Below are positions 1-64,000 of a stretch of DNA of 64,000 nt, one piece after another. The notes beneath the pieces were generated by a model that saw only the letters and a list, made by a program, of their open reading frames with translations, was not told where the DNA came from and searched no databases. Made by a program: the position numbers and the translations under genes. The first letter of the stretch is position 1, and every line of letters starts with the position of its first letter. Source of the DNA: Aliiglaciecola lipolytica (lineage in GTDB: Bacteria > Pseudomonadota > Gammaproteobacteria > Enterobacterales > Alteromonadaceae); NCBI RefSeq assembly GCF_018860635.1, contig NZ_JAHKPT010000021.1, positions 218,674 to 282,673 of the forward strand. The letters run 5' to 3'.

Positions 1-360
1 TTCGGGTTTGAGCATCCAATCATCATCGACAATATCTTGGATCATAGGTCTTATCCCTTTAAAATAGGGATCTTTCGATAGTCTGGCGATATGGTATGGC
101 GCATCTACATGTTGCATATCAACCCAGCCAACAACGCCTGCTATAAAATCGGTACTGTGGGCCAGAGATAACATGTATTTCGTTTCGTCCATATCTGGTG
201 CAGCTTGTATCAACACCGTCTTATCAATACCTGATTTTTTCAGATGTGGACGCAGATCTTCAGGTAAGAAATCTCGATAAATAGCACCCAAATCTTCAGT
301 CAACCAGTTGTAATGCCCCAGCTCACGCTGCCAAAAGTGTTGATGGCTATCAATTCGCAT
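1..360 (-). CDS. Amidohydrolase (putative L-fuconolactonase), 3' part missing at window edge
   Basis: The first 120 residues of a metal-dependent amidohydrolase of the COG3618 type are visible; the gene continues past the left edge. It begins MRIDSHQHFW, the N-terminal HxH metal-binding motif (H6, H8) of this TIM-barrel family, whose members hydrolyse sugar lactones such as L-fucono- and L-rhamnono-lactone. The ATG overlaps the last 11 bp of the aldo-keto reductase gene, so the two are probably translationally coupled. The operon also carries L-fuconate dehydratase, so the likely role is opening L-fuconolactone to L-fuconate in the cytoplasm. The family is clear; the substrate is inferred from context only. 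Confidence 0.85.
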   Translation of the reverse strand, partial: MRIDSHQHFWQRELGHYNWLTEDLGAIYRDFLPEDLRPHLKKSGIDKTVLIQAAPDMDETKYMLSLAHSTDFIAGVVGWVDMQHVDAPYHIARLSKDPYFKGIRPMIQDIVDDDWMLKPE

Positions 361-1420
361 GAGAAGCAACATCCGTTGTTTGATTTGTAGGCACAGGAGC
401 TTGCTTATCTAACAAACCGTTCGCCTTCAAGCTCTGCCAAAACTCGCTGGGTATGGTTTGTTTGAATAAACTTATTGTCTTATCTATTCTGTTGATGTTG
501 CCAAGCCCTGGAATGACAGAGACGACACTTGGATGTGCCAGTGGAAACTGCAGAGCCGCAGCAGCCAAGGTTACATTGTATTGTTCGCACAATTCTTCTA
601 TTTTGCTGACCCGTTCAACTATTTCTGCTGGGGCAGGGGCGTAATTATAATATGCAGTCCTGTTACCTTTAACTCCAGTCGCTAAAATTCCTGAGTTGTA
701 AGGGCCACCAATAATAATTGAGGTGTTTCGTGCCTGACATTTAGGCAAAAATGTCTGCAACGACTGCTGTTCAAGTAGACTGTAACGCCCAGCAAGTAAA
801 AAACAATCCCAGTCACCGTGATCCATTGCTTGTTCGCAGACCTGGTATTCATTCACACCCAAGCCTATTGCTTTTACCAGCCCTTCGCTGCGTAACTGAT
901 CCATGGCTTTATAGCCACCTTGCATTGCGATCGGAAAATGTTTGTCGTTTTCATCACCATGGGTGTCACGACCAATATCATGCATATACAGAATATCAAT
1001 TCTGTCTAAACCCAAACGCTGTAGGCTGTCTTCAAATGACCGCATTATGCCGTCATAGCTGTAATCATATTGAATATCGAAAGGCATGGGAGACATAAAG
1101 CCATGTCGTTCTTTAGCGTAGCCTGCTGGCTTGAGCAAACGCCCAACTTTAGTAGAAAGTACGTAGTCTTTGCCTTGCAAGGGACGTAAAAGATCACCTG
1201 TGCGTCTTTCACTCAGACCTTGGCCATAATGAGGTGCAGTGTCATAGTGACGGAAGCCTGCCTGCCAAGCGGCAGTTAATACCGCTTTAGAGTCATCATC
1301 ACTAATTGGCTGATACAGATTGCCCATAGGAGCACAGCCGAAACCTAATGTATCTACCTCGAGATCAGTGTTGCCAATTTGTCTTTTGGGTATAACAGGG
1401 GAATTGTGCATTGTACTCAT
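350..1420 (-). CDS. Aldo/keto reductase, putative L-fucose (D-threo-aldose) 1-dehydrogenase
   Basis: A 356-residue cytoplasmic aldo/keto reductase. The catalytic Asp and Tyr are visible in HYDTAPHYGQG (D60, Y65), followed by a typical (beta/alpha)8 pattern, and GRDTHGDE lies in the longer loop typical of the D-threo-aldose dehydrogenase / pyridoxal 4-dehydrogenase branch. In this branch NAD(P)-dependent oxidation of L-fucose or L-galactose to the lactone is known. The first ATG is favoured because AAGGA lies at suitable distance in the end of the upstream gene. It sits 4 bp after the lactate dehydrogenase-like gene and overlaps the lactonase gene, which fits a fucose to fuconolactone to fuconate sequence. 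Exact sugar specificity is not readable from the sequence. Confidence 0.85.
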   Translation of the reverse strand: MSTMHNSPVIPKRQIGNTDLEVDTLGFGCAPMGNLYQPISDDDSKAVLTAAWQAGFRHYDTAPHYGQGLSERRTGDLLRPLQGKDYVLSTKVGRLLKPAGYAKERHGFMSPMPFDIQYDYSYDGIMRSFEDSLQRLGLDRIDILYMHDIGRDTHGDENDKHFPIAMQGGYKAMDQLRSEGLVKAIGLGVNEYQVCEQAMDHGDWDCFLLAGRYSLLEQQSLQTFLPKCQARNTSIIIGGPYNSGILATGVKGNRTAYYNYAPAPAEIVERVSKIEELCEQYNVTLAAAALQFPLAHPSVVSVIPGLGNINRIDKTISLFKQTIPSEFWQSLKANGLLDKQAPVPTNQTTDVASHAN

Positions 1421-1424
1421 CCGC

Positions 1425-2576
1425 TTAGTCCTTCACTAAAAACTTCGAAAGATCTGCGACATTAGCGCAGCCCAGTTGATTCATCACTTGTTCAAGTTGA
1501 ATTTTAAGACAGTTGATGGTGTGTACTCCGCCCTTGTTACCAATGGCGCCAACACCATACACAAAAGGCCGTCCTAAAAAGGTAAAATCAGCTCCACATG
1601 CTAAAGCAGACGCTATATTGGTACCTGAACGCAAACCGCTGTCCATAAATATTTTGATGTTTTTAGCATATTTCGCCGCTGCTTTTTGTAACGGAGTTAC
1701 GGGAGATTCACCCACATCTAGTTGACGAGCACCGTGATTAGACATCACTACAGCATCTGCGCCAAGCTCGATGGCAGCTGCTACATCATCTTGATTAATT
1801 AAACCTTTAATCACTAGCGGACCTTGCCAAAAATCTCGAATCGGTTTAAGCCCTTCGATATCGACTCTGCCCATTACTGTTTTGTTCATAAATGCCGCCA
1901 ATTGGTCGGTTGGCATATTTTTGGGCATATAAGGTTTAAGCGTTTGCATCTCTGGTTTGCCGGCCAAAGCAGTTGCCATTAACCAACTTGGGCAAGATAA
2001 CATTTGCACAATATTGGACAAGGTCATTTTGGGCGGCATGGCTAAACCATTTTTCATATCCCGTGGTCTATAACCAAAGGTCGGCACATCCACTGTTACC
2101 ACTAACACTTTGTAACCAGCTTGTTTGATTCTACTTAATAAATCCTCACGAATTTTCTTATCCGTGGGATTATAAAGTTGGTACCATGCTTTGCCTTCGG
2201 AAATTTCAGCGATGCTTTCTAGGCTAGCTGAGGATACTGTACTTAATATGTAAGGTACATTTAAGTCAGCCGCAGCCTTGGCCAGAATTTCTGGCGCTTT
2301 GGGCCACATTAACCCTTGCAAACCAATGGGCGCAATACCAAATGGTGCATCGTATTTGTGGCCAAAAAGCTCAACCGACATGTCTGATTTATCAAATTTT
2401 TGCAACAATCGGCTGCGCAATTGCACAGCTTGAATATCGCTACGGTTGCGTTGTAAGCCAAATTCTTCGTGGCAACCGCCTTCAAGATAATCAAAAGCAA
2501 ATTTGGGTATTCGAGTCTTTGCACGTGCTTTCAAAGTTGAGACATCAGGCAAAGTAGGATCAAAATAGTCGTTCAT
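1425..2576 (-). CDS. FMN-dependent alpha-hydroxy acid dehydrogenase (L-lactate dehydrogenase-like)
   Basis: A 383-residue member of the LldD / glycolate oxidase family. Visible signatures are the N-terminal FAFDYLEGG, the FMN-contacting APIG segment, LSTVSSAS, and the active-site SNHGARQLD, whose His is the catalytic base, followed by the glycine-rich FMN phosphate site near the C-terminus. Its start codon overlaps the stop codon of the fuconate dehydratase gene by one base. The non-phosphorylating L-fucose route ends in pyruvate plus L-lactate, so a lactate-oxidising enzyme in this operon makes metabolic sense. Another 2-hydroxy acid cannot be excluded. Confidence 0.88.
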   Translation of the reverse strand: MNDYFDPTLPDVSTLKARAKTRIPKFAFDYLEGGCHEEFGLQRNRSDIQAVQLRSRLLQKFDKSDMSVELFGHKYDAPFGIAPIGLQGLMWPKAPEILAKAAADLNVPYILSTVSSASLESIAEISEGKAWYQLYNPTDKKIREDLLSRIKQAGYKVLVVTVDVPTFGYRPRDMKNGLAMPPKMTLSNIVQMLSCPSWLMATALAGKPEMQTLKPYMPKNMPTDQLAAFMNKTVMGRVDIEGLKPIRDFWQGPLVIKGLINQDDVAAAIELGADAVVMSNHGARQLDVGESPVTPLQKAAAKYAKNIKIFMDSGLRSGTNIASALACGADFTFLGRPFVYGVGAIGNKGGVHTINCLKIQLEQVMNQLGCANVADLSKFLVKD

Positions 2577-3922
2577 TACGAAGCCTGTTTAATGGTCTTT
2601 TTGTTTAAACGTTTCTGCCACTGTGCGCCTGTAGGGTAGGTGTAGTCATCGATACTTTCCTGAAACATTTCGATACTATATCCTGGTGCAGTTGGTGCAA
2701 CATAGGCTCCATTTTTAATCACACATGGATCAATAAAGTGCTCATGTAAATGATCAACAAATTCCACAACTCTATCAGTTAAATCTGCAGAAATATGTAC
2801 ATAATCAATCATAGATAAATGTTGAACATATTCACATAAGCCAACACCACCTGCGTGTGGACACACTGGCTTGCCATATTTCGCTGCTAATAAATAAACT
2901 GCCAGAATCTCATTAACACTTGCTAAACGACAGGAGTCAATTTGCACTATATCAATGGCGTCATTGGCGATAAATTGTTTGAACATAATTCGGTTATGGC
3001 AGTGCTCACCAGTAGCAACTTGAACATCACCGATGTTTTCTTTAATTTTCTTGTGGCCGAATACATCGTCTGGACTAGTTGGTTCTTCAATAAACCAAGG
3101 AGAAACATGAGATAACTCGTTAACCCAATCAATAGCTTGGTCAACTTCCCATATTTGGTTAGCGTCAATCATTAACTTAACGTCTTCGCCTATTACATCA
3201 CGGGCGATTTGACAGCGTCTAATATCACTATTTAAATCTTGTCCGACTTTTAATTTTATGTGTTTAAAGCCCTGATCCAAAGCTTCTTGACATAGTCTTT
3301 TTAATTTTTCGTCACTGTAGCCAAGCCATCCAGCTGAAGTGGTATAAGAAGGATAACCATTTTCTTCTAAATACTGAATTCGTTCAGCTTTTGAGTCTGC
3401 ATTTGCACGCACTATATCCAGGGCTTCATCTCGAGTCAGAGCGTCTGAAAGATATCTGAAATCGATACAATTAATAAACTCTTCTGGGCTCATGTCAGCC
3501 AATAAACGCCACAAAGGTTTGTTGGCATGTTTTGCCCACATATCCCAAATCGCATTCATTACCCCACCTATGGCCATATGAATGACACCTTTTTCTGGGC
3601 CTAACCAACGTAACTGACTGTCTGAACGTAAGGTGTCATAAAAGTCACCTATATTTTGAATGATTTGATTGAAGTCTTTACCAACTACCAAATGCTCTAG
3701 AGCTTCTATAGCTTTACAGCAAATATCGTTTCCACGGCCGATTGTGAAAATTAATCCGTGTCCTTTATTACCTTTGTCAGTGCTGATTGTTAAGTAAGCA
3801 GCAGAATAATCTGGATCTTTATTAATCGCATCAGAACCGTCTAATGATTCAGAGGTCGGGAAACGAATATCGTGGGTTTTTAACGATATTATAGTATTAG
3901 CAGATAAGTTGATTTCGCTCAT
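2576..3922 (-). CDS. L-fuconate dehydratase (enolase superfamily, FucD/ENOSF1 type)
   Basis: A 448-residue enolase-superfamily dehydratase converting L-fuconate to 2-keto-3-deoxy-L-fuconate. The KxK motif HIKLKVG (K223/K225), metal ligands D253 (MIDANQ), E279 (FIEEPTSPDD) and E306 (ATGEHC), and the C-terminal catalytic His in CPHAGGVGL all fit fuconate dehydratase rather than mandelate racemase or galactonate dehydratase. It is the first gene of the minus-strand fucose operon. An AT-rich element resembling the repeated operator-like motif of this locus (about 3939-3960) lies just upstream, so co-regulation with the sulfatases is possible. This gene is the strongest sequence evidence that the locus feeds on L-fucose. 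Confidence 0.93.
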   Translation of the reverse strand: MSEINLSANTIISLKTHDIRFPTSESLDGSDAINKDPDYSAAYLTISTDKGNKGHGLIFTIGRGNDICCKAIEALEHLVVGKDFNQIIQNIGDFYDTLRSDSQLRWLGPEKGVIHMAIGGVMNAIWDMWAKHANKPLWRLLADMSPEEFINCIDFRYLSDALTRDEALDIVRANADSKAERIQYLEENGYPSYTTSAGWLGYSDEKLKRLCQEALDQGFKHIKLKVGQDLNSDIRRCQIARDVIGEDVKLMIDANQIWEVDQAIDWVNELSHVSPWFIEEPTSPDDVFGHKKIKENIGDVQVATGEHCHNRIMFKQFIANDAIDIVQIDSCRLASVNEILAVYLLAAKYGKPVCPHAGGVGLCEYVQHLSMIDYVHISADLTDRVVEFVDHLHEHFIDPCVIKNGAYVAPTAPGYSIEMFQESIDDYTYPTGAQWQKRLNKKTIKQAS

Positions 3923-4345
3923 AACTTCCTCTCGTTTTAAATATGAAATAATAGTTTATTGGTAAAATATTAATCGCGACTGATACTAATGTCAATCATT
4001 TGTTAACAAATTTAATCCAGACATAATGTTTAGCTCGTCAAAATCTTTAGGTGACTTTTTGAATATAGGTATTTATTGGCAGCAAAATGTTTGTCTCTGC
4101 AATTTTACTTATACCTTTATCTATATGCCGCTAAGCGCCTTGTATTTCACGAGTTTGGCGAAAAGCTTATAACATTTGCTTAATTGTACATCATTCTTAC
4201 ATATGAAATCTAATTGTATATGTAAAAATTTCTTGAGTATGTTAATTATTTGTGTGATTATTTTTTAAGTTTTGTTGGTAAAAGGTTTTTTTCTTAGTAA
4301 AAAATACCTTTTATATTTACGCATTTGCAAACATAGGCACATAAA
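3923..4345. promoter_or_regulatory. Divergent promoter region between fucose operon and TonB receptor
   Basis: This 423-bp AT-rich spacer separates two divergent transcription units. Two partial copies of the locus-wide element can be aligned by eye: AAATATGAAATAATAG near 3939-3954, next to the fuconate dehydratase start, and ACATATGAAATCTAATTG near 4199-4216, followed by ATATGTAAAAAT. A GAGAGGAAGTT ribosome binding site precedes fuconate dehydratase on the minus strand. No open reading frame of note is present. The motif assignment is pattern recognition only. Confidence 0.5.
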
Positions 4346-7111
4346 ATGAACACTCACACACATTCAAAAACCTTCGCGACAAATAAAATAACCTCGGTTT
4401 TCCGAAATCGTTTGTACAATATTGCCGCTTCTTTATTACTGTTACCTTGTGCCAATGTGGCCATTGCGCAAACAGCCCCAGTAGATGAGCAGAATGACGA
4501 TACTGAAGTTATTAGCGTCGTAGGTGTTCGTTCGAGCCTTGAAGCTGCACAACAAATAAAACGGGTTTCTAATACCGTAGTCGAAGCAATTACCGCAGAA
4601 GATATTGGTCAGTTTTCTGATGACAGTATTGCTGGCGCGTTGCAGCGTATGCCGGGTATTCAAATAGAGCGCGATGATGCGGGAACTGATGGAGATAGAG
4701 TTTCTATCCGCGGGTTAGGTCCTGAATTTGTTAACTCGACGATCAACGGTCGCCGAATTTTATCGTCAGGTAATGAAGCCCGTGGCTTGCGTAAAATGAA
4801 TTTTAATGTATTTCCATCCAACATCTTAAGTGGCGTCAGGGTAGCTAAGGGCCAGACTGCTGCGCGGCCTGAGAGTGGCTTAGCTGGACAGGTCAACCTG
4901 CTGACATTAAGACCCTTAGATATGAAACAATTAAATGCCAAAGAAACCTTTGGACTTGTTTCAGTCTCTGGTGATTATAATGATTTAGCCGGTGAGACTG
5001 GCAATAAAGTAAATCTATTTGGTGCTTGGAGAAATGAACAGAGTGACTTAGGCGCTTTTATTTCCCTTGTTACAGGTGAAAGTAATACTTCTAGAGATCA
5101 AGTCAATCTGAACTACGTTACCAGTAATATTAGAGTCAACAATGATAACGTAGCCGGTGAAGATGAGCTTATAACTGGGGTTTCCGTTCCTAATGCCGTA
5201 ACTTACGTGCCAAACAGAAGTGCTGCTGATAGAACTGCAATTTCGACTGGCATTCAATGGCTGCCATCTGACAATATAGAGGTTGTTTGGGATCTCACAT
5301 ATGCGGAATTTGATAACAAATCGCAAAGACACAACGGGCAGTTTTTGTTCGGCGGAATGTGGGCCAACACTGTATTTGATGAGTCAGGAATAGAGATTGA
5401 CGAAAATAATGTGCTGCAATCTGCAGATTTTGGCCAAGCACAACTTGCAGGTGCTATTAACTACAGAATGCAAGATCAGACGTTTAACAATGTCACTGAG
5501 AATTTAGTTACTGGGCTAAACCTAGAGTGGGTGACGGGTAAGCTAACTTCTTCTTTCGATGTGTTTATGTCATCTGTTGATTATAAACAAGACCTTAGGT
5601 TTCCCATATTTCAAATCGGTGCTGATGAATCTTTAGTTTCATTTGATATGAGAAGTGGTTTACCTAATATTGGGTTTGGTTCTGAATTATTAAGCCCAGA
5701 TGCTGCGACTTACATTTTTAGTATTGTGCGAGAAATCGAACTTGATGCTGACAATCATGGCGTTAGTCTAGATTTCAGTTATGATCTCGATACTGAGCAT
5801 TTTTCAGCAGTGGAATTTGGGGTTAACTATGATAAGACTTCTATTTTGTCTATTCGCACCGCAGCTGTGCAGTTTGTTCCTTCTGCATTGTCACCCAATC
5901 CGGCTGCAGAGATTGCTGACGCAGGGGTAACGGGGCAAATATTATCTGATGAATTACTTACCTCAGCAATGATTGCACCAAGAACTTATCAGATTTCGGA
6001 TTTCTCAGCTGTGGCGGCAATTGACGGTCGTGTATTAACAACTGGCGTAAATGAGCTTGGTATCGACCCCGCTGCGTCACATGACAGCGAAGAAACAATA
6101 ACAGCTTTATACACACAAATTAACCTCGATTCAGAATTGGCGGATGTTCCGGTTAACGGTAACTTTGGGGTTCGTGCTGTTTTCACTGAAAATACCGCTA
6201 GTGCGGAAGCAAGAGTGGTTGATACAGACGGTAATGTTAGTTTAGTACCAATAACTACAGGTGGTGACTATTGGGAAGTATTACCTAGTTTAAACCTTAA
6301 CTTTTCTTTGCAAAGTGATTTGGCCTTGCGCTTCGGTGTGTCAAAAACCCTTTCAAGACCTGATTACGAAGAAATTGCGCCAATAATGGCGATTACAGTA
6401 CCAGAAGATCCAACGGTGCCTGGTAATGCGGTAGCGGGAAACCCAGATCTCGATCCTATGACTGCGTGGAATTATGATATTACATTGGAAAAATATACCG
6501 GTAAAAAAGGCGCATTTATAGCCAGTATATTTTATAAAGACGTTAGAGATTTCATCATTGATCAAGTGGTTCTTGGACAAACCATACCGGGTCAAGGCGA
6601 TGCTTTATTTAACTCCACTATACCTATTAACTTCTCAGATGGTGAAGTCAAAGGTCTGGAACTTGGCTTTTATTTGCCTTTAGAGGAGCTACTACCCGAA
6701 CTAGAAGGGTTTGGCGTATCGGCTAATTACACTTACGTTGATAGTTCTTTTGATAAAGATGTGGGAGACGCCGGTTTTGGTTTCCCAGGTTCATCGAAGA
6801 ATAACTATAACTTTATGGCATTTTACGAAACAAGCTTGTTTACCGCTCGATTGTCTTATGTCACTCGTTCAGAATTTTTCCGAACTCTTGCTGGCGCTGG
6901 TTCACAGACCGCAACGGCACGTTTTACTGGAACAACTGAAGATTTAAGTTTCAATTTTAATGTACGTCCTACTGCTAATTTATCTTTCGCATTTAACGCG
7001 TCAAATCTAACTGATGATGTGAGAAGGGATTATGTCGGTGCTGAATCAACATTCTTAAGTGTGTATGCTGCAGGGCGCTCTTATTCATTAACTGCAACCT
7101 ACAAATTCTAA
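4346..7111 (+). CDS. TonB-dependent outer-membrane receptor (putative fucan oligosaccharide importer)
   Basis: A 921-residue TonB-dependent receptor. An N-terminal signal peptide ends near residue 41 (VAIA-QT), followed by a TonB-box-like segment DTEVISVVG (about 52-60). The plug domain carries IRGLGPEFVNSTINGRR and the ARPESGLAGQV segment, and the barrel ends in a terminal aromatic (ATYKF). It is clearly paralogous to the receptor at 35209, with long identical stretches in the plug. Divergent placement from the fucose operon and a sulfatase 61 bp downstream imply uptake of fucan-derived oligosaccharides. There is no SusD-like partner, as is usual for gammaproteobacterial loci of this kind. 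The actual ligand is inferred. Confidence 0.93.
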   Translation: MNTHTHSKTFATNKITSVFRNRLYNIAASLLLLPCANVAIAQTAPVDEQNDDTEVISVVGVRSSLEAAQQIKRVSNTVVEAITAEDIGQFSDDSIAGALQRMPGIQIERDDAGTDGDRVSIRGLGPEFVNSTINGRRILSSGNEARGLRKMNFNVFPSNILSGVRVAKGQTAARPESGLAGQVNLLTLRPLDMKQLNAKETFGLVSVSGDYNDLAGETGNKVNLFGAWRNEQSDLGAFISLVTGESNTSRDQVNLNYVTSNIRVNNDNVAGEDELITGVSVPNAVTYVPNRSAADRTAISTGIQWLPSDNIEVVWDLTYAEFDNKSQRHNGQFLFGGMWANTVFDESGIEIDENNVLQSADFGQAQLAGAINYRMQDQTFNNVTENLVTGLNLEWVTGKLTSSFDVFMSSVDYKQDLRFPIFQIGADESLVSFDMRSGLPNIGFGSELLSPDAATYIFSIVREIELDADNHGVSLDFSYDLDTEHFSAVEFGVNYDKTSILSIRTAAVQFVPSALSPNPAAEIADAGVTGQILSDELLTSAMIAPRTYQISDFSAVAAIDGRVLTTGVNELGIDPAASHDSEETITALYTQINLDSELADVPVNGNFGVRAVFTENTASAEARVVDTDGNVSLVPITTGGDYWEVLPSLNLNFSLQSDLALRFGVSKTLSRPDYEEIAPIMAITVPEDPTVPGNAVAGNPDLDPMTAWNYDITLEKYTGKKGAFIASIFYKDVRDFIIDQVVLGQTIPGQGDALFNSTIPINFSDGEVKGLELGFYLPLEELLPELEGFGVSANYTYVDSSFDKDVGDAGFGFPGSSKNNYNFMAFYETSLFTARLSYVTRSEFFRTLAGAGSQTATARFTGTTEDLSFNFNVRPTANLSFAFNASNLTDDVRRDYVGAESTFLSVYAAGRSYSLTATYKF

Positions 7112-7121
7112 ATATAGTTTT

Positions 7122-7149
7122 GTTAGGAACACAACGAAGTGTTCCTAAC
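7122..7149 (+). terminator. Hairpin between TonB receptor and sulfatase
   Basis: An 11-bp perfect stem GTTAGGAACAC / GTGTTCCTAAC (7122-7132 and 7139-7149) with a 6-nt loop is followed by CTTTTTAA. It lies 10 bp after the receptor stop and 23 bp before the sulfatase start. It may be a partial terminator or an mRNA-stabilising hairpin that sets receptor transcripts above those of the downstream enzyme. Confidence 0.7.
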
Positions 7150-7172
7150 CTTTTTAAAAGTGAGTCTCTTTA

Positions 7173-9071
7173 ATGAACATTCGATATTTTACAAAAGGTC
7201 TGTTTTTTCTGGCAATCGGTGTTGGGTTACAAGCATGTGGCGCTGACAAAACTCCGATGTCAGAATCAAGCAATGATCAGACTGCTGCTGAGCAACAATC
7301 AAAAGCACCCAACATTGTGCTGATGATGACAGATGATCAAGGTTTTGGCGATTTGAGTCTTAATCACAACCCAGTGATACAAACCCCGAATATTCAAACT
7401 TTGGCTAATCAGTCTGTTAGTTTTGAAAACTTTCATGTTGACCCAACCTGTTCCCCAACTCGCTCCGCATTGCTGACTGGCAAACACTCGATGAGAGCTG
7501 GTGTTTGGCATACCGTGATGGGACGTTCATTTTTAGCATCAGAACATGTAACGATTGCAGAGATACTGGCTGATAACGGTTATGATACCGCGTTGTTTGG
7601 CAAGTGGCATTTAGGTGATAGCTATCCTTTTAGACCACAAGACCAAGGCTTTCAAACAAGCTTAATCCACGGTGGAGGCGGCGTAGGCCAATCGGGAGAT
7701 TATTGGGGCAATACCCAATTCGATGATTTCTATTTACGCAATGGTAAAGTTGAAAAATTCGATGGTTATGCCACTGATATTTGGTTTGACGAAGCAGAAC
7801 AGTTTATTCGTCAAAGCAGCCAGTCAGACAAGCCTTTCTTTGCTTACATAGCGACCAATGCACCGCACTCTCCTTACAGAGCCAAAGACAAAGATATTCA
7901 AGTTTACAGAGACTTAGGTTTACCGGAAGAAATAGCTCGTTTCTACGCAATGATTTCGGTTATCGATACCGGCGTAGGTAAAATTAGAAACCTATTAGAT
8001 GAGCTAAACATTACAGACAATACTATTTTTATTTTTATGACCGACAACGGAAGTTCGTTCACGCCAGCTCGTATCGGCAAGAATAATAAAACCATCCATG
8101 CTCTAACCGATGAAATTAGTCAGCAAGTTGGTCAAGAATGGGTATTCAATGGTGGTTTACGCGGTTATAAGTCTGAGGTTTATGAAGGCGGTCACAAAGT
8201 CCCATTTTACATTCATTATCCCAATGGCGGAATTGATGAAGCTCGAAAAGTTGATACGCTAGCCGCGCATTTCGACTTGATGCCAACCCTTATGGAGCTG
8301 GCCGGTATTGATGCCTCAGAAGCATCTGACATTGACGGTGTAAGTCTGGTTCCCGTGCTAGTAGATGATGGAGCACTTGAATCACGTAAAATAGTAGTAA
8401 CCAACCAACGGGTTGATCAACCTAGAATCGGACGTCCGTCTGTGGTCATGGATGGTAATTGGCGTTTTGTTTCAGAGCTAGATAAAAACACTGAAGAGTT
8501 ATATGACTTAGCATCTGATCCGTCTCAGCAAGTGAATTTAATTAATGATAACCCGCAAAAAGCTGAAGAGCTTCGTCAAGCTTTACGGGATTGGTGGCAA
8601 GATGTATCAAAAGATGTAGGCCCAAGAGTAAGACCCATTGTTGGTAACCCAATCGAAAACCCGGTAAGGCTTAATGCCAACGATTGGATGGAAGCTGAGT
8701 CTACTAACGTTATTGCATGGTATCCTGGCTTTAAAACCTTGTTCTTAAAAGAAAAGAAAGAAGGTTGGATTACCCAAGTTGAAAAATTCAAAAGTTTACC
8801 TTGGCACGTTGAGGTAGATAATACAGGTACTTATCAAATCTCTTTGTACTTTCATGACAAACCTGCTCAACAGCCGGTAAATCGGAAAAAAGCATTTTTG
8901 AAATTAGATGGTGTAGTTTATGAGACCGAATTGGATAAAGGAGCTGCAGGTGCTCAGTTCACACTACCTTTAGAAAAAGGTCCTAAAGCTATTGAAGGCT
9001 GGTTTGCTGATGGCAAAGACGATCTCGAAAGTCACGTACCTGCTTTCTACGCCTATATCGAAATTCTATAG
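7173..9071 (+). CDS. S1-family sulfatase, lipoprotein, with C-terminal beta-sandwich extension
   Basis: A 632-residue sulfatase that hydrolyses sulfate esters using a formylglycine made from C93 (CSPTR, 93-97). The N-terminal metal pair is D54/D55, and GKWHLG (143-148), NAPHSP and MTDNGS supply further active-site residues. A lipobox LQAC puts the lipidated Cys at position 22, with G at +2, so an outer-membrane lipoprotein is expected. After the catalytic domain there is an extension of about 120 residues rich in aromatic and beta-strand patterns (about 505-632), possibly a carbohydrate-binding sandwich. The closest relative in the window by eye is the sulfatase at 30946 (shared HTxxxR and HGxGGxGQ segments). 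Sulfate position specificity is unknown. Confidence 0.93.
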   Translation: MNIRYFTKGLFFLAIGVGLQACGADKTPMSESSNDQTAAEQQSKAPNIVLMMTDDQGFGDLSLNHNPVIQTPNIQTLANQSVSFENFHVDPTCSPTRSALLTGKHSMRAGVWHTVMGRSFLASEHVTIAEILADNGYDTALFGKWHLGDSYPFRPQDQGFQTSLIHGGGGVGQSGDYWGNTQFDDFYLRNGKVEKFDGYATDIWFDEAEQFIRQSSQSDKPFFAYIATNAPHSPYRAKDKDIQVYRDLGLPEEIARFYAMISVIDTGVGKIRNLLDELNITDNTIFIFMTDNGSSFTPARIGKNNKTIHALTDEISQQVGQEWVFNGGLRGYKSEVYEGGHKVPFYIHYPNGGIDEARKVDTLAAHFDLMPTLMELAGIDASEASDIDGVSLVPVLVDDGALESRKIVVTNQRVDQPRIGRPSVVMDGNWRFVSELDKNTEELYDLASDPSQQVNLINDNPQKAEELRQALRDWWQDVSKDVGPRVRPIVGNPIENPVRLNANDWMEAESTNVIAWYPGFKTLFLKEKKEGWITQVEKFKSLPWHVEVDNTGTYQISLYFHDKPAQQPVNRKKAFLKLDGVVYETELDKGAAGAQFTLPLEKGPKAIEGWFADGKDDLESHVPAFYAYIEIL

Positions 9072-9077
9072 TTGAGA

Positions 9078-9120
9078 CGTTAAATTGCTTCAGTTCACCA
9101 TGAATTGGAGCAATTTAACG
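9078..9120 (+). terminator. Hairpin after sulfatase
   Basis: A 12-bp perfect inverted repeat CGTTAAATTGCT / AGCAATTTAACG (9078-9089, 9109-9120) lies 7 bp after the sulfatase stop. No strong T-run follows, so it could be a weak terminator or a transcript-end stabiliser. Confidence 0.5.
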
Positions 9121-9166
9121 GTAATTGTAATCTTTGAATTTAAGCGATGTTGAGGGCTAGGAAACC

Positions 9167-10711
9167 ATGGTGTTTAACAAGCTTATTCAAAGGTTAACCT
9201 TTCTTACATTCTGCTTTCCATATACATGCACTTTCGCTCAACAAGCGTTTCAAGAAAGCTTGCAAGTTGGGTCAATTTTCCAACCTCATATGGTATTACA
9301 GCGCGATTTACCTGTAACAATCTGGGGGCAAGAAACAGCCGGTAGTCAAATAACGGTATCTTTTGCAAATCAAATCCAAACCACTATTACCAACGAACAG
9401 GGGAGCTGGAGCCTACAACTTGCCCCCCTTAAAGGCAGCTACTCGCCTGAGAATATGACGATTTTGTCGAGTAATAACCAGAAAATAGTGCTTGCTGATA
9501 TTTTGGTAGGTGAGGTATGGATTTGTGCAGGCCAATCTAATATGGATATGGCCATTGGGAGGGTTAAGGATATACAAGTTCTCTCCAAATAGGCGAAGCA
9601 CATTCGTAGTTTGACCGTTGCTCACAACGTCGCCTTAACTGAACAGAAAAGCATGCAGGCTAACTGGCAAACAAGCTTACCTGATAGTGCTGTCGCATTT
9701 TCTTTTGCTTATTATTTGCAGCAGCGTGCAGATGTTCCGGTAGGCATTATTTTAAGTGCATGGGGCAGTTCATCTATAGAAGCTTGGATGCCTCGTGATC
9801 TAACCAAGGAATTAGCATATTTCAACACGATTATGCAGGAGTTTGATGCCGATGCAGACCGCATCGCGAAAATTAACCGAATATTATCGGGACCATTACC
9901 TTGGACACGAATAGATGATGTTTATTTACGTCGTCAACCCAACATATTGTTTAATGCAATGATGAATCCTCTTGTGCCCTATACGGTACGAGGTCTCGTC
10001 TGGTATCAAGGTGAACGAAACACTCAAAGCATGCACGGTTTGGTAAAAGACCCTTGGTATAAAAACAATTCTGGTATGTTGAAATATAAAGACGCCTTAC
10101 AAGCTTGGATAAAACGCTATCGTCAACAATGGGATAATAGCGACATGCATTTTATGCTGGTCATGTTGCCTCGATTTAATGCTTTGCTGAACACTAGCCC
10201 CACTAAAGAGGCTAGACATCCAAATGCACACTCATGGGCGTGGATGCGAGAAGCCCAATTAGCGGCGCAAAGTATGAAAAATGTGGCGGTTATTAATACA
10301 ATTGATCTTGGGCATCCCACGAATATTCATCCACTGGACAAATTACCCATAGGCCAGCGTTTAGCAAATGCAGCGGCGCGAAACACCTTGCATCAAACCG
10401 TTGAGGCACAAGGACCAGTTTTGGCAAAGGCTGTGATTTCTGGCTCAAATGTTAGATTGTTTTTCGAACACGTAGAAGGGTTGCGCACCGTAAATTCAAA
10501 GGCTCCGGCTGAATTTTGGTTGGCAAACGATAGCCAAAAGTGGGTAAAGGATGATGCTAAAATCCGTCAAAATACCGTGCTTCTGAGCAGCCCAAGTCTC
10601 CAAAACCCGCTTTATGTTCGTTACGCATTTTCAGGCTTTCCTCAGGTTAATTTGATTAACGCTGCGGGTCTGCCTGCTCAACCTTTTCGTACCGATCACT
10701 TTGAACCTTAA
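9167..10711 (+). pseudogene. Sialate O-acetylesterase-like (SGNH) esterase interrupted by in-frame amber codon
   Basis: Read through, this is a 514-codon carbohydrate acetylesterase of the SASA type: a signal peptide, an N-terminal beta domain (LQRDLPVTIWG), the Ser-nucleophile motif AGQSNM (S124), VGIILSAWGSSSIEAWM, LVWYQGERN, and a C-terminal Asp/His block IDLGHPTNIH. A TAG at 9590-9592 (codon 142) stops it. The downstream part stays in the same frame and is otherwise intact up to TAA at 10711. A single CAG-to-TAG change would explain it, so the lesion looks recent. The stop separates the nucleophile from the catalytic Asp/His, so neither half should be active alone. Its lost or conditional role would be removing O-acetyl groups from fucan. 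A TTG at 9611 could start the second part but has no convincing ribosome site. Confidence 0.85.
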
Positions 10712-10725
10712 ATTCGCTTATAATG

Positions 10726-10767
10726 ACTATCTCACAAGCACCTAAGAGTAAAGTGTTGTGAGATAGT
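10726..10767. terminator. Hairpin between convergent genes
   Basis: An inverted repeat ACTATCTCACAA / TTGTGAGATAGT (10726-10737 and 10756-10767) sits between the esterase pseudogene and the minus-strand sulfatase, which end towards each other. The position suits a shared terminator, although no long T-run is present. Confidence 0.6.
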
Positions 10768-10779
10768 GGAGTCACTGGT

Positions 10780-12363
10780 TTATTTATTCAGGCGCGGGGC
10801 AGACCAGCCTTGGCTTTTTATTTGTTCTAAAAGCTGTCGCATCTGACGGGCTTTTTCTGGGTGTTTTTCAATCAAGTTGAAACGTTGCTCACGGTCATTT
10901 TTCATATCGAATAATTGACCCTTTTGGTTGTCATCAGTTTGATAACCATGTCTGTTTTGCCAATCTGCATAATTGAACCTTGTCAAATTACCATTTTGAT
11001 TGCCCGAAGGAGCATCAATTAAAGTCCAATCATCGCTACGAATAGCAAATTTACCAGCAGTTGTGTTGTGAACCATAGCACGGCGAGGGCTGTTTGAAGA
11101 TTCACCCGTCCAAAGTTCCAATAGGTTGAAAGAGTCGTGTGCAGCATCATTTGGTAATTTAAATTCGATTATTTCAGCAATGGTTGCCATTAAATCAATT
11201 TGCGACACTAACTCATCGGTTTGACTGTTTGCCTGCACATGGTTTGGCCAGCGCACAATCATAGGTACTCTATGTCCGCCTTCATAAGTATCTCGTTTGA
11301 GACCGCGAAAAGGGTAGGAGGACCAGTGATCAAACTTTTGGTCTCTAAGGTAAGCATAATTTTCAGGTCCGTTGTCGGAGCTAAAAATGATGATGGTGTT
11401 GTCCGCAATACCAGCCTGGTCAATTGCAGCGAGAAGTTTACCAATTGAGTCATCTGTTTCTACTATTAGATCACCGTAAGGTCCCGCCTTTGAAGTATTA
11501 TCAAATTCGTCATTAGGAATGATCGGCGCATGGGGAGAAGGGTATGCAAAGTATAAAAAGAAGGGTTGTTCCTGTTTAGATTTTTGAGTAATAAAATCGA
11601 TGCCTTTTTGGGTCGTCGTGGGGATGTTCTCGTAAGGATTCCACCCTGTCACCATCGGACCTTCTCGATAACGCATTGTGCCTTCTTTATTTTTCCATAG
11701 CGTACCATCCACCATAGTGTCGGGTATTTGTGTTACGCGATCATTTTCGATCCAAACATAAGGCGGAAAGTTAATAACGTTGTCACCAAAATAATAGTCG
11801 AAACCATGAGCTGTTGGCCCATTCTCGATAGCTTTATTCCAATCAAAGTCGTTAGGTCCCACTGCGCCCGACGGCGCATCTTGTTTTCTTATAGAGTCCC
11901 AATCCCAACCTAGATGCCATTTTCCTATTGCGGCTGTTGTATATCCTTTTTGTTGCAGCATTTCTGGCAGAGTAAGTTGTTCCGCTTCAAAAACTGAATC
12001 TCCAAATGCCTTTACAATATCGTGGAATTTACGCCAATGGTATTGTCCTGTAAGCAATGCATATCGAGAAGGAGAACATATACCTGATGAGGAATGAGCA
12101 TCAGTAAAACTTAGCCCCTGCGAAGCTAATTTATCTAAATTAGGTGTGGGTATTTTAGATCTTGAACTAAAACTGCCCAAATCGCCGGCGCCCAGATCAT
12201 CTGCATATAAAATAACAATATTGGGTAATTGCTTAGCAACAGGCTTTTTCTCGATTGTACTGTTACTCTGTGAGCATGCTGTGGTTAATGCGACAGCGAG
12301 CATGAGTAGTACCTTCACTACAAACCGCCCATGTACTTTCCTATTCTTGCATTTAAAAATCAT
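10780..12363 (-). CDS. S1-family sulfatase, lipoprotein
   Basis: A sulfatase of about 527 residues from the ATG at 12363. This start is preferred because AGGA lies upstream of it; an ATG 18 bp earlier has none. The lipobox LTTAC gives a lipidated Cys at 30, then metal ligands DD at 55-56 and the formylglycine motif CSPSR (C96), continuing YALLTGQ. GKWHLG, the SPHAP histidine motif and SSDNGP follow. It groups by eye with the sulfatases at 19398, 47633 and 51753, which share the (Y)xLxTGxYxWR segment. It stands alone on the minus strand, divergent from the EF-hand gene. Substrate position is unknown. Confidence 0.92.
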   Translation of the reverse strand: MIFKCKNRKVHGRFVVKVLLMLAVALTTACSQSNSTIEKKPVAKQLPNIVILYADDLGAGDLGSFSSRSKIPTPNLDKLASQGLSFTDAHSSSGICSPSRYALLTGQYHWRKFHDIVKAFGDSVFEAEQLTLPEMLQQKGYTTAAIGKWHLGWDWDSIRKQDAPSGAVGPNDFDWNKAIENGPTAHGFDYYFGDNVINFPPYVWIENDRVTQIPDTMVDGTLWKNKEGTMRYREGPMVTGWNPYENIPTTTQKGIDFITQKSKQEQPFFLYFAYPSPHAPIIPNDEFDNTSKAGPYGDLIVETDDSIGKLLAAIDQAGIADNTIIIFSSDNGPENYAYLRDQKFDHWSSYPFRGLKRDTYEGGHRVPMIVRWPNHVQANSQTDELVSQIDLMATIAEIIEFKLPNDAAHDSFNLLELWTGESSNSPRRAMVHNTTAGKFAIRSDDWTLIDAPSGNQNGNLTRFNYADWQNRHGYQTDDNQKGQLFDMKNDREQRFNLIEKHPEKARQMRQLLEQIKSQGWSAPRLNK

Positions 12364-12851
12364 ATTAAGAGAGTCCTGCATGTTTACATTTAAATTTATA
12401 TTTAAATTTATATTTAAATGTAAATTTTATTGATGAACAAAAAGATAGCATCTTTAGTTGTTTTTAACAAAGATTCAACAGCTACAAATCTCCCCAGATT
12501 ATCAATTTATGAATAGGATAAAAATACGTTATTCCTAATGAATACTGGTTGAATCTGAGCGTTCTACCTAAAACTTCAATATCTTTATTGTATTTATATA
12601 TAAAATAAGTTTTTACATGCGAGATTTTATTGTGTTAATCTAATGTTATCAAAACTTTTCTAGCTTTAATGCAAGAAGTTGTTGCAAGAGAAGTCGAAAG
12701 TGAAATATAAGAATTTATATATTCGCATATTTGACCTTTGAATCTACATTGAGCTTGGCAGTTTAGATGTACTTAAGAAGTTATATGGTGACAGGTGAAT
12801 TGTCACCAATTTGAAGGTTCCACTAAAAAGTTAATTAAAGAGGATGTCACC
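12364..12851. promoter_or_regulatory. Divergent AT-rich promoter region with partial locus element
   Basis: This spacer of about 490 bp lies between the minus-strand sulfatase and the EF-hand gene. It holds a 12-bp AT-rich tandem/palindromic repeat (see 12382-12424). Around 12594-12625 it holds ATATATAAAATAAG plus downstream T-rich sequence that lines up with the first half of the locus-wide element. AAAGAGGATG before 12852 is the EF-hand ribosome site. I see no other gene. Confidence 0.45.
12382..12424. repeat. AT-only tandem and near-palindromic repeat
   Basis: A 12-bp unit of the form ATTTATATTTAA repeats about three times. The whole block begins with TTTACATTT and ends with AAATGTAAA, so it is also nearly palindromic. 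It sits directly upstream of the minus-strand sulfatase start, in what should be its 5' untranslated region or core promoter. Confidence 0.7.
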
Positions 12852-13121
12852 ATGAAAAATGTTTTAAGAACAGCGTTATCAAGCGTACTTGTAACGGCAC
12901 TATTATTTGCTATTTCTACAGAGTCACAGGCTAAGAAAAGTAGGTTTAGTAAGATCGATGCTAATTCTGACGGTAAATTGTCAGTAGAAGAGTTCTCGGC
13001 GAATATCAAGAAACCTAAAAATGGACCTAAGCGTTTTGCGCGATTAGACATTGATGAAGATGGGTTCCTAAGCTCAGAAGAGTTTGCAGCGCAATCGAAG
13101 AAAAAGAATAAAAATAAGTAG
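12852..13121 (+). CDS. Small exported EF-hand calcium-binding protein
   Basis: An 89-residue protein starting at the ATG after AAAGAGGA. A signal peptide (VLVTALLFAISTESQA) is followed by two canonical EF-hand loops, DANSDGKLSVEEF and DIDEDGFLSSEEF, and a Lys/Asn-rich tail. It is expected to bind calcium in the periplasm. Small EF-hand proteins are common beside secreted hydrolases and sulfatases in marine bacteria, whose sulfatases use Ca2+; a direct partner role is only inferred. A strong terminator follows, so it is at least partly a separate transcript from the sulfatase at 13216. Confidence 0.85.
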   Translation: MKNVLRTALSSVLVTALLFAISTESQAKKSRFSKIDANSDGKLSVEEFSANIKKPKNGPKRFARLDIDEDGFLSSEEFAAQSKKKNKNK

Positions 13122-13140
13122 TAAATAGCGGTATCTGAAT

Positions 13141-13175
13141 AAATAAGGCCATTGTTGAAATCAATGGCCTTATTT
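13141..13175 (+). terminator. Rho-independent terminator after EF-hand gene
   Basis: A 14-bp perfect stem AAATAAGGCCATTG / CAATGGCCTTATTT (13141-13154, 13162-13175) with a 7-nt loop and following T residues lies 20 bp after the stop codon. Confidence 0.85.
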
Positions 13176-13215
13176 TAACAACTCATCTAGCTAAAGTGGT
13201 GTAGGGGAATAATTA

Positions 13216-14619
13216 GTGATATTTAATAAAATAAAACTCTTAGTTGCGGTTGTTGGGACCTGTATCGCATCAGCATCTTTTGCTGCTAATAGCATGGAAT
13301 CGGCGACTCAGGCCGAAAAACCAAATATTATTTTTATTTTCGCAGATGATCTAGGTTGGGGGGATATCAGCAAACATGGGCATCCAGACATTCGTACACC
13401 AAATATCGATCGATTAGCCAATGAAGGTTCTGAGTTTTATCAATTTAGTGTGTCTAATCCTGTCTGTTCTCCTAGTCGAGCCGCGGTTTTAACCGGTCAA
13501 TATCCTGCAAGAAACAGCGTACATCGTCACTTTGCTACCTTCGAACACCACGATAATTTTGCGATGCCTGATTGGCTTGATAAAAGCGTAGTCACTATGC
13601 CTAGAGTTCTGCAACAGGCGGGCTATAAAACTGCGCACTTCGGTAAGTGGCATTTGACCAATCGTAATATTAAAGATGCACCACTACCTACTGAGTATGG
13701 ATACGACGAAGCAGCCGTATTTAATGGTCCAGGCCCACAAACCGATACTTTTAAATTATATGATGATGCGACGGATTTCATTAAGCGCAATAAAGACGTA
13801 CCTTTCTTTATTAATTTATGGATCCATGAAACACATACGCCTCATTATCCGCCACATGATTCAATGGCAAAATACACCCATTTGAACGAGCAAGATCAAG
13901 TTTATGCAGCTGTCGTTGATGGCGCTGACCAGCGGATTGGAAAAATACTGAACTTGTTAGACGAATTAGATTTAGCAGAAAATACATTAATAGTATTTTC
14001 TAGTGATAATGGCCCAGAAGTTACTGGGTCGAAGAGTAAGCACTTTCACCATATAGATCCCGACGGAAAAGTAGAAGGTATTGATCCCTTAGGCACCTAT
14101 TTCAGTGTTGGTAAAACCGCAGGTTTGCGCGGACAAAAGCGCGACACTTATGAAGGCGGTTTACGCGTACCATTCTTAGTACGCTGGCCCGCTAACGTGC
14201 CCGCAGGGCGAGTCGATACTGAAACTGTCGTAACTGCTGTTGACTTATTGCCCACTTTTGCAGAAGTTGCCGGTGCAAAATTACCTCGAGGTTACCAACC
14301 CGATGGACAGAGCATTCTGCCACTTCTAAAAGGTGCTACCTTGACCCGTAAAAAACCTTTGTACTGGCAGTGGCAATATGGCAAAAAATCAGGCAAAAAA
14401 CCAATGCTAGCGGTGCGTGAAGGTCCTTGGAAGTTATTCTATTTTCAACATGAAAGCCGCGTCGAATTATACAATGTTATGAGAGATCGCGCTGAAACGA
14501 TGAATGTTGCAAATCAATATCCGGAAATCGTTAAAAAATTAAAAGGCCTGGCAATAGCGTGGAATGAAACATTGCCAGTATCGCCTAATCCGTCGACATT
14601 CTCGGCACTAAGACAGTAA
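13216..14619 (+). CDS. S1-family sulfatase, exported
   Basis: A 467-residue sulfatase with a GTG start, supported by AGGGGA seven bases upstream. The signal peptide ends near SFA-AN (23). Metal ligands are DD 44-45, the formylglycine motif CSPSR starts at C84, GKWHLTN follows, the substrate-side motif is HETHTPHYP, and SSDNGPEVTG is the C-terminal metal site. The sulfatase at 46143 is a clear paralog (same GKWHLTN, PLPTEYGYDE and HETHTPHYP blocks). It is followed 131 bp later by the GH29 fucosidase and then another sulfatase, suggesting joint desulfation and fucose release. Confidence 0.93.
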   Translation: MIFNKIKLLVAVVGTCIASASFAANSMESATQAEKPNIIFIFADDLGWGDISKHGHPDIRTPNIDRLANEGSEFYQFSVSNPVCSPSRAAVLTGQYPARNSVHRHFATFEHHDNFAMPDWLDKSVVTMPRVLQQAGYKTAHFGKWHLTNRNIKDAPLPTEYGYDEAAVFNGPGPQTDTFKLYDDATDFIKRNKDVPFFINLWIHETHTPHYPPHDSMAKYTHLNEQDQVYAAVVDGADQRIGKILNLLDELDLAENTLIVFSSDNGPEVTGSKSKHFHHIDPDGKVEGIDPLGTYFSVGKTAGLRGQKRDTYEGGLRVPFLVRWPANVPAGRVDTETVVTAVDLLPTFAEVAGAKLPRGYQPDGQSILPLLKGATLTRKKPLYWQWQYGKKSGKKPMLAVREGPWKLFYFQHESRVELYNVMRDRAETMNVANQYPEIVKKLKGLAIAWNETLPVSPNPSTFSALRQ

Positions 14620-14750
14620 ATTATTCGCAATTAAATCGGTTGTTTCGAACCAGTAGGACAAAACTAAACTCATAACTTTTAGTTCAGGTAAAAATAGTTT
14701 AGGAACCTAAGAAACAGCAAGTAACAAATATATAAATTATAGGAATCGCA

Positions 14751-16652
14751 ATGAAATTAATTAGACAAAAGCTCGCAGTTTCAATCGCCAGCGCATTACT
14801 TCTTTCTAGCGTGATGTCGGTCTCAGTTTATGCACAAGACAACAACGTTGAAGCTAATCAATCCATGGATGAATTGTGGGGCGACAGTGCAATCGACAAG
14901 GCTAAACATGCCAATGCTGAGCGCGGTGAATGGTTCGCACAAGACAAATATTCTATGTTTATTCACTGGGGATTATTTTCAATTCCAGCGGGTGAGTGGA
15001 AAGGAAAAACCTACTATGGAATTTCTGAATGGCTTATGTCGGGCCGAGTTGCTGATATTCCTAAAGAAGAATATAAAGAATTAGCAAAACAATTTAATCC
15101 CACTGAGTTCGACGCAAAAGCGATTGTGCAGCTTGCAGTTGATGCTGGCATGAAAAACATTGTGATTACCGCTAAGCACCATGAAGGCTTTGCAATGTAT
15201 CACTCTAAAAGCAGCACTTATGATATTGAAGATGCAAGTCCGTATAAACGCGATCCTTTAAAAGAATTGGCTGACGCTTGTGCAGAAGCTGGTATAGGTT
15301 TGGGCTTTTATTATTCGCAAATGCAGGATTGGTACGAACAAGGTAGCGCGAGTATTCCTTGGTCATCGGAAAAGCAAGAAGGCGATTTCACAGAGTATTT
15401 TGAGCGTAAAGTCATTCCTCAAGTAACTGAATTATTGACTGAATACGGTCCCATTCGCACAGTTTGGTTCGACACCCCTGGCGATATGACGAAGGAGCAA
15501 TCGCAAAAACTAGTTGATTTAACGCGCAGTTTGCAACCCAAGGCAATGATAAACAGCCGCATAGGTAATGGTGTAGGCGACTTTTCTACGCTAGGTGATC
15601 ACAGTTTGTCTCAGGTAAATCACCCTGGTCTTTGGGAAACCATTGATACAACTAACAACAGTTGGGGGGATGCTTGGTACGACAAAAACTGGAAGTCGGG
15701 TACAGAAATTTTACACCGCTTAATTTCAACAGTCGCCCGTGGTGGTAATTACATGTTGAATATTGGGCCTAAAGGTAATGGCGAAGTACCAGAAATGGCA
15801 GCTAAAGGCCTACGTAGAGCAGGAAAATGGTTGGAGCATAGTGGTGAAACGATTTATGGCGCTAAAGGTTCTCCGTGGGGCAGAGCACAAGCTTGGGGAG
15901 ATATTACAGTTAAAGGCAACAAGCTATATTTGCATGTTTTTGACTGGCCTGAAAATGATCAAATCCACTTAGCTGGATTAAAAAACCAAATTACTTCGGC
16001 TCGCTTATTAAATGCTGAAGAACTTGGATTTATGGCAGGCTTATTCGGTAGCGATGAAGGTGAGGTAACCTATTCTAGGCAGGATAATGGTTGGACAAGC
16101 TTCACATTAGCAATGGATAAACCGGATTCTCTCGTTCCTGTTATTGTTGTTGAATTAGACGGTGAACCTGAAGTCGATACCACTATTGGTATCGATCCAA
16201 GCATCAAAACCACTATTAATTCGGTTTTTGCTAACTGTGAAGGTTGTGTGAAAAAAGAAATTCGCTGGATGCAGAAGTTTGGTGATTGGAATTATGCAAA
16301 CAACTTATTGAATTGGACAGATAATGGCAAAGGTGAGTGGAAAGTTGATGTGGCTGAGCCGGGCGATTACTTTATAGAGGTTGAGTATTCAGCCGATGAC
16401 GTAGTTGATTTTAGTGAATGGGTATTTTCATTTAACGGTGAAATTTTGATGATGCAAGCACTTGATACTGGTGAGCGTAAAAACTCTAAACGTCAAGGAA
16501 AAGGCAAAACATTATATCGCTACCGCACGGACGAAGTGGGCGTAGTAACGCTTCAACAAGGTAAACAATCAATTACTGTTACACCTAAAGGTAAGGTTAT
16601 TGGTGGTGGCATTAACCTTCGAGCTATTCATTTAACTCCAATTGTAGAATAA
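14751..16652 (+). CDS. GH29 alpha-L-fucosidase, exported, with C-terminal beta domain
   Basis: A 633-residue retaining alpha-L-fucosidase. The signal peptide ends at VYA-QD (28). The TIM barrel carries MFIHWGLFSIPAGEW, the two-His segment TAKHHEGFAMY (140-150), FYYSQMQDWY, and the nucleophile D241 in VWFDTPG. The fucosidase beta domain follows, then a further beta-rich segment (about 520-633) with a CxxC (NCEGCV) that may bind polysaccharide. AGGAA five bases before the ATG supports the start. The sulfatase at 16662 begins nine bases after its stop, so the two are surely co-transcribed. It should release terminal fucose once sulfate has been removed. Confidence 0.93.
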   Translation: MKLIRQKLAVSIASALLLSSVMSVSVYAQDNNVEANQSMDELWGDSAIDKAKHANAERGEWFAQDKYSMFIHWGLFSIPAGEWKGKTYYGISEWLMSGRVADIPKEEYKELAKQFNPTEFDAKAIVQLAVDAGMKNIVITAKHHEGFAMYHSKSSTYDIEDASPYKRDPLKELADACAEAGIGLGFYYSQMQDWYEQGSASIPWSSEKQEGDFTEYFERKVIPQVTELLTEYGPIRTVWFDTPGDMTKEQSQKLVDLTRSLQPKAMINSRIGNGVGDFSTLGDHSLSQVNHPGLWETIDTTNNSWGDAWYDKNWKSGTEILHRLISTVARGGNYMLNIGPKGNGEVPEMAAKGLRRAGKWLEHSGETIYGAKGSPWGRAQAWGDITVKGNKLYLHVFDWPENDQIHLAGLKNQITSARLLNAEELGFMAGLFGSDEGEVTYSRQDNGWTSFTLAMDKPDSLVPVIVVELDGEPEVDTTIGIDPSIKTTINSVFANCEGCVKKEIRWMQKFGDWNYANNLLNWTDNGKGEWKVDVAEPGDYFIEVEYSADDVVDFSEWVFSFNGEILMMQALDTGERKNSKRQGKGKTLYRYRTDEVGVVTLQQGKQSITVTPKGKVIGGGINLRAIHLTPIVE

Positions 16653-16661
16653 GGCTTCATA

Positions 16662-18545
16662 ATGAAAAAAATCATTCTTGCTTCTTTTGGTTTTTCAATG
16701 CTGATGAGTTTATCGTCGTGTTCTTCAGTGGAAACGGCTATTGATGAGAAATCTGAGCTGATAAAACCCAATATTATTGTTTTTTACGTGGATGATTTGG
16801 GTTGGCAAGATAGCCAGCTCAATGATATCGATGAACCAACGCCTTGGGAGACACCCAATATGTTGGCGCTAGCGAAAAAAGGTATGAATTTTACGCAAGC
16901 CTATTCTTCGGCACCAACTTGTGCACCGTCTAGAGGAGGTTTGTTATCCGGTCAGCATCCTGCAAAAACCAACCTTACTCACGTTTTAGGTGCAGGAATT
17001 CCAACACCTCAAAATAGACGCAGTCAACTGATCGAACCTTATTTTAACGATCACCTTGCGGATGATGTTTTAACATTGGCGGATGCGTTAAAAGCAAACG
17101 GTTATAAAACAGGCCATGTAGGCAAGTGGCACTTAGGGCATTATGCGAGTAATGCACCTACAACAGCGGGCTTTGATTTTTCATTTGACAAAAGAGGCGT
17201 GCACTCCAACAGTAAACAGCGTCATAAAGATTTTGATAATGCACAATTTCCGCTTAGCGAAGAGAAATATCCTCCTTACAGCGAAAAGCATCCTGACGGT
17301 ATTTCTTACCCACTGGATTTAGTGACAGAAAACGCATTGAACTTTGTCCAAGAAAATAAAGATGAGCCGTTTTTTCTTTATTTAGCGCATTGGATGGTGC
17401 ACACACCAATTGTTACCAAGAATAAAGCTTTGCTTGAGTACTACACTGACAAACTGGGGATACCATTTCCAACTACTCCAGATCCGGTAACAACAGCAGG
17501 TCAAACTAATCCGTATTATGGTGCAATGGTGACAACCGTTGACTGGAGTTTAGGTCGTTTGGTGTCGCTACTTGAGCAAACCGATGATCCACGTAACCCT
17601 GGTAAAAAATTAATAGAAACTACTTATATTTTCTTGTCGTCGGACAACGGCGGTGCTGAGAGATCTGGCCCAGAAATAATAACCGACAACTTCCCCCTAG
17701 ATTTGGGTAAAAAACATACTGAAGAAGGTGGGATAAGAGTGCCAATGGTAGTGACTGGCCCAACGGTTAATAAAAACGTTACCCATCACGGGTTTGTAAA
17801 CCAACTAGATTATTACCCTACAATTTTAGCATTAACCAACTCAACAATACCTAAATCTTACGAAGACAAGCTCAGTGGAGTAAACTTGTCGCCGGTACTT
17901 GAAGACGAAAATAAAAAAGCGACTTATGCTAATGGCGAAGTGCGACAAAATCTGTTTTGGCATTTCCCACATAACAGCGATGACTCTATGCAAAGTGCTA
18001 TTCGTGAAGGTGACTTCAAGCTCACTAAGCACTATATAGATAATAGCTATTCGTTGTATCGATTATATAAAGACGGTAAACGCTTTGATATTGAAGAGAA
18101 AAATGATCTAGCTAAATTGCCTGAATATGCCGGTGTGGTGGACAAACTATCGAAAAATTTGGAGCAATTATTAGTAGAAAATAATGCGATCTTACCAAAG
18201 TTAAACCCTGACAATGCGGCTAATGGACCCACTAGACTGTTAGTGCCTAAAGTAGCATCGAATACGTTTGATAAAAAAGCTCGTGTTGCTCAAATCAAAT
18301 TAATGGAAGGAAAAACTAAGCTTAAAGAAGCATATTTGCTAGCAGAGATAGCAAAAACTAAAGGCAGCGATAAACGTGAAAAGCGTGGAAAACTCGTTGT
18401 TACTTATAAAAAGATACCAGTAACAATTAATCATCAGGACTTGACGGTTACAGGGATGGTTCCAGAACAAAATGATGCTTATGTTTTCATATTGATTGAT
18501 GAAAATAACTTCATGGTTCGTAGTGAAAGATACGAATCATTGTAA
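16662..18545 (+). CDS. S1-family sulfatase, lipoprotein, long form with C-terminal extension
   Basis: A 627-residue sulfatase. The lipobox LSSC gives the lipid anchor at C20, metal ligands are DD 44-45, formylglycine is C87 in CAPSR, then GKWHLGHYAS and SSDNGGAE. The last 120 or so residues form an added beta-rich domain ending ILIDENNFMV. It is strikingly similar across its whole length to the sulfatase at 25033 and less so to those at 26984 and 40058: one expanded subfamily. Base-level divergence at synonymous sites shows the duplication is not very recent. It is co-transcribed with GH29. Substrate position is unknown. Confidence 0.93.
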   Translation: MKKIILASFGFSMLMSLSSCSSVETAIDEKSELIKPNIIVFYVDDLGWQDSQLNDIDEPTPWETPNMLALAKKGMNFTQAYSSAPTCAPSRGGLLSGQHPAKTNLTHVLGAGIPTPQNRRSQLIEPYFNDHLADDVLTLADALKANGYKTGHVGKWHLGHYASNAPTTAGFDFSFDKRGVHSNSKQRHKDFDNAQFPLSEEKYPPYSEKHPDGISYPLDLVTENALNFVQENKDEPFFLYLAHWMVHTPIVTKNKALLEYYTDKLGIPFPTTPDPVTTAGQTNPYYGAMVTTVDWSLGRLVSLLEQTDDPRNPGKKLIETTYIFLSSDNGGAERSGPEIITDNFPLDLGKKHTEEGGIRVPMVVTGPTVNKNVTHHGFVNQLDYYPTILALTNSTIPKSYEDKLSGVNLSPVLEDENKKATYANGEVRQNLFWHFPHNSDDSMQSAIREGDFKLTKHYIDNSYSLYRLYKDGKRFDIEEKNDLAKLPEYAGVVDKLSKNLEQLLVENNAILPKLNPDNAANGPTRLLVPKVASNTFDKKARVAQIKLMEGKTKLKEAYLLAEIAKTKGSDKREKRGKLVVTYKKIPVTINHQDLTVTGMVPEQNDAYVFILIDENNFMVRSERYESL

Positions 18546-18569
18546 GTGTAATTTGGTTCGCGCTTAATG

Positions 18570-18603
18570 AAGGTGACGCACGCTAATAAAAGTGCGTCAC
18601 CTT
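18570..18603 (+). terminator. Rho-independent terminator
   Basis: A 12-bp perfect stem AAGGTGACGCAC / GTGCGTCACCTT (18570-18581, 18592-18603) with a 10-nt loop lies 24 bp after the sulfatase stop. It marks the end of the 13216-18545 run. Confidence 0.8.
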
Positions 18604-19339
18604 TATGATTGCGATATGCTTATTTCTCCTTAGACGGCAAAACACTTGCCAAGGTTTAGATCTCTTCAACTATTTTAAACCTCACTAGGCCTTTACGCTG
18701 GCTGACATATTCATCAGAAATTTCGAGTGTTCGCCAATTATCTATTTTGACAAACACATTGATTGTTAATCGTCCTTAAGCTTAATATTTTACTGGTCAT
18801 TTTCCCTCTGCAAACTGTTTTCTCTTACCACCTGCTTTGTTGCTCAAAACTATAAGTCGTGCTTAGGAACTACTAAAGACGCTCCTCAATGGGATTAAAC
18901 AAAAGCTCCGGCAGTGATGTTATGCCTTGATTCATTTAGTTTAAACATAATGCAAAGAAGCTCAGTTTTGTTGAATGAGAAGTTTGATGGCAAGATCTTA
19001 TTCTCAGAGGCAGGCTCCAGTGGTGAGGAAAAAGGCGAGGGAGCTCCGCTCAGTAACTTGTCCAAATACTCTCAGTATATTTGTGAAGTAAATGGTTTTA
19101 ACAATGCAGTTAGAGCCGAACAAAAGGCACTTTAAAAGTTAACTAAAATCAAATCCGCCTATGCAAGTATAAACGCCTAAGTGGAAAGGCTTTGTTACTA
19201 TGTTAAATGTCACACAGAGGCGAATCATGTGCATTCACAATGCTTCTGTGTGACCAATTGGTTATTCATGTTAAAGGCACTTTAACGCCACTTTAATTGT
19301 CACTTGGGTCAGGAACAGGATAATTACTTAATTGCGTTG
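18604..19339. other. Gene-poor spacer with possible coding debris
   Basis: No convincing intact gene is present. On the minus strand, roughly 18655-18775, about 40 residues read DNWRTLEISDEYVSQ with a continuing, protein-like composition up to a stop, but no start or domain. On the plus strand 18914-19135 is open for 73 codons with no ribosome site or recognisable domain. The stretch looks like remnants of earlier genes between two transcription blocks. An inverted repeat at 19209-19254 lies within it. Confidence 0.4.
19209..19254. repeat. Inverted repeat in spacer
   Basis: Arms GTCACACAGAGGC and GCTTCTGTGTGAC (19209-19221, 19242-19254) pair at 12 of 13 positions across a 20-nt loop. No gene ends directly before it. 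It could be an orphan terminator of decayed genes or the end of a lost mobile element. Confidence 0.6.
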
Positions 19340-19362
19340 ACACGGCTTTTTAAACGCCGTGT
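19340..19362. terminator. Terminator downstream of minus-strand sulfatase
   Basis: Stem ACACGGC / GCCGTGT (19340-19346, 19356-19362) has an A/T-rich loop and lies about 35 bp beyond the stop of the minus-strand sulfatase. Confidence 0.65.
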
Positions 19363-19397
19363 TTTAGCCAAAATTAATCAAAATCTACCTTATTTCT

Positions 19398-21020
19398 TTA
19401 ATGATCTTTCCTTTTATTTTTATTTTTTACTTTGCTGCTTTTGTATATATTCACAGGCACGTCGTTACGGCCTGTTTTCCCTTCAACGCTGTAACCATTA
19501 TTGACTGCTTGCTCTAACTGTTTTTTAAGCTGTGCCACTATTTCAGGTTTTTGCTTGTATAAATTCGTTGTTTCTGCACGGTCTGTTTTCATATTATACA
19601 ACTGCATTTCAGTGTTGTTATCGCCGCCTTCACTCCAGCCACAGGAGCCTTTGCAGGCAGCTAACTTCCAATCACCTACACGCACAGCAAAGTGACCTGA
19701 TACAGAGGCGTGAATAGCCACAGGGTGGGTTTCTTCTTCGGAGCCTTTTAATGCAGGCAATATAGAAAAGCTGTCAACTGCAACATCATTTGGCAAGGTC
19801 ACTTTTAATATGTCTGCGCTGGTAGCAAACAAACTATTATGAACTACAGGTTTACTATATGTAGAGCCCGCTTTTACGTGACCAGGCCAACGAACAATAT
19901 AAGGCACTCGATGGCCACCTTCCCAAATGTCGGCTTTGACGCCGCGCAAGTCTGCCGTTGGGTGATGACCAGCAGCGATTAATTGCTCGAATTTAGCACT
20001 TGGTGATGTACCATTATCTGTCGTGAAAATCACAATAGTGTTGTCGGTGAGTTTAGCCTTGTCTAAGGCCTGCAATATACGTTCAACCGAATTATTGGTT
20101 TCCATCACAAAATCAGCATATTTGTTAATTCCGCTTTTACCAATCCAATTTTTACTGGGCACTACAGGGCTATGGGGCGCACTAAATGGCACATAAAGGA
20201 AGAAGGGAGTATTTTTCCTTGCTGGATCGGATACATAATCTACCGCTTTTTCGGTGATACGATTTAACATTTCATCGGTATTTTCTAAGTTGTAAGTTAC
20301 TTGGTCTTGTTCAATCCATGTACCCATCTGGCGAGCATGATGGAATCCCCAGTATTTATCAAATCCTCTTTCAATTGGACCACCGATGATTTTAGTACCT
20401 ATAGGAACAGCATCGTAAAATTTACCTCGACTTTTGTCTATCTCAGTACCTTTTGGTAATAAATACTTGAAGCCGAGATGCCATTTACCGGTCATCGCTG
20501 TATCGTAGCCTTGGCTTTTCAAAAATTGCGCGACTGTTAGTGTTTTTTCATCGATTAAAGGCTCATCACCAACGCTAATGGTTCCATCGGGTAACACGCT
20601 AGTTTCGCCACTTAATACGCCTTTTTGCAGACGAGTTCGCCACGGATAGCGGCCTGTTAGTACTCCATATCTGGTAGGTGTGCAGACCGCAGAGGCACTA
20701 TGCGCGTCGGTAAACATCATGCCTTCTTCCGCCAAACGGTCAATTGCTGGTGTCGCAATTTTACTATTTGGATTAAATGCAGAGACATCACCGTAACCCT
20801 GATCATCGCTCATTATAAATATGATGTTTGGCTTGCTTTCATTTGAATGTGCATGTGCTGGGATGAATACAAAACTAGATGTAACAAGCAACGCGCATAG
20901 GGTTTTAGAGACACCTGTCGCTGCCGTTTTTTTTAATTTGTTTAAACCTTGTTGATAGGTCTTTGTACTCAAAATGTTGTTTTTGAACAAATCAATTCGA
21001 GCAATATTCATACTTTTCAT
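19398..21020 (-). CDS. S1-family sulfatase, exported
   Basis: A sulfatase of about 540 residues. Translation is placed at the ATG at 21020; a GTG at 21074 and an ATG at 21011 are alternatives. The signal peptide has an unusually long N-terminal region and ends near PAHAHS. Metal ligands are DD 72-73 and formylglycine is C113 in CTPTR, continuing YGVLTGRYPWR. GKWHLGFKY, SAPHSPVVPS and TTDNGTS follow. The C-terminus is Lys/Asn-rich. It lies about 130 bp downstream of another minus-strand sulfatase. It is similar by eye to the sulfatases at 47633 and 51753. Confidence 0.92.
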   Translation of the reverse strand: MKSMNIARIDLFKNNILSTKTYQQGLNKLKKTAATGVSKTLCALLVTSSFVFIPAHAHSNESKPNIIFIMSDDQGYGDVSAFNPNSKIATPAIDRLAEEGMMFTDAHSASAVCTPTRYGVLTGRYPWRTRLQKGVLSGETSVLPDGTISVGDEPLIDEKTLTVAQFLKSQGYDTAMTGKWHLGFKYLLPKGTEIDKSRGKFYDAVPIGTKIIGGPIERGFDKYWGFHHARQMGTWIEQDQVTYNLENTDEMLNRITEKAVDYVSDPARKNTPFFLYVPFSAPHSPVVPSKNWIGKSGINKYADFVMETNNSVERILQALDKAKLTDNTIVIFTTDNGTSPSAKFEQLIAAGHHPTADLRGVKADIWEGGHRVPYIVRWPGHVKAGSTYSKPVVHNSLFATSADILKVTLPNDVAVDSFSILPALKGSEEETHPVAIHASVSGHFAVRVGDWKLAACKGSCGWSEGGDNNTEMQLYNMKTDRAETTNLYKQKPEIVAQLKKQLEQAVNNGYSVEGKTGRNDVPVNIYKSSKVKNKNKRKDH

Positions 21021-21148
21021 AGTTCGTTTACCTAATTCGTTGTAATCATATTTTCTATAAGATGCATTTACCACCGAAAATAATCTTGTTGCTACATCAT
21101 GTTTTATTGGGGGGAGAATTTTTGTTTATTTGCATAGAAAAATTCCGC

Positions 21149-22648
21149 TTAAATCTTAGGCCAGTCATCAGGTCGCTTATCTGAGTCTTCCGTGTTTACC
21201 AAACGACCAAAGCTGGCAATGGGATCGTTATTGTCTAATGGATCATTTACGATTTTTTTCCATTTCTCTAACTCAAGCATCATTTGTTTTATGCGTGATT
21301 GGTGTTCTGCTAAATCGGCTAAGTTTTCCGTCTCGTAGGGATCATTGATTAAGTCAAACAGTTGCGTCTTCCTTAATACAGGATAGTAAATTAGTTTGTA
21401 GTCTTGGGTTCTTAACATCCGTTGAAAATGCCGGTAACTACCATAAATACTTTGATAAAGCTGGGTTTTTTCACCACGAATAAGTGGCGCTATACTTGCT
21501 GCTTGAACACTTTTCGGAATATCTAAACCGACTAATTCGACTACGCTAGGAAAAACACTATTAAGGTAAAACATGCCAGGCATAGATTTACCTTTAGGTA
21601 TATTAGGGCCCTTGACGATGAATGGAGCGCGGACACTATGATCATACTGATTCTGTTTCCCCAATAAGCCATGGCTGCCCACTGCTAATCCATGATCAGA
21701 GGTAAATACAATTAAAGTATTGTTTGATTGGCCGGAAGCTTTTAAGGCAGCTAGAATTCGACCAATTTGTGCATCGGTATGCTCAATCATTGCATAATAA
21801 TCACCGATAAATTGCTTAATAACGCTGGGATTCCGAGGATTATTAGCTAATATTTCATCTCTTATGTAAAAATCGCCTTGATTAAATGGGTGAGTGGTTA
21901 AAAAATTATCAGCCAACGCGATACTATCTGCAGGATATTTGCCCACATACGATTGTGGTGCTTGGCGAGGGTCATGTGGGGCTAAAAATCCGACATACAT
22001 CATAAAAGGTTTGTCATGTTTTTCGGCTAAAAATTCAACAGCGGCATCTGCGATTACTTCACTTGTGTGTTTGTCGGCTTTATATGTTGAAAATTTGGCG
22101 TTCGCTGCTGCTGTAGGATGATAGTCTACAAAGTTCGCATTAAATTGACCGCCGTGTTTAAGCCTAGCCATACCGCCCATAAAAATCGCTTTACCTTGTG
22201 CAAAACTAGTTTGCCAGTCTTCTTTAGACAGATGCCACTTACCCGTCATAAACGATTGATAGCCGTGATCTTTAAAGGTTTCTCCCATGAGTTTAATTTC
22301 ATTTTGCGTTTCTGCGGGTAATTTCTCGGGACCTCGACCGGTTTGATACAAATGTCGTCCTGTATTTATCATCCGACGACTAGGAGCGCAAACTGCACCA
22401 GACCAACTGCCTTGATTGAATACGTGAGTAAAAGCAGTCCCTTGTTGCGCCAAGCTATCAATATTGGGTGTGGCAATTCGTTTGTTACCTAGAGCGTGCA
22501 CGGTATTGTAGGATTGGTCATCGGTTAAAATAAACAATACATTGGTTTTAGCGGATGCTTGAGAATTAACACTATAAATTAAATTTAGTCCGAAAATGAC
22601 AGTCACAAAAATGTGATTAATTTTCAAATATATCGGTGACCGAGACAT
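21149..22648 (-). CDS. S1-family sulfatase, divergent subfamily, exported
   Basis: A sulfatase of about 499 residues, started at the ATG at 22648 because AAGGAA lies just upstream; a TTG 21 bp earlier has no such support. An N-terminal hydrophobic segment acts as signal, metal ligands are DD 43-44, and formylglycine is C87 in CAPSR, here continuing RMINTGRHLYQTG instead of the LLTG seen in the other enzymes. GKWHLSKEDW, GFLAPHDPR and TSDHGLAVGSHGLLGK place it nearer the choline/iduronate-sulfatase side of S1. It is the first gene of a two-sulfatase minus-strand unit, divergent from the sulfatase at 22815. Confidence 0.91.
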   Translation of the reverse strand: MSRSPIYLKINHIFVTVIFGLNLIYSVNSQASAKTNVLFILTDDQSYNTVHALGNKRIATPNIDSLAQQGTAFTHVFNQGSWSGAVCAPSRRMINTGRHLYQTGRGPEKLPAETQNEIKLMGETFKDHGYQSFMTGKWHLSKEDWQTSFAQGKAIFMGGMARLKHGGQFNANFVDYHPTAAANAKFSTYKADKHTSEVIADAAVEFLAEKHDKPFMMYVGFLAPHDPRQAPQSYVGKYPADSIALADNFLTTHPFNQGDFYIRDEILANNPRNPSVIKQFIGDYYAMIEHTDAQIGRILAALKASGQSNNTLIVFTSDHGLAVGSHGLLGKQNQYDHSVRAPFIVKGPNIPKGKSMPGMFYLNSVFPSVVELVGLDIPKSVQAASIAPLIRGEKTQLYQSIYGSYRHFQRMLRTQDYKLIYYPVLRKTQLFDLINDPYETENLADLAEHQSRIKQMMLELEKWKKIVNDPLDNNDPIASFGRLVNTEDSDKRPDDWPKI

Positions 22649-22722
22649 ATTGTTCCTTGCGACTAGCAATTTAAATAATTGTTAATAAGAAGATGCATTT
22701 TTGTTGTAGTATAGCCTGTTTT

Positions 22723-22756
22723 CAATATAGAATACTATTCCAAATATAAAACATGG
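22723..22756. promoter_or_regulatory. Locus-wide AT-rich element, copy at divergent sulfatase promoter
   Basis: The copy reads CAATATAGAATA at 22723-22734, then an inverted TATTC, then AAATATAAAAC, ending near 22753. It contains the perfect inverted repeat GAATA-C-TATTC. It aligns without gaps to the copies at 24495, 30814, 42367 and 46041. It lies between the divergent sulfatases, about 60 bp before the plus-strand start. A regulator binding site or a shared core promoter would both fit. Confidence 0.55.
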
Positions 22757-22814
22757 GTTTTATTTTGTCTAATATTTAGTAAATTGAAACAGCATAGGGG
22801 CTTAAGGAATGAAT

Positions 22815-24194
22815 ATGAGAACAAAATATTTAGTCGCGGTTATCTTGTCGGTATTTCCTTTTATAACTCTAGCTAGCACCAATGCCTCTGTAGCATCAAA
22901 ACCGAATATTATTGTGGTGATGGCTGATGATATGGGCTGGGGAGACTCAGCGACTTACGGCCACAAAACGATAAAAACGCCAAACTTAGATAAATTAGCA
23001 GCGCAAGGTGTTAAATTCACACAAGGATACTCATCGGCAGGTGTTTGCTCGCCTGCACGCTCATCAATTTTAACCGGCAGAACTCCTTATCGTAATGGCG
23101 TCTGGCGCCACCTATCTGGCTCCCATGAAGCTCATCTACGCTCCAGTGAAATTACCTATCCTAGCTTATTTAAGCAAGCCGGTTATACCACGGGACACTT
23201 TGGTAAATGGCACTTGTTATCCAAACAACAATTTCACAAAGAAGGATATCCTCATCCTGACGAACATGGATTCGACTACTGGTTTGCGACTCAAAATAAT
23301 GCAGAACCAAGTCATAAGAATCCAACTAACTTTATTCGTAACCATCAACCTGTAGGTGAATTAAAAGGATATTCTGCGCCATTAGTTGCTGACGAAGCCA
23401 TTAGCTGGATTGAGCAAGGACGGGATGCAAGCAAGCCGTTTATTATGTCAGTTTGGTTTCATGAACCACATAAGCCCATTGCCACAGATATTAAATTTTC
23501 AGAACTGTACCCAAATGAAAGTGCGCTAAATAAAAAGTATTTTGGCAACATTACTCAAATGGATTTTGCATTGGGGAAAATAATGGACGTGCTCGACGAG
23601 CAAGGTCTTAGCGACAATACGTTATTAATGTTTTTGTCAGATAATGGTCCTGTGGTCGGTGTGGGCGGCAATAGTGGCGGTCTAAGAGGGCTCAAACGAA
23701 ATGATTTTGAGGGGGGGATTCGAGTGCCATTTGTTGTGCGTTGGCCAGGGCATATCGAAGCCGGTTCGGTGAATGACACGCCTATAATTGGCTCAGATAT
23801 TTTCAGTACTGTTTTAGCCGTAGGTGGTATTGAAGCACCTCGCGATCGCAAAATTGATGGCGTTAACTTTTTACCCGCGCTAGAAGGCAAAGTACTTAAG
23901 CGCAGCACACCTTTATTTTGGCGAACTCACGTTTCTCCAGCAGAAGACCGAGTGGCTATGCGAATTGGCGATTGGAAAATAGTGGGTAACGATACCCTCA
24001 CTGAATTCATGCTGTTTAACGTGCAAAAAGATTGGCAAGAGAAGAACAATCTTGCGTCTAAAATGCCAGAAAAATTAAACACAATGAAAGCAAAGCTATT
24101 GGAAACCTGGGAAGATATTAAAACAGATGGACCAAATCAATGGTGGGAAAATGAAACAAACCCACCGAGAAAAGGAGCAAGCCTCAATTACTAA
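22815..24194 (+). CDS. S1-family sulfatase, exported
   Basis: A 459-residue sulfatase. The ATG at 22815 is preferred to the one at 22809 because AAGGA sits six bases before it. The signal peptide ends near TLA-ST, metal ligands are DD 38-39, formylglycine is C78 in CSPAR, and GKWHLLSKQ, WFHEPHKPI and LSDNGPVVG are visible. The length is close to the minimal S1 catalytic fold, with no added domain. It stands next to the repeated AT-rich element and is followed by a spacer of over 800 bp. Confidence 0.92.
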   Translation: MRTKYLVAVILSVFPFITLASTNASVASKPNIIVVMADDMGWGDSATYGHKTIKTPNLDKLAAQGVKFTQGYSSAGVCSPARSSILTGRTPYRNGVWRHLSGSHEAHLRSSEITYPSLFKQAGYTTGHFGKWHLLSKQQFHKEGYPHPDEHGFDYWFATQNNAEPSHKNPTNFIRNHQPVGELKGYSAPLVADEAISWIEQGRDASKPFIMSVWFHEPHKPIATDIKFSELYPNESALNKKYFGNITQMDFALGKIMDVLDEQGLSDNTLLMFLSDNGPVVGVGGNSGGLRGLKRNDFEGGIRVPFVVRWPGHIEAGSVNDTPIIGSDIFSTVLAVGGIEAPRDRKIDGVNFLPALEGKVLKRSTPLFWRTHVSPAEDRVAMRIGDWKIVGNDTLTEFMLFNVQKDWQEKNNLASKMPEKLNTMKAKLLETWEDIKTDGPNQWWENETNPPRKGASLNY

Positions 24195-24453
24195 AGCATA
24201 GTGAGTTGCCACTAGCGCAAACGTCGTTTTTGTTGTTGAGCTGTTATTTACTGATTGGGTGCCGCTCTCGTTCAAGATTGCGGTATTTCTAACCAATAAA
24301 TGTTGGCGAGTACAGACTGGTTGTGAAACGACTTTAAGTAGTCATTGTCGTCAATATTATTTTACTGGCATTAGTGTGAATTGGTATGGCATCGAAAGGA
24401 GTCCCTATTCATGTTGATGTGCTCAAAAAACACTTATCCTCACGCCATTGTTT

Positions 24454-24528
24454 TAAATATAAAATAATATTTTACTTGTGATTTACATTATTTTCGATAT
24501 AGAATAACAATTCGAATATGAAACGTTG
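24454..24528. promoter_or_regulatory. Two copies of the locus-wide AT-rich element
   Basis: The first copy (24454-24480) has AAATATAAAATAATATTTTA. The second (24495-24528) has CGATATAGAATA, the inverted repeat GAAT-AACA-ATTC, then GAATATGAAACGTTG. The second aligns base for base over about 33 bp with the copies at 22723 and 30814. Both lie about 500 bp upstream of the next clear start codon, so they may serve a promoter in front of the decayed frame as well as the sulfatase. Confidence 0.55.
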
Positions 24529-24545
24529 TGTTGTATATAATGTGG

Positions 24546-24575
24546 TTGATTTGATTTGATTTGATTTGATTTGAT
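24546..24575. repeat. TTGAT pentanucleotide tandem repeat, six copies
   Basis: Six perfect head-to-tail copies of TTGAT, followed by a partial copy. This is the only clean microsatellite-like array seen in the window. It lies between the second operator-like element and the broken reading frame, where slippage would change spacing or frame. Confidence 0.85.
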
Positions 24576-25032
24576 TTGGATAGGGACTGATGGGAGTCAT
24601 TCGTTTACATCAGAAAATTGTGGGGTAGGTGAATTCACGGATAGTGTTATTCAATATGACCTATTTATTACCCAGTGCAGTGACAAAACGCAACCTTTTA
24701 TACCACAGCTATCCTATAAACCAAACCTGAGTCAGCAGCGGATCTTGTTGAATTATTATAAAGATAGCAATGGGACTGCATAACAATTTGATGTAAATGC
24801 GAATCGGTTAGTCAATGAAGTATCAGATAGCACTTGTATCAAGAAAGTATATTAAGCAATAAATGAGTGTTTAGGTGACCTTGTTAGTGATGGTGATGTT
24901 TATACGAGGTCGTTTGGATAGGTCGATTCTCAATTAGACCTGCAGGCAGCTGAAAGTTAATTAACTCGGTGCGTTTATAATAAAGCGTCCAAATTAATTT
25001 TTAACCGCAAGTTATTTTATCAAGGATATTTT

Positions 25033-26895
25033 ATGTACAAACTTTTAGGGCTTATTGCCATTGTACTGTTGAGCCAAAGCGCTCAAGCTAATACCGCCAT
25101 TGGAAAGCTTGAAAAACCCAATATTATTATCTTTTATGTTGACGATTTAGGTTGGCAAGACACTCAATTAAACGATATTGATAAACCAACGCCTTGGGAA
25201 ACGCCGAATATGTTGGCACTTGCTAAACGAGGTATGAATTTTACCCAAGCTTATTCTCCTGCGCCCACATGTGCTCCTTCGAGAGGTGGTTTGTTATCTG
25301 GACAACATCCAGCTAAAACTAATTTTACCCATGTTCTTGGGGCGCAAATTCCAGCGGCACTGAATAACCATAATCAATTAATCGCACCTTATTTTAATGA
25401 TCATCTTTCTCCTGAAACCCTCACGTTAGCAGAAGCATTAAAAGCAAACGGCTATAAAACGGGGCATGTTGGTAAGTGGCATTTAGGCAATTACGCGAGT
25501 AATTATCCTAAAGCTTATGGTTTCGATTTTTCATTCGATAAACGCGGCGCACATAAAGGATCAAAACAACGTCATAAAGACTTCGACAATAAAGAATTTC
25601 CTTTAAGCAAAGAAAAGTATCCACCCTATAGTGAAAAGAATCCAAATGGTATTTCCTATCCTCTGGATTTAGTAACTGAGAATGCGCTAGGTTTTGTACA
25701 AAAAAACAAAGACGAACCATTTTTTCTTTATTTAGCACATTGGATGGTACATGTTCCTATTATTACTAAAAACAAAGCTTTATTAGAACATTACACCGAC
25801 AAACTAGGCATCCCATTTCCACAATCAACAGATCCCATTACTACGCCAGGCCAAACCAATCCTTATTATGGCGCAATGGTAACAACGGTTGATTGGAGTT
25901 TAGGTCGCTTGGTGTCGTTACTCGAGCAAACCGATGACCCCCGTAATCCTGGTAAAAAGTTAATCGACACAACTTACATTTTCTTTTCTTCAGACAATGG
26001 TGGCGCAGAGCGCAAAGGTACAGAAATAATTACCGACAATTTCCCACTAGATAAAGGTAAGAAGCACACGGAAGAGGGCGGAATTAGAGTGCCAATGTTA
26101 GTGGCTGGACCTGGCGTTAAATCCAACGTTACTCACCACGGTATGGTAAATCAGCTAGATTATTATCCCACCATCTTAGCGTTAACGGATTCAACAATTC
26201 CTGAGCAGTATAAAGATAAACTCAGCGGCTTAAATTTATCGACAGTGCTTCAAAATGAAAATCAAAAAGCGTCCTATGATAATGGCGAGGTGAGAAAAAA
26301 CTTGTTTTGGCATTTTCCCCATAACGAAGATCCTTCTATGCGTGGCGCGATTCGTGAAGGTGACTTTAAACTTTATAAACATTACGTTGACAACAGCTAC
26401 TCGCTATATCGCTTGTATGAAGACGATAAACGTTATGATCTAGAAGAAACCAATGATTTAGCCGCAGAACCTGAGTACGCAGGTGTCGTAAAAACGTTAT
26501 CGGCTAATTTAGAACAACTTCTAGCAGAAAATAATGCTATTTATCCTCGTTTAAACCCTGAGAATAAAGACAACATGGCAGCCAGAACTTTAGTCCCTGA
26601 AGTGTCGTCGAATAAATTTAATAAGGCTAAACGAGAAGCTCAAATAAGCTTAGTGGACGGTAAAACCGCCGTAAAAGAAGCTTATTTACTGGCAGAAATT
26701 GCTAAAACCAAAGGCAGTAATAAGCGAGAATCACGCGGCAAGCTGGTAATAACCTATGAAAAGTTACCGGTAACAATTAATTCAGACGATATGACAGTAA
26801 CTGGGTATGTCCCTAAAGATCGCGATGCTTATGTGTTCGTATTAATTGATGAAAACAACTTTTTAGTGACCAGCGATAAGTATAAATCGTTGTAA
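25033..26895 (+). CDS. S1-family sulfatase, long form, exported
   Basis: A 620-residue sulfatase with a cleavable signal peptide (AQA-NT, about 19), metal ligands DD 37-38, formylglycine C80 in CAPSR, GKWHLGNYAS, HWMVHVP and SSDNGGAE, and the same C-terminal beta-rich domain as the gene at 16662, ending VLIDENNFLV. By eye about four in five residues match that gene over most of the length. One difference is localisation: 16662 has a lipobox, this one a normal signal peptide, so the pair may work in different places. AAGGATATTTT precedes the ATG. The sulfatase at 26984 follows after 88 bp. Confidence 0.93.
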   Translation: MYKLLGLIAIVLLSQSAQANTAIGKLEKPNIIIFYVDDLGWQDTQLNDIDKPTPWETPNMLALAKRGMNFTQAYSPAPTCAPSRGGLLSGQHPAKTNFTHVLGAQIPAALNNHNQLIAPYFNDHLSPETLTLAEALKANGYKTGHVGKWHLGNYASNYPKAYGFDFSFDKRGAHKGSKQRHKDFDNKEFPLSKEKYPPYSEKNPNGISYPLDLVTENALGFVQKNKDEPFFLYLAHWMVHVPIITKNKALLEHYTDKLGIPFPQSTDPITTPGQTNPYYGAMVTTVDWSLGRLVSLLEQTDDPRNPGKKLIDTTYIFFSSDNGGAERKGTEIITDNFPLDKGKKHTEEGGIRVPMLVAGPGVKSNVTHHGMVNQLDYYPTILALTDSTIPEQYKDKLSGLNLSTVLQNENQKASYDNGEVRKNLFWHFPHNEDPSMRGAIREGDFKLYKHYVDNSYSLYRLYEDDKRYDLEETNDLAAEPEYAGVVKTLSANLEQLLAENNAIYPRLNPENKDNMAARTLVPEVSSNKFNKAKREAQISLVDGKTAVKEAYLLAEIAKTKGSNKRESRGKLVITYEKLPVTINSDDMTVTGYVPKDRDAYVFVLIDENNFLVTSDKYKSL

Positions 26896-26983
26896 ATTAC
26901 ATTTTATTAAGGTGCACGGATGCATCAAAAAAACTTTGCGCTAGTTAACAAATATTATTCTAAGGTTATATTAGGTAAATACT

Positions 26984-28825
26984 ATGTCTAAAATAATTTG
27001 GTTCTCCGTTCTTTGTTGTCTTAATTTGTCATATGCTATGGCAAGTGAGAGACCAGAAAAACCCAATGTACTGTTAATTCTAACTGATGATTTAGGTTGG
27101 CAAGACGTAAAGCGCTACGATATTGACGAACCTTCTCCATTTGAAACGCCAAATATCGACAAATTGGCCTCGAAGGGGGTGCTCTTTTGGCAGGCGTACT
27201 CGCCAGCAACCACTTGCTCACCTTCACGTGGCGCTATTTTATCGGGTAAACATCCCGTTCGTTTAGAACGAACTGCCGTTAGAGGCGGGCACCCTCCAAT
27301 GCCTTACAACAAAAGCTCGCTTTTGGTTAGCCCGTGGCAAGCAGGCGCTTTGGCTTCTGATGAAATGACGATTGCAGAATCGTTACAAATGAATGGCTAT
27401 AAAACTGGCCACACAGGAAAGTGGCACGTAGGTATTGCTGGAACAGATATACCTTTACCCACGGCGCAAGGATTTGATTTCTCAAAACATGGTTTTGGCG
27501 CGCACAGAAAAATGAAAGATCGTACCAAAGAGTTTTCGACGTCCGATCCTTCCACTCCCTTCTATTTAGACGAAGAAGGCTTTCCGTTTGATGACATCAC
27601 CCAAGACGGGCTTGATTTCATGAACCAGTACAAAGACACCCCGTTCTTTCTATTCTATTCGTCTCGATTAGTGCATACTCCGATACAAACCAGAAGTGAA
27701 GATTTACTGCGTAAATATTATCAAAAATTAGGCGTAGAATATCCTAAAAAAGGAGACGTTTGGGACGAAGCTGGCCAAAAGAATGCCTATTATGCAGCCA
27801 TGGTAGAAATGATAGATTATTACACGGGTTTGCTTATTAAGTATCTTGAAGAAACTGATGATCCAAGATGGCCAGGTCACAAACTAATCGACAACACTTA
27901 TGTTATTTTTACCTCAGATAACGGTGGTATGGAAAGACACACTAAAGAAATTATTACCGATAACTATCCGCTAGATAAAGGGAAAATAAATGCAAAAGAA
28001 GGTGGCGTTCGAGTTCCGCTAATCATAACAGGACCAAATATCGCGGGAAATGTTGAAACCGATGTCATGGTAAATGGCGTGGATTTTTATCCCACAATAC
28101 TAAGTTGGACTGGTGCTAAAAAACAAAATCAACAAATATTGGATGGGGCTGATTTATCGGTTTTACTGGAAAAAGACCCAACTGATTCAACTGTCGTTAT
28201 CGATCCTTGGACTGGGAAAACCAGAGATACAATGATGTGGCATTTCCCAAATAGTTCGATGCAATCTACTTTGCGAGTCGGTGACTATAAACTTATTCGC
28301 CAATACGTTCCTACTGAAGAAAAAGCGACTTTAGAGTTGTATCAACTTTATGAAAACGGTACGAAACGAGTTGATATTGAAGAAGCGAATAATCTTGCCA
28401 GTAAAATGCCTCACAAAGCACAAGAGATGGATAACCTTTTGCAAAAACGATTGGAACAATTAAACGCGCGTTATCCTTTCCTAAACCCGCTGGCAAAAAC
28501 GTCGTTACCTAACAAAAGTAAAGTTCCTACTGTTGTTAAACATGGACGAGACGGTAATACGGTTTGGTTAAAGTATAAAAATAATGGCGCTAAAGTTATT
28601 GGTGCTGAGTTGATCTATACAAAAAATGGTGGAAAACGAGGAGAAGTTTGGGTTCCTCTAAAAATGGCTCTTGATGGCGATAAATTATCAGTAACTTTGC
28701 CAAAAGGAACAACTCACTATGTATTTAATTTGTTTGACGAAAACAATTTCTTAATTAGTTACCCAGAAGCGGGCTATCTGAAAGACACTAAAGTGTTTGC
28801 ACCAAAAGCAATTTCAGTAAACTAA
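26984..28825 (+). CDS. S1-family sulfatase, long form, exported
   Basis: A 613-residue sulfatase. The signal peptide ends near AMA-SE (20), metal ligands are DD 35-36, formylglycine is C78 in CSPSR followed by GAILSGKHP, and GKWHVGIAG and TSDNGGME follow. It belongs to the long-form group with 16662, 25033 and 40058 (shared DLGWQD, TPxxTxGQ-like and ITDNYPLDKGK blocks) but is more diverged. Its C-terminal domain of about 110 residues contains NLFDENNFLI in place of ILIDENNFMV. It is probably co-transcribed with its neighbours on both sides. Confidence 0.92.
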   Translation: MSKIIWFSVLCCLNLSYAMASERPEKPNVLLILTDDLGWQDVKRYDIDEPSPFETPNIDKLASKGVLFWQAYSPATTCSPSRGAILSGKHPVRLERTAVRGGHPPMPYNKSSLLVSPWQAGALASDEMTIAESLQMNGYKTGHTGKWHVGIAGTDIPLPTAQGFDFSKHGFGAHRKMKDRTKEFSTSDPSTPFYLDEEGFPFDDITQDGLDFMNQYKDTPFFLFYSSRLVHTPIQTRSEDLLRKYYQKLGVEYPKKGDVWDEAGQKNAYYAAMVEMIDYYTGLLIKYLEETDDPRWPGHKLIDNTYVIFTSDNGGMERHTKEIITDNYPLDKGKINAKEGGVRVPLIITGPNIAGNVETDVMVNGVDFYPTILSWTGAKKQNQQILDGADLSVLLEKDPTDSTVVIDPWTGKTRDTMMWHFPNSSMQSTLRVGDYKLIRQYVPTEEKATLELYQLYENGTKRVDIEEANNLASKMPHKAQEMDNLLQKRLEQLNARYPFLNPLAKTSLPNKSKVPTVVKHGRDGNTVWLKYKNNGAKVIGAELIYTKNGGKRGEVWVPLKMALDGDKLSVTLPKGTTHYVFNLFDENNFLISYPEAGYLKDTKVFAPKAISVN

Positions 28826-28962
28826 TTTTGATTTTTTGGAGTAACTTGGTGGCGCAAAGCAACGTTAAGCAAAGTGTAAAAAACTTGCTGGTGATAAAGA
28901 TAGGTTTGCTTTTTTGCGGGCTGCCAGGTGCTGATTGAGAATAATGTCATGGAACAAAATCA

Positions 28963-30612
28963 ATGAAATTTAATAGTTTAATACTTTTAGGAATTACGCT
29001 TACACTGGGTATCTCTGGTTGCAGTGTAGCTAAAAAAGCCAGCAACGAAAGTAGCCAAGAAGTTACAATGGCGACGAATTCGGCTAAACAAACCAGTCGC
29101 CCGAATGTTATCGTAATCCTTGCTGATGATATGCGAGCAGGGGTCACGGGGTATGAAGGTCACCCCATCATTAAAACACCTAACATCGATAATCTAGCTG
29201 CCAATGGCACTGTTTTTAACAAAGGCTTTGCAACTAGCGCAGTATGTACGCCTAGTCGTACCAATTTATTAACCGGCTTATATGAAAGACGGCATGGTAT
29301 TAATTTCAATTCTGACAGCAGCATGACAGAAGAGGCTTGGTCTCAAACGTATCCAATGCTGTTAAAGGATGCGGGGTATTTTGTTGGCTGGATAGGCAAA
29401 AACCATACACCTATTGGTAAAAATAAAGCAGGTGAAACTGGCTATAAAAGTGGCGTTATGGATAACAGCTTTGATTATTGGTATGCCAGTCACGGACATT
29501 TAACTTTTTACCCAAAGGATAGAAAGAAACACGCCATTTTTAAAAATGCAAAAGCAGATACGCAAATAGAAATTCTTGAAGAAGGTTTAGATAACTTCAT
29601 GGAGCCTCATGAAGCGTTTAAAGCAGGCTACAACTTTCTCGATAGTCGCCCTAAAGATAAACCGTTTGCTTTAATGATTAACTTTAACGTGCCGCATGCC
29701 AATAGCACAGGCACTATGAAGTTACGTGATACCGATTTAGATCTTTATAAGACCACCTACAGAGACCAATTTGATCAAGTGGAACTGCCTGAAACCTATG
29801 TGGCGAGTAAAGATATAAAAACCCCTAAAATACCTAAAAACGTCTATAACGGTGAATACATTAACGGTTATAGCTATGTTAAAACGCCCAGAGCACTAAG
29901 AGAAAGAAAAATCAGAGAGATGCAAACTATCTCGGGTATCGATAAATTGGTAGGCAAGCTTGTAAAACATTTAGATGAACAAGGCATCGCTGATAACACG
30001 ATTATCGTATTCACCTCTGATCACGGTTTAATGCACGGACAATTTGGCTTAGGTGGCAAGGTTCTGTTGTATGAACCATCGGTACGTGTTCCATTAGTGG
30101 TTTATGATCCAAGACTTAAGCAACATAAAGCGGATGAAAGTAATGAGCTGGTGGCCTTGCTAGATATTGCACCAACCTTATTAGATTTAACCGATACTGA
30201 GATCCCCGAGGAAATGCAGGGACACAGTTTAAAACCTCTAATGCAAGCAGATCCGCAATTAGCTAACAAGACTGTATGGCGACAAGAACTTTTCCTAGAG
30301 AATATGATGACGATTCAAAACTACCCTCGTATGGAAGGTTTACGCACCCATAAATGGAAATATATTCGCTACTTTGATAAGAAAAAAGACCAGTCGTACG
30401 CGAAAATGAGTGTTGCATCGATTAATGGCGAACAGCCTATATATGAAGAGTTATTTGATTTAGAAAATGATCCTCTTGAAATTAACAATGTGATTGCCGA
30501 TCCAATCAATGCTGATGTCGTGCAACGCTTGCGTGAGAAAAATGCGGCCCTTGTTAAAGAGTATCGCGGTGATAAACCATTTAAGACTTATGTTAGCAAA
30601 AAGAGGCGCTAG
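28963..30612 (+). CDS. S1-family sulfatase, lipoprotein, divergent active-site loop
   Basis: A 549-residue sulfatase anchored through a lipobox ISGC (C20). Metal ligands are DD 55-56 and formylglycine is C95 in CTPSR, continuing TNLLTGLYERRHGI. The usual GKWH is GKNH (GWIGKNHTPIG): the Trp is replaced while the catalytic Lys and His stay. The metal site is TSDHGLMHGQFGLGGK, as in N-sulfoglucosamine/iduronate-sulfatase-like branches. The insert about residues 215-300 is longer than in neighbours. A strong terminator ends this run. It may act on a different sulfate position or sugar from its neighbours. Confidence 0.91.
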   Translation: MKFNSLILLGITLTLGISGCSVAKKASNESSQEVTMATNSAKQTSRPNVIVILADDMRAGVTGYEGHPIIKTPNIDNLAANGTVFNKGFATSAVCTPSRTNLLTGLYERRHGINFNSDSSMTEEAWSQTYPMLLKDAGYFVGWIGKNHTPIGKNKAGETGYKSGVMDNSFDYWYASHGHLTFYPKDRKKHAIFKNAKADTQIEILEEGLDNFMEPHEAFKAGYNFLDSRPKDKPFALMINFNVPHANSTGTMKLRDTDLDLYKTTYRDQFDQVELPETYVASKDIKTPKIPKNVYNGEYINGYSYVKTPRALRERKIREMQTISGIDKLVGKLVKHLDEQGIADNTIIVFTSDHGLMHGQFGLGGKVLLYEPSVRVPLVVYDPRLKQHKADESNELVALLDIAPTLLDLTDTEIPEEMQGHSLKPLMQADPQLANKTVWRQELFLENMMTIQNYPRMEGLRTHKWKYIRYFDKKKDQSYAKMSVASINGEQPIYEELFDLENDPLEINNVIADPINADVVQRLREKNAALVKEYRGDKPFKTYVSKKRR

Positions 30613-30715
30613 CCATCGCAAGGTTTTTTAACTGCATAACAATTGCATTAATTAACAGCTAATCGGCGGTTAAATTAACCAAAGTGTTACAGTCCATGTG
30701 TCACAGCAACATCAT

Positions 30716-30745
30716 AAAAAAGCGAACCTTAAGGTTCGCTTTTTT
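30716..30745. terminator. Strong bidirectional-type terminator
   Basis: A perfect palindrome AGCGAACCTTAAGGTTCGCT is flanked by A and T runs (30716-30745), about 100 bp after the sulfatase stop. It isolates the 25033-30612 run from the next unit. Confidence 0.9.
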
Positions 30746-30813
30746 GTTTTTATCCAACCAATTCTAAAAGCACATGTATTGTTCTATAAACAACTTGTGT
30801 TACAAGTTATTTA

Positions 30814-30847
30814 CAATATAGAATGATATTTCAAATATAAAACATTG
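30814..30847. promoter_or_regulatory. Locus-wide AT-rich element before sulfatase/GH29 unit
   Basis: CAATATAGAATG followed by ATATTTC and AAATATAAAACATTG. It differs from the copy at 22723 at only a few positions over 33 bp, without gaps. It is the only obvious signal in the short promoter of the 30946-33991 unit. Confidence 0.55.
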
Positions 30848-30945
30848 GTGTTGGCTAGGATATTCCAAATCTACGCTCAAAATGCATGTTTTTAACTAGA
30901 TTTTTATCGATTGATTGCGACACTAAACTTAGAAGGCGGATTATT

Positions 30946-32430
30946 TTGAATTTACGGTATGCGTTTGTATTTATGTTATTTGCATCAATTTGCAGTGATG
31001 TAAGTGCAAAACCACTGGACAAAAATTTGTTAGCATCCAGACCAAACATCATTTTGGTCATGACAGATGACCAAGGATTAGGGGATCTTTCCTTTACGGG
31101 CAATGAACTTTTAAACACGCCAAATATTGATAGTTTTGCCACCAACGCTGTGCGTTTTAACGACTTTCAAGTAAGTCCTACTTGCGCTCCTACACGCGCA
31201 GCGTTAATGAGTGGTCTACCACCTTTTAAAGTGGGGGTTACCCATACCATATTTCAGCGGGAGCGCTTGGCTCCTGATGTTTATACCATGCCTCAGGCAC
31301 TGCAATCTGCAGGATACCAAACGGGATTGTTTGGCAAGTGGCATTTGGGCGACGAACCGCAATATTTACCGCAAGCTCGTGGTTTTGACGAGGTGCTAAT
31401 GCATGGTGCTGGCGGAATTGGCCAAACTCACCTAGGAGATTTCCCTCCTAATAAAGATAATTTGTATTTTGACAATGTATTGCTTCACAACGACAAAATT
31501 GTACAGACCAAAGGTTTCTGTACTGATGTGTTTTTTTCTGCAGCATTAGCTTGGATAAAAAAGCAGCACTCTGCAAAACAGCCATACTTCGCTTACGTTT
31601 CACTTAATGCACCCCATGCTCCTTATATAGCGCCTGAAAGTTATAAAAAACGGTTTTTAGAAGCTGGATATGATCAGAAAACCGCTGGCCGTTATGGGAT
31701 GATCGAGAACATTGATGATAACGTCGGGCGCTTAATGTCGAAATTAGACGAGTGGGGCGCATTAGATAATACGTTAATCATTTTTATGACCGATAATGGC
31801 ATGTCAATGCCACCTATGGTTCACAACGGCAAACAGCTCATTCCATTCAATGCTGGATTAAAAGGTCGAAAAAACTCTGCCTATCAAGGCGGAACTAAGG
31901 TTCCCATGTATTGGCAGTGGAAAGGTGTACTAGATAAAAATATTGATATTAATGGGCTGACTGCTCACATTGATCTTTATCCGACATTAACGCAATTAGC
32001 CGGTGCGACCTTACCTGAAAATATGCAGCAGCTTGATGGGCGCTCGTTAATACCCTTATTAAATAGCCCTAAAGCCCAATGGGATGATCGTAAGCTCTTT
32101 ATACATATTGGGCGCTGGAAAGCGGGTGAGATGGAAGCCGCAAAATACGGTAAATATGCGGTACGAACACAGCAATGGCGGTTCGTTAATAATAAAGAAC
32201 TTTACGACGTGAATGCCGACCATGGAGAAAGCCAAAACCTAGCATCTATGTATCCTAAAGTCGTGAACAATCTGCGTAATGCGTATGAACAATGGTGGGA
32301 TGCAAGTGTTCCTTTAATGATTAATGAAGGTCTTCCTAAGGTGGAAGAGGCCGATTTTCCCCTCGTTATTCGATACAACAAACAGCTAAAGGAAACTGGA
32401 ATCCCATTTTGGAGTCCAAATGAATTATAA
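30946..32430 (+). CDS. S1-family sulfatase, exported
   Basis: A sulfatase of 494 residues from a TTG start at 30946, chosen because GAAGGCGG precedes it and a normal signal peptide (AFVFMLFASICSDVSA) follows. An ATG at 30886 would add 20 residues but lacks a ribosome site. Metal ligands are DD 41-42, formylglycine is C80 in CAPTR, and GKWHLGDEP, NAPHAPY and MTDNGMSMP follow. The shared HTxxxRE-like and HGAGGIGQ segments make it a relative of the sulfatase at 7173, without the C-terminal extension of that gene. Its last 11 bp overlap the start of the GH29 gene. Confidence 0.91.
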   Translation: MNLRYAFVFMLFASICSDVSAKPLDKNLLASRPNIILVMTDDQGLGDLSFTGNELLNTPNIDSFATNAVRFNDFQVSPTCAPTRAALMSGLPPFKVGVTHTIFQRERLAPDVYTMPQALQSAGYQTGLFGKWHLGDEPQYLPQARGFDEVLMHGAGGIGQTHLGDFPPNKDNLYFDNVLLHNDKIVQTKGFCTDVFFSAALAWIKKQHSAKQPYFAYVSLNAPHAPYIAPESYKKRFLEAGYDQKTAGRYGMIENIDDNVGRLMSKLDEWGALDNTLIIFMTDNGMSMPPMVHNGKQLIPFNAGLKGRKNSAYQGGTKVPMYWQWKGVLDKNIDINGLTAHIDLYPTLTQLAGATLPENMQQLDGRSLIPLLNSPKAQWDDRKLFIHIGRWKAGEMEAAKYGKYAVRTQQWRFVNNKELYDVNADHGESQNLASMYPKVVNNLRNAYEQWWDASVPLMINEGLPKVEEADFPLVIRYNKQLKETGIPFWSPNEL

Positions 32431-33991
32431 AAAAACAGCTAAATTCACGTATTTAACTATCTTAATCTGGTGCTGTCAGAGCGTTTTAGCTGGCTGCGCC
32501 AATGGATTAAACGACAATCAAACTGATACCGATAAAAACAATAAGCTAATAGCGGCAAATTGGCAGTCTATGGCCGAAAACTATCAGGTACCAGAATGGT
32601 TTGTGGATGGCAAAATAGGTATTTGGACACATTGGGGGATACCTTCAGCGATAGATGAAAATCGACCCCATGATGGTTCTCATTATGGACGCAGAATGTA
32701 CGGCACAGAAGGCTTTATAACACCGTCTAAAAATCCTCAACGAGATATGCAAACCACGGCTACGCTCACCCAGTGGCATACTAAACGATATGGACATCCC
32801 TCAGAGTTTGGCTACGAAAAATTCATTCCATCTTTTAAAGCTGAAAACTGGGATCCTGAGGGGTTAGTTAAATTTTTTAAACAAAATGGCGCTCGTTTTA
32901 TTATGCCCGTGGCAACCCATCATGATAATTTCGATATGTACGACTCATCTCACCCATGGAACGCGGTAGATATGGGACCTAAAAGAGACACGATCCAAGA
33001 ATGGAAAGATGCAGCAACTAAGTATGGACTTAAATTTGGTGTGTCTACACATTTATATTGGGCACCAAGGTTTTTTAATGCAGCCAGACAATATCAAAAA
33101 CCGAATACCTTAGAATGGCAACTCTTTGCAATGGACTATCACCCAACAGAATTTGCATCGCAGCAGACTTGGAACAAACATTGGTTTGAACGCAGCTGGG
33201 AATTAATCGAAAAGTACGATCCAGATATGTTTAACAATGACTCACCATATCCTTCAGATGAATTTGGCGATGTCTCTGGTGTTGCTTTGTTTTCTGATTT
33301 TATCAATCGTGATTTGTTAGAAAATAACGGTAAACAAACTCGGGTACTTTCATTTAAAGACGCAAAAAAAGATAAGGCTGCTTTTACTTACAATCTTGAA
33401 CGGGGAATGTTTGGTGAAATACAAACTCACCCCTGGATGTGGGCGACAGATGTTTCGGGTAACTGGTTTTATCGCAAAAATTTAATCACCAAAATGAGCG
33501 TGCCGGTTTTACTGGGTAACGCGGTTGATGCCATTAGTAAAAATGGCGTGGTAATGATGAACGTAGCATTGCGTGGTGACGGCACTTTACCAGAAGAGCA
33601 AGCGGCCTATATTCGTGCTTTTGGAGATTGGATTAACATTAATGGTGAAGGTATTTATGCTACTCGACCATGGAAGATTTTTGGTGAAGGTCCATTAAAG
33701 ATCGTTACTAAGCGAGCGGGCGAAAACTTAAAAGCCTTTTCTGCTCAAGATATTCGCTTTACCTATAAGGATAATATTTTATTTGCTTTTGTACTGGCTC
33801 CACCTGAAAACGATATTCAAATCAAAGCATTGAAAAACGCTGGACTGTTAAACAAAAATATTCAATCAATATCGATGCTTGGTTCGGATGAAAAGATTCA
33901 CTGGCACAGGAATAAAAATGGGCTGACTATAAAGTTACCTGAAACTTTACCTCAACAACCCGTTATTGGATTTAAAATTTTACTGGACTAA
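32420..33991 (+). CDS. GH29-type alpha-L-fucosidase, lipoprotein
   Basis: A 523-residue lipoprotein (lipobox LAGC, C26) with the GH29 fold: WFVDGKIGIWTHWGIPS (60-76), GARFIMPVATHHDNFDMYDS (two-His segment), and FGVSTHLYWA. The expected nucleophile falls at D274 in KYDPDMFNNDSPYP. The classic WFDG is replaced by FNNDSP, as in a distinct branch of GH29. The fucosidase C-terminal beta domain follows. Translation is coupled to the preceding sulfatase by an 11-bp overlap, a direct hint that the two act on the same oligosaccharide. An activity other than fucosidase within the clan is possible. Confidence 0.88.
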   Translation: MNYKKTAKFTYLTILIWCCQSVLAGCANGLNDNQTDTDKNNKLIAANWQSMAENYQVPEWFVDGKIGIWTHWGIPSAIDENRPHDGSHYGRRMYGTEGFITPSKNPQRDMQTTATLTQWHTKRYGHPSEFGYEKFIPSFKAENWDPEGLVKFFKQNGARFIMPVATHHDNFDMYDSSHPWNAVDMGPKRDTIQEWKDAATKYGLKFGVSTHLYWAPRFFNAARQYQKPNTLEWQLFAMDYHPTEFASQQTWNKHWFERSWELIEKYDPDMFNNDSPYPSDEFGDVSGVALFSDFINRDLLENNGKQTRVLSFKDAKKDKAAFTYNLERGMFGEIQTHPWMWATDVSGNWFYRKNLITKMSVPVLLGNAVDAISKNGVVMMNVALRGDGTLPEEQAAYIRAFGDWININGEGIYATRPWKIFGEGPLKIVTKRAGENLKAFSAQDIRFTYKDNILFAFVLAPPENDIQIKALKNAGLLNKNIQSISMLGSDEKIHWHRNKNGLTIKLPETLPQQPVIGFKILLD

Positions 33992-33995
33992 CCGA

Positions 33996-34030
33996 GCAAA
34001 GTTAAAGTGCCAGTGACACTTTAACTTTGC
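33996..34030 (+). terminator. Rho-independent terminator after GH29 gene
   Basis: A 14-bp perfect stem GCAAAGTTAAAGTG / CACTTTAACTTTGC (33996-34009, 34017-34030) is followed by ATTTTT, five bases after the stop. It may also serve the convergent IclR gene. Confidence 0.88.
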
Positions 34031-34063
34031 ATTTTTGTGTTGCCTTAGACAGTCTTGCGTTTA

Positions 34064-34846
34064 CTAGAACCCACTGTAGGTTTGCGCCAATTCAGAAAGT
34101 TCAGCTGCTGCTTCTCGCACATAAGATTCGGTTTCTGAAAGGCTTAAGGAAATACCTTTTTCTACAATATAAGGTACCGTTATACAGGCAATCACTTCTT
34201 TACTTTTTCCAAGAAAGATCGGAAAAGACAAATCGATTAAGCCTGAAACGATTGGACTTTTCGACCTAGCATGGCCTTTACTTAATATCCGCTCAATTAA
34301 TTCTTCACATTCTTCTCTGTTAAAGTCGTTATCCGTTTTTTCAAATATACTGAGGGATTCTTCTCTTGCTTTCTCAGGCATATAGGATAAAAGAACTCTA
34401 CCTGAGCCGGTTTTATATAGGTCAAGATGATGTCCCACTCGAACCGATAAACCTACAATAGCTGGGCTCTGTACTCTGGCGATAACTACCATATGCTGTT
34501 GGTTTGCAACTGCTATATGACAAGATTGTTTAATATCGCCAGATAGCTTGTGCATCACTGGAAATGCCGCTTCCACCAAAGTCCCAACAGGAGGTACTTT
34601 CATTCCTAAATCAAATAATTTATTGGTTATATGGAATGAGTCACTGCCTTCGTTCCTGGATAGATAACCTCGATGTTCCAATGCTGAAATCATTCTATAT
34701 ATTTCACTTTTAGAGCGCTCTAAAGTAGTCGAGATTTTGGCAAGGGACATAGGTTCTTTCACTTCCGCCAATAGCTCTAATATTTCAAAACCTTTTTCTA
34801 GGGCAGGAGCAGAATAACTTCGTTTCTTTTTCTCTTTCTCTTCCAT
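34064..34846 (-). CDS. IclR-family transcriptional regulator
   Basis: A 260-residue IclR-family regulator and the only transcription factor in the window. The winged helix-turn-helix spans about residues 14-72 (ALEKGFEILELLAEV, then SLAKISTTLERSKSEIYRMI). The effector domain follows, with the typical GSGRVLLSYMP and SPIVSGLIDLSFPIF segments. It faces the TonB receptor at 35209 across a 360-bp spacer that holds AT-rich half-sites resembling the locus-wide element. IclR proteins often sense sugar-acid intermediates such as KDG or fuconate-type compounds, so a pathway intermediate is a reasonable effector here. This is inference. Confidence 0.92.
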   Translation of the reverse strand: MEEKEKKKRSYSAPALEKGFEILELLAEVKEPMSLAKISTTLERSKSEIYRMISALEHRGYLSRNEGSDSFHITNKLFDLGMKVPPVGTLVEAAFPVMHKLSGDIKQSCHIAVANQQHMVVIARVQSPAIVGLSVRVGHHLDLYKTGSGRVLLSYMPEKAREESLSIFEKTDNDFNREECEELIERILSKGHARSKSPIVSGLIDLSFPIFLGKSKEVIACITVPYIVEKGISLSLSETESYVREAAAELSELAQTYSGF

Positions 34847-35208
34847 CTAAAGAACAACCTCTAATTTATTTTGTATATAATATAGTGTTTCATATTAAGT
34901 TAATGGTCAATACTCATTCTTGTTTACTAGGTAAGATTGTTAACGAAGCATTAACTATTTACTCAAAATTTAAACCATTTATCTTCTGAAAAAGCGCAAT
35001 TAAATGATTAAGTCGCTAAAAAACACTTTTTTCCCACAATAAATGCTGTTCAATAGGGTTCTCTAACCTGTTGTTAATTAGATGTTTTATTTTTATTGCT
35101 AAATCATCTAAAAAAAATAACAAAAAATGCTGTTTTAAATGTGAAACATTGTTTACCATGTAAATATTACGTAAATTGATGAACGAAATTTATACAGGGG
35201 ATAGCATA
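34847..35208. promoter_or_regulatory. Divergent promoter region of IclR regulator and TonB receptor
   Basis: In this 362-bp spacer, TATAATATAGTGTTTCATATT (read in two pieces across 34875-34895) lies just upstream of the regulator. TTTTAAATGTGAAAC with ATTGTTTACC (35132-35157) lies about 50 bp before the receptor start. Both share the ATATRAAAC / GTTTCATAT half-site with the other elements. AGGGGA seven bases before 35209 is the receptor ribosome site. No gene is present. Confidence 0.5.
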
Positions 35209-37947
35209 ATGTCTTTAAATTTTCATAATAAGAATAAGCTAGCAATTGCAATATCAATGGCAATTTTTTCGACGAGTTTATTAAATGCAAATATTGCTTT
35301 AGCACAAGAGTCTAAAAAAACTGCTGCTGAGCCAAATGAAGTTGAAGTGATCGAAGTGAAGGGGATTTTGGGTAGCTTAAAAGATGCTGCACAAATCAAA
35401 CGCTATGCAGATACCGTGGTAGATGCAATTACTTCTGAAGACATTGGTGAATTTGCAGATGATTCCATTGCTGGTGCAATTCAACGTATTCCTGGTGTTC
35501 AAATTGAAACTGATGATGCAGGTACTGACGGTGATCGTGTTTCTATCCGTGGTCTTGGCCCTGAGTTTGTAAACTCTACTATTAACGGTCGTCGATTATT
35601 ATCATCAGGTAACGAAGGTCGAAACTTACGTAAAATGAATTTTAATGCCTTTCCACCAAGTGTTTTATCAGGTGTTAGGGTAACGAAAGGATCAACAGCT
35701 AGCCGTCCTGAAAGCGGTTTAGCGGGCCAAATTGATTTACAGACAATGAAGCCGCTGGATCTAAGAAAATTAAAAAAGAAGAACAGCTATTCGACAATCG
35801 GTTTTCGGGCTGGTTTAAATGATATTGATGATGAAACTGGTTTTCGCGTGAATGCACTTAGTGCATTTCGCAATGATGACAAGGATCTAGGTGGTTATTT
35901 TGCCCTTGTAGCAAGTGAGGAAAAAAATGCTAGAGACCAGTTGAGAATTAACTGGGGCGATGATTATCAAATTAGTCAGCAAACAAACGGTGAAAGTGAG
36001 ACTGTTCTAGCTAGAGCACCCAAAAATATCACCATGAACCCCATACGTGAAAGCCCAAGTCGTTTAGCTATTGCTACGGGTATTCAATATCAACCCAATG
36101 AAGATGTAGATATCAATTGGGATTTTATGTACTCCCACTACAACAACAAATCTACTCGTAATCAGTTTCAAGTTAATTTGAATCAAAACAGTGTGTGGAA
36201 AGGTACTGTATTCGATCAATCTGAAGCGGGTAACCCTGGTCTGGTTGTGGATGAAAATGGCACGGTTCGTTATGCTAATCTTGCTCAATCAGATTTAACC
36301 GGAAGTGGCCTAGCCGCAAGAACCACGGCAACCAAATACGACAATGAAACGAAAAATTTAGTTTCGGGTATCAATGTTGATTGGATAATTAATGATTCCC
36401 TCAATGCAAATTTTGATGCTTATGTATCGACTCTTGATTACACTCAAAATTTACGTTTTGTTCGATTCGAAAAAGATCTCGATCCCAGTACTTTTATCTA
36501 TGATGGAACAGGTGACTTGCCTTCAATAACGGCTCCAGATGCTGATGTTCTTGAAGATTGGAATTACTCTCGAGCAAGTATTAGAGAGATTTCTAGTGAG
36601 GGTGAAAATTACGGATTAACGGCTGCTTTTGACTACGCTATTGATAATCACGACTTGTTTTCATCAGTTTATTTCGGTATCCACTTCGATCGAACAGATA
36701 TCGATGCAAAGCGCTCCAAATCTGGCACTTTAAGCGATTTTGCGGATGAGATGTTAGGTGCTGCATTGATTGGCGATCGCTTACCTGAAGAATTCTTGAG
36801 TGGTGAGGGTATTTCACCTTCACGTTACCTAGTTCCACTTTATTCATCAGCGGTCACTATTGACCCAAGAATTGAAAGTTATAGTTGGGATGAGATTGGA
36901 GTTGATCCTGATCAGTCCTATGAAATGACTGAAGATATCTTTGCAGTTTATGGCCAAGTTAATTTATACACAGAAGTTTTCGGTTTGCCGTTAACCGGCA
37001 ACGTGGGTATGCGTGCTGTTTATACTGATAACGAGGCAACAGCCTTGCAAGAGCTAGAATTACCAGATGGTGAGATAACTGAAGAGATAGTAACAACCGT
37101 TAATGACTACTGGACATATCTGCCTAGTCTCAACTTGAACCTTGCGTTAAATGAAAATATGGCATTGCGTTTGGGTTTATCAAGAACAATGTCTCGTCCT
37201 GATTATCAAGATACTGCACCTATAAACAGAATTAGGTTAGATGATGAAGGTGTAGATAACTCTGCTGTAATAGGTAACCCAGCATTGAACCCAATGAGTT
37301 CACAAAACCTTGATATTACCTATGAGTGGTATACCAAATATGATGGCGCATTTGTTTTAAGTGGCTTTTACAAAGAAATTGATGATTACATCATCAAAGA
37401 TACCTTGGTCGACCAACCTTTAGCGGGTTATGACGGCCTTTGGGAACTAACAACCAATATCAACTTTTCAGATGGTACAGCCGAAGGGGTTGAAATCGGG
37501 TTATTGCAACCTTTGGAAAAATTAGTGCCTGCATTGGCCGGGTTTGGTTTTTCTGTGAACTACACCTATGTTGATTCTAAGTTTGATAAAGAAAACGTGG
37601 GTGATGCTGGCTTTGGTTTCCCTGGTTCGTCTAAAGATAACTTTAACTTTGTTGGCTTTTATGAAGCCGATTGGTATGCAATAAGACTGGCATACACCTA
37701 CCGTGGTTCATTCTTCCGTTCCTTAGGTGGAACCGGTTCACAATCAAGTACTTCACGCTTTAGTGGCGAGCAAGAAAAACTGAATGTAAACCTTAATCTT
37801 AAACCAATGAAAAATGTATCGGTTAAGTTAAGCGCCAATAACATTACAGGTCAAAAACGTCGTGATTTTTATGGCGATGAATCTACTTTCCTAGATTATT
37901 TTGATCGAGGAAGAACCTACTCTGTTTCAGTAAATTACAAGTTCTAA
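35209..37947 (+). CDS. TonB-dependent outer-membrane receptor, paralog of the first
   Basis: A receptor of 912 residues from the ATG at 35209; an ATG 33 bp earlier lacks the AGGGGA ribosome site. The signal peptide ends near ALA-QE (32) and the TonB-box-like VEVIEVKG follows. The plug carries IRGLGPEFVNSTINGRR, and the barrel ends VSVNYKF. Plug and barrel match the receptor at 4346 closely, so one arose by duplication. The surface-loop regions, for example after the VASEEKNARDQ segment, differ more, which fits different oligosaccharide preferences. A surface lipoprotein gene follows 67 bp later. Confidence 0.93.
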   Translation: MSLNFHNKNKLAIAISMAIFSTSLLNANIALAQESKKTAAEPNEVEVIEVKGILGSLKDAAQIKRYADTVVDAITSEDIGEFADDSIAGAIQRIPGVQIETDDAGTDGDRVSIRGLGPEFVNSTINGRRLLSSGNEGRNLRKMNFNAFPPSVLSGVRVTKGSTASRPESGLAGQIDLQTMKPLDLRKLKKKNSYSTIGFRAGLNDIDDETGFRVNALSAFRNDDKDLGGYFALVASEEKNARDQLRINWGDDYQISQQTNGESETVLARAPKNITMNPIRESPSRLAIATGIQYQPNEDVDINWDFMYSHYNNKSTRNQFQVNLNQNSVWKGTVFDQSEAGNPGLVVDENGTVRYANLAQSDLTGSGLAARTTATKYDNETKNLVSGINVDWIINDSLNANFDAYVSTLDYTQNLRFVRFEKDLDPSTFIYDGTGDLPSITAPDADVLEDWNYSRASIREISSEGENYGLTAAFDYAIDNHDLFSSVYFGIHFDRTDIDAKRSKSGTLSDFADEMLGAALIGDRLPEEFLSGEGISPSRYLVPLYSSAVTIDPRIESYSWDEIGVDPDQSYEMTEDIFAVYGQVNLYTEVFGLPLTGNVGMRAVYTDNEATALQELELPDGEITEEIVTTVNDYWTYLPSLNLNLALNENMALRLGLSRTMSRPDYQDTAPINRIRLDDEGVDNSAVIGNPALNPMSSQNLDITYEWYTKYDGAFVLSGFYKEIDDYIIKDTLVDQPLAGYDGLWELTTNINFSDGTAEGVEIGLLQPLEKLVPALAGFGFSVNYTYVDSKFDKENVGDAGFGFPGSSKDNFNFVGFYEADWYAIRLAYTYRGSFFRSLGGTGSQSSTSRFSGEQEKLNVNLNLKPMKNVSVKLSANNITGQKRRDFYGDESTFLDYFDRGRTYSVSVNYKF

Positions 37948-38014
37948 TGTAATTTTGAAGGTGTTTTATAAAAACTAAATTGTAACTAGAAAAAACAATA
38001 ATTTAGGGCGAAAA

Positions 38015-39724
38015 ATGAATAATTTAAAAAATATTTTTACAGTATCTGCACTTGCTTTAGCATTATCTGCTTGTGGTACTGATTCAGACAACCAACTTAA
38101 TGTAGAAGGTGGTGTGTCTATTTCCGGTGAGACGACTTCGGGTCAAACGTTAACTGCACAAGTTCGTGATGTGAATGGCGTGAATGAGTCTGCGGTATCT
38201 TATCAATGGTTGTCAGCTGGTGTAGCAATACCTGGGGCGACGTCTAATAGTTATGTATTGGCCGATAGTGATATTGATAGCACTATTACGGTCACTGCGA
38301 ACTATACCGATAATGATAGTTTTGATGAATCCGTTGTGTCAGCAGCCACTGAGGTGATCAAACCGATTGTTTTAAATGTTGAAGGGGTTGTCGAAATTAC
38401 CGGTACTGTGGAGTCTGGACAGGAATTAACTGCTGTTATCACTGATGATAACGGCTTGTCACTACAAGGTGTCAGTTACGCTTGGCTAGCAGGCACAGAT
38501 TCTATCGGCACCGATGCGCCGACAGTTACGCTAACTAACGATGAAGTGGGTAAAACGGTTACTGTGACGGTTACCTATGTTGATAATGACGGATTCGCGG
38601 AGGATGTAACCTCTGAAGCTACGAATGAAGTTGCACCTATCCCTCCTGTAGATGCTGAGTTTTCAGGTGATTTAAGCGTTACAATTACCTCTAGTGAGGC
38701 TGAACCAGCTACAGGAACGGCGATTGTTACAGACCTTAATGAAGGGGAGAGTTCGTTCGAAGAGTTGAGTGATATAACAACAACTTACGGTGTGTTTAGC
38801 ATAACGGCAAGCGGAGCTTGGACGTACACTTTAGATACCAATAATGCAACGGTTGCCGCGCTAACGAGTAATGATGATGATTTAGTCGATACGATTATCT
38901 TAACTTCGTTTGATGGTACGACAAGCTCACTGCTTATAACAATTACAGGTGCTGATCTTATTTCAACTAAAGTCGTGAAATTAACTGATACTAACATCAA
39001 CACGAGCACAGGCGAAACACCATCAAATGGTGATATAGGTGAGTTAAAACTAGTGATCGGCGACCAAGTCGATGGCAGTGGTAATCCGCTTGCAAGCACT
39101 CTTGAAGTAGGCAAGTTGAGCTTTTTATTTAAACATGAACTAGGTGAAAATTTTGATTCAACGAATGAACTGAATGATCCTAGTCAAAGTGCTCGCGTGG
39201 GTCTTTATGGCGATAGAAACAATACGGCAAGGGCGTTAATTGAATTAAGATTTTTAAAAGATGGAGATATCGCTATTCGTGACAACAATGATCAACATCT
39301 CATCGATCAAAAATTTGAACTTGGTGAGTGGGTTGATGTTGCCATAACATGGGATGCGACGAATGCTGACGGTACAGTTACCCCAACTATGAACGTATCA
39401 ATAAACGGCACACCGATAAGCTCTTCAGATCCAGCGTTAGTAATAACTAATGGTTCTTATTCTTCATTTTCTACGCATCCAGGCGATGTAGAAAACGGTG
39501 TTTTAAATACAGCATTTAGATTAGGTGATTCTCCAAATCCGGTAACTGATGGCTCTTTGTATATTGACGACCTAAAAATTTACTCTGATGTAGAAGGGAC
39601 GACTCTAATATTTGAAGATGACTTTGAAGCTTTCGATGAAAATACGCAAATTCATACTGATACTTCTACATATCATTCTGGTACAAATGAAGCAATTATC
39701 GTTACTCAGCAAAAACTGCCATAG
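38015..39724 (+). CDS. Surface lipoprotein with Ig-like/VCBS-like repeats and C-terminal LamG-like domain
   Basis: A 569-residue lipoprotein (lipobox LSAC, C20). Two Ig-like repeats of about 90 residues (SGQTLTAQV and YQWLSAGVAIPGAT; then SGQELTAVI and YAWLAG) are followed by a VCBS-type repeat with GVFSITASGAWTYTLD. The roughly 230 C-terminal residues have the beta-sandwich look of LamG / lyase-associated carbohydrate-binding modules (GEWVDVAITWD, YIDDLKIYSD). No catalytic motif is seen. Placed directly after the TonB receptor, it is a good candidate for a glycan-binding partner playing the part SusD plays in Bacteroidetes. That role is inferred. Confidence 0.82.
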   Translation: MNNLKNIFTVSALALALSACGTDSDNQLNVEGGVSISGETTSGQTLTAQVRDVNGVNESAVSYQWLSAGVAIPGATSNSYVLADSDIDSTITVTANYTDNDSFDESVVSAATEVIKPIVLNVEGVVEITGTVESGQELTAVITDDNGLSLQGVSYAWLAGTDSIGTDAPTVTLTNDEVGKTVTVTVTYVDNDGFAEDVTSEATNEVAPIPPVDAEFSGDLSVTITSSEAEPATGTAIVTDLNEGESSFEELSDITTTYGVFSITASGAWTYTLDTNNATVAALTSNDDDLVDTIILTSFDGTTSSLLITITGADLISTKVVKLTDTNINTSTGETPSNGDIGELKLVIGDQVDGSGNPLASTLEVGKLSFLFKHELGENFDSTNELNDPSQSARVGLYGDRNNTARALIELRFLKDGDIAIRDNNDQHLIDQKFELGEWVDVAITWDATNADGTVTPTMNVSINGTPISSSDPALVITNGSYSSFSTHPGDVENGVLNTAFRLGDSPNPVTDGSLYIDDLKIYSDVEGTTLIFEDDFEAFDENTQIHTDTSTYHSGTNEAIIVTQQKLP

Positions 39725-39772
39725 GCACAATTGACTCAGTATTGCTTTTTTAGTGAATATTCATAGTACGCA

Positions 39773-39798
39773 AATAGCGCTATTTTTATAGCGCTATT
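39773..39798 (+). terminator. Rho-independent terminator
   Basis: Stem AATAGCGCTA / TAGCGCTATT (39773-39782, 39789-39798) with an A/T loop and following ATTTTG lies about 50 bp after the lipoprotein stop. From here to the next gene at 40058 I see no further feature. Confidence 0.8.
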
Positions 39799-40057
39799 AT
39801 TTTGTTCCACACACTTTATTTCGATGAAATTTTAGTAAGCATATAAACCTTAGGAGATATTGACAAAAGTCCATGTAAAAATTGTTTGTTAGCACTGCAA
39901 GGGAATGGGCGAATGGGAAAACCTTTGTACTATTTATCCTTTGCTAAATTAGCCGGCGCCACGCTTTATTATTTATTTGAAAACGCTAACCAGATTAATC
40001 ATTTAGCGAACATGTAAAGATTATTATTAGGCCTGTAAAGTGGAATAAATACATATT

Positions 40058-41950
40058 ATGAAAAAATACAAAACATTCTTAACCTTAGTATCATTAGCAT
40101 TTTTCTCTTCTAACTACGTCAGTAGTCAGGAGAAAGGTGAGTTAATAAAACCCAATGTAATTATATTTTATGCAGATGATTTAGGTTGGCAAGACACCGA
40201 ATTAAATGATTTAGACGACCCAGTTGTTTGGGAAACCCCGAATATTGCAAAATTAGCAAAAGATGCGGTCAATTTTACTAATGGATATTCCCCCGCACCC
40301 ACTTGTGCTCCCTCACGAGCAGCACTTTTAAGCGGCTTACATCCTGCTAAAACCGGTATAACCAATGTGGTTGGCGGACAAATTCCAGCTCCCCATAAAT
40401 CGGAAAAATACATTAGTGCATATTTTCCCGAAGGATTAAGTCCAGAGCATTTAACCATCGCTGAAGCATTAAAAATGAATGGTTACAAAACCGGCCACGT
40501 AGGCAAATGGCACGCGGGACATCTTCAGATTCAAAGCTCAAAGAATCAAGGTTTTGATTTTGTGAATGAGTCTAGAGGCGCGCACCAAGGGCCGAAAGGG
40601 AAGAACAATCGAGTTAATTATTTTGCAACACACAGCAAAAAAGACCCATATCGTTTAAGTGACGAAAAGTACTATCCTTTTACAAAAGACTCACCCAATG
40701 GGATCTCATATCCAACCGATGAGGTTACTGAAAGTGCACTTGAATTTATGGACAAAAACAAGCAAGAACCTTTCTTTTTATATTTAGCTCATTGGATGGT
40801 GCATTACCCAATTCACACGAAAAACCGTGAATTATTGCAATATTATACTGATAAATTAGGCATGGAGTTCCCTACCAAAGATATTCCAATAACGACGGGC
40901 GGACAAACCAACCCTTACTTTGGCGCTATGGTAACCACATTAGATTGGAGCCTTGGGCGTGTTGTCGATTATTTAAAGAAAACCGACGATCCTAGAAATC
41001 CTGGTAAAAAATTGTACGAAACAACCTACATCTTTTTCTCTTCTGATAATGGCGGAGCGGAGCAACGCAGAGACGAAATTATGTCGGATAATGCACCTTT
41101 AGATAAGGGGAAAAAGTATACTCAGGAAGGCGGTATTAGAGTACCAATGCTGATTTCCGGCCCTAATATTGTTAAAGGAAAAACAAAGGATGTTTTAATC
41201 AACCAATTAGATTTTTTCCCAACTGTATTAAGTCTGACAAAAAGTGAAATTCCTGAAAAATATCGCGCGGAATTAGATGGTTTAGATATTTCAAACGTAC
41301 TATTAGATAATGAAAGTGACGTTAAATATGAAAATGGAAAACCTAGAGAAGAGTTATGGTGGCATTATCCCTTTGGTCTCAATTCTACCCAACAGTCAGC
41401 CATAAGGTCTGGAGACTTTAAGTTATATAAAAATTATTTGAGTGGCGATTATCTCCTGTATCGCCTATACAAAAACGGCAAACGACACGACTTAGAAGAA
41501 ATGCATAATATCGCTAAACAAGAGCCTGAAGTTGTCAAAGAGTTATCTCAAAGATTAGAAAAATATCTAAAAGATTATGATGCAAAATATCCTTACAAAG
41601 ATCCTACTAGATTTAAAGATGAAAAACATAAACAACAAGTAGCCTCCATTCCGACTATCGTGAGTGATGCTTTTGATAGCAAATCTCGTCAAGTTTCTGT
41701 TGTATTAGAAGAGGGTAAAAATAACGTTATTGAGAGTTATGCCCTTGTCAAAATATCTGATAAAGCTACGGCAAACAAAAAAGGTAAGAAAAGCAAAGTT
41801 AAATCCACGTATATAAAAATACCGGTAGATGTTGCTGATAATAAGCTAGATTACACATTCACGGTTCCTAAAGAAGCGCAAGAATACGGTCTCATTTTAA
41901 TTGATGAAAATCGGTTTATGATAAAAAGTAAATTTCATAAACTAAAATAA
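40058..41950 (+). CDS. S1-family sulfatase, long form, exported
   Basis: A 630-residue sulfatase. The signal segment ends near NYVSSQ, metal ligands are DD 40-41, formylglycine is C83 in CAPSR, GKWHAGHLQ replaces GKWHLG, then HWMVHYP and SSDNGGAEQ. The C-terminal beta-rich domain ends LILIDENRFMI, as in the long-form group (16662, 25033, 26984). It is the only member of that group placed next to the second TonB receptor, separated from it by a terminator. Sulfate position is unknown. Confidence 0.92.
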   Translation: MKKYKTFLTLVSLAFFSSNYVSSQEKGELIKPNVIIFYADDLGWQDTELNDLDDPVVWETPNIAKLAKDAVNFTNGYSPAPTCAPSRAALLSGLHPAKTGITNVVGGQIPAPHKSEKYISAYFPEGLSPEHLTIAEALKMNGYKTGHVGKWHAGHLQIQSSKNQGFDFVNESRGAHQGPKGKNNRVNYFATHSKKDPYRLSDEKYYPFTKDSPNGISYPTDEVTESALEFMDKNKQEPFFLYLAHWMVHYPIHTKNRELLQYYTDKLGMEFPTKDIPITTGGQTNPYFGAMVTTLDWSLGRVVDYLKKTDDPRNPGKKLYETTYIFFSSDNGGAEQRRDEIMSDNAPLDKGKKYTQEGGIRVPMLISGPNIVKGKTKDVLINQLDFFPTVLSLTKSEIPEKYRAELDGLDISNVLLDNESDVKYENGKPREELWWHYPFGLNSTQQSAIRSGDFKLYKNYLSGDYLLYRLYKNGKRHDLEEMHNIAKQEPEVVKELSQRLEKYLKDYDAKYPYKDPTRFKDEKHKQQVASIPTIVSDAFDSKSRQVSVVLEEGKNNVIESYALVKISDKATANKKGKKSKVKSTYIKIPVDVADNKLDYTFTVPKEAQEYGLILIDENRFMIKSKFHKLK

Positions 41951-41973
41951 TCTGCGAGTTTGATTAGACGTTG

Positions 41974-41994
41974 GCCCACTGCAATGCAGCGGGC
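41974..41994 (+). terminator. Terminator after sulfatase
   Basis: GCCCACTGC / GCAGCGGGC (41974-41982, 41986-41994), with one mismatch and a 3-nt loop, is followed by TTTGTTT, 23 bp after the stop. Confidence 0.75.
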
Positions 41995-42515
41995 TTTGTT
42001 TATCTGAATTTACATCACAGGTTTTGGAACGCTGATTGCCAGGGATTCTTAATATAAATTAAAACAATTAAGCTTCAGTAGAACATTGTCAGCGCGAAAA
42101 TAAGACAGCAGCTAAGCATAATAGGTTGTTATGAATATCGGCCTTCCGGTTAGCGTCAATTCTCAAAACAAGATACATTTTTTTGGCTAGCAGTGCATGT
42201 ATTAGGTCACTAACGTCATCGACTTTCCGTGTTATTTGCAGTTGATAAATAGTTTAAATCTCTAAGCTGAATAATTAATCCCATTGCTATCCACGACCTG
42301 TATTCACATACCCTAAATTAATTAAATGCTAACCACACGTAATGCGTAAATTTATCCCACAAAAATCAATATAAAATAGTTTTTTATATATGAAAGATGT
42401 AAAATTTTATGTAGAATTGTAATCATATTGTGACATCCCTCCGTAGGTTAAGGGTTTTCATCAATAGCTAAGTTTTATAAAAACTTTAAATTCAACTTGT
42501 TTAGGAAAATATAAT
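41995..42515. promoter_or_regulatory. Spacer with locus-wide element at 42367-42399
   Basis: This spacer of about 520 bp holds no gene that I can see. At 42367 CAATATAAAATA is followed by a T-rich middle and ATATATGAAAGATG. This aligns without gaps over 33 bp to the copies at 22723 and 30814. It lies 117 bp before the start of the small exported protein. Confidence 0.5.
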
Positions 42516-43127
42516 ATGAAGATAAAACTATTAAAAACCCTATTGGTGGGATGTATGATCACATTAAGTAGTTCAGCTTCTGCAGCTATCATTAATTTCA
42601 ATGTCGATAAAAGTGAGTTCAGAATTGATAGCTTAGAAACAAGCGGCTTTATTATTGAACGCACTTCCTTAGGTCTAGCATCACTTGGTGCGGATAGAAA
42701 TGATTCTGCTTTTACTGGAAAAAATGGTCGCCTAATGACCTGGGATGAGACGGGCTCAAATACCTCTGGATTTACTTTAACAACCGATAATAGTGATTTA
42801 TTTTCTTTGCAGTCATTTCAATCAGGTAATGGCTATGTGAATGGTAGAAATCCGGTGTCTTCTGTGACATTAAACGGCTTGCTCTCAGATGGGTCGAATA
42901 TTTCAGAAGACTTTTCAAAAACGGGAAAAATTAACCTGTCTGGTATTTGGGATAATTTAGTTTCTGTGGAATTTATAGCGCATGGATTAAATAATAGAGC
43001 TTATTGGGATAGTATCAGGTTTGAAAGATTTGCTGCACCGGTTTCCGTTTCCGCTCCATCAACTATTGGGATATTTGTGTTGTGCTTATTTGGCATAATG
43101 GCAGGTAACATTAAACGAAAATTATAA
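42516..43127 (+). CDS. Small exported protein with PEP-CTERM-like C-terminal sorting signal
   Basis: A 203-residue protein. The signal peptide ends near ASA-AI (24). A beta-rich body has no catalytic motif known to me; LFSLQSFQSGNGYVNG and VSVEFIAHG recall PEP-CTERM proteins that carry a sandwich domain. The C-terminus reads VSAPST, a hydrophobic helix, then NIKRKL, matching the layout of PEP-CTERM/exosortase sorting signals. No exosortase is in the window. It sits alone behind its own operator-like element with a strong terminator downstream, so it may be co-induced with the locus. The function is unknown. Confidence 0.75.
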   Translation: MKIKLLKTLLVGCMITLSSSASAAIINFNVDKSEFRIDSLETSGFIIERTSLGLASLGADRNDSAFTGKNGRLMTWDETGSNTSGFTLTTDNSDLFSLQSFQSGNGYVNGRNPVSSVTLNGLLSDGSNISEDFSKTGKINLSGIWDNLVSVEFIAHGLNNRAYWDSIRFERFAAPVSVSAPSTIGIFVLCLFGIMAGNIKRKL

Positions 43128-43143
43128 TCATACATTTTAAATA

Positions 43144-43182
43144 AACTCTCTTTAGGTTCACAACCTAAAGAGAGTTTTTTTT
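43144..43182. terminator. Very strong terminator between convergent genes
   Basis: A 15-bp perfect stem AACTCTCTTTAGGTT / AACCTAAAGAGAGTT (43144-43158, 43162-43176) with a CAC loop and a T-run lies 16 bp after the small exported protein and 18 bp before the end of the minus-strand hydrolase. Confidence 0.93.
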
Positions 43183-43199
43183 AGCTGGATGTTACATCA

Positions 43200-45644
43200 T
43201 TAAAGACCTGCAGCATTTTTTATTTCAAACTGTCTTAATGCCCGTTGATGAATAATAAAGTCATCCATCTCGCCGACAAAAGTACTGCCAATTATTACGT
43301 CACGACTATCACCATTGAGTGTCGTTGTATCTATGGTCTTTTGAGACCCTAAGACCGTCGATGTTTCTAAAACGCCATCTACATATAGCTTAGTATTTGC
43401 CAAATGTTCATCGGAAGAAACAACCGCAATATGATGCCATTCACCGTCATTAATTTGTGTCGTGCCTTTCACAATTCCACCGGTGATATCTAATCTCAGT
43501 GCGCCATTTTTTAATCGCACTTCGTATTGTTCACCATCTACAGAATTCTTATTACCCCATTGAGCAATAACAGCACCACCAAAGGTCGTTTTTATCCATG
43601 CCATAACCGTGCGTGGCTCACCACCATTAACACCACTATACCCCTTTGAGTTTTTTGAGTTATCAGTTGTCATTACTACTTCATGTGCGTAATCACTGTC
43701 ATACAAATCATCAACATCTACACCACTATCGACACCGCTAAATGAATAAACTTGACTGTCACGAAAAGCATCATAAATACCGCTAATCGCACCTCTGTTA
43801 ATTCCTGAACGGTTATAAACAGAACTGTCTGTCACACGAGTTGAATTCGCAGAATCTTCAAATCGAACATCTAGGGCTACTTCTAAATCAAGGTCTGCAT
43901 TTGCTGAATTAACAACATAAGCAATTTCGTTTTCGGCTAACGCTCTATCGTGAACAACAACTTTATCTATAAGGCCTGTGTATGCGCCACCTATTTCCAC
44001 GTTGCCACCCGACGTTGTATTAAAGGTAGCAGAAGCATTATCATTCACAGCAACATTCTCTAAAACACCGTCTATATAAACTCGAATGTTTTCAACAATA
44101 TTATCAGGTGCGACAACTGCGATATGATGCCATTGGCCGTCGTTAAGCACAGTTGTTCCTGAAACATTAGATCCTTTTAATATCAATTTGAATTTACCAT
44201 CTACTACTCGCAACCACCAACGTTCTCCAGTTGTGTTGTTGCCCCAGTCGATAATGTCACCTTTGCTGTCTGAGGTTTTAATCCACGCCATAGTCGTACG
44301 AGCATTATGACCTAAAATGCCTGCATAGCTGTCTAACTCAAGCTGATCACCTTCAGTAAAGCTGGCAACTTTTCCTCTCGTTGCATCATTTACAAAGGAA
44401 GCACCTGATACGGAAGCCGTATATTGATTCACTGAATCATCATAAGCAGTAGTGCCATCAGCGCCGTCTAAATTCATATGTAATTGTTTGCCAATATTGA
44501 AATTCATTCGTTCAAGCATTTTAACTTGTGGTTCAGAAATGATTCTTGCTCCTCCGCCACCAAGGGCATCATTACTATCTTGACTTAGTGCCCATGTATA
44601 AGCGCCTCCGGCCTTTAATGCTCGATTAAGCCAATCTGATCCTTTTGCTTCAGAAAATACCACGGTTCCACCATTCCAACTTTCTTGGAGCGGCATGAAC
44701 ATATGGCCAACAGAACCAACATCATTACCAGTGCCCGGAAAAACTCCATCTGATGTAGCTTCAATCGACGTTAACATGGGAAGGTTTTTATCATCCGACG
44801 AAACTTCGCTACCGATTGGAGTTGGATGTCCAAAGGTATAATCGTCTAGGGTGTCTGGGTTATTTACCAAAGGCACTTTATCACCTTCGTTAAATGTTAC
44901 GACAGCATCACTATTTCCAGCTAAAGCGGCGGCATGAAGCAATGTGCTATCACCAAATCCTGAATGATCAAACCACCAACCATCAATTGTGTTTCCATAA
45001 CGCAATGATAATGTTTCTACAATATTTACCATCGACAATTCAAAGCTGCGATAAAGACTGCTTGATGGATATTGCTCTAACACATAATCTCTCCAACGAT
45101 TCATATTCGCTGAGCAATACACTTGGGTATTAGGATCAGTAATTAATGGCTTAGAAGATTTACAATTAGGAATGGATTTATCTAGATCCATTGAATTCTG
45201 CGCACCGTGTTTGAGCATACCTGGACCTTGCGTCGCAATATAAGCAATAACTTTGATACCTTTTGCTTTGAAAGCGAGAGCGAGTTGATCAAAGAGATCT
45301 TGACCGGGAATAGTTGGGTCATATAAATCATTATAACTATTGGGTGCTGACAAAGGATTTATTGCTTCAACCTCGGAAACTGGCACGATAAACCGGTCGC
45401 CAGAGGCACCGTTAGTTAAATTAAGTTGTACCCACTTCAAACCTGGAATGGCTGAAATTTGTTCTACTGCTGCGTCTACATTATATTCCGCTACATGGCT
45501 ACCAGAGTAAGCCACATCGCCACCAGGAATTCGATAACTAATTCCCCAATTACCTTGCATCCATGCAGCCTTTGTTTCCGCATAAGCATTGCAAGACATT
45601 AGGCCTAGGATTACCGCACTACGACAAATATTGCGTATTTTCAT
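43200..45644 (-). CDS. Secreted putative glycoside hydrolase: TIM-barrel-like domain plus two LamG domains
   Basis: An 814-residue protein whose signal peptide ends near AYA-ET (22). Residues of about 25-385 look like a (beta/alpha)8 hydrolase: AAWMQGNWGISYRI at the start, KGIKVIAYIA (129-137), and IDGWWFDHSGFGD (220-232), where D226 is placed like a GH29 nucleophile. Two LamG/concanavalin-like modules follow (about 395-575 and 590-812), each with DGQWHHIAVV or DGEWHHIAVV and YVDGVLE or YIDGVLE. A strong GGGGGG-containing ribosome site precedes it. It is the only clearly modular, non-lipidated large enzyme here, alone on the minus strand. I cannot place it in a named family. An extracellular endo-acting fucanase is possible but unproven. 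Confidence 0.72.
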   Translation of the reverse strand: MKIRNICRSAVILGLMSCNAYAETKAAWMQGNWGISYRIPGGDVAYSGSHVAEYNVDAAVEQISAIPGLKWVQLNLTNGASGDRFIVPVSEVEAINPLSAPNSYNDLYDPTIPGQDLFDQLALAFKAKGIKVIAYIATQGPGMLKHGAQNSMDLDKSIPNCKSSKPLITDPNTQVYCSANMNRWRDYVLEQYPSSSLYRSFELSMVNIVETLSLRYGNTIDGWWFDHSGFGDSTLLHAAALAGNSDAVVTFNEGDKVPLVNNPDTLDDYTFGHPTPIGSEVSSDDKNLPMLTSIEATSDGVFPGTGNDVGSVGHMFMPLQESWNGGTVVFSEAKGSDWLNRALKAGGAYTWALSQDSNDALGGGGARIISEPQVKMLERMNFNIGKQLHMNLDGADGTTAYDDSVNQYTASVSGASFVNDATRGKVASFTEGDQLELDSYAGILGHNARTTMAWIKTSDSKGDIIDWGNNTTGERWWLRVVDGKFKLILKGSNVSGTTVLNDGQWHHIAVVAPDNIVENIRVYIDGVLENVAVNDNASATFNTTSGGNVEIGGAYTGLIDKVVVHDRALAENEIAYVVNSANADLDLEVALDVRFEDSANSTRVTDSSVYNRSGINRGAISGIYDAFRDSQVYSFSGVDSGVDVDDLYDSDYAHEVVMTTDNSKNSKGYSGVNGGEPRTVMAWIKTTFGGAVIAQWGNKNSVDGEQYEVRLKNGALRLDITGGIVKGTTQINDGEWHHIAVVSSDEHLANTKLYVDGVLETSTVLGSQKTIDTTTLNGDSRDVIIGSTFVGEMDDFIIHQRALRQFEIKNAAGL

Positions 45645-46142
45645 GTGTCCCCCCCTTTTTAGGGTTATTTACTTGTTGTATTAATTAATTTTTCAAATTG
45701 TTTAAAAATCGTTTTTGCTACTAATTCCACGCACTTATATGAACTATTTCACATACAAGAACAACCAATGTTAACCGTCCATTAAAAATAAAATAACATT
45801 TCATATGTGAAAAATAAACGTATTTTTAACATTGATGGCGGAGGGTATTACTAGGTTCTTTATGTCTAGGGAAATTTGTCAATTGCTAGTTAAGAGCGAA
45901 TCGTTAAGAGGGCGTAGCTAGGGGTAGCCTTTATTAAATATAGGTTTAAGCTCTAGAGACGTGAATTTTTTCTATACGGCTGAAGTGACTTTCTAGTGTA
46001 AAGATAGGCATTCATTTTCAAAAACATCATCAGTAATTATCATATATAAAATAATATTTTAAATATGATTGCATTGTGTTAATCTTTTGTTATAAATTTT
46101 GGTTAATGTTCTGGGCGAAATAATCCCAAAGAGAAGTCAGAA
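45645..46142. promoter_or_regulatory. Divergent promoter region with locus-wide element copies
   Basis: A 498-bp spacer. Near the minus-strand hydrolase, TTATATGAACTATTTCACAT (45735-45754) and CATTTCATATGTGAAAAATA (45797-45816) hold the palindrome TTTCATATGTGAAA. Near the sulfatase, ATATATAAAATAATATTTTA (from 46042) with AATATGATTGCATTG (to about 46077) matches the locus element, 65 bp before 46143. I see no gene in between. Confidence 0.5.
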
Positions 46143-47630
46143 ATGGATAAACATAACTTTATTAGCGTCGCCGAAAGTCTCAACCTAAGCAGCTATGCAG
46201 TGTCTAGAATATTACAGCAGGTTAGAATTGTTGGATTAGCGAGCCTAATCTGTTTGGGACTGGCGGCCTGCGGTTCCACTAAATCGTCTAACAATAACGC
46301 TCATTCTTCAGACAAGCCCTTAGTAAAGCAACCCAACATAATTTATATCTTTGCTGATGATTGGGGCTGGGGAGATCTGAGTGTTCATGGTAATAAGCAA
46401 GTTAACACGCCCAATATCGATAAATTGGCCGCAGAGGGAACTGATTTTTACCAATTTTCAGTGAGTAGCCCAGTGTGCTCTCCTAGTCGCGCTGCTGTAA
46501 TGACCGGGCAGTTCCCCTCAAGAAACAACATAAATCAACATTTTGCGACCATTAAACATCACGAGCGAGCTGGCATGCCAGATTGGCTTGACGCAAAAGC
46601 TGCAATGCTGCCACGTGTCCTTAAAGATGCGGGGTATGCCACGGGACATTTTGGTAAATGGCATTTAACCAATGTACAAATTGAAGATGCGCCACTGCCA
46701 ACTGAATACGGCTATGACGAATACGGTGCGTTTAATTTACCTGGTTACAATATGCCGCCATCCGAGACTGCTAACCAAGCAATTGATTTTATTAAGCGCC
46801 ATAAAGATCAACCGTTTTTTGTCAACTTGTGGATCCATGAGACTCATACGCCACATTATCCTGAACCTGCATTAATGAAGGAGTACGGGCATTTAAACGA
46901 ACAAGAAATGCTTTACTCAGCCATTATTGCAGCTGGAGATCGCGATGTTGGGCGAATCATGGCGCTGCTTAAAGAGCTGAACATTGACGACAATACTTTG
47001 GTTATTTTTAGCTCAGACAATGGTCCTGAAGTAACCGGCGAGCGAAAGTTTATGGATGATGATTCAACTGGTCCAGGCTTTGGTACCTTCTATTCAGTGG
47101 GTAAAACACTAGGATTAAAAGGCGCTAAACGTTCACTATATGCTGGTGGAGTGCGCGTACCTTTTATTGCCCGTTGGCCTGGCGTTGTACCTGCTGGGGC
47201 TATCGATAAAAACTCGGTTTTAAATGCCGTTGATTTACTCCCCACTTTTGCTGATCTTGCTGGCGCCACTTTGCCTGCAGAGTATGTGTCTGACGGACAA
47301 AGCATTCGTTTAGCCCTTGCTGGCGAAACCTTTGAGCGAAGTAAAACCTTGTATTGGGTTTGGCCTCCGGGTAAGGGAAGTAAAAGCACTGCCACACCGA
47401 ATTGGCCAAATTACGGCATACTGAAAGGGGATTGGAAACTGTTAGTCAACGATACCCTTAAAATAGAAGAGCTGTACCAAGTAAAAGAAGATTGGTACGA
47501 GGAAAATAACGTTGCTGCCCAGCACCCAGAGGTTGTAAAAGCCCTTCGCGGTGAAATGTTGCGGTTACAGCAACAGTTCCCTGCAACTATCCCTGAGCAT
47601 GTAAAGTCTAAATTACGGGATCAAAACTAA
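46143..47630 (+). CDS. S1-family sulfatase, lipoprotein
   Basis: A 495-residue sulfatase with an unusually long N-terminal region before the lipobox LAAC (C43). Metal ligands are DD 72-73, formylglycine is C112 in CSPSR, then GKWHLTN, HETHTPHYP and SSDNGPEVTG. It is a paralog of the sulfatase at 13216, which has a normal signal peptide instead. This is the first gene of a run of plus-strand genes to the right edge, with the next sulfatase starting two bases after its stop. Confidence 0.92.
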   Translation: MDKHNFISVAESLNLSSYAVSRILQQVRIVGLASLICLGLAACGSTKSSNNNAHSSDKPLVKQPNIIYIFADDWGWGDLSVHGNKQVNTPNIDKLAAEGTDFYQFSVSSPVCSPSRAAVMTGQFPSRNNINQHFATIKHHERAGMPDWLDAKAAMLPRVLKDAGYATGHFGKWHLTNVQIEDAPLPTEYGYDEYGAFNLPGYNMPPSETANQAIDFIKRHKDQPFFVNLWIHETHTPHYPEPALMKEYGHLNEQEMLYSAIIAAGDRDVGRIMALLKELNIDDNTLVIFSSDNGPEVTGERKFMDDDSTGPGFGTFYSVGKTLGLKGAKRSLYAGGVRVPFIARWPGVVPAGAIDKNSVLNAVDLLPTFADLAGATLPAEYVSDGQSIRLALAGETFERSKTLYWVWPPGKGSKSTATPNWPNYGILKGDWKLLVNDTLKIEELYQVKEDWYEENNVAAQHPEVVKALRGEMLRLQQQFPATIPEHVKSKLRDQN

Positions 47631-47632
47631 CT

Positions 47633-49102
47633 ATGCGTATTAATAAACATAGAGCACGATTGATCAGTTTTACTGCCTCTGTATTGCTTGGCGTGATTTA
47701 CAGTGACGCTTATGCCGATGAAACAGCAAAACAACCGATAGAAAATGCACAACCTAATATTGTCATTATCTTTGCTGATGATATGGGATATGGCGATATT
47801 CAGGCGTATAACCCTGCAAGTAAAATTGCCACACCTAATCTTAATAAAATGGCTGAACAAGGCGTGTCTTTTACCGACGCACATTCATCCTCTGCAGTAT
47901 GTACCCCTTCTAGATATTCGTTGTTAACAGGTCGATACGCATGGCGAACGCATTTAAAACGTGGCGTGTTAAGAGGACACTCACCAGCGCTTATAGAGTC
48001 GGACCGAACCACAATTGCATCGATGTTAAAGTCACAAGGTTACAACACCATAGCGGTGGGGAAATGGCATGTGGGCATCGGCTATGCCGAGACTGACTAT
48101 TGGAGTCAGTTGACTCGAGGTCCCAATTCAGTGGGTTTTGACTATTTTTATGGGATAGCAGCTTCGCTTGATATGGAACCTTATGTGTTTATCGAAAATG
48201 AGACCTTAGCGACACCATTAACTGGAAAAATTGTGGAGGCGAGTCAATTTCGTCGAAATGACGGTGCGGGGTTTTGGCGCAAAGGATTGATTGGCGAAGG
48301 TTTTGATCATCAAAACGTTTTGCCAACCCTTACCCAAAAAGCATTAGAGCAAATTCAATTGGCGTCACAATCGGCCGACAAAAAACCTTTCTTTTTATAT
48401 TATGCGTTACCAGCGCCACACACTCCTTGGTTACCCAGCAAAGCGTCGCGAGGTAAAAGCGCTGCAGGTCATTATGGTGATTTTGTGATGGATGTGGATA
48501 ATTTGGTAGGACAGGTGAATGAGCAACTCAAGCACTTGGGCATTGCCGATAATACCATCGTTATTTATTCCTCAGACAACGGCGCCCATTGGACCGACAA
48601 TGACAAGCAAAAATACCATCACTACGCCAATGGCAAGCTTCGTGGTCAAAAAGCAGATATCCATGAAGGTGGCCATAGAGTGCCTTTGATCATCAACTGG
48701 CCTCACAAATTTGTGGCAGGCAAAGTCAGTTCTTCATTAGTGGTACTAAATGATTTGTTGGCTACAGTGGCATCTATTACAGGTGCAGATGTTGAACAGC
48801 TCGATAATTTAGACAGTGTCGATTTTTCTTCTGAATTAACCTCAACACAGACCACAAATTATCAGCGAGGTGCCGTTATTCATCACTCTCACAGAGGCTT
48901 GTTTGCCATTCGAAAAGGAGATTGGAAACTCATTGAAGGTGAGGGCAGTGGTGGTTTCACTCGCGTTAAGCCGGATGGACAAGCAATGCAGTTATACAAC
49001 CTAAAAGAAGATCCAGCTGAAACCACTAATCTATTTGAAAAGCGCCCTGATATTGCCAAGCAATTACTTGTTGAGCTTCAGGAAATTCGTAGTAGAAGGT
49101 AG
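47633..49102 (+). CDS. S1-family sulfatase, exported
   Basis: A 489-residue sulfatase. The signal peptide ends near AYA-DE (28), metal ligands are DD 49-50, formylglycine is C90 in CTPSR followed by YSLLTGRYAWR, and GKWHVGIGY, PAPHTPW and SSDNGAHWT are present. It starts two bases after the previous sulfatase, so they form one transcript with likely coupled translation. By eye it is closest to 19398 and 51753. The GH141-type gene follows after about 100 bp. Confidence 0.92.
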   Translation: MRINKHRARLISFTASVLLGVIYSDAYADETAKQPIENAQPNIVIIFADDMGYGDIQAYNPASKIATPNLNKMAEQGVSFTDAHSSSAVCTPSRYSLLTGRYAWRTHLKRGVLRGHSPALIESDRTTIASMLKSQGYNTIAVGKWHVGIGYAETDYWSQLTRGPNSVGFDYFYGIAASLDMEPYVFIENETLATPLTGKIVEASQFRRNDGAGFWRKGLIGEGFDHQNVLPTLTQKALEQIQLASQSADKKPFFLYYALPAPHTPWLPSKASRGKSAAGHYGDFVMDVDNLVGQVNEQLKHLGIADNTIVIYSSDNGAHWTDNDKQKYHHYANGKLRGQKADIHEGGHRVPLIINWPHKFVAGKVSSSLVVLNDLLATVASITGADVEQLDNLDSVDFSSELTSTQTTNYQRGAVIHHSHRGLFAIRKGDWKLIEGEGSGGFTRVKPDGQAMQLYNLKEDPAETTNLFEKRPDIAKQLLVELQEIRSRR

Positions 49103-49204
49103 TAGTCGACAACAATTTGCAACTTTCTGTTTGCGCTTTTAAATAAAATAACATGCTGTGATAAGCAATAAAGTACTCTATTTACTCTGGGAATTAATCT
49201 TTAC

Positions 49205-51637
49205 ATGAACAAAAAAGATGCCACTTTATTATGCTTGTCCTTGTTAATAGCGCTCACAGGTTGTAAATACGCGGCAACGCCAGAAACGTCTAGCCAACAG
49301 ACGAAGGCTCAGCAAACAGCAGTATTTTCCAGTTTTAAGGTTACACACAATGGTGAGCGCATTATTTTAGTCGCTCACCCAAGCGGGGATAGTCTGATAG
49401 ATGCACTTTCTCACGCTAAAAAACTGTTAGCACAAAAAAAGTCGGTCGAAATTCAGTTAACTGAAGGTACATATCATCTGACACAAGGGATTATTTTAGG
49501 CCCAGAATTTTCTGGAACCGAAAAAAGCCCATTTGTTATCAAACCGGTAAATAATCATCAGGTAGTATTGAGCGGCGCAACACCAATAAAGCCCAAGTGG
49601 CAACGTCATAACGATAGGCTATTAAAAACACAGGTTGATGCAAAAGAATTCGACTTGCTTTTCATCGATGGTAAACAACAAGTTAGAGCTCGTTATCCTA
49701 ATTTTGATAAAGATATTGCTATATTTAACGGATTTGCGACTGATGCGATTGCCCGTGAACGTGTTGCAACATGGAAAAATCCTGAGGGCGGTTTTGTGCA
49801 TGCTTTACACCGTTCTCGCTGGGGCGGCATGCACTATAAAATTACCGGTGTAGACGAAAGTGGCGAGGTGATTTTAGAAGGTGGTTTCCCAAATAATCGA
49901 ACTTCTGGTTTGCATAACATGTACCGCTATGTAGAAAACGTTTTCGAAGAGCTTGATGCTCCAAACGAATGGTTTTTTGATAAACAAACCAAAACCTTAT
50001 ATTTTTATCCTTCCCAAGACTTCGATATAAAAAATAGCAAAGTTACCGTATCTCAATCGGCACATCTTATTGAACTGCGGGGCAGCATTAATCAGCCGGT
50101 TAAAAATATCCATATACAAGGTATTACCTTTACCCAAACTAAAAAGACATTCATGCAAACCAAAGAGCCGTTGCAGCGAAGCGATTGGACGATTTATCGC
50201 GGTGGTGCTGTTGTGCTAGAAGGCACTGAAAATTGCCAAATCAGCAATAACGTGTTTACCGAGTTAGGGGGGAATGGCGTTTTTGTCAGTAACTATAATC
50301 GTAATGTGACTATTGCTAGTAATGAGATTTTTAATATTGGGGCCAGTGCTATCGCCTTTGTTGGCAGCCCAGATGCTTTACGTTCGCCAAGTTTTCAATA
50401 TCGCACATATGTAGAACTTGATGATATGGATATGCAAGCTGGGCCCAAAACAGCTAATTACCCGGCTAACTCAAAAGCGCACGATAATTTGATCCACCAC
50501 ATAGGACAAATTGAAAAACAAGTAGCTGGCGTGCAAATTCAAATGGCGGCAGATATTACCGTTAGCCACAATTCTATTTATCATGTTCCCCGTGCCGGTA
50601 TTAACATTGGTGAGGGGGCTTGGGGTGGGCACATCATTGAATACAACGACGTATTTGATACTGTGTTAGAAACCAGTGACCATGGCGCATTTAATTCCTG
50701 GGGACGGGATCGTTTTTGGCATCCGAATCGAAACGTTTTGTTCGATATCGCCAAAACACATCCTGATTTGTACAAACTCGATGTGTTAAAGCCCATTGTC
50801 ATTCGGAATAATCGTTTTCAATGTGATCATGGCTGGGATATAGATTTGGATGACGGTTCTTCCCATTATCAAATTTATAATAATCTGGCATTAAGCGGTG
50901 GCATTAAATTGCGTGAGGGTTTTAATCGGGTCGTTGAGAACAATATTGTGATCAATAATTCTCTGCATCCACATGTGTGGTTTGAAAATAGTAAAGATGT
51001 ATTTCGTCATAATATTGTCTTTGGCTCCTACAAACCGGCGCTAATGAAAATAGAAAAGTGGGGGCAAGAAATTGACTACAACCTATTTAGTACAGAACAA
51101 CACTTAAAGGCGTCGCAAGCATTTAATACTGACCAACACTCTATTTATGGCGACCCGCAGTTCGTCGACCCACAATCTGGCAACTATCACGTTGGTAAAG
51201 CATCACCTGCCCATAAAATTGGTTTTAAAAACTTTGCGATGGATAAATTTGGCGTGTTAAGCAAGCACTTAAAAGAAAAAGCCGAGCAACCCAGCATTCC
51301 CGAATTAACAAATAAAGACGCGAAAGGCCGACACGATCATTTAATTAGCTTATTTGGTGCGCAATTTAATTCGGTTACAACACTAGGTGAGCAGTCTGCC
51401 TTGGGTATTCCTGAAATAGCAGGCGCATTTGTTGAAACCATTAAAAGTGGCATTGCGCAAAATGCAGGTTTGCGTGTTGGGGACGTCGTACTTTACGCCA
51501 TTGTTAATGATAAGAAACAGAAAATAGTCAGCAATACCGATTTACGTGATGCATACGATCAAACGGAATGGCAAGAAGGCCTTAAATTGATCATTGTAAG
51601 AAATCAAAAAGAGCAAATGATTTGGTTAACTTATTAA
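49205..51637 (+). CDS. GH141-type right-handed beta-helix enzyme with C-terminal PDZ domain, lipoprotein
   Basis: An 810-residue lipoprotein (lipobox LTGC, C20). An N-terminal segment of about 65-265 contains RARYPNFD, GGFVHALHRSRWGG and NEWFFDKQTKTLYFYP, then parallel beta-helix repeats (about 290-640: ITFTQT, ISNNVFTELGGNGVFVS, HNLIHHIGQ, IEYNDVFDT). This arrangement matches the GH141 family, whose characterised members include alpha-L-fucosidase and which recurs in fucoidan-degrading bacteria. The last 85 residues (GIPEIAGAFVETIKSG, AQNAGLRVGDVVL) are a PDZ domain. It is placed between two sulfatases and upstream of GH95. Activity on fucan is inferred from company. Confidence 0.85.
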   Translation: MNKKDATLLCLSLLIALTGCKYAATPETSSQQTKAQQTAVFSSFKVTHNGERIILVAHPSGDSLIDALSHAKKLLAQKKSVEIQLTEGTYHLTQGIILGPEFSGTEKSPFVIKPVNNHQVVLSGATPIKPKWQRHNDRLLKTQVDAKEFDLLFIDGKQQVRARYPNFDKDIAIFNGFATDAIARERVATWKNPEGGFVHALHRSRWGGMHYKITGVDESGEVILEGGFPNNRTSGLHNMYRYVENVFEELDAPNEWFFDKQTKTLYFYPSQDFDIKNSKVTVSQSAHLIELRGSINQPVKNIHIQGITFTQTKKTFMQTKEPLQRSDWTIYRGGAVVLEGTENCQISNNVFTELGGNGVFVSNYNRNVTIASNEIFNIGASAIAFVGSPDALRSPSFQYRTYVELDDMDMQAGPKTANYPANSKAHDNLIHHIGQIEKQVAGVQIQMAADITVSHNSIYHVPRAGINIGEGAWGGHIIEYNDVFDTVLETSDHGAFNSWGRDRFWHPNRNVLFDIAKTHPDLYKLDVLKPIVIRNNRFQCDHGWDIDLDDGSSHYQIYNNLALSGGIKLREGFNRVVENNIVINNSLHPHVWFENSKDVFRHNIVFGSYKPALMKIEKWGQEIDYNLFSTEQHLKASQAFNTDQHSIYGDPQFVDPQSGNYHVGKASPAHKIGFKNFAMDKFGVLSKHLKEKAEQPSIPELTNKDAKGRHDHLISLFGAQFNSVTTLGEQSALGIPEIAGAFVETIKSGIAQNAGLRVGDVVLYAIVNDKKQKIVSNTDLRDAYDQTEWQEGLKLIIVRNQKEQMIWLTY

Positions 51638-51752
51638 GTAAATAAAGTACCTATTTGTCGCTATTTGAAATGACTTGTTAGCTTGACTGTTCTTCAGGTT
51701 GTGAGGGGCAGTTTTGATAAAACGAATGGGCAATTAAACATACGGATAAACA

Positions 51753-53414
51753 ATGAAAATATTTGCAAGAACATCATTATTGAAAAACGTCACATTACTT
51801 TGCGTGATATTCACCTTGTCTCCCTCAGTATCTGCAGACACTAGCAAACCTAACATTGTTTATATTTTGGCTGACGATATGGGCTATGGAGATATTCAAG
51901 AACTTGCTCCCCATGGAAAAATAAAGACCAAAAACCTTGATAGAATTGCTCAAGAAGGCATCGCATTTTCGCAAGCCTATACAGGTTCATCTATTTGTAC
52001 TCCTACACGCTATGGTCTTATGACGGGCCGATATCCTTGGCGTGAAAACGTTAATCTTGCCGCTAATTATGGCTCTCGCATTATGCCTGAAGGGCAAGAA
52101 ACCGTTGCTACCTTTTTACGTAGCCAAGGTTATAAAACATTGATGGTGGGTAAATGGCACCTTGGCACAAGTTGGACGATGAAAGATGGCTCAGTGGTGA
52201 AGTCACGACAAAGTATGAGCCATAAAGCGACGCTTAGCGAAGATAAAAGCATTAATTTTAGTGCGCCTTTTTATGGCGGTCCAACCGACCATGGATTCGA
52301 TTCTTGGTTCGGTATTGCGGGGAGTTTAGATTTTGCACCATACGTTTATCTTGTCGATAATAAAGCAAGTAAAATACCTACAGAGCACCTTGTTGGTAAG
52401 AATCGATTTGGTCATCGCACCGGCTTTGCTGATCCTGATCTTGAGCCCTCTCAAGTTCTGGGGGAATTTACAAAACGTACCGTAGCGGCAATTGAACAAC
52501 AAAATAAAGATGAGCCTTTCTTTTTATATATGCCTCTTAATGCACCGCATTCGCCTGTTGTTCCTTCGAAAGCATTTCAAGGGCTGAGCAAAATTGGCCC
52601 GAATGCTGACTACCGTATGGAAATTGACTGGACCGTTGGGCAAGTGCTCGATGCTTTAGACAGAAAAGGTTTATCAGAGAACACGCTAGTTATTTTCACT
52701 GCCGATAATGGCTCTTACCCGGGCGCAACAATAGAACTTAAAGAGGCAGGGCACGACACTCACGACGGACGACGTGGCGAAAAAGCCACTTTGTTCGAGG
52801 GCGGTCATCGCGTGCCGTTTTTAGTCAAGTGGCCTAAAGGCATTAAAGGTGAATTGAATCGTAGAGAAAACGACAATATTACCTTAGAGGATTTTATTGC
52901 CACCACCGCTGATATTCTCGGTCAACCAACACCTGATTATGCTGTTGATAGTGTAAGTTTTTTACCTCAATTACAAGGTAAGGAAGCGCCTGTTGGGCAA
53001 CGAGAGGTTATTATCAGTAGTTTACATAACATTTTAATTGCACGTGATGGTGAATGGAAACTCATCTATAAATCTTTAGCAGAAATCGCAGAGATTAGAC
53101 AACGAAATCAAATAAACGCTAAAAAGCTAAAAGAAGGCTACTTTACGCCCAAAAGTAACGAACCATGGTACCAACATGTAACCCTTTTTAACCTAAAAGA
53201 CGACCAAGGTGAAACGGTTAATATTGCCCGACAAAACCCAGAAATAGTTGCACGCCTCCACAGCGCTGTTCAGAAATCCATAAAGGATCAACGAACCAAC
53301 AAGGGCGAACCCAAACCAAAAATTAATTGGCAGGTTAATTTCGGCATTGATGCCGATCAACAACGTCGGCTAGCCATACTTGATAGCTTACAATCTGCGA
53401 AGGTTAGTTACTGA
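51753..53414 (+). CDS. S1-family sulfatase, exported
   Basis: A 553-residue sulfatase. The signal peptide ends near VSA-DT (28), metal ligands are DD 41-42, formylglycine is C82 in CTPTR followed by YGLMTGRYPWR, then GKWHLGTSW, NAPHSPVVPS and TADNGSYPG. It has an insert about residues 145-190 and a basic C-terminal tail compared with 47633. The GH95 gene begins two bases after its TGA, so desulfation and fucose removal are tied at the translational level. Confidence 0.92.
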   Translation: MKIFARTSLLKNVTLLCVIFTLSPSVSADTSKPNIVYILADDMGYGDIQELAPHGKIKTKNLDRIAQEGIAFSQAYTGSSICTPTRYGLMTGRYPWRENVNLAANYGSRIMPEGQETVATFLRSQGYKTLMVGKWHLGTSWTMKDGSVVKSRQSMSHKATLSEDKSINFSAPFYGGPTDHGFDSWFGIAGSLDFAPYVYLVDNKASKIPTEHLVGKNRFGHRTGFADPDLEPSQVLGEFTKRTVAAIEQQNKDEPFFLYMPLNAPHSPVVPSKAFQGLSKIGPNADYRMEIDWTVGQVLDALDRKGLSENTLVIFTADNGSYPGATIELKEAGHDTHDGRRGEKATLFEGGHRVPFLVKWPKGIKGELNRRENDNITLEDFIATTADILGQPTPDYAVDSVSFLPQLQGKEAPVGQREVIISSLHNILIARDGEWKLIYKSLAEIAEIRQRNQINAKKLKEGYFTPKSNEPWYQHVTLFNLKDDQGETVNIARQNPEIVARLHSAVQKSIKDQRTNKGEPKPKINWQVNFGIDADQQRRLAILDSLQSAKVSY

Positions 53415-53416
53415 CT

Positions 53417-56038
53417 ATGATTTTCAAACGAGCATTTTATACTGCAAAGTTAATGTTACTGAGCTTAAGTGGATTGTTGTTAGTGGTGGGGTGTAGTGGC
53501 GAGCCCTCAACAATGCAATCACCGACTATTGAACGTAAAGAGAGTACGTTAACGACTGCATATAAACACGGTATTACTATGGTTACGCCAGCGTTTAATT
53601 GGCGTGAAGGCTTACCCGCTGGCAACGGCACCATCGCTGCCACTGTATACGGTGCGATAGCTGAAGAGCGCGTGTTATTTAACCATAATGAATTATGGTA
53701 TGGCGGCAAAATATCACCTTTGCCCGACGTTTCAGATGAACTACCCGTGGTGCGACAACTGATGTTGGATAAAAAGTACCTTGAGGCTAACTATCATTAC
53801 ACCAATAAATTAAGGGAAAAAAGACTAGATAGTGCCAATGCCAAGTACCACCCCGCGTTTGATCTTTTGGTAACTACAAACGCTGAACGCATGTTCGCAG
53901 ACTATGCGCGCACGCTTAATTTTGAAACCGGTGAAATAGAAGTGAAATGGCGAGATGGTGACATTAGCATGTCCCGTCGTTTGATTGTTTCAATCCCTGA
54001 TCAAATATCGCTGATGTCTATTAAAGCGAACAAGGCCAAATCGATTACGGGTGAAGTCACTTTAGATATTCACGATTTACGGGATGCTATCGCACAAAAA
54101 GGTGGCAATTTTGATCCGGGCTTCCGATACAAAAGTCACGCCGATGGTGAGTTTATTAGTTTTAGTTCAACAGGCAGTGATCGCGGTGAATTTGGTGGCG
54201 TAGTGCGTGTGGTTGTTGATGGTAGCAATGCTCAAGCGCTGAACATTATACCTAGTGCAAAAAGAAAGTTAGACGGCTATGTTGGACAAACGGAAGGTAA
54301 AATTAGCTATCAAAATGCAGACGAGGTGACGTTGTACATCGCCGTATTTGCCAACGAAGATAGTTCTACTGCAATTGCCCGGCTCAAAAGCGAACTTGCC
54401 GAAATTGATGAAGGTTATGACGCCTATTTTGCGCGGCATAGTGCCCTACAAAGTCAGAGATTTAATAGCATAAACGTCAATATCAATCCAAATGGTAGCA
54501 ATAACACGCCAAATGAAGTCTTGTTACTCAATGCTTATCAAGGTGATGTATCTAAAGAGCTTAAACAAAAGATGTTTGAGTATGGCCGTTATTTACTTAT
54601 TTCTAGCAGTACAGCTGGTGGCTATCCTGCGAATTTACAAGGTATTTGGAATGGTTATTATAGCCCACCTTGGCGCTCTTTATATGGTATCAACGAAAAC
54701 TTGCAAATGACCTATTGGCAGGGCCTTCCTGGTAATATGAAAGAGTCGATGATGGCGTTTTATGACTATTTTGACAGCCATATTGATGAATTTCGGGAAA
54801 ACGCACGTAAATTGTGGGGAACACGGGGTATTTATATTCCTCCCTTTATGTCTCCAGATTCCGGGGTGCTTCGCCATACCGCACCACATGTGGTTAACTG
54901 GACCGATGCTGCGGGGTGGCTAGCAGCATTTTATTATGATTATTACCTGTTTACCGGCGATGAAAACTTTTTGAGAAATCGCGCTGTTCCTTTCATGAAA
55001 GAAGTAGCGCTATTTTATGAAGACTTTATTGTTAAGGGACCTGACGGTAAAAATATGATTTTTCCGTCCCAATCACCAGAAAACGAACCCGCAGAAATGC
55101 ATATTACCGATGCACAAACAGGTCGTGTTCATAAAGTAAAAGTACAAATTAATTCAACCATTGCCTTTGCGATATCCAAAGAAGTACTGCGCAATTTAAT
55201 AGCAGCTAGTGAACTATTGGATATAGAGCAAGCCGGTGTGAAACGTTGGAAAGCGTTACTTGCTGATATGCCAAATTATGCAGTGAATGAAGATGGCGCG
55301 TTACGTGAATGGATGCATCCTGATTTTAAAGACAATTATGAGCATCGTCATCAATCCCATATCTATCCATTATTCCCCGGCCAAGAAATTACGGCTGAGT
55401 CTGAACCTGAGCTATTTCAGGCCAGCAAAGTTGCCATTGAAAAACGTTTACGTATTGGTCTGAAATCACAAACCGGTTGGTCACTTGCACATATGGCAAA
55501 TGTTTATGCGCGCTTAGATGACGGTGAAAAAGCACAAGAAGCCTTGGATATTTTAACCCGTTGTTGTTTAGGTCAAAACCTATTTACCTATCACAATGAT
55601 TGGCGAAACATGGGCGCGACCTTACCGCTTATTTGGGGGCCAACAGCACCGTTTCAAATGGATGCGAACTTTGGTTATAGCGCAGCAGTTACTGAAATGT
55701 TAGTAGGCTCTACGCAAAGCATATTACGTATTTTACCAGCGATTCCAGGTGATTGGGACGAAGGAAGTTTTAGCGATATTTTAACCCGGCTAGGAATTAA
55801 AGTTTCAGCAAAATGGAGTGAGCAGGCAAAACAAATTGAGCTATCCCTAGTAGCAACAAGAAAGAGTCATTTCGATATGAAATTTCCGTCGCCAATTAAA
55901 CAGATAACGGCAAGTGAAGAGCACATACTGGGTCCCTCAGAATTCGGCGAAAATTACACAAAAGTGAGTTTGTCGGCAGGTCAATCAGCGACTTTTCAGG
56001 TGAGTTTGAAGTTAGCTGCATCTGATGTCAATAAATGA
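53417..56038 (+). CDS. GH95 alpha-L-fucosidase/galactosidase, lipoprotein
   Basis: An 873-residue GH95 enzyme anchored by the lipobox VVGC (C26). The N-terminal beta-sandwich holds LPAGNGTIAATVYG and LFNHNELWYGG. The (alpha/alpha)6 barrel holds NLQGIWNGYYSPPW, NENLQMTYW (the Asn residues that help activate water), FPSQSPENEP with the general acid Glu, EHRHQSHIYPLFPG, and QMDANFG with the conserved Asp. GH95 inverts alpha-1,2-linked L-fucose or L-galactose. It follows a sulfatase with a 2-bp gap. All expected catalytic residues appear intact. A second, much diverged relative lies at 58840. Confidence 0.93.
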   Translation: MIFKRAFYTAKLMLLSLSGLLLVVGCSGEPSTMQSPTIERKESTLTTAYKHGITMVTPAFNWREGLPAGNGTIAATVYGAIAEERVLFNHNELWYGGKISPLPDVSDELPVVRQLMLDKKYLEANYHYTNKLREKRLDSANAKYHPAFDLLVTTNAERMFADYARTLNFETGEIEVKWRDGDISMSRRLIVSIPDQISLMSIKANKAKSITGEVTLDIHDLRDAIAQKGGNFDPGFRYKSHADGEFISFSSTGSDRGEFGGVVRVVVDGSNAQALNIIPSAKRKLDGYVGQTEGKISYQNADEVTLYIAVFANEDSSTAIARLKSELAEIDEGYDAYFARHSALQSQRFNSINVNINPNGSNNTPNEVLLLNAYQGDVSKELKQKMFEYGRYLLISSSTAGGYPANLQGIWNGYYSPPWRSLYGINENLQMTYWQGLPGNMKESMMAFYDYFDSHIDEFRENARKLWGTRGIYIPPFMSPDSGVLRHTAPHVVNWTDAAGWLAAFYYDYYLFTGDENFLRNRAVPFMKEVALFYEDFIVKGPDGKNMIFPSQSPENEPAEMHITDAQTGRVHKVKVQINSTIAFAISKEVLRNLIAASELLDIEQAGVKRWKALLADMPNYAVNEDGALREWMHPDFKDNYEHRHQSHIYPLFPGQEITAESEPELFQASKVAIEKRLRIGLKSQTGWSLAHMANVYARLDDGEKAQEALDILTRCCLGQNLFTYHNDWRNMGATLPLIWGPTAPFQMDANFGYSAAVTEMLVGSTQSILRILPAIPGDWDEGSFSDILTRLGIKVSAKWSEQAKQIELSLVATRKSHFDMKFPSPIKQITASEEHILGPSEFGENYTKVSLSAGQSATFQVSLKLAASDVNK

Positions 56039-56260
56039 TGTTGACTATGTTTTAATTATATTTTGTTTTATATATACAATGATGATTTGTATGTGATATA
56101 AAATCGAAGGCGTCGAACTAATTGATATTATTCATATGACGTCTATTTATACGCAATTTGCTAAGTAGAAATGCAATAAACAAAAATAGATAAATTAATG
56201 TTCATCGTCCTACTGGCTGAGTTTGTGATTTGATTTAAGTTAAACCAAAGTGGAGAGTTG

Positions 56261-57283
56261 ATGAGAACAATATATATAGCTATTTCTGCCTTTGTATTTG
56301 GACTTTTGTCCCAGTCAGTAGCAGCCATCGAAGAATCAGCCTTAGTAAAATCTATGTTGCCAGGACCTTTTATCTTGCCCGCGCCAGAAGGAACTTGGAC
56401 ATGGGGGATGGCGCCGATTTATGATGACAACGGTAAAGTACACGTCTTTAATTCTATTATTCCTAAAAATGGCCGATGGACTAAACATAGTAAAATTGTA
56501 CATTGGATAGCAGATAAACCTGAAGGCCCATATACGCTGCTAGGTGATGTGTTGGTCAGTGACAGTGCCAGCTATCATAATCCACAAATTTCAAAAGTGG
56601 GCGACACATTCGTTCTCGTGTTTCTATTAAATCGATACAAAGACGAGAACGGTTCAAAGCAAGAAGTGGGCATAGCAACCACCCAATCTTTAATGGGGCC
56701 TTGGATCGAAAGTCCGCATAATCCAATTATAAAAGCGACACCTGAAAATGGTGAACATGCTTCAAATCCTACTTTTGTTGTCGCGCCCGATGGTGAGTAT
56801 AGGATTTACCATAAAACCATGACTACCCATGAAGGCGAGATTTATCGTGAGATCTCGCTCGCCACAAGTAATAATATTGAAGGGCCGTATAGGGTTTCTG
56901 AAAAAGGTCCTGTGATCACTTATGCAGAGCAAAAAGTGGATATTGAAGATCCTTATGCATTTTATTACAACGGCATGTATTACATGATCTTAGAAGATCG
57001 ACAAGATGTGTCGGCGTTGCTGGAAGGTAAGCATACCGGTGATGCAAAGAAAGGGGGATGGAGACCGGGGTTACTGTATAAATCGAAAGATGGCCTTGAT
57101 TGGGGCACACCAAGTGAAGCCTATAAAACGAACCAAATTTATTACGGTCACAAACTGGCTCGTAGCGAGCGGCCAAGTATTTTATGGAAAAATGGCAAAC
57201 CGGATTACCTATACCTTGCTTGTCACGATGATGACAGTAGCGCGGGATATATTTTGAAAATTAATGGCTGGGAAGGAGAATAA
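56261..57283 (+). CDS. Exported five-bladed beta-propeller glycoside hydrolase (GH43/GH117-like)
   Basis: A protein of about 340 residues from the ATG at 56261, which has GGAGAG upstream (a TTG three bases earlier is also open). The signal peptide ends near VAA-IE. Repeated propeller motifs are visible: APIYDDNGKVHVFNS, YHNPQISKVGDTFVLVF, HASNPTFVVAPDGEYRIYH, and VDIEDPYAFYYNGMYYMI. The spacing of Asp and Glu around these recalls clan-F type GH43 and GH117 enzymes. I cannot name the family with certainty. The TIM-barrel gene follows after 3 bp, so they probably act on the same linkage or side chain. Confidence 0.78.
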   Translation: MRTIYIAISAFVFGLLSQSVAAIEESALVKSMLPGPFILPAPEGTWTWGMAPIYDDNGKVHVFNSIIPKNGRWTKHSKIVHWIADKPEGPYTLLGDVLVSDSASYHNPQISKVGDTFVLVFLLNRYKDENGSKQEVGIATTQSLMGPWIESPHNPIIKATPENGEHASNPTFVVAPDGEYRIYHKTMTTHEGEIYREISLATSNNIEGPYRVSEKGPVITYAEQKVDIEDPYAFYYNGMYYMILEDRQDVSALLEGKHTGDAKKGGWRPGLLYKSKDGLDWGTPSEAYKTNQIYYGHKLARSERPSILWKNGKPDYLYLACHDDDSSAGYILKINGWEGE

Positions 57284-57286
57284 ACA

Positions 57287-58480
57287 ATGTTAAAGAAGAC
57301 GTTTAAAGCTATAACGTTGTTTACAGGTTTGGCAATTTTTAATCAGGCATTAGCAACAAATTCAGACAAGTATCCAGAGTTTTCTTGGGATACTATGCCG
57401 CTATATATGCACGTTTGGAAACAGACATCATATAGCAAGGATGAACTTAACTATTTAGCCCAATTTCCACTTATCACCTTAGAAAAAGCTCAGGGTAAAA
57501 AAGAAGGGTCGGTTCAAGAAGGCACCTTGAAAGCAGCTCGTGCAATCAAACAGATTAATCCAAAAAGCAAGATACTCTATTATAAAAATATCGTTATAGA
57601 TTGGCACAGCGGAGCGAGCAAAGATCTCGCCAGAATACCCAATGGATATTTGCAGACTGACGATGGCGATTATCCTGTGGTGAATGATAACAGCAATACG
57701 AGGTTTTTCGATATCTCCAAGGGTGAGGTCCAACAGTGGTGGCTCAAAGACGCAAAGGAAATGTTAACCGATGAGTCAATAGATGGCCTATTCATCGATG
57801 CCAATATCAAAGTACTTATTGGCTACTATTTTGCTAAATCAAAGAAGCTGGGACAAGCCAAAGCGGATGCGTTAATCGCTGGATATCATGACTTACTCAG
57901 CGCAATTAATAACGAATTCCGCGATGACAACATTATTTTGGGAAACATTATCAGAGCACGTTTTGATAACGCTGGACTGGAATATATGGAATATTTCGAT
58001 GGCTCATATTTCGAAGGATTTGAGCATAACGTTGGTGGTGTTTCCAAACCTGACTATCTTGTTAAGGGGATAGAAGCTGGTCAAAAGGCTGCTCGAGAAG
58101 GGAAAATTTTAGCTTTTACCGCAGGACTTGGTGAGGCATTAAAACAAGACAGTTCAAAAATTGGACTTGATGAGGCTCGTCAGAAAGTAGGCAATATCCA
58201 ACACATTCAAAAGCGTTTAGATTATCTAACTGCTATCTTTTTGGTAATGGCCGAAAAGTATAGCTACTTTTACCCTCACGATGGTTTTGGCGTACAAACC
58301 AATAAACATGGCGAGCAACGCAATCGAACTTGGATGCAAACTTTCCCCGCATTTAAAAATAGGCTTGGCGCTCCTAAAGGACCTGCGAAAAGGGATGGTT
58401 ATATATTCACCCGAGAGTTTGCATATTGTTCTGTTTATCTGAATGTACAAACACAAGAAGCTAGATTGACATGGAAATGA
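57287..58480 (+). CDS. Exported TIM-barrel putative glycoside hydrolase (GHL15-like)
   Basis: A 397-residue exported protein (signal peptide ends near ALA-TN, 23). Strand-by-strand TIM-barrel features are PLYMHVWKQTSYS, FPLITLEKAQG, KILYYKNIVIDWHS, DGLFIDANIKV (D171), IILGNIIRARF and GLEYMEYFDGSYFEGFEH. These resemble the hypothetical glycosyl hydrolase 15 type of Pfam, from memory. Acidic candidates are D171, E233 and E243. It is co-transcribed with the beta-propeller gene. Substrate unknown, presumably a fucan component. Confidence 0.68.
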   Translation: MLKKTFKAITLFTGLAIFNQALATNSDKYPEFSWDTMPLYMHVWKQTSYSKDELNYLAQFPLITLEKAQGKKEGSVQEGTLKAARAIKQINPKSKILYYKNIVIDWHSGASKDLARIPNGYLQTDDGDYPVVNDNSNTRFFDISKGEVQQWWLKDAKEMLTDESIDGLFIDANIKVLIGYYFAKSKKLGQAKADALIAGYHDLLSAINNEFRDDNIILGNIIRARFDNAGLEYMEYFDGSYFEGFEHNVGGVSKPDYLVKGIEAGQKAAREGKILAFTAGLGEALKQDSSKIGLDEARQKVGNIQHIQKRLDYLTAIFLVMAEKYSYFYPHDGFGVQTNKHGEQRNRTWMQTFPAFKNRLGAPKGPAKRDGYIFTREFAYCSVYLNVQTQEARLTWK

Positions 58481-58637
58481 TCGCGACAGTGTAAATCACA
58501 ATGAGGTATATCGAGGGAGTAAGCAGTTTGAGTAGTGGGATGTAATCGCTGAGCTCTAAATATCCAAACAGAAGTTCATCGCGGGATTATTGAGTCCTCA
58601 TCAACACCGCTAAGTGATTTTTACAATTCATCCAACC

Positions 58638-58660
58638 AAAAGGGCTGCATTGCCCTTTTT
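58638..58660 (+). terminator. Rho-independent terminator
   Basis: Stem AAAAGGGC / GCCCTTTT with a 6-nt loop (58638-58659) and a T-run lies about 155 bp after the TIM-barrel gene. It separates the GH pair from the GH95-like gene. Confidence 0.82.
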
Positions 58661-58709
58661 CAATTGTTTAATTATCAATTTAATAAAGCGAATTAATTTT
58701 TAAATAATT

Positions 58710-58742
58710 CGTTTCATATGTTAAACAATGTTTGAAATATTG
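58710..58742. promoter_or_regulatory. Operator-like element before GH95-like gene
   Basis: CGTTTCATATGTTAAACAAT followed by GTTTGAAATATTG. Read on the minus strand it starts CAATATTTC and ends ATATGAAACG, sharing both half-sites with the locus-wide element, though the spacing differs by one or two bases. It lies about 100 bp before the start codon. The rest of the 58481-58839 spacer shows nothing else besides the terminator. Confidence 0.45.
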
Positions 58743-58839
58743 TTATGACTGCTATAATATCCGTATGCAAAATAATCATTCTCTTTTTAATATTTATTAG
58801 AATTTCTAGGTGTATTGAATTAGAAATTGGGGAAATACC

Positions 58840-61305
58840 TTGGTTAATTATCACTCTATAAAAAATAAAATGAAGACGCTTAAAACTGACCATCTTAAAT
58901 GTGCTTTGTTATTGGTTGGGGCTTCATTCTTAGCATCTTGCTCGAACAATAATGAAGGGATAGCTGCTGCGGAAATGGTTAAGCCCAAAGTAGCAGTAAA
59001 CATCGATTATAAATCCTTTCTATCACAACAAGATCTGATTTGGGATCGGATCCCAGATAAATGGACCGTCGCTCCTTATACCGGAAACGGTAACGTCGGA
59101 TTTTTATTCTATCAAGCTGAAAATGAAGCCAAAAATGTTATTTCTATACATACAGGTAGACATGATTATTACGACCATCGCTTACCTTATAAAGGTGAGG
59201 AAATGCTATGGATCTACCGAGGTAGACTGCCCTTAGGACATTTTAATCTTACCTCCAAAGGTGATATTGAAAAAGTAGATCTTAGACTTGGATTATATGA
59301 CGCAGAGCTAACCGGTGAAATCACCACAAGCCTTGGTTCATATGCAATTAAAGGCATCACGCATAGTGAAGAAGATATCATTTATTTTGAAACTGATGCT
59401 AAAGACGGAGAGTCAATCACTATAAGTTGGCATCCGGATGAGCCTTATCCACCGGTAAAAGGATTTTTCGATAGAGGAAGAGGTCCTAAATCTGCCCTTT
59501 GGGATCGCATGCGGAATGCGCCCATGCCTATGCCTCCGAAAGCTTCAGTATTCAAAGAAGATGATATGAATTTTAGTTTTCAACCATTGTACCAACATCG
59601 TGGTGAAACTACTGTTGGCTGGGAAGTGCTTGGAAAAGAGTCTGGCAAACAATATTTATCAGCCAGTATCCATCATAGTTTCCCTGAAAAAAACAGTCTT
59701 CAAAAAGTGAAAGCGAATCTACTAAAAGCCCGTGAATTATTAGACGAAAAGCGGTTTTTTCAAACCCACCAACAGTGGTGGCATAACTATTACCCACAAA
59801 GTTTTTTATCTATCGGTGAGCCAGAAAAAGAAGCCTTTTATTGGATACAAATGTACAAATTGGCGTCAGCTAGCCGCGGCGATGGTCCTATTCTTGATTT
59901 AATGGGGCCATGGTACAACGATACCTTCTGGCCAATGGTGTGGGGCGATTTGAATGTTCAACTAATTTACTGGACACACTTAACAGCTAACCGCATGGAG
60001 TTGGGAGAATCCTTAGTCAATAATATAGATAAATATCATGACAACCTAACTGGTAACGTACCTAAACATTGGAAAGACAGTGCCGCTGTTGGTGCATTAT
60101 TCCCGCAAGATATGGTGTCGACTAATGGTGCAAAAGTCCCTGATATGTTGGCTTGGTTATTACACGATTATTGGCTACATTGCGTTTATTCAGGTGATGA
60201 GCAGCGATTGCGTGATGGCTTATTTCCTATCTTGCGAAAAACCGGCAATAGCTACTTAAATTATTTAAAAGATAATGCTTTAGTTTCTGATGATGGCACT
60301 ATTCATATCAAATACAGTTGGTCTCCTGAATATAAGCCTGGTCGAGGTCAGGACATCAATTTCACGATTGGATTGTTACGTTGGACATTCGAAACCTTAA
60401 TCGAACTTGATCAAAGCAATAATATGAATGATCCACTCTCAGCCGAATGGAAACGGGTATTAGACAATCTTGTGCCTTTTCAAGTAGACGAGAATGGTTT
60501 ACGGATAGGCAAAGATATTCCTTTTGATAAGCCGCACCGCCACTATTCACATTTACTGCCGATTTACCCTCTAGCCCAATTGAATGTGGATAACGAGGAA
60601 GATGCCAAGCTTGCACGGACATCGGTAGACCATTGGTTAGACGTGACTATGTATAGTCAGAAAAAGGCCAGCGCGATGAAAGTTACTGGTTATACCGCAA
60701 CTGGCGCAAGTTCTATTTACGCAACTTTAGGCGATGGCGAGCTAGCTTATAAATATTTAGACTTTTTTATTAATCATAAAAATGTTTCACCTACGACTAT
60801 GTACGCCGAGGTGAAAACGCAACCGGTAATAGAAAGTCCACTATCTTATGCTACCTCAGTGCACGACATGTTATTACAAAGCTGGGGCGGTAAAGTTAGG
60901 GTATTTCCTGCGGTTCCTAAACATTGGGAAGATTTAGCGTTTCATCAACTACGGACTCAAGGTGCATTTTTGGTAACGGCTAAAAAATCTGCCGGACAAA
61001 CTCAATTTGTAGAGCTGCAAAGTTTAGTGGGAACGCCGTTAGTTATTAATCCTGATATTGCTAACCCAATTATCTATATTGACGGTAAGTTGGCTGACAA
61101 TACGCTTGTGAGAAAAGACCAACGTGGATTTTTCCACATCGAATTAGCAAAGAATGAACGTGTTTTGTTCATGTCGCCAAACATTTCTCAAGGTGACCTA
61201 TTTATCAGTTCCCAAGACATTGAAAAATCTCAGCAAAACCTATTTGGTCTAAGTGAGAAAACAACCCGTTTACCATCTCATGCATTTTATTACGGTGAAG
61301 AATGA
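58840..61305 (+). CDS. Divergent GH95-like (alpha/alpha)6-barrel glycoside hydrolase, lipoprotein
   Basis: An 821-residue lipoprotein with a TTG start, preferred because GGGGA lies seven bases upstream; ATG at 58870 is the alternative. Lipobox LASC (C34). GH95-like landmarks are TGNGNVGFLFY in the N-terminal beta domain, WGDLNVQLIYW, KYSWSPEYKPG with a Glu matching the general acid, and HRHYSHLLPIYPL. The QMDANFG block of true GH95 is not found; TSVHDMLLQSWGG stands in its place, so the chemistry may differ. It is shorter on similarity than length: only the barrel core aligns by eye with the gene at 53417. It is likely an exo-acting enzyme on fucan oligosaccharides, possibly a new subfamily. 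Confidence 0.75.
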   Translation: MVNYHSIKNKMKTLKTDHLKCALLLVGASFLASCSNNNEGIAAAEMVKPKVAVNIDYKSFLSQQDLIWDRIPDKWTVAPYTGNGNVGFLFYQAENEAKNVISIHTGRHDYYDHRLPYKGEEMLWIYRGRLPLGHFNLTSKGDIEKVDLRLGLYDAELTGEITTSLGSYAIKGITHSEEDIIYFETDAKDGESITISWHPDEPYPPVKGFFDRGRGPKSALWDRMRNAPMPMPPKASVFKEDDMNFSFQPLYQHRGETTVGWEVLGKESGKQYLSASIHHSFPEKNSLQKVKANLLKARELLDEKRFFQTHQQWWHNYYPQSFLSIGEPEKEAFYWIQMYKLASASRGDGPILDLMGPWYNDTFWPMVWGDLNVQLIYWTHLTANRMELGESLVNNIDKYHDNLTGNVPKHWKDSAAVGALFPQDMVSTNGAKVPDMLAWLLHDYWLHCVYSGDEQRLRDGLFPILRKTGNSYLNYLKDNALVSDDGTIHIKYSWSPEYKPGRGQDINFTIGLLRWTFETLIELDQSNNMNDPLSAEWKRVLDNLVPFQVDENGLRIGKDIPFDKPHRHYSHLLPIYPLAQLNVDNEEDAKLARTSVDHWLDVTMYSQKKASAMKVTGYTATGASSIYATLGDGELAYKYLDFFINHKNVSPTTMYAEVKTQPVIESPLSYATSVHDMLLQSWGGKVRVFPAVPKHWEDLAFHQLRTQGAFLVTAKKSAGQTQFVELQSLVGTPLVINPDIANPIIYIDGKLADNTLVRKDQRGFFHIELAKNERVLFMSPNISQGDLFISSQDIEKSQQNLFGLSEKTTRLPSHAFYYGEE

Positions 61306-61343
61306 TCTTTAGCTGAATAAATTGTTGCAACTTTCGTATTGAA

Positions 61344-61369
61344 GCAAGCGCTAATGGTTTAGCGCTTGC
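61344..61369 (+). terminator. Hairpin after GH95-like gene
   Basis: A 10-bp perfect stem GCAAGCGCTA / TAGCGCTTGC (61344-61353, 61360-61369) with a 6-nt loop lies about 40 bp after the stop. Its T-run is weak. Confidence 0.65.
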
Positions 61370-61538
61370 CTCTGCGTTACTTAAAGACACTGAGTAAGCA
61401 AAGGTTATTTTAAACAGTATTGATTCATTTTTAAAAAAGTATCACTAAACAATATCCCAATAAGCCTTTTGCGGCCCGAATACACTTTGATCCACCACAG
61501 GCTTGAATATATTTCACTGCACGTTGAAGGAATATCGA

Positions 61539-64000
61539 ATGAAAATAGTGTTCATCCCATTTATCTGTCTAATGCTGGTTTCTTGCAATAGCGCAAATCA
61601 AATTTATAGCAGTACAGCAGAAATAAATGACTCAGGAAATCCCGTCACGCCAAATAGCAACGCTTACCCTGCTTCATTAATGTGGAAAAATGGCGTGCCA
61701 TATTTGAATGTGGATCGCCCAGAAGATAAGCATTTACGTGGTTTTAATCAACATAAAACGGCGTTAGTTTGGCAAGTAGGGCAGAACAAAATTGAAGTTA
61801 ATCCAATCAATATGCAATTTCATTTTGGTGTCAAAGATAAAACCCAAACCAGCTCATTATCATTTGAAATTGTAACCACGGCAGGCGATAAATATTCATT
61901 AAAATTACAATTACCACCTAACGTCAATCATGCTTTTCCAATTCGTTTAATTGAAACCGGTAATTGGTTTCAATACTTATCTTTCCATGAGTTTTCTTTA
62001 GTTCCAGATAATAATGTCGATCAAATTATTGATGTAGAAGGTCATTTAGATTGGAAGGCTTGGCACAACTCAGGCTCTATATCTTTAACATTAAAATCAA
62101 CCAAGCAGGTTAAGATTAGCGCTATTAATCCAGTATGGTCTAATCAGGGGCAAGGCATAAATCCGGCTATTAAAAATAAACATAAACAAAATATTACCTT
62201 AGCACTGGCTTATAACCTGACAGCAAACCAAGAGGTGCAGTGGTTTGATTTGGAACAAACACCAGTTACCGACATAAAAGTTGTCTCAAAACACTCAACT
62301 GTTTCTTTTGAAGCTGCAAATAATGCATGGGAAATTAAACTGCCAGAGATAGAGCAATCAAAACGATTAAGTCGAACCTCCCTTGATGTTTTAAATCGAA
62401 CAACAACAAATCGTTTTTCTTTGAGCAATGATAGTGCTCAAGCGCAAACGGTGAATTTACGATTTATACATCCCAAACACTCAAAAATCGGTTTTGTGCC
62501 TATTTTGCGTGACCATAATGGTATCCAAACAGGCTGGCCCATTCAGGTCAGCAAAAATTGGCACGTTCGTGCAGGACTGCCACGGATAGAGAATGATGGC
62601 GCTTGGATTCATACATCTATTAGTTTAAAAGTGCCGGCAAAAAGTCATCACAACTATACCTATGAAATAGTGCATGCCAATTGGAATGGCGTACCAGCAG
62701 CATCAGTAGCGCAATTAAGTTTAGTAGGTTGGGGCGGCAATGGCTTTTGGTTGCAAGCGGCTTTAGGCAATTGGAGTGAACACTTTTGTTTTCAACCTGG
62801 CAGAGCCCTACGTCGGTCAATGATCACTGATATTAGGCCGCTGTTCCAAAAAGGTATGAAAAACAAAAGTGATGATAAGGGCTATGACTGGACCAGCAAT
62901 ATTGGCGGTGGTGATACTGGATTATTACATGATGAAAACGGCCGCTACATTCAATGGAAACAAGCAAAAACAGAGTTCCATTCACTAGGTCCTATTTTAT
63001 CTGAAGTATCGATAGCAGAAATCACCACAAATGATTCTGCAACATTGCGCAGTACTTTTATCATGCCACGTAGTGATGATTTAAATCGTAGTTATATAAA
63101 ACTTGAATTTGAAGTGCTGAAGCCTTTAGCTATTTCGCGTTTTGCACTCTTTCAATTTGGCACAGATTATTATGCATCAGGGCGCTCGTTATCTGTGAAA
63201 TATGGCCAAGGTAATAAGGTAGACGAACTTTCACAACAGTTAACTCCGTTGCAAAGTGCGAAACAAATCAAATCAGCTGCGGTTCCTTGGCCTGGAAACG
63301 CTCCTTGGGCTTTGTTGCCTGCACAGCTCAACCCTCATAATTTACGCACCGGTTATGGAAATCGTGCGGCAATACTTCGTGACTTTAACGCAACTATTGC
63401 GGGTAAAAAACTGAATAATGCTTGGCTACATTCGTACGAAGTCGGTGACAACAACGAAGCTGGCAATGTGAATATTGAGTTAGGAATTGATCCACAAATA
63501 ACACAATTAATGCCGGGGGATATTATCAATGCCACGGTTGAAGTCCTAGCGTTACCAGCTAGTGCTAACTTTTACGTTGGAAAAGATGCCAACATCAAAG
63601 AAATTATAAAGGGTACAAATGGAATACAAGCCTTAACCATCAATGAGGCGGTCAAAAACCAAGTTACCATTATCAGAGCTGATGGTACGAATGTGGAGTC
63701 AACACTACCTGAAATAACTTACGCCGAAGCGATACAAGGATTTAGTGTTTCAGGTGGGCAAGGATGGTACCCCATTAAAGTGATTGGATTGCCGCGGCCT
63801 ACAAGCGTTTACTGGGCCGAAAAGGTTAATACTGGTTATGAGCCACTGGGGAGCAGCTTCGACGAAGAAAAAGAAGCTCAGTGGAATTGGCAAGCTGATA
63901 ACAATACTTGGAACAGCGTATTAAGCCTGCGTTCGTTAAAAAAACATGAACAAATTCGACGTTTTAAATTAATTCCAAGACCCGCATTAGAAGATGAAGA
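61539..64000 (+). CDS. Large lipoprotein of unknown function, 3' end beyond window
   Basis: An open frame of about 820 codons from ATG 61539 (AAGGAA just upstream) to the right edge without a stop. A lipobox LVSC puts the lipid Cys at 16. The body is beta-rich with many aromatic residues (SLMWKNGVPYLNVD, GHLDWKAWHNSGSI, LVGWGGNGFWLQAALGNW, GYDWTSNIGGGDTGLLH, WLHSYEVGDNNEAG), suggesting large stacked sandwich domains of a carbohydrate-active or polysaccharide-binding protein. I recognise no catalytic motif or family. Its company of sulfatases and fucosidases suggests a role on fucan at the cell surface. Confidence 0.8.
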   Translation, partial: MKIVFIPFICLMLVSCNSANQIYSSTAEINDSGNPVTPNSNAYPASLMWKNGVPYLNVDRPEDKHLRGFNQHKTALVWQVGQNKIEVNPINMQFHFGVKDKTQTSSLSFEIVTTAGDKYSLKLQLPPNVNHAFPIRLIETGNWFQYLSFHEFSLVPDNNVDQIIDVEGHLDWKAWHNSGSISLTLKSTKQVKISAINPVWSNQGQGINPAIKNKHKQNITLALAYNLTANQEVQWFDLEQTPVTDIKVVSKHSTVSFEAANNAWEIKLPEIEQSKRLSRTSLDVLNRTTTNRFSLSNDSAQAQTVNLRFIHPKHSKIGFVPILRDHNGIQTGWPIQVSKNWHVRAGLPRIENDGAWIHTSISLKVPAKSHHNYTYEIVHANWNGVPAASVAQLSLVGWGGNGFWLQAALGNWSEHFCFQPGRALRRSMITDIRPLFQKGMKNKSDDKGYDWTSNIGGGDTGLLHDENGRYIQWKQAKTEFHSLGPILSEVSIAEITTNDSATLRSTFIMPRSDDLNRSYIKLEFEVLKPLAISRFALFQFGTDYYASGRSLSVKYGQGNKVDELSQQLTPLQSAKQIKSAAVPWPGNAPWALLPAQLNPHNLRTGYGNRAAILRDFNATIAGKKLNNAWLHSYEVGDNNEAGNVNIELGIDPQITQLMPGDIINATVEVLALPASANFYVGKDANIKEIIKGTNGIQALTINEAVKNQVTIIRADGTNVESTLPEITYAEAIQGFSVSGGQGWYPIKVIGLPRPTSVYWAEKVNTGYEPLGSSFDEEKEAQWNWQADNNTWNSVLSLRSLKKHEQIRRFKLIPRPALEDE

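Follow-up and report, generated by a model that had tools for sequence, protein, structure and literature searches.

The window, a 64,000-nucleotide stretch (218674-282673 of contig C1) from a marine relative of Pseudoalteromonas, carries genes for sulfatases, glycoside hydrolases, uptake and sugar catabolism (Table 1; genes are named by their first coordinate). The genome has 25 PF00884 matches, and 15 of them fall within it as separate genes, reaching from 7173 to 53414, which agrees with both the number and the span of S1 sulfatases in the original prediction. The motifs named there are intact: C-x-P-x-R (as CSPTR, CSPSR, CAPSR, CTPTR, CSPAR, CTPSR or CAPTR) and the N-terminal DD occur in 15/15. 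A further motif, GK-x-H, is found in every one (GKWH in 14, GKNH in one). Three further sulfatases lie to the right of the window (window coordinates 64043(+), 71759(-) and 75293(-)), giving 18 over about 70 kb and making the locus larger than first stated; the motif in the form C/S-x-P/A-x-R, together with the fold profile, is present in 15/15 inside the window and 3/3 beyond. As had been claimed, at least five sulfatases adjoin or overlap fucosidase-type genes: 13216 and 16662 flank the GH29 gene 14751, 30886 overlaps the GH29 gene 32420, 47633 precedes the GH141-like gene 49205, and 51753 precedes the GH95 gene 53417.

The density, which had been called extreme, is indeed so: by chance, a stretch of 64 kb should hold 0.32 PF00884 genes, and the probability of at least 15 of the 25 is about 1e-22. 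Counted on the contigs richest in matches in each genome, the maximum in any 64 kb is 16 both here and in G002, a genome of the same species, and 14 in Pseudoalteromonas sp. A601; members of the genus reach 6 (G008), 6 (G006) and 4 (G001), and one contig of a Verrucomicrobiota MAG at least 10. An 885-kb contig of the Verrucomicrobiota genome G836 holds 83 sulfatases by a stricter motif count, with up to 12 per 64 kb. Not all 25 matches are formylglycine sulfatases, since an ORF on contig C27 matches PF00884 and has no formylglycine motif. GH16 genes with linked sulfatases sit on another contig, C35.

Table 1. Features of the window (window coordinates; C2 is a contig of G836)
Coordinates	Strand	Feature	Evidence
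1..372	-	Amidohydrolase, putative L-fuconolactonase, N-terminal part; extends left of window to -476	PF04909
350..1420	-	Aldo/keto reductase, putative L-fucose dehydrogenase	PF00248 1e-49
1425..2576	-	FMN-dependent alpha-hydroxy-acid dehydrogenase, putative L-lactate dehydrogenase	PF01070 3.5e-116
2576..3922	-	Enolase-superfamily protein, putative L-fuconate dehydratase	PF13378 2e-57, PF02746
4346..7111	+	TonB-dependent receptor	TIGR01782 3e-161, PF00593/PF07715
7173..9071	+	S1-type sulfatase, C-terminal extension	PF00884, motifs; best chain 6PRM
9167..10711	+	SASA-type carbohydrate esterase	PF03629 3e-14 (second part); first part without family
10780..12381	-	S1-type sulfatase, nearest S1_15-labelled chains	PF00884, motifs
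12795..13121	+	Small EF-hand protein	PF13202 2.6e-11
13216..14619	+	S1-type sulfatase	PF00884, motifs
14751..16652	+	GH29-type alpha-L-fucosidase	PF01120 3e-75
16662..18545	+	S1-type sulfatase, one of five-copy group in locus	PF00884, motifs, tree
19398..21074	-	S1-type sulfatase, clade of 10780	PF00884, motifs, tree
21149..22669	-	S1-type sulfatase, isolated in tree	PF00884, motifs, tree
22809..24194	+	S1-type sulfatase, 69% to C2 copy	PF00884, motifs
25033..26895	+	S1-type sulfatase, duplicate of 16662 (78% aa identity)	motifs, tree
26984..28825	+	S1-type sulfatase, with Verrucomicrobiota copies in tree (94/90, not starred)	motifs, tree
28963..30612	+	S1-type sulfatase, best structure 6HR5	motifs
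30886..32430	+	S1-type sulfatase, 11-base overlap with following GH29, 65% to C2 copy	motifs
32420..33991	+	GH29-type alpha-L-fucosidase	PF01120 1.5e-67, PF16757
34064..34846	-	IclR-type regulator	PF01614, PF09339
35176..37947	+	Second TonB-dependent receptor	PF00593 8e-28, PF07715
38015..39724	+	Putative lipoprotein, VCBS-type repeat, possible glycan binding	TIGR01965 8e-15, lipobox pattern
40058..41950	+	S1-type sulfatase, five-copy group	PF00884, motifs, tree
43200..45644	-	Predicted GH107-type endo-fucanase, two C-terminal laminin-G-like domains (PF13385)	PDB matches, motifs
46143..47630	+	S1-type sulfatase, pair of 13216	PF00884, motifs, tree
47633..49102	+	S1-type sulfatase, clade of 10780	PF00884, motifs, tree
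49205..51637	+	Beta-helix protein, putative GH141 (fucosidase or endo-fucanase)	PF13229 2.8e-16
51753..53414	+	S1-type sulfatase, clade of 10780	PF00884, motifs, tree
53417..56038	+	GH95 alpha-L-fucosidase/galactosidase, 63% to C2 copy	PF22124 2e-108
56258..57283	+	GH43/GH117-like protein, weak family match	PF04616 1e-5 (below cut-off), 3KST 7e-5, 3P2N 0.001
57287..58480	+	GHL15 putative glycoside hydrolase	PF14885 1e-32
58840..61305	+	GH95-type hydrolase, 63% to C2 copy	PF22124 9e-26, 8ZBV 3e-17
61503..64000	+	839-aa protein, lipobox pattern, continues past window end	Conserved in G002, A601, Verrucomicrobiota

Three GH29-type, three GH95-type and two GH141-like genes occur in the locus, the last two matching a right-handed beta-helix profile only, so that their family name is provisional. 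No close homologue of the GH95 gene 53417 was found in the stretches of G002 and A601 examined. The 61503 protein gave no Pfam or NCBIfam match, and its single-sequence AlphaFold model (pLDDT 33) is unusable. The esterase gene 9167 is interrupted by an in-frame stop at 9590-9592 and is a single ORF in G002. The SusC/SusD pair of a Bacteroidota-type PUL is not seen: the locus genes scanned include no match to a SusD family, and the receptor 4346 is of the TIGR01782 type. A putative oxidative L-fucose pathway is encoded, its enzyme families being accompanied by an MFS permease and a mutarotase (RhaM family match). The amidohydrolase matches PF04909 in both its window part (4e-8) and its outer part (9e-36), and its context suggests the L-fuconolactonase role.

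Judging from its sequence, gene 43200, which the original prediction had missed, codes for a divergent GH107-type endo-fucanase. The N-terminal 400 residues match 6M8N (3.5e-10), the structure of the gammaproteobacterial GH107 enzyme P5AFcnA, and 8BPD (1e-7); Mef2 also belongs to GH107. The predicted nucleophile (D226) and predicted acid/base (H273) are conserved in G002 and A601, and the motifs LRYGNTIDGWWFDHS and DDYTFGHPTP agree with those around the catalytic Asp and His in Table 2 of PMC10619423. Identities are low (26-32% to two copies in G057, 25% to an ORF on C2 of G836), the PDB scores are weak, and an AlphaFold model built from the GH107 domain plus a single homologue (pLDDT 34) is too poor for reading the fold.

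These genes favor the substrate originally proposed, a fucan, which is supported by the GH29- and GH95-type genes, the putative L-fucose oxidation pathway and, above all, the GH107-type gene. We infer that the locus, about 88 kb in length (window about -2200 to 85,700), very probably serves the degradation of fucoidan (sulfated fucan). The sulfatases themselves are of several kinds, as had been supposed: the 18 form nine clusters at 35% identity, which join into six tree clades. Subfamily placement was by closest PDB chain and covered six of the 15 sulfatases in the window, each in a search of its own. The best chain for 7173 is the carrageenan sulfatase 6PRM (given as S1_19 in a passage of PMC9096561), and the nearest structures are an S1_16 carrageenan sulfatase for 16662, the ulvan sulfatase P36_S1_25 (6HR5) for 28963, chains labelled S1_15 for 10780, a GalNAc-6-sulfatase for 13216 and an arylsulfatase for 22809. 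For these 6/15 sulfatases, the nearest solved structure alone does not point to fucan uniquely; several of these structures act on carrageenan or ulvan.

The carrageenan enzymes nearest to 7173 and 16662 would suit a carrageenan- or agar-type galactan, the fucosidase-type enzymes then acting on L-galactose or galactose residues, and subfamily S1_17 includes both a carrageenan enzyme and a fucoidan enzyme. Such a target is barely credible, however, with a GH107-type gene in the locus, no GH16 among the scanned locus genes, and the genome's GH16 genes and sulfatases on another contig. Fuconate and rhamnonate pathways employ related enzymes and, along with the mutarotase's RhaM match and the closeness of 28963 to an ulvan sulfatase, this could argue for some other sulfated methyl-pentose polymer (ulvan, rhamnan or a mixed diatom exopolysaccharide), with fucosidase-like enzymes for side chains. 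That too is highly improbable: the GH107-type gene keeps its catalytic motifs, the GH29- and GH95-type genes number three each, and Pfam scans of the non-sulfatase genes gave no rhamnosidase or ulvan-lyase family, 61503 and 38015 being without a Pfam family above the cut-off. In favor of fucoidan, 71759, directly right of the window, has GKFG, with Gly in place of His at the GK-x-H site as in SWF4-type S1_25 enzymes; according to the literature, GKFG/KFG typifies the homologues of SWF4, a fucoidan sulfatase (subfamily S1_25). GKFG occurs also in A601 and in four G836 ORFs, while a fifth in G836 has another context; 28963 and 75293 retain His. The fucan might also be animal (sea cucumber, sea urchin) rather than algal, as a fucoidan-active Pseudoalteromonas sulfatase comes from sea cucumber gut (according to part of PMC8484680) and fucoidanases vary in linkage preference (PMC9147238 and PMC10619423). 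We consider this doubtful, since the esterase gene and the several sulfatase clades would better suit a heterogeneous, acetylated algal fucoidan.

In degrading fucoidan, the secreted GH107 enzyme, and perhaps GH141 too, would cut the chain, and the two TonB receptors would take up the fragments. Sulfates would be taken off singly by exo-sulfatases from several clades, alternating with the GH29 and GH95 fucosidases, and the esterase may strip acetyl groups. L-Fucose would then be oxidized by a dehydrogenase, lactonase, dehydratase, second dehydrogenase and FAH-type hydrolase, in that order, to pyruvate and L-lactate, the latter presumably consumed by the FMN dehydrogenase. The polysaccharide toolkit would work together with uptake, regulation and sugar catabolism of proteobacterial type.

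The likeness to Verrucomicrobia noted at the outset is borne out at the sequence level, with homologues of the polysaccharide enzymes on the 885-kb contig of G836, mostly at 36-74% identity and one at 83%. The latter, sulfatase 64043, nests within Verrucomicrobiota branches, where the gammaproteobacterial copies join G836 (100/100) and then G891 (100/96). Its relatives occur at 1e-100 in 15/387 Verrucomicrobiota genomes and at 1e-60 in 3/295 genomes of the family (its own, G002 and one with a 42% relative). The GH43-like gene 56258, 74% identical to a copy on C2 of G836 and absent from the sister strain G002, forms a clade with five Verrucomicrobiota sequences (100/100). In the tree with 64043, the 24 Verrucomicrobiota sequences are those whose loci were obtained among 30 listed matches (up to three candidates scored per genome), plus three from G836 regions; in the same tree, 16662 and 25033 stand without their G002 counterparts. 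The same locus type is found in G002 and A601, and a smaller locus, in G057 of another genus, includes two GH107-like genes. On sequence comparison, the polysaccharide enzymes appear to be a toolkit shared with Verrucomicrobiota, from which at least two genes were probably acquired by lateral transfer, a direction that we infer. The trees sampled Verrucomicrobiota and Pseudomonadota alone, so that they do not prove the donor phylum. Both lineages may instead have drawn on a third group such as Bacteroidota, in which fucoidan loci with similar families are known, or old genes may have been lost in other gammaproteobacteria. This is unlikely, considering the nested placement of 64043, its high identity across phyla, and a scan of genome contigs with 16662, reaching close relatives and missing those at 52-59%, which returned A601 and Verrucomicrobiota records only. 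Plasmid records matched 16662 at below 35% only.

Neither FGE (PF03781) nor anSME (TIGR03942) was matched by its profile in the genome. The anSME model matches 12/14 control genomes, mostly weakly, and none of the six candidates scored here; the enzyme may be truly absent, or the search may have been too limited to reveal it. A regular-expression hunt for both in the examined stretches gave no match, and none in G836 either, so that it is without a positive control and counts for nothing; CxxxCxxC is absent from ORFs of at least 180 aa in the surroundings of three other PF00884 genes (L006, L141, L142), a small fraction of the genome. A third sulfatase maturation system has been proposed for E. 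coli. It is conceivable, though rather unlikely, that the at least 18 Cys-type sulfatases, partly Verrucomicrobiota-derived, are matured by that system with no FGE or anSME encoded. If true, this genome, along with its sister strains, would offer a direct route to identifying it.

Fucoidan is described as a slowly degraded, long-term carbon store (PMC12786026) and Verrucomicrobiota as specialists on it (likewise PMC8857213). A gammaproteobacterial locus this large, with at least two genes placed inside Verrucomicrobiota, suggests that fucoidan-degrading ability is transferable between phyla, with the enzymes travelling and the systems for uptake and sugar catabolism remaining local. The 18 sulfatases in six clades are also a resource for assigning sulfate positions and pose a clear maturase question.

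No earlier description of the locus was found in the open-licence PMC literature. The verrucomicrobium Lentimonas sp. CC4 (the strain of Sichert 2020) reportedly has fucoidan loci; unlike these and those of related MAGs, the present one is single and compact, and it combines TonB receptors with oxidative breakdown of fucose. P5AFcnA (6M8N) has its GH107 family in common with 43200. In Verrucomicrobiota MAGs, too, S1 sulfatases are numerous and occur together with GH29, GH141 and PF03629 proteins, and the microcompartments reported there are not seen among the scanned locus genes here (sections of PMC8857213). The PUL of Wenyingzhuangia fucanilytica CZ1127 is similar in having GH107, GH29, GH95 and several S1 sulfatases, including S1_25 with KFG, and the strain has GH141 enzymes as well (parts of PMC6315715 and PMC12786026); it is a Bacteroidota PUL, whereas the genes scanned here are without SusD. 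Pseudoalteromonas carrageenovora 9T grows on brown-algal fucoidans and, by its authors' account in a passage of PMC6262041, has no GH107 gene, in contrast to the GH107-type gene inside this locus. Sulfatase and endo-fucoidanase action on fucoidan is known within Pseudoalteromonas, whose enzymes include PsFucS1 (strain MB47; PMC8484680) and Psf1; PsFucS1 belongs to S1_13, and the match to 7AJ0, its structure, is distant. Seven putative sulfatases are given for Pseudoalteromonas sp. MB47 in the same paper, compared with 18 in this one locus.

The region is very probably a fucoidan locus of a Pseudoalteromonas relative, its enzyme toolkit resembling that of Verrucomicrobiota, and it is better explained than in the first reading. 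The window covers bases 218,674–282,673 of contig C1. A Pfam profile search of the host genome (5.03 Mb, 36 contigs) gives 25 PF00884 matches, 15 of them inside the window, and these, with their coordinates, bear out the original prediction of fifteen sulfatase genes spanning 7173–53,414. All fifteen carry C-x-P-x-R and the N-terminal DD pair, as had been claimed, alongside GK-x-H. Given 25 PF00884 matches in the genome, 0.32 would be expected per 64 kb, and the probability of at least 15 is about 1e-22. The densest 64 kb in other genus members hold six (G008), six (G006) and four (G001) PF00884 genes, three further members have 0, 3 and 4 matches in total, and one incomplete genome gives a single match, under the cut-off. 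The corresponding maximum is 16 in G002, a sister strain of the same species, and 14 in Pseudoalteromonas sp. A601, which has the same type of locus. The earlier description of a sulfatase cluster is correct, but the locus is larger than reported: it reaches beyond both window ends and covers about 88 kb. The sulfatases in this block number 18, and a single 64-kb span can take in 16 of them. Housekeeping genes form the borders: to the left those of purL, guaA and guaB type, to the right one for a leukotriene-A4-hydrolase-like peptidase. The locus is tight except for two gaps of about 850 bases each (18546–19397 and 24195–25032), in which no ORF of at least 100 aa is found.

Features of the locus and its flanks, in window coordinates
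Feature	Position	Strand	Remarks
FAH-family hydrolase	left of window
SDR dehydrogenase	left of window
Remainder of amidohydrolase	left of window
SASA-type esterase	9167–10711		interrupted by in-frame stop, 9590–9592
GH107-type gene	45644–43200	minus	structure matches and catalytic motifs; absent from first reading
Adjacent GH95 and GH43-like genes	53417–57283		63% and 74% matches in G836; no close homologue in G002 and A601 stretches read
Conserved 839-aa protein without known family	61503–64022		72% in A601, 81% in G002, 36% in G836
Sulfatase	64043, right of window	plus
Sulfatase, S1_25-type	71759–73270, right of window	minus	internal TGA in G002 orthologue
Sulfatase	75293, right of window	minus
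Third GH29 gene	right of window
Third GH95-type gene	right of window
Second GHL15 gene	right of window
Second beta-helix gene	right of window		GH141-like, with PDZ
Second IclR regulator	right of window
MFS transporter	right of window
RhaM-type mutarotase	right of window

The fucan argument is carried by the GH107-type gene and the fucosidases. The N-terminal 400 residues of the GH107-type protein match 6M8N, the GH107 endo-fucanase P5AFcnA (3.5e-10), and 8BPD, which we take to be Mef1 (1e-7). In the Mef1 paper (PMC10619423) the catalytic motifs are ERFDGLVDGYWL-D-NS and MDFTNG-H-VTP for P5AFcnA, and QRYGDLIDAWCF-D-SA and DDYTFG-H-PFG for MfFcnA. Those of the protein studied here are LRYGNTIDGWWF-D-HS and DDYTFG-H-PTP, i.e. 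D226 and H273, and both residues are conserved in the G002 and A601 counterparts. A query with the GH107-type domain of this protein matches 4 of 295 family genomes (the host, G002, G057 with two copies, and G291 partially), a sample outside which A601 fell, itself a carrier of a GH107-type gene. G057, which represents a different genus within the family, carries a fucan-type locus of smaller size on contig C7; both of its GH107-like genes are accompanied there by genes of the fucose pathway.

Clustering at 35% identity divides the sulfatases into nine groups, which a tree merges into six clades, some modestly supported. Closest structures, compared for 6 of the 15 window sulfatases, are chains labelled S1_15 for 10780, an S1_16 kappa-carrageenan sulfatase for 16662, 6PRM (listed as S1_19) for 7173, a GalNAc-6-sulfatase for 13216, arylsulfatase 3ED4 for 22809 and 6HR5, the P36_S1_25 of an ulvan pathway, for 28963. 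The sulfatase at 71759 has GKFG instead of GK-x-H, a replacement that PMC6315715 describes as typifying the S1_25 homologues of SWF4, a fucoidan exo-3-sulfatase. S1_17 and S1_25 each include a fucoidan enzyme plus a carrageenan or ulvan enzyme. Since subfamilies mix substrates, the sulfatases alone are compatible with a fucan substrate and do not prove it. A second polysaccharide locus, probably for a galactan, lies at C35:22000–52000, where three PF00884 matches occur together with a TonB receptor and a pair of GH16 genes.

The sulfatase 16662, a member of a five-copy group, is matched at 1e-60 in 1 of 369 gammaproteobacterial genomes (its own; G002 and A601 also carry it but evidently lie outside this sample) versus 8 of 194 Verrucomicrobiota genomes, a sample centred on G010 (Opitutales). 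The tree of the five-copy group requires three changes between gammaproteobacterial and Verrucomicrobiota labels. For 64043, the sulfatase just right of the window, 15 of 387 Verrucomicrobiota genomes match at 1e-100 (best 83–85%). Within the family, even the looser threshold of 1e-60 gives matches in only 3 of 295 genomes: the host, G002, and G057, whose copy is a 42% relative. In that same tree the three gammaproteobacterial copies of 64043 join Verrucomicrobiota genome G836 (100/100), then G891 (100/96), nested within further Verrucomicrobiota branches. The GH43/GH117-like gene 56258 shares 74% identity with a gene of G836 and groups with five Verrucomicrobiota rows at 100/100 support, the exact sister being less sure (80/82). 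It matches in 10 of 216 family genomes, own included, the other relatives reaching at most 41%; it is missing from G002, and the stretches of A601 that were read contain no match. Homologues of the locus's polysaccharide enzymes are located on the 885-kb contig C2 of G836, with best matches mostly at 36–74%; that of 64043 (83%) is on contig C1, and the GH107-type gene reaches only 25%. No match at 1e-10 is found, in the parts of G836 read (little of C1), for the TonB receptors, regulators, permease, mutarotase and most fucose-pathway genes, and two dehydrogenases have weak matches of 27–28%. A Verrucomicrobiota donor is likely but, because the trees were built without Bacteroidota, not proven.

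In a comparison with G002, the left arm (to 16,652) encodes proteins that are 97–100% identical. Those of the middle (16,662–64,022) are 61–90% identical where a counterpart is present, except for an IclR regulator at 100%, and gene positions are shifted. In the G002 stretch read there is no close counterpart of 21149, 30886, the GH141-like 49205, the GH95 gene 53417, 56258 or the GHL15 gene 57287. Identity is 98–99% across 64,043–73,270 (the short ORF 65949 is without counterpart), mostly 78–85% across 73,414–82,529 and 96–100% beyond. The mosaic looks like block exchange within one species, and the adjacent GH95 and GH43-like genes are possibly a strain-specific insertion.

Neither FGE (PF03781) nor anSME (TIGR03942) is matched at 1e-3 in the host genome, despite 18 Cys-type sulfatases in this locus alone; among 14 control genomes, four match PF03781 and twelve TIGR03942. 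The host genome is rated 100% complete, yet it is a draft in which stretches can be masked. The lack of even weak anSME-like matches is odd, and a limit of the search may explain it. A third sulfatase maturation system has reportedly been proposed on the basis of E. coli mutants, in a study cited by PMC6315715.

With the order of steps drawn from family roles, the polysaccharide would be endo-cleaved outside the cell by the GH107-type enzyme, and maybe also by GH141, a family in which endo-fucanases are reported in PMC12786026. The products would enter through two TonB receptors, sulfate and fucose would then be taken off stepwise by exo-acting enzymes, and L-fucose would be oxidised. The FAH hydrolase and an FMN-dependent hydroxy-acid dehydrogenase presumably suit the pathway branch yielding pyruvate and L-lactate. 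The SASA-type esterase, a single open frame in G002 and two overlapping ORFs in A601, could take off acetate. There is precedent for fucoidan loci, for GH107 enzymes and for Pseudoalteromonas active on fucoidan.
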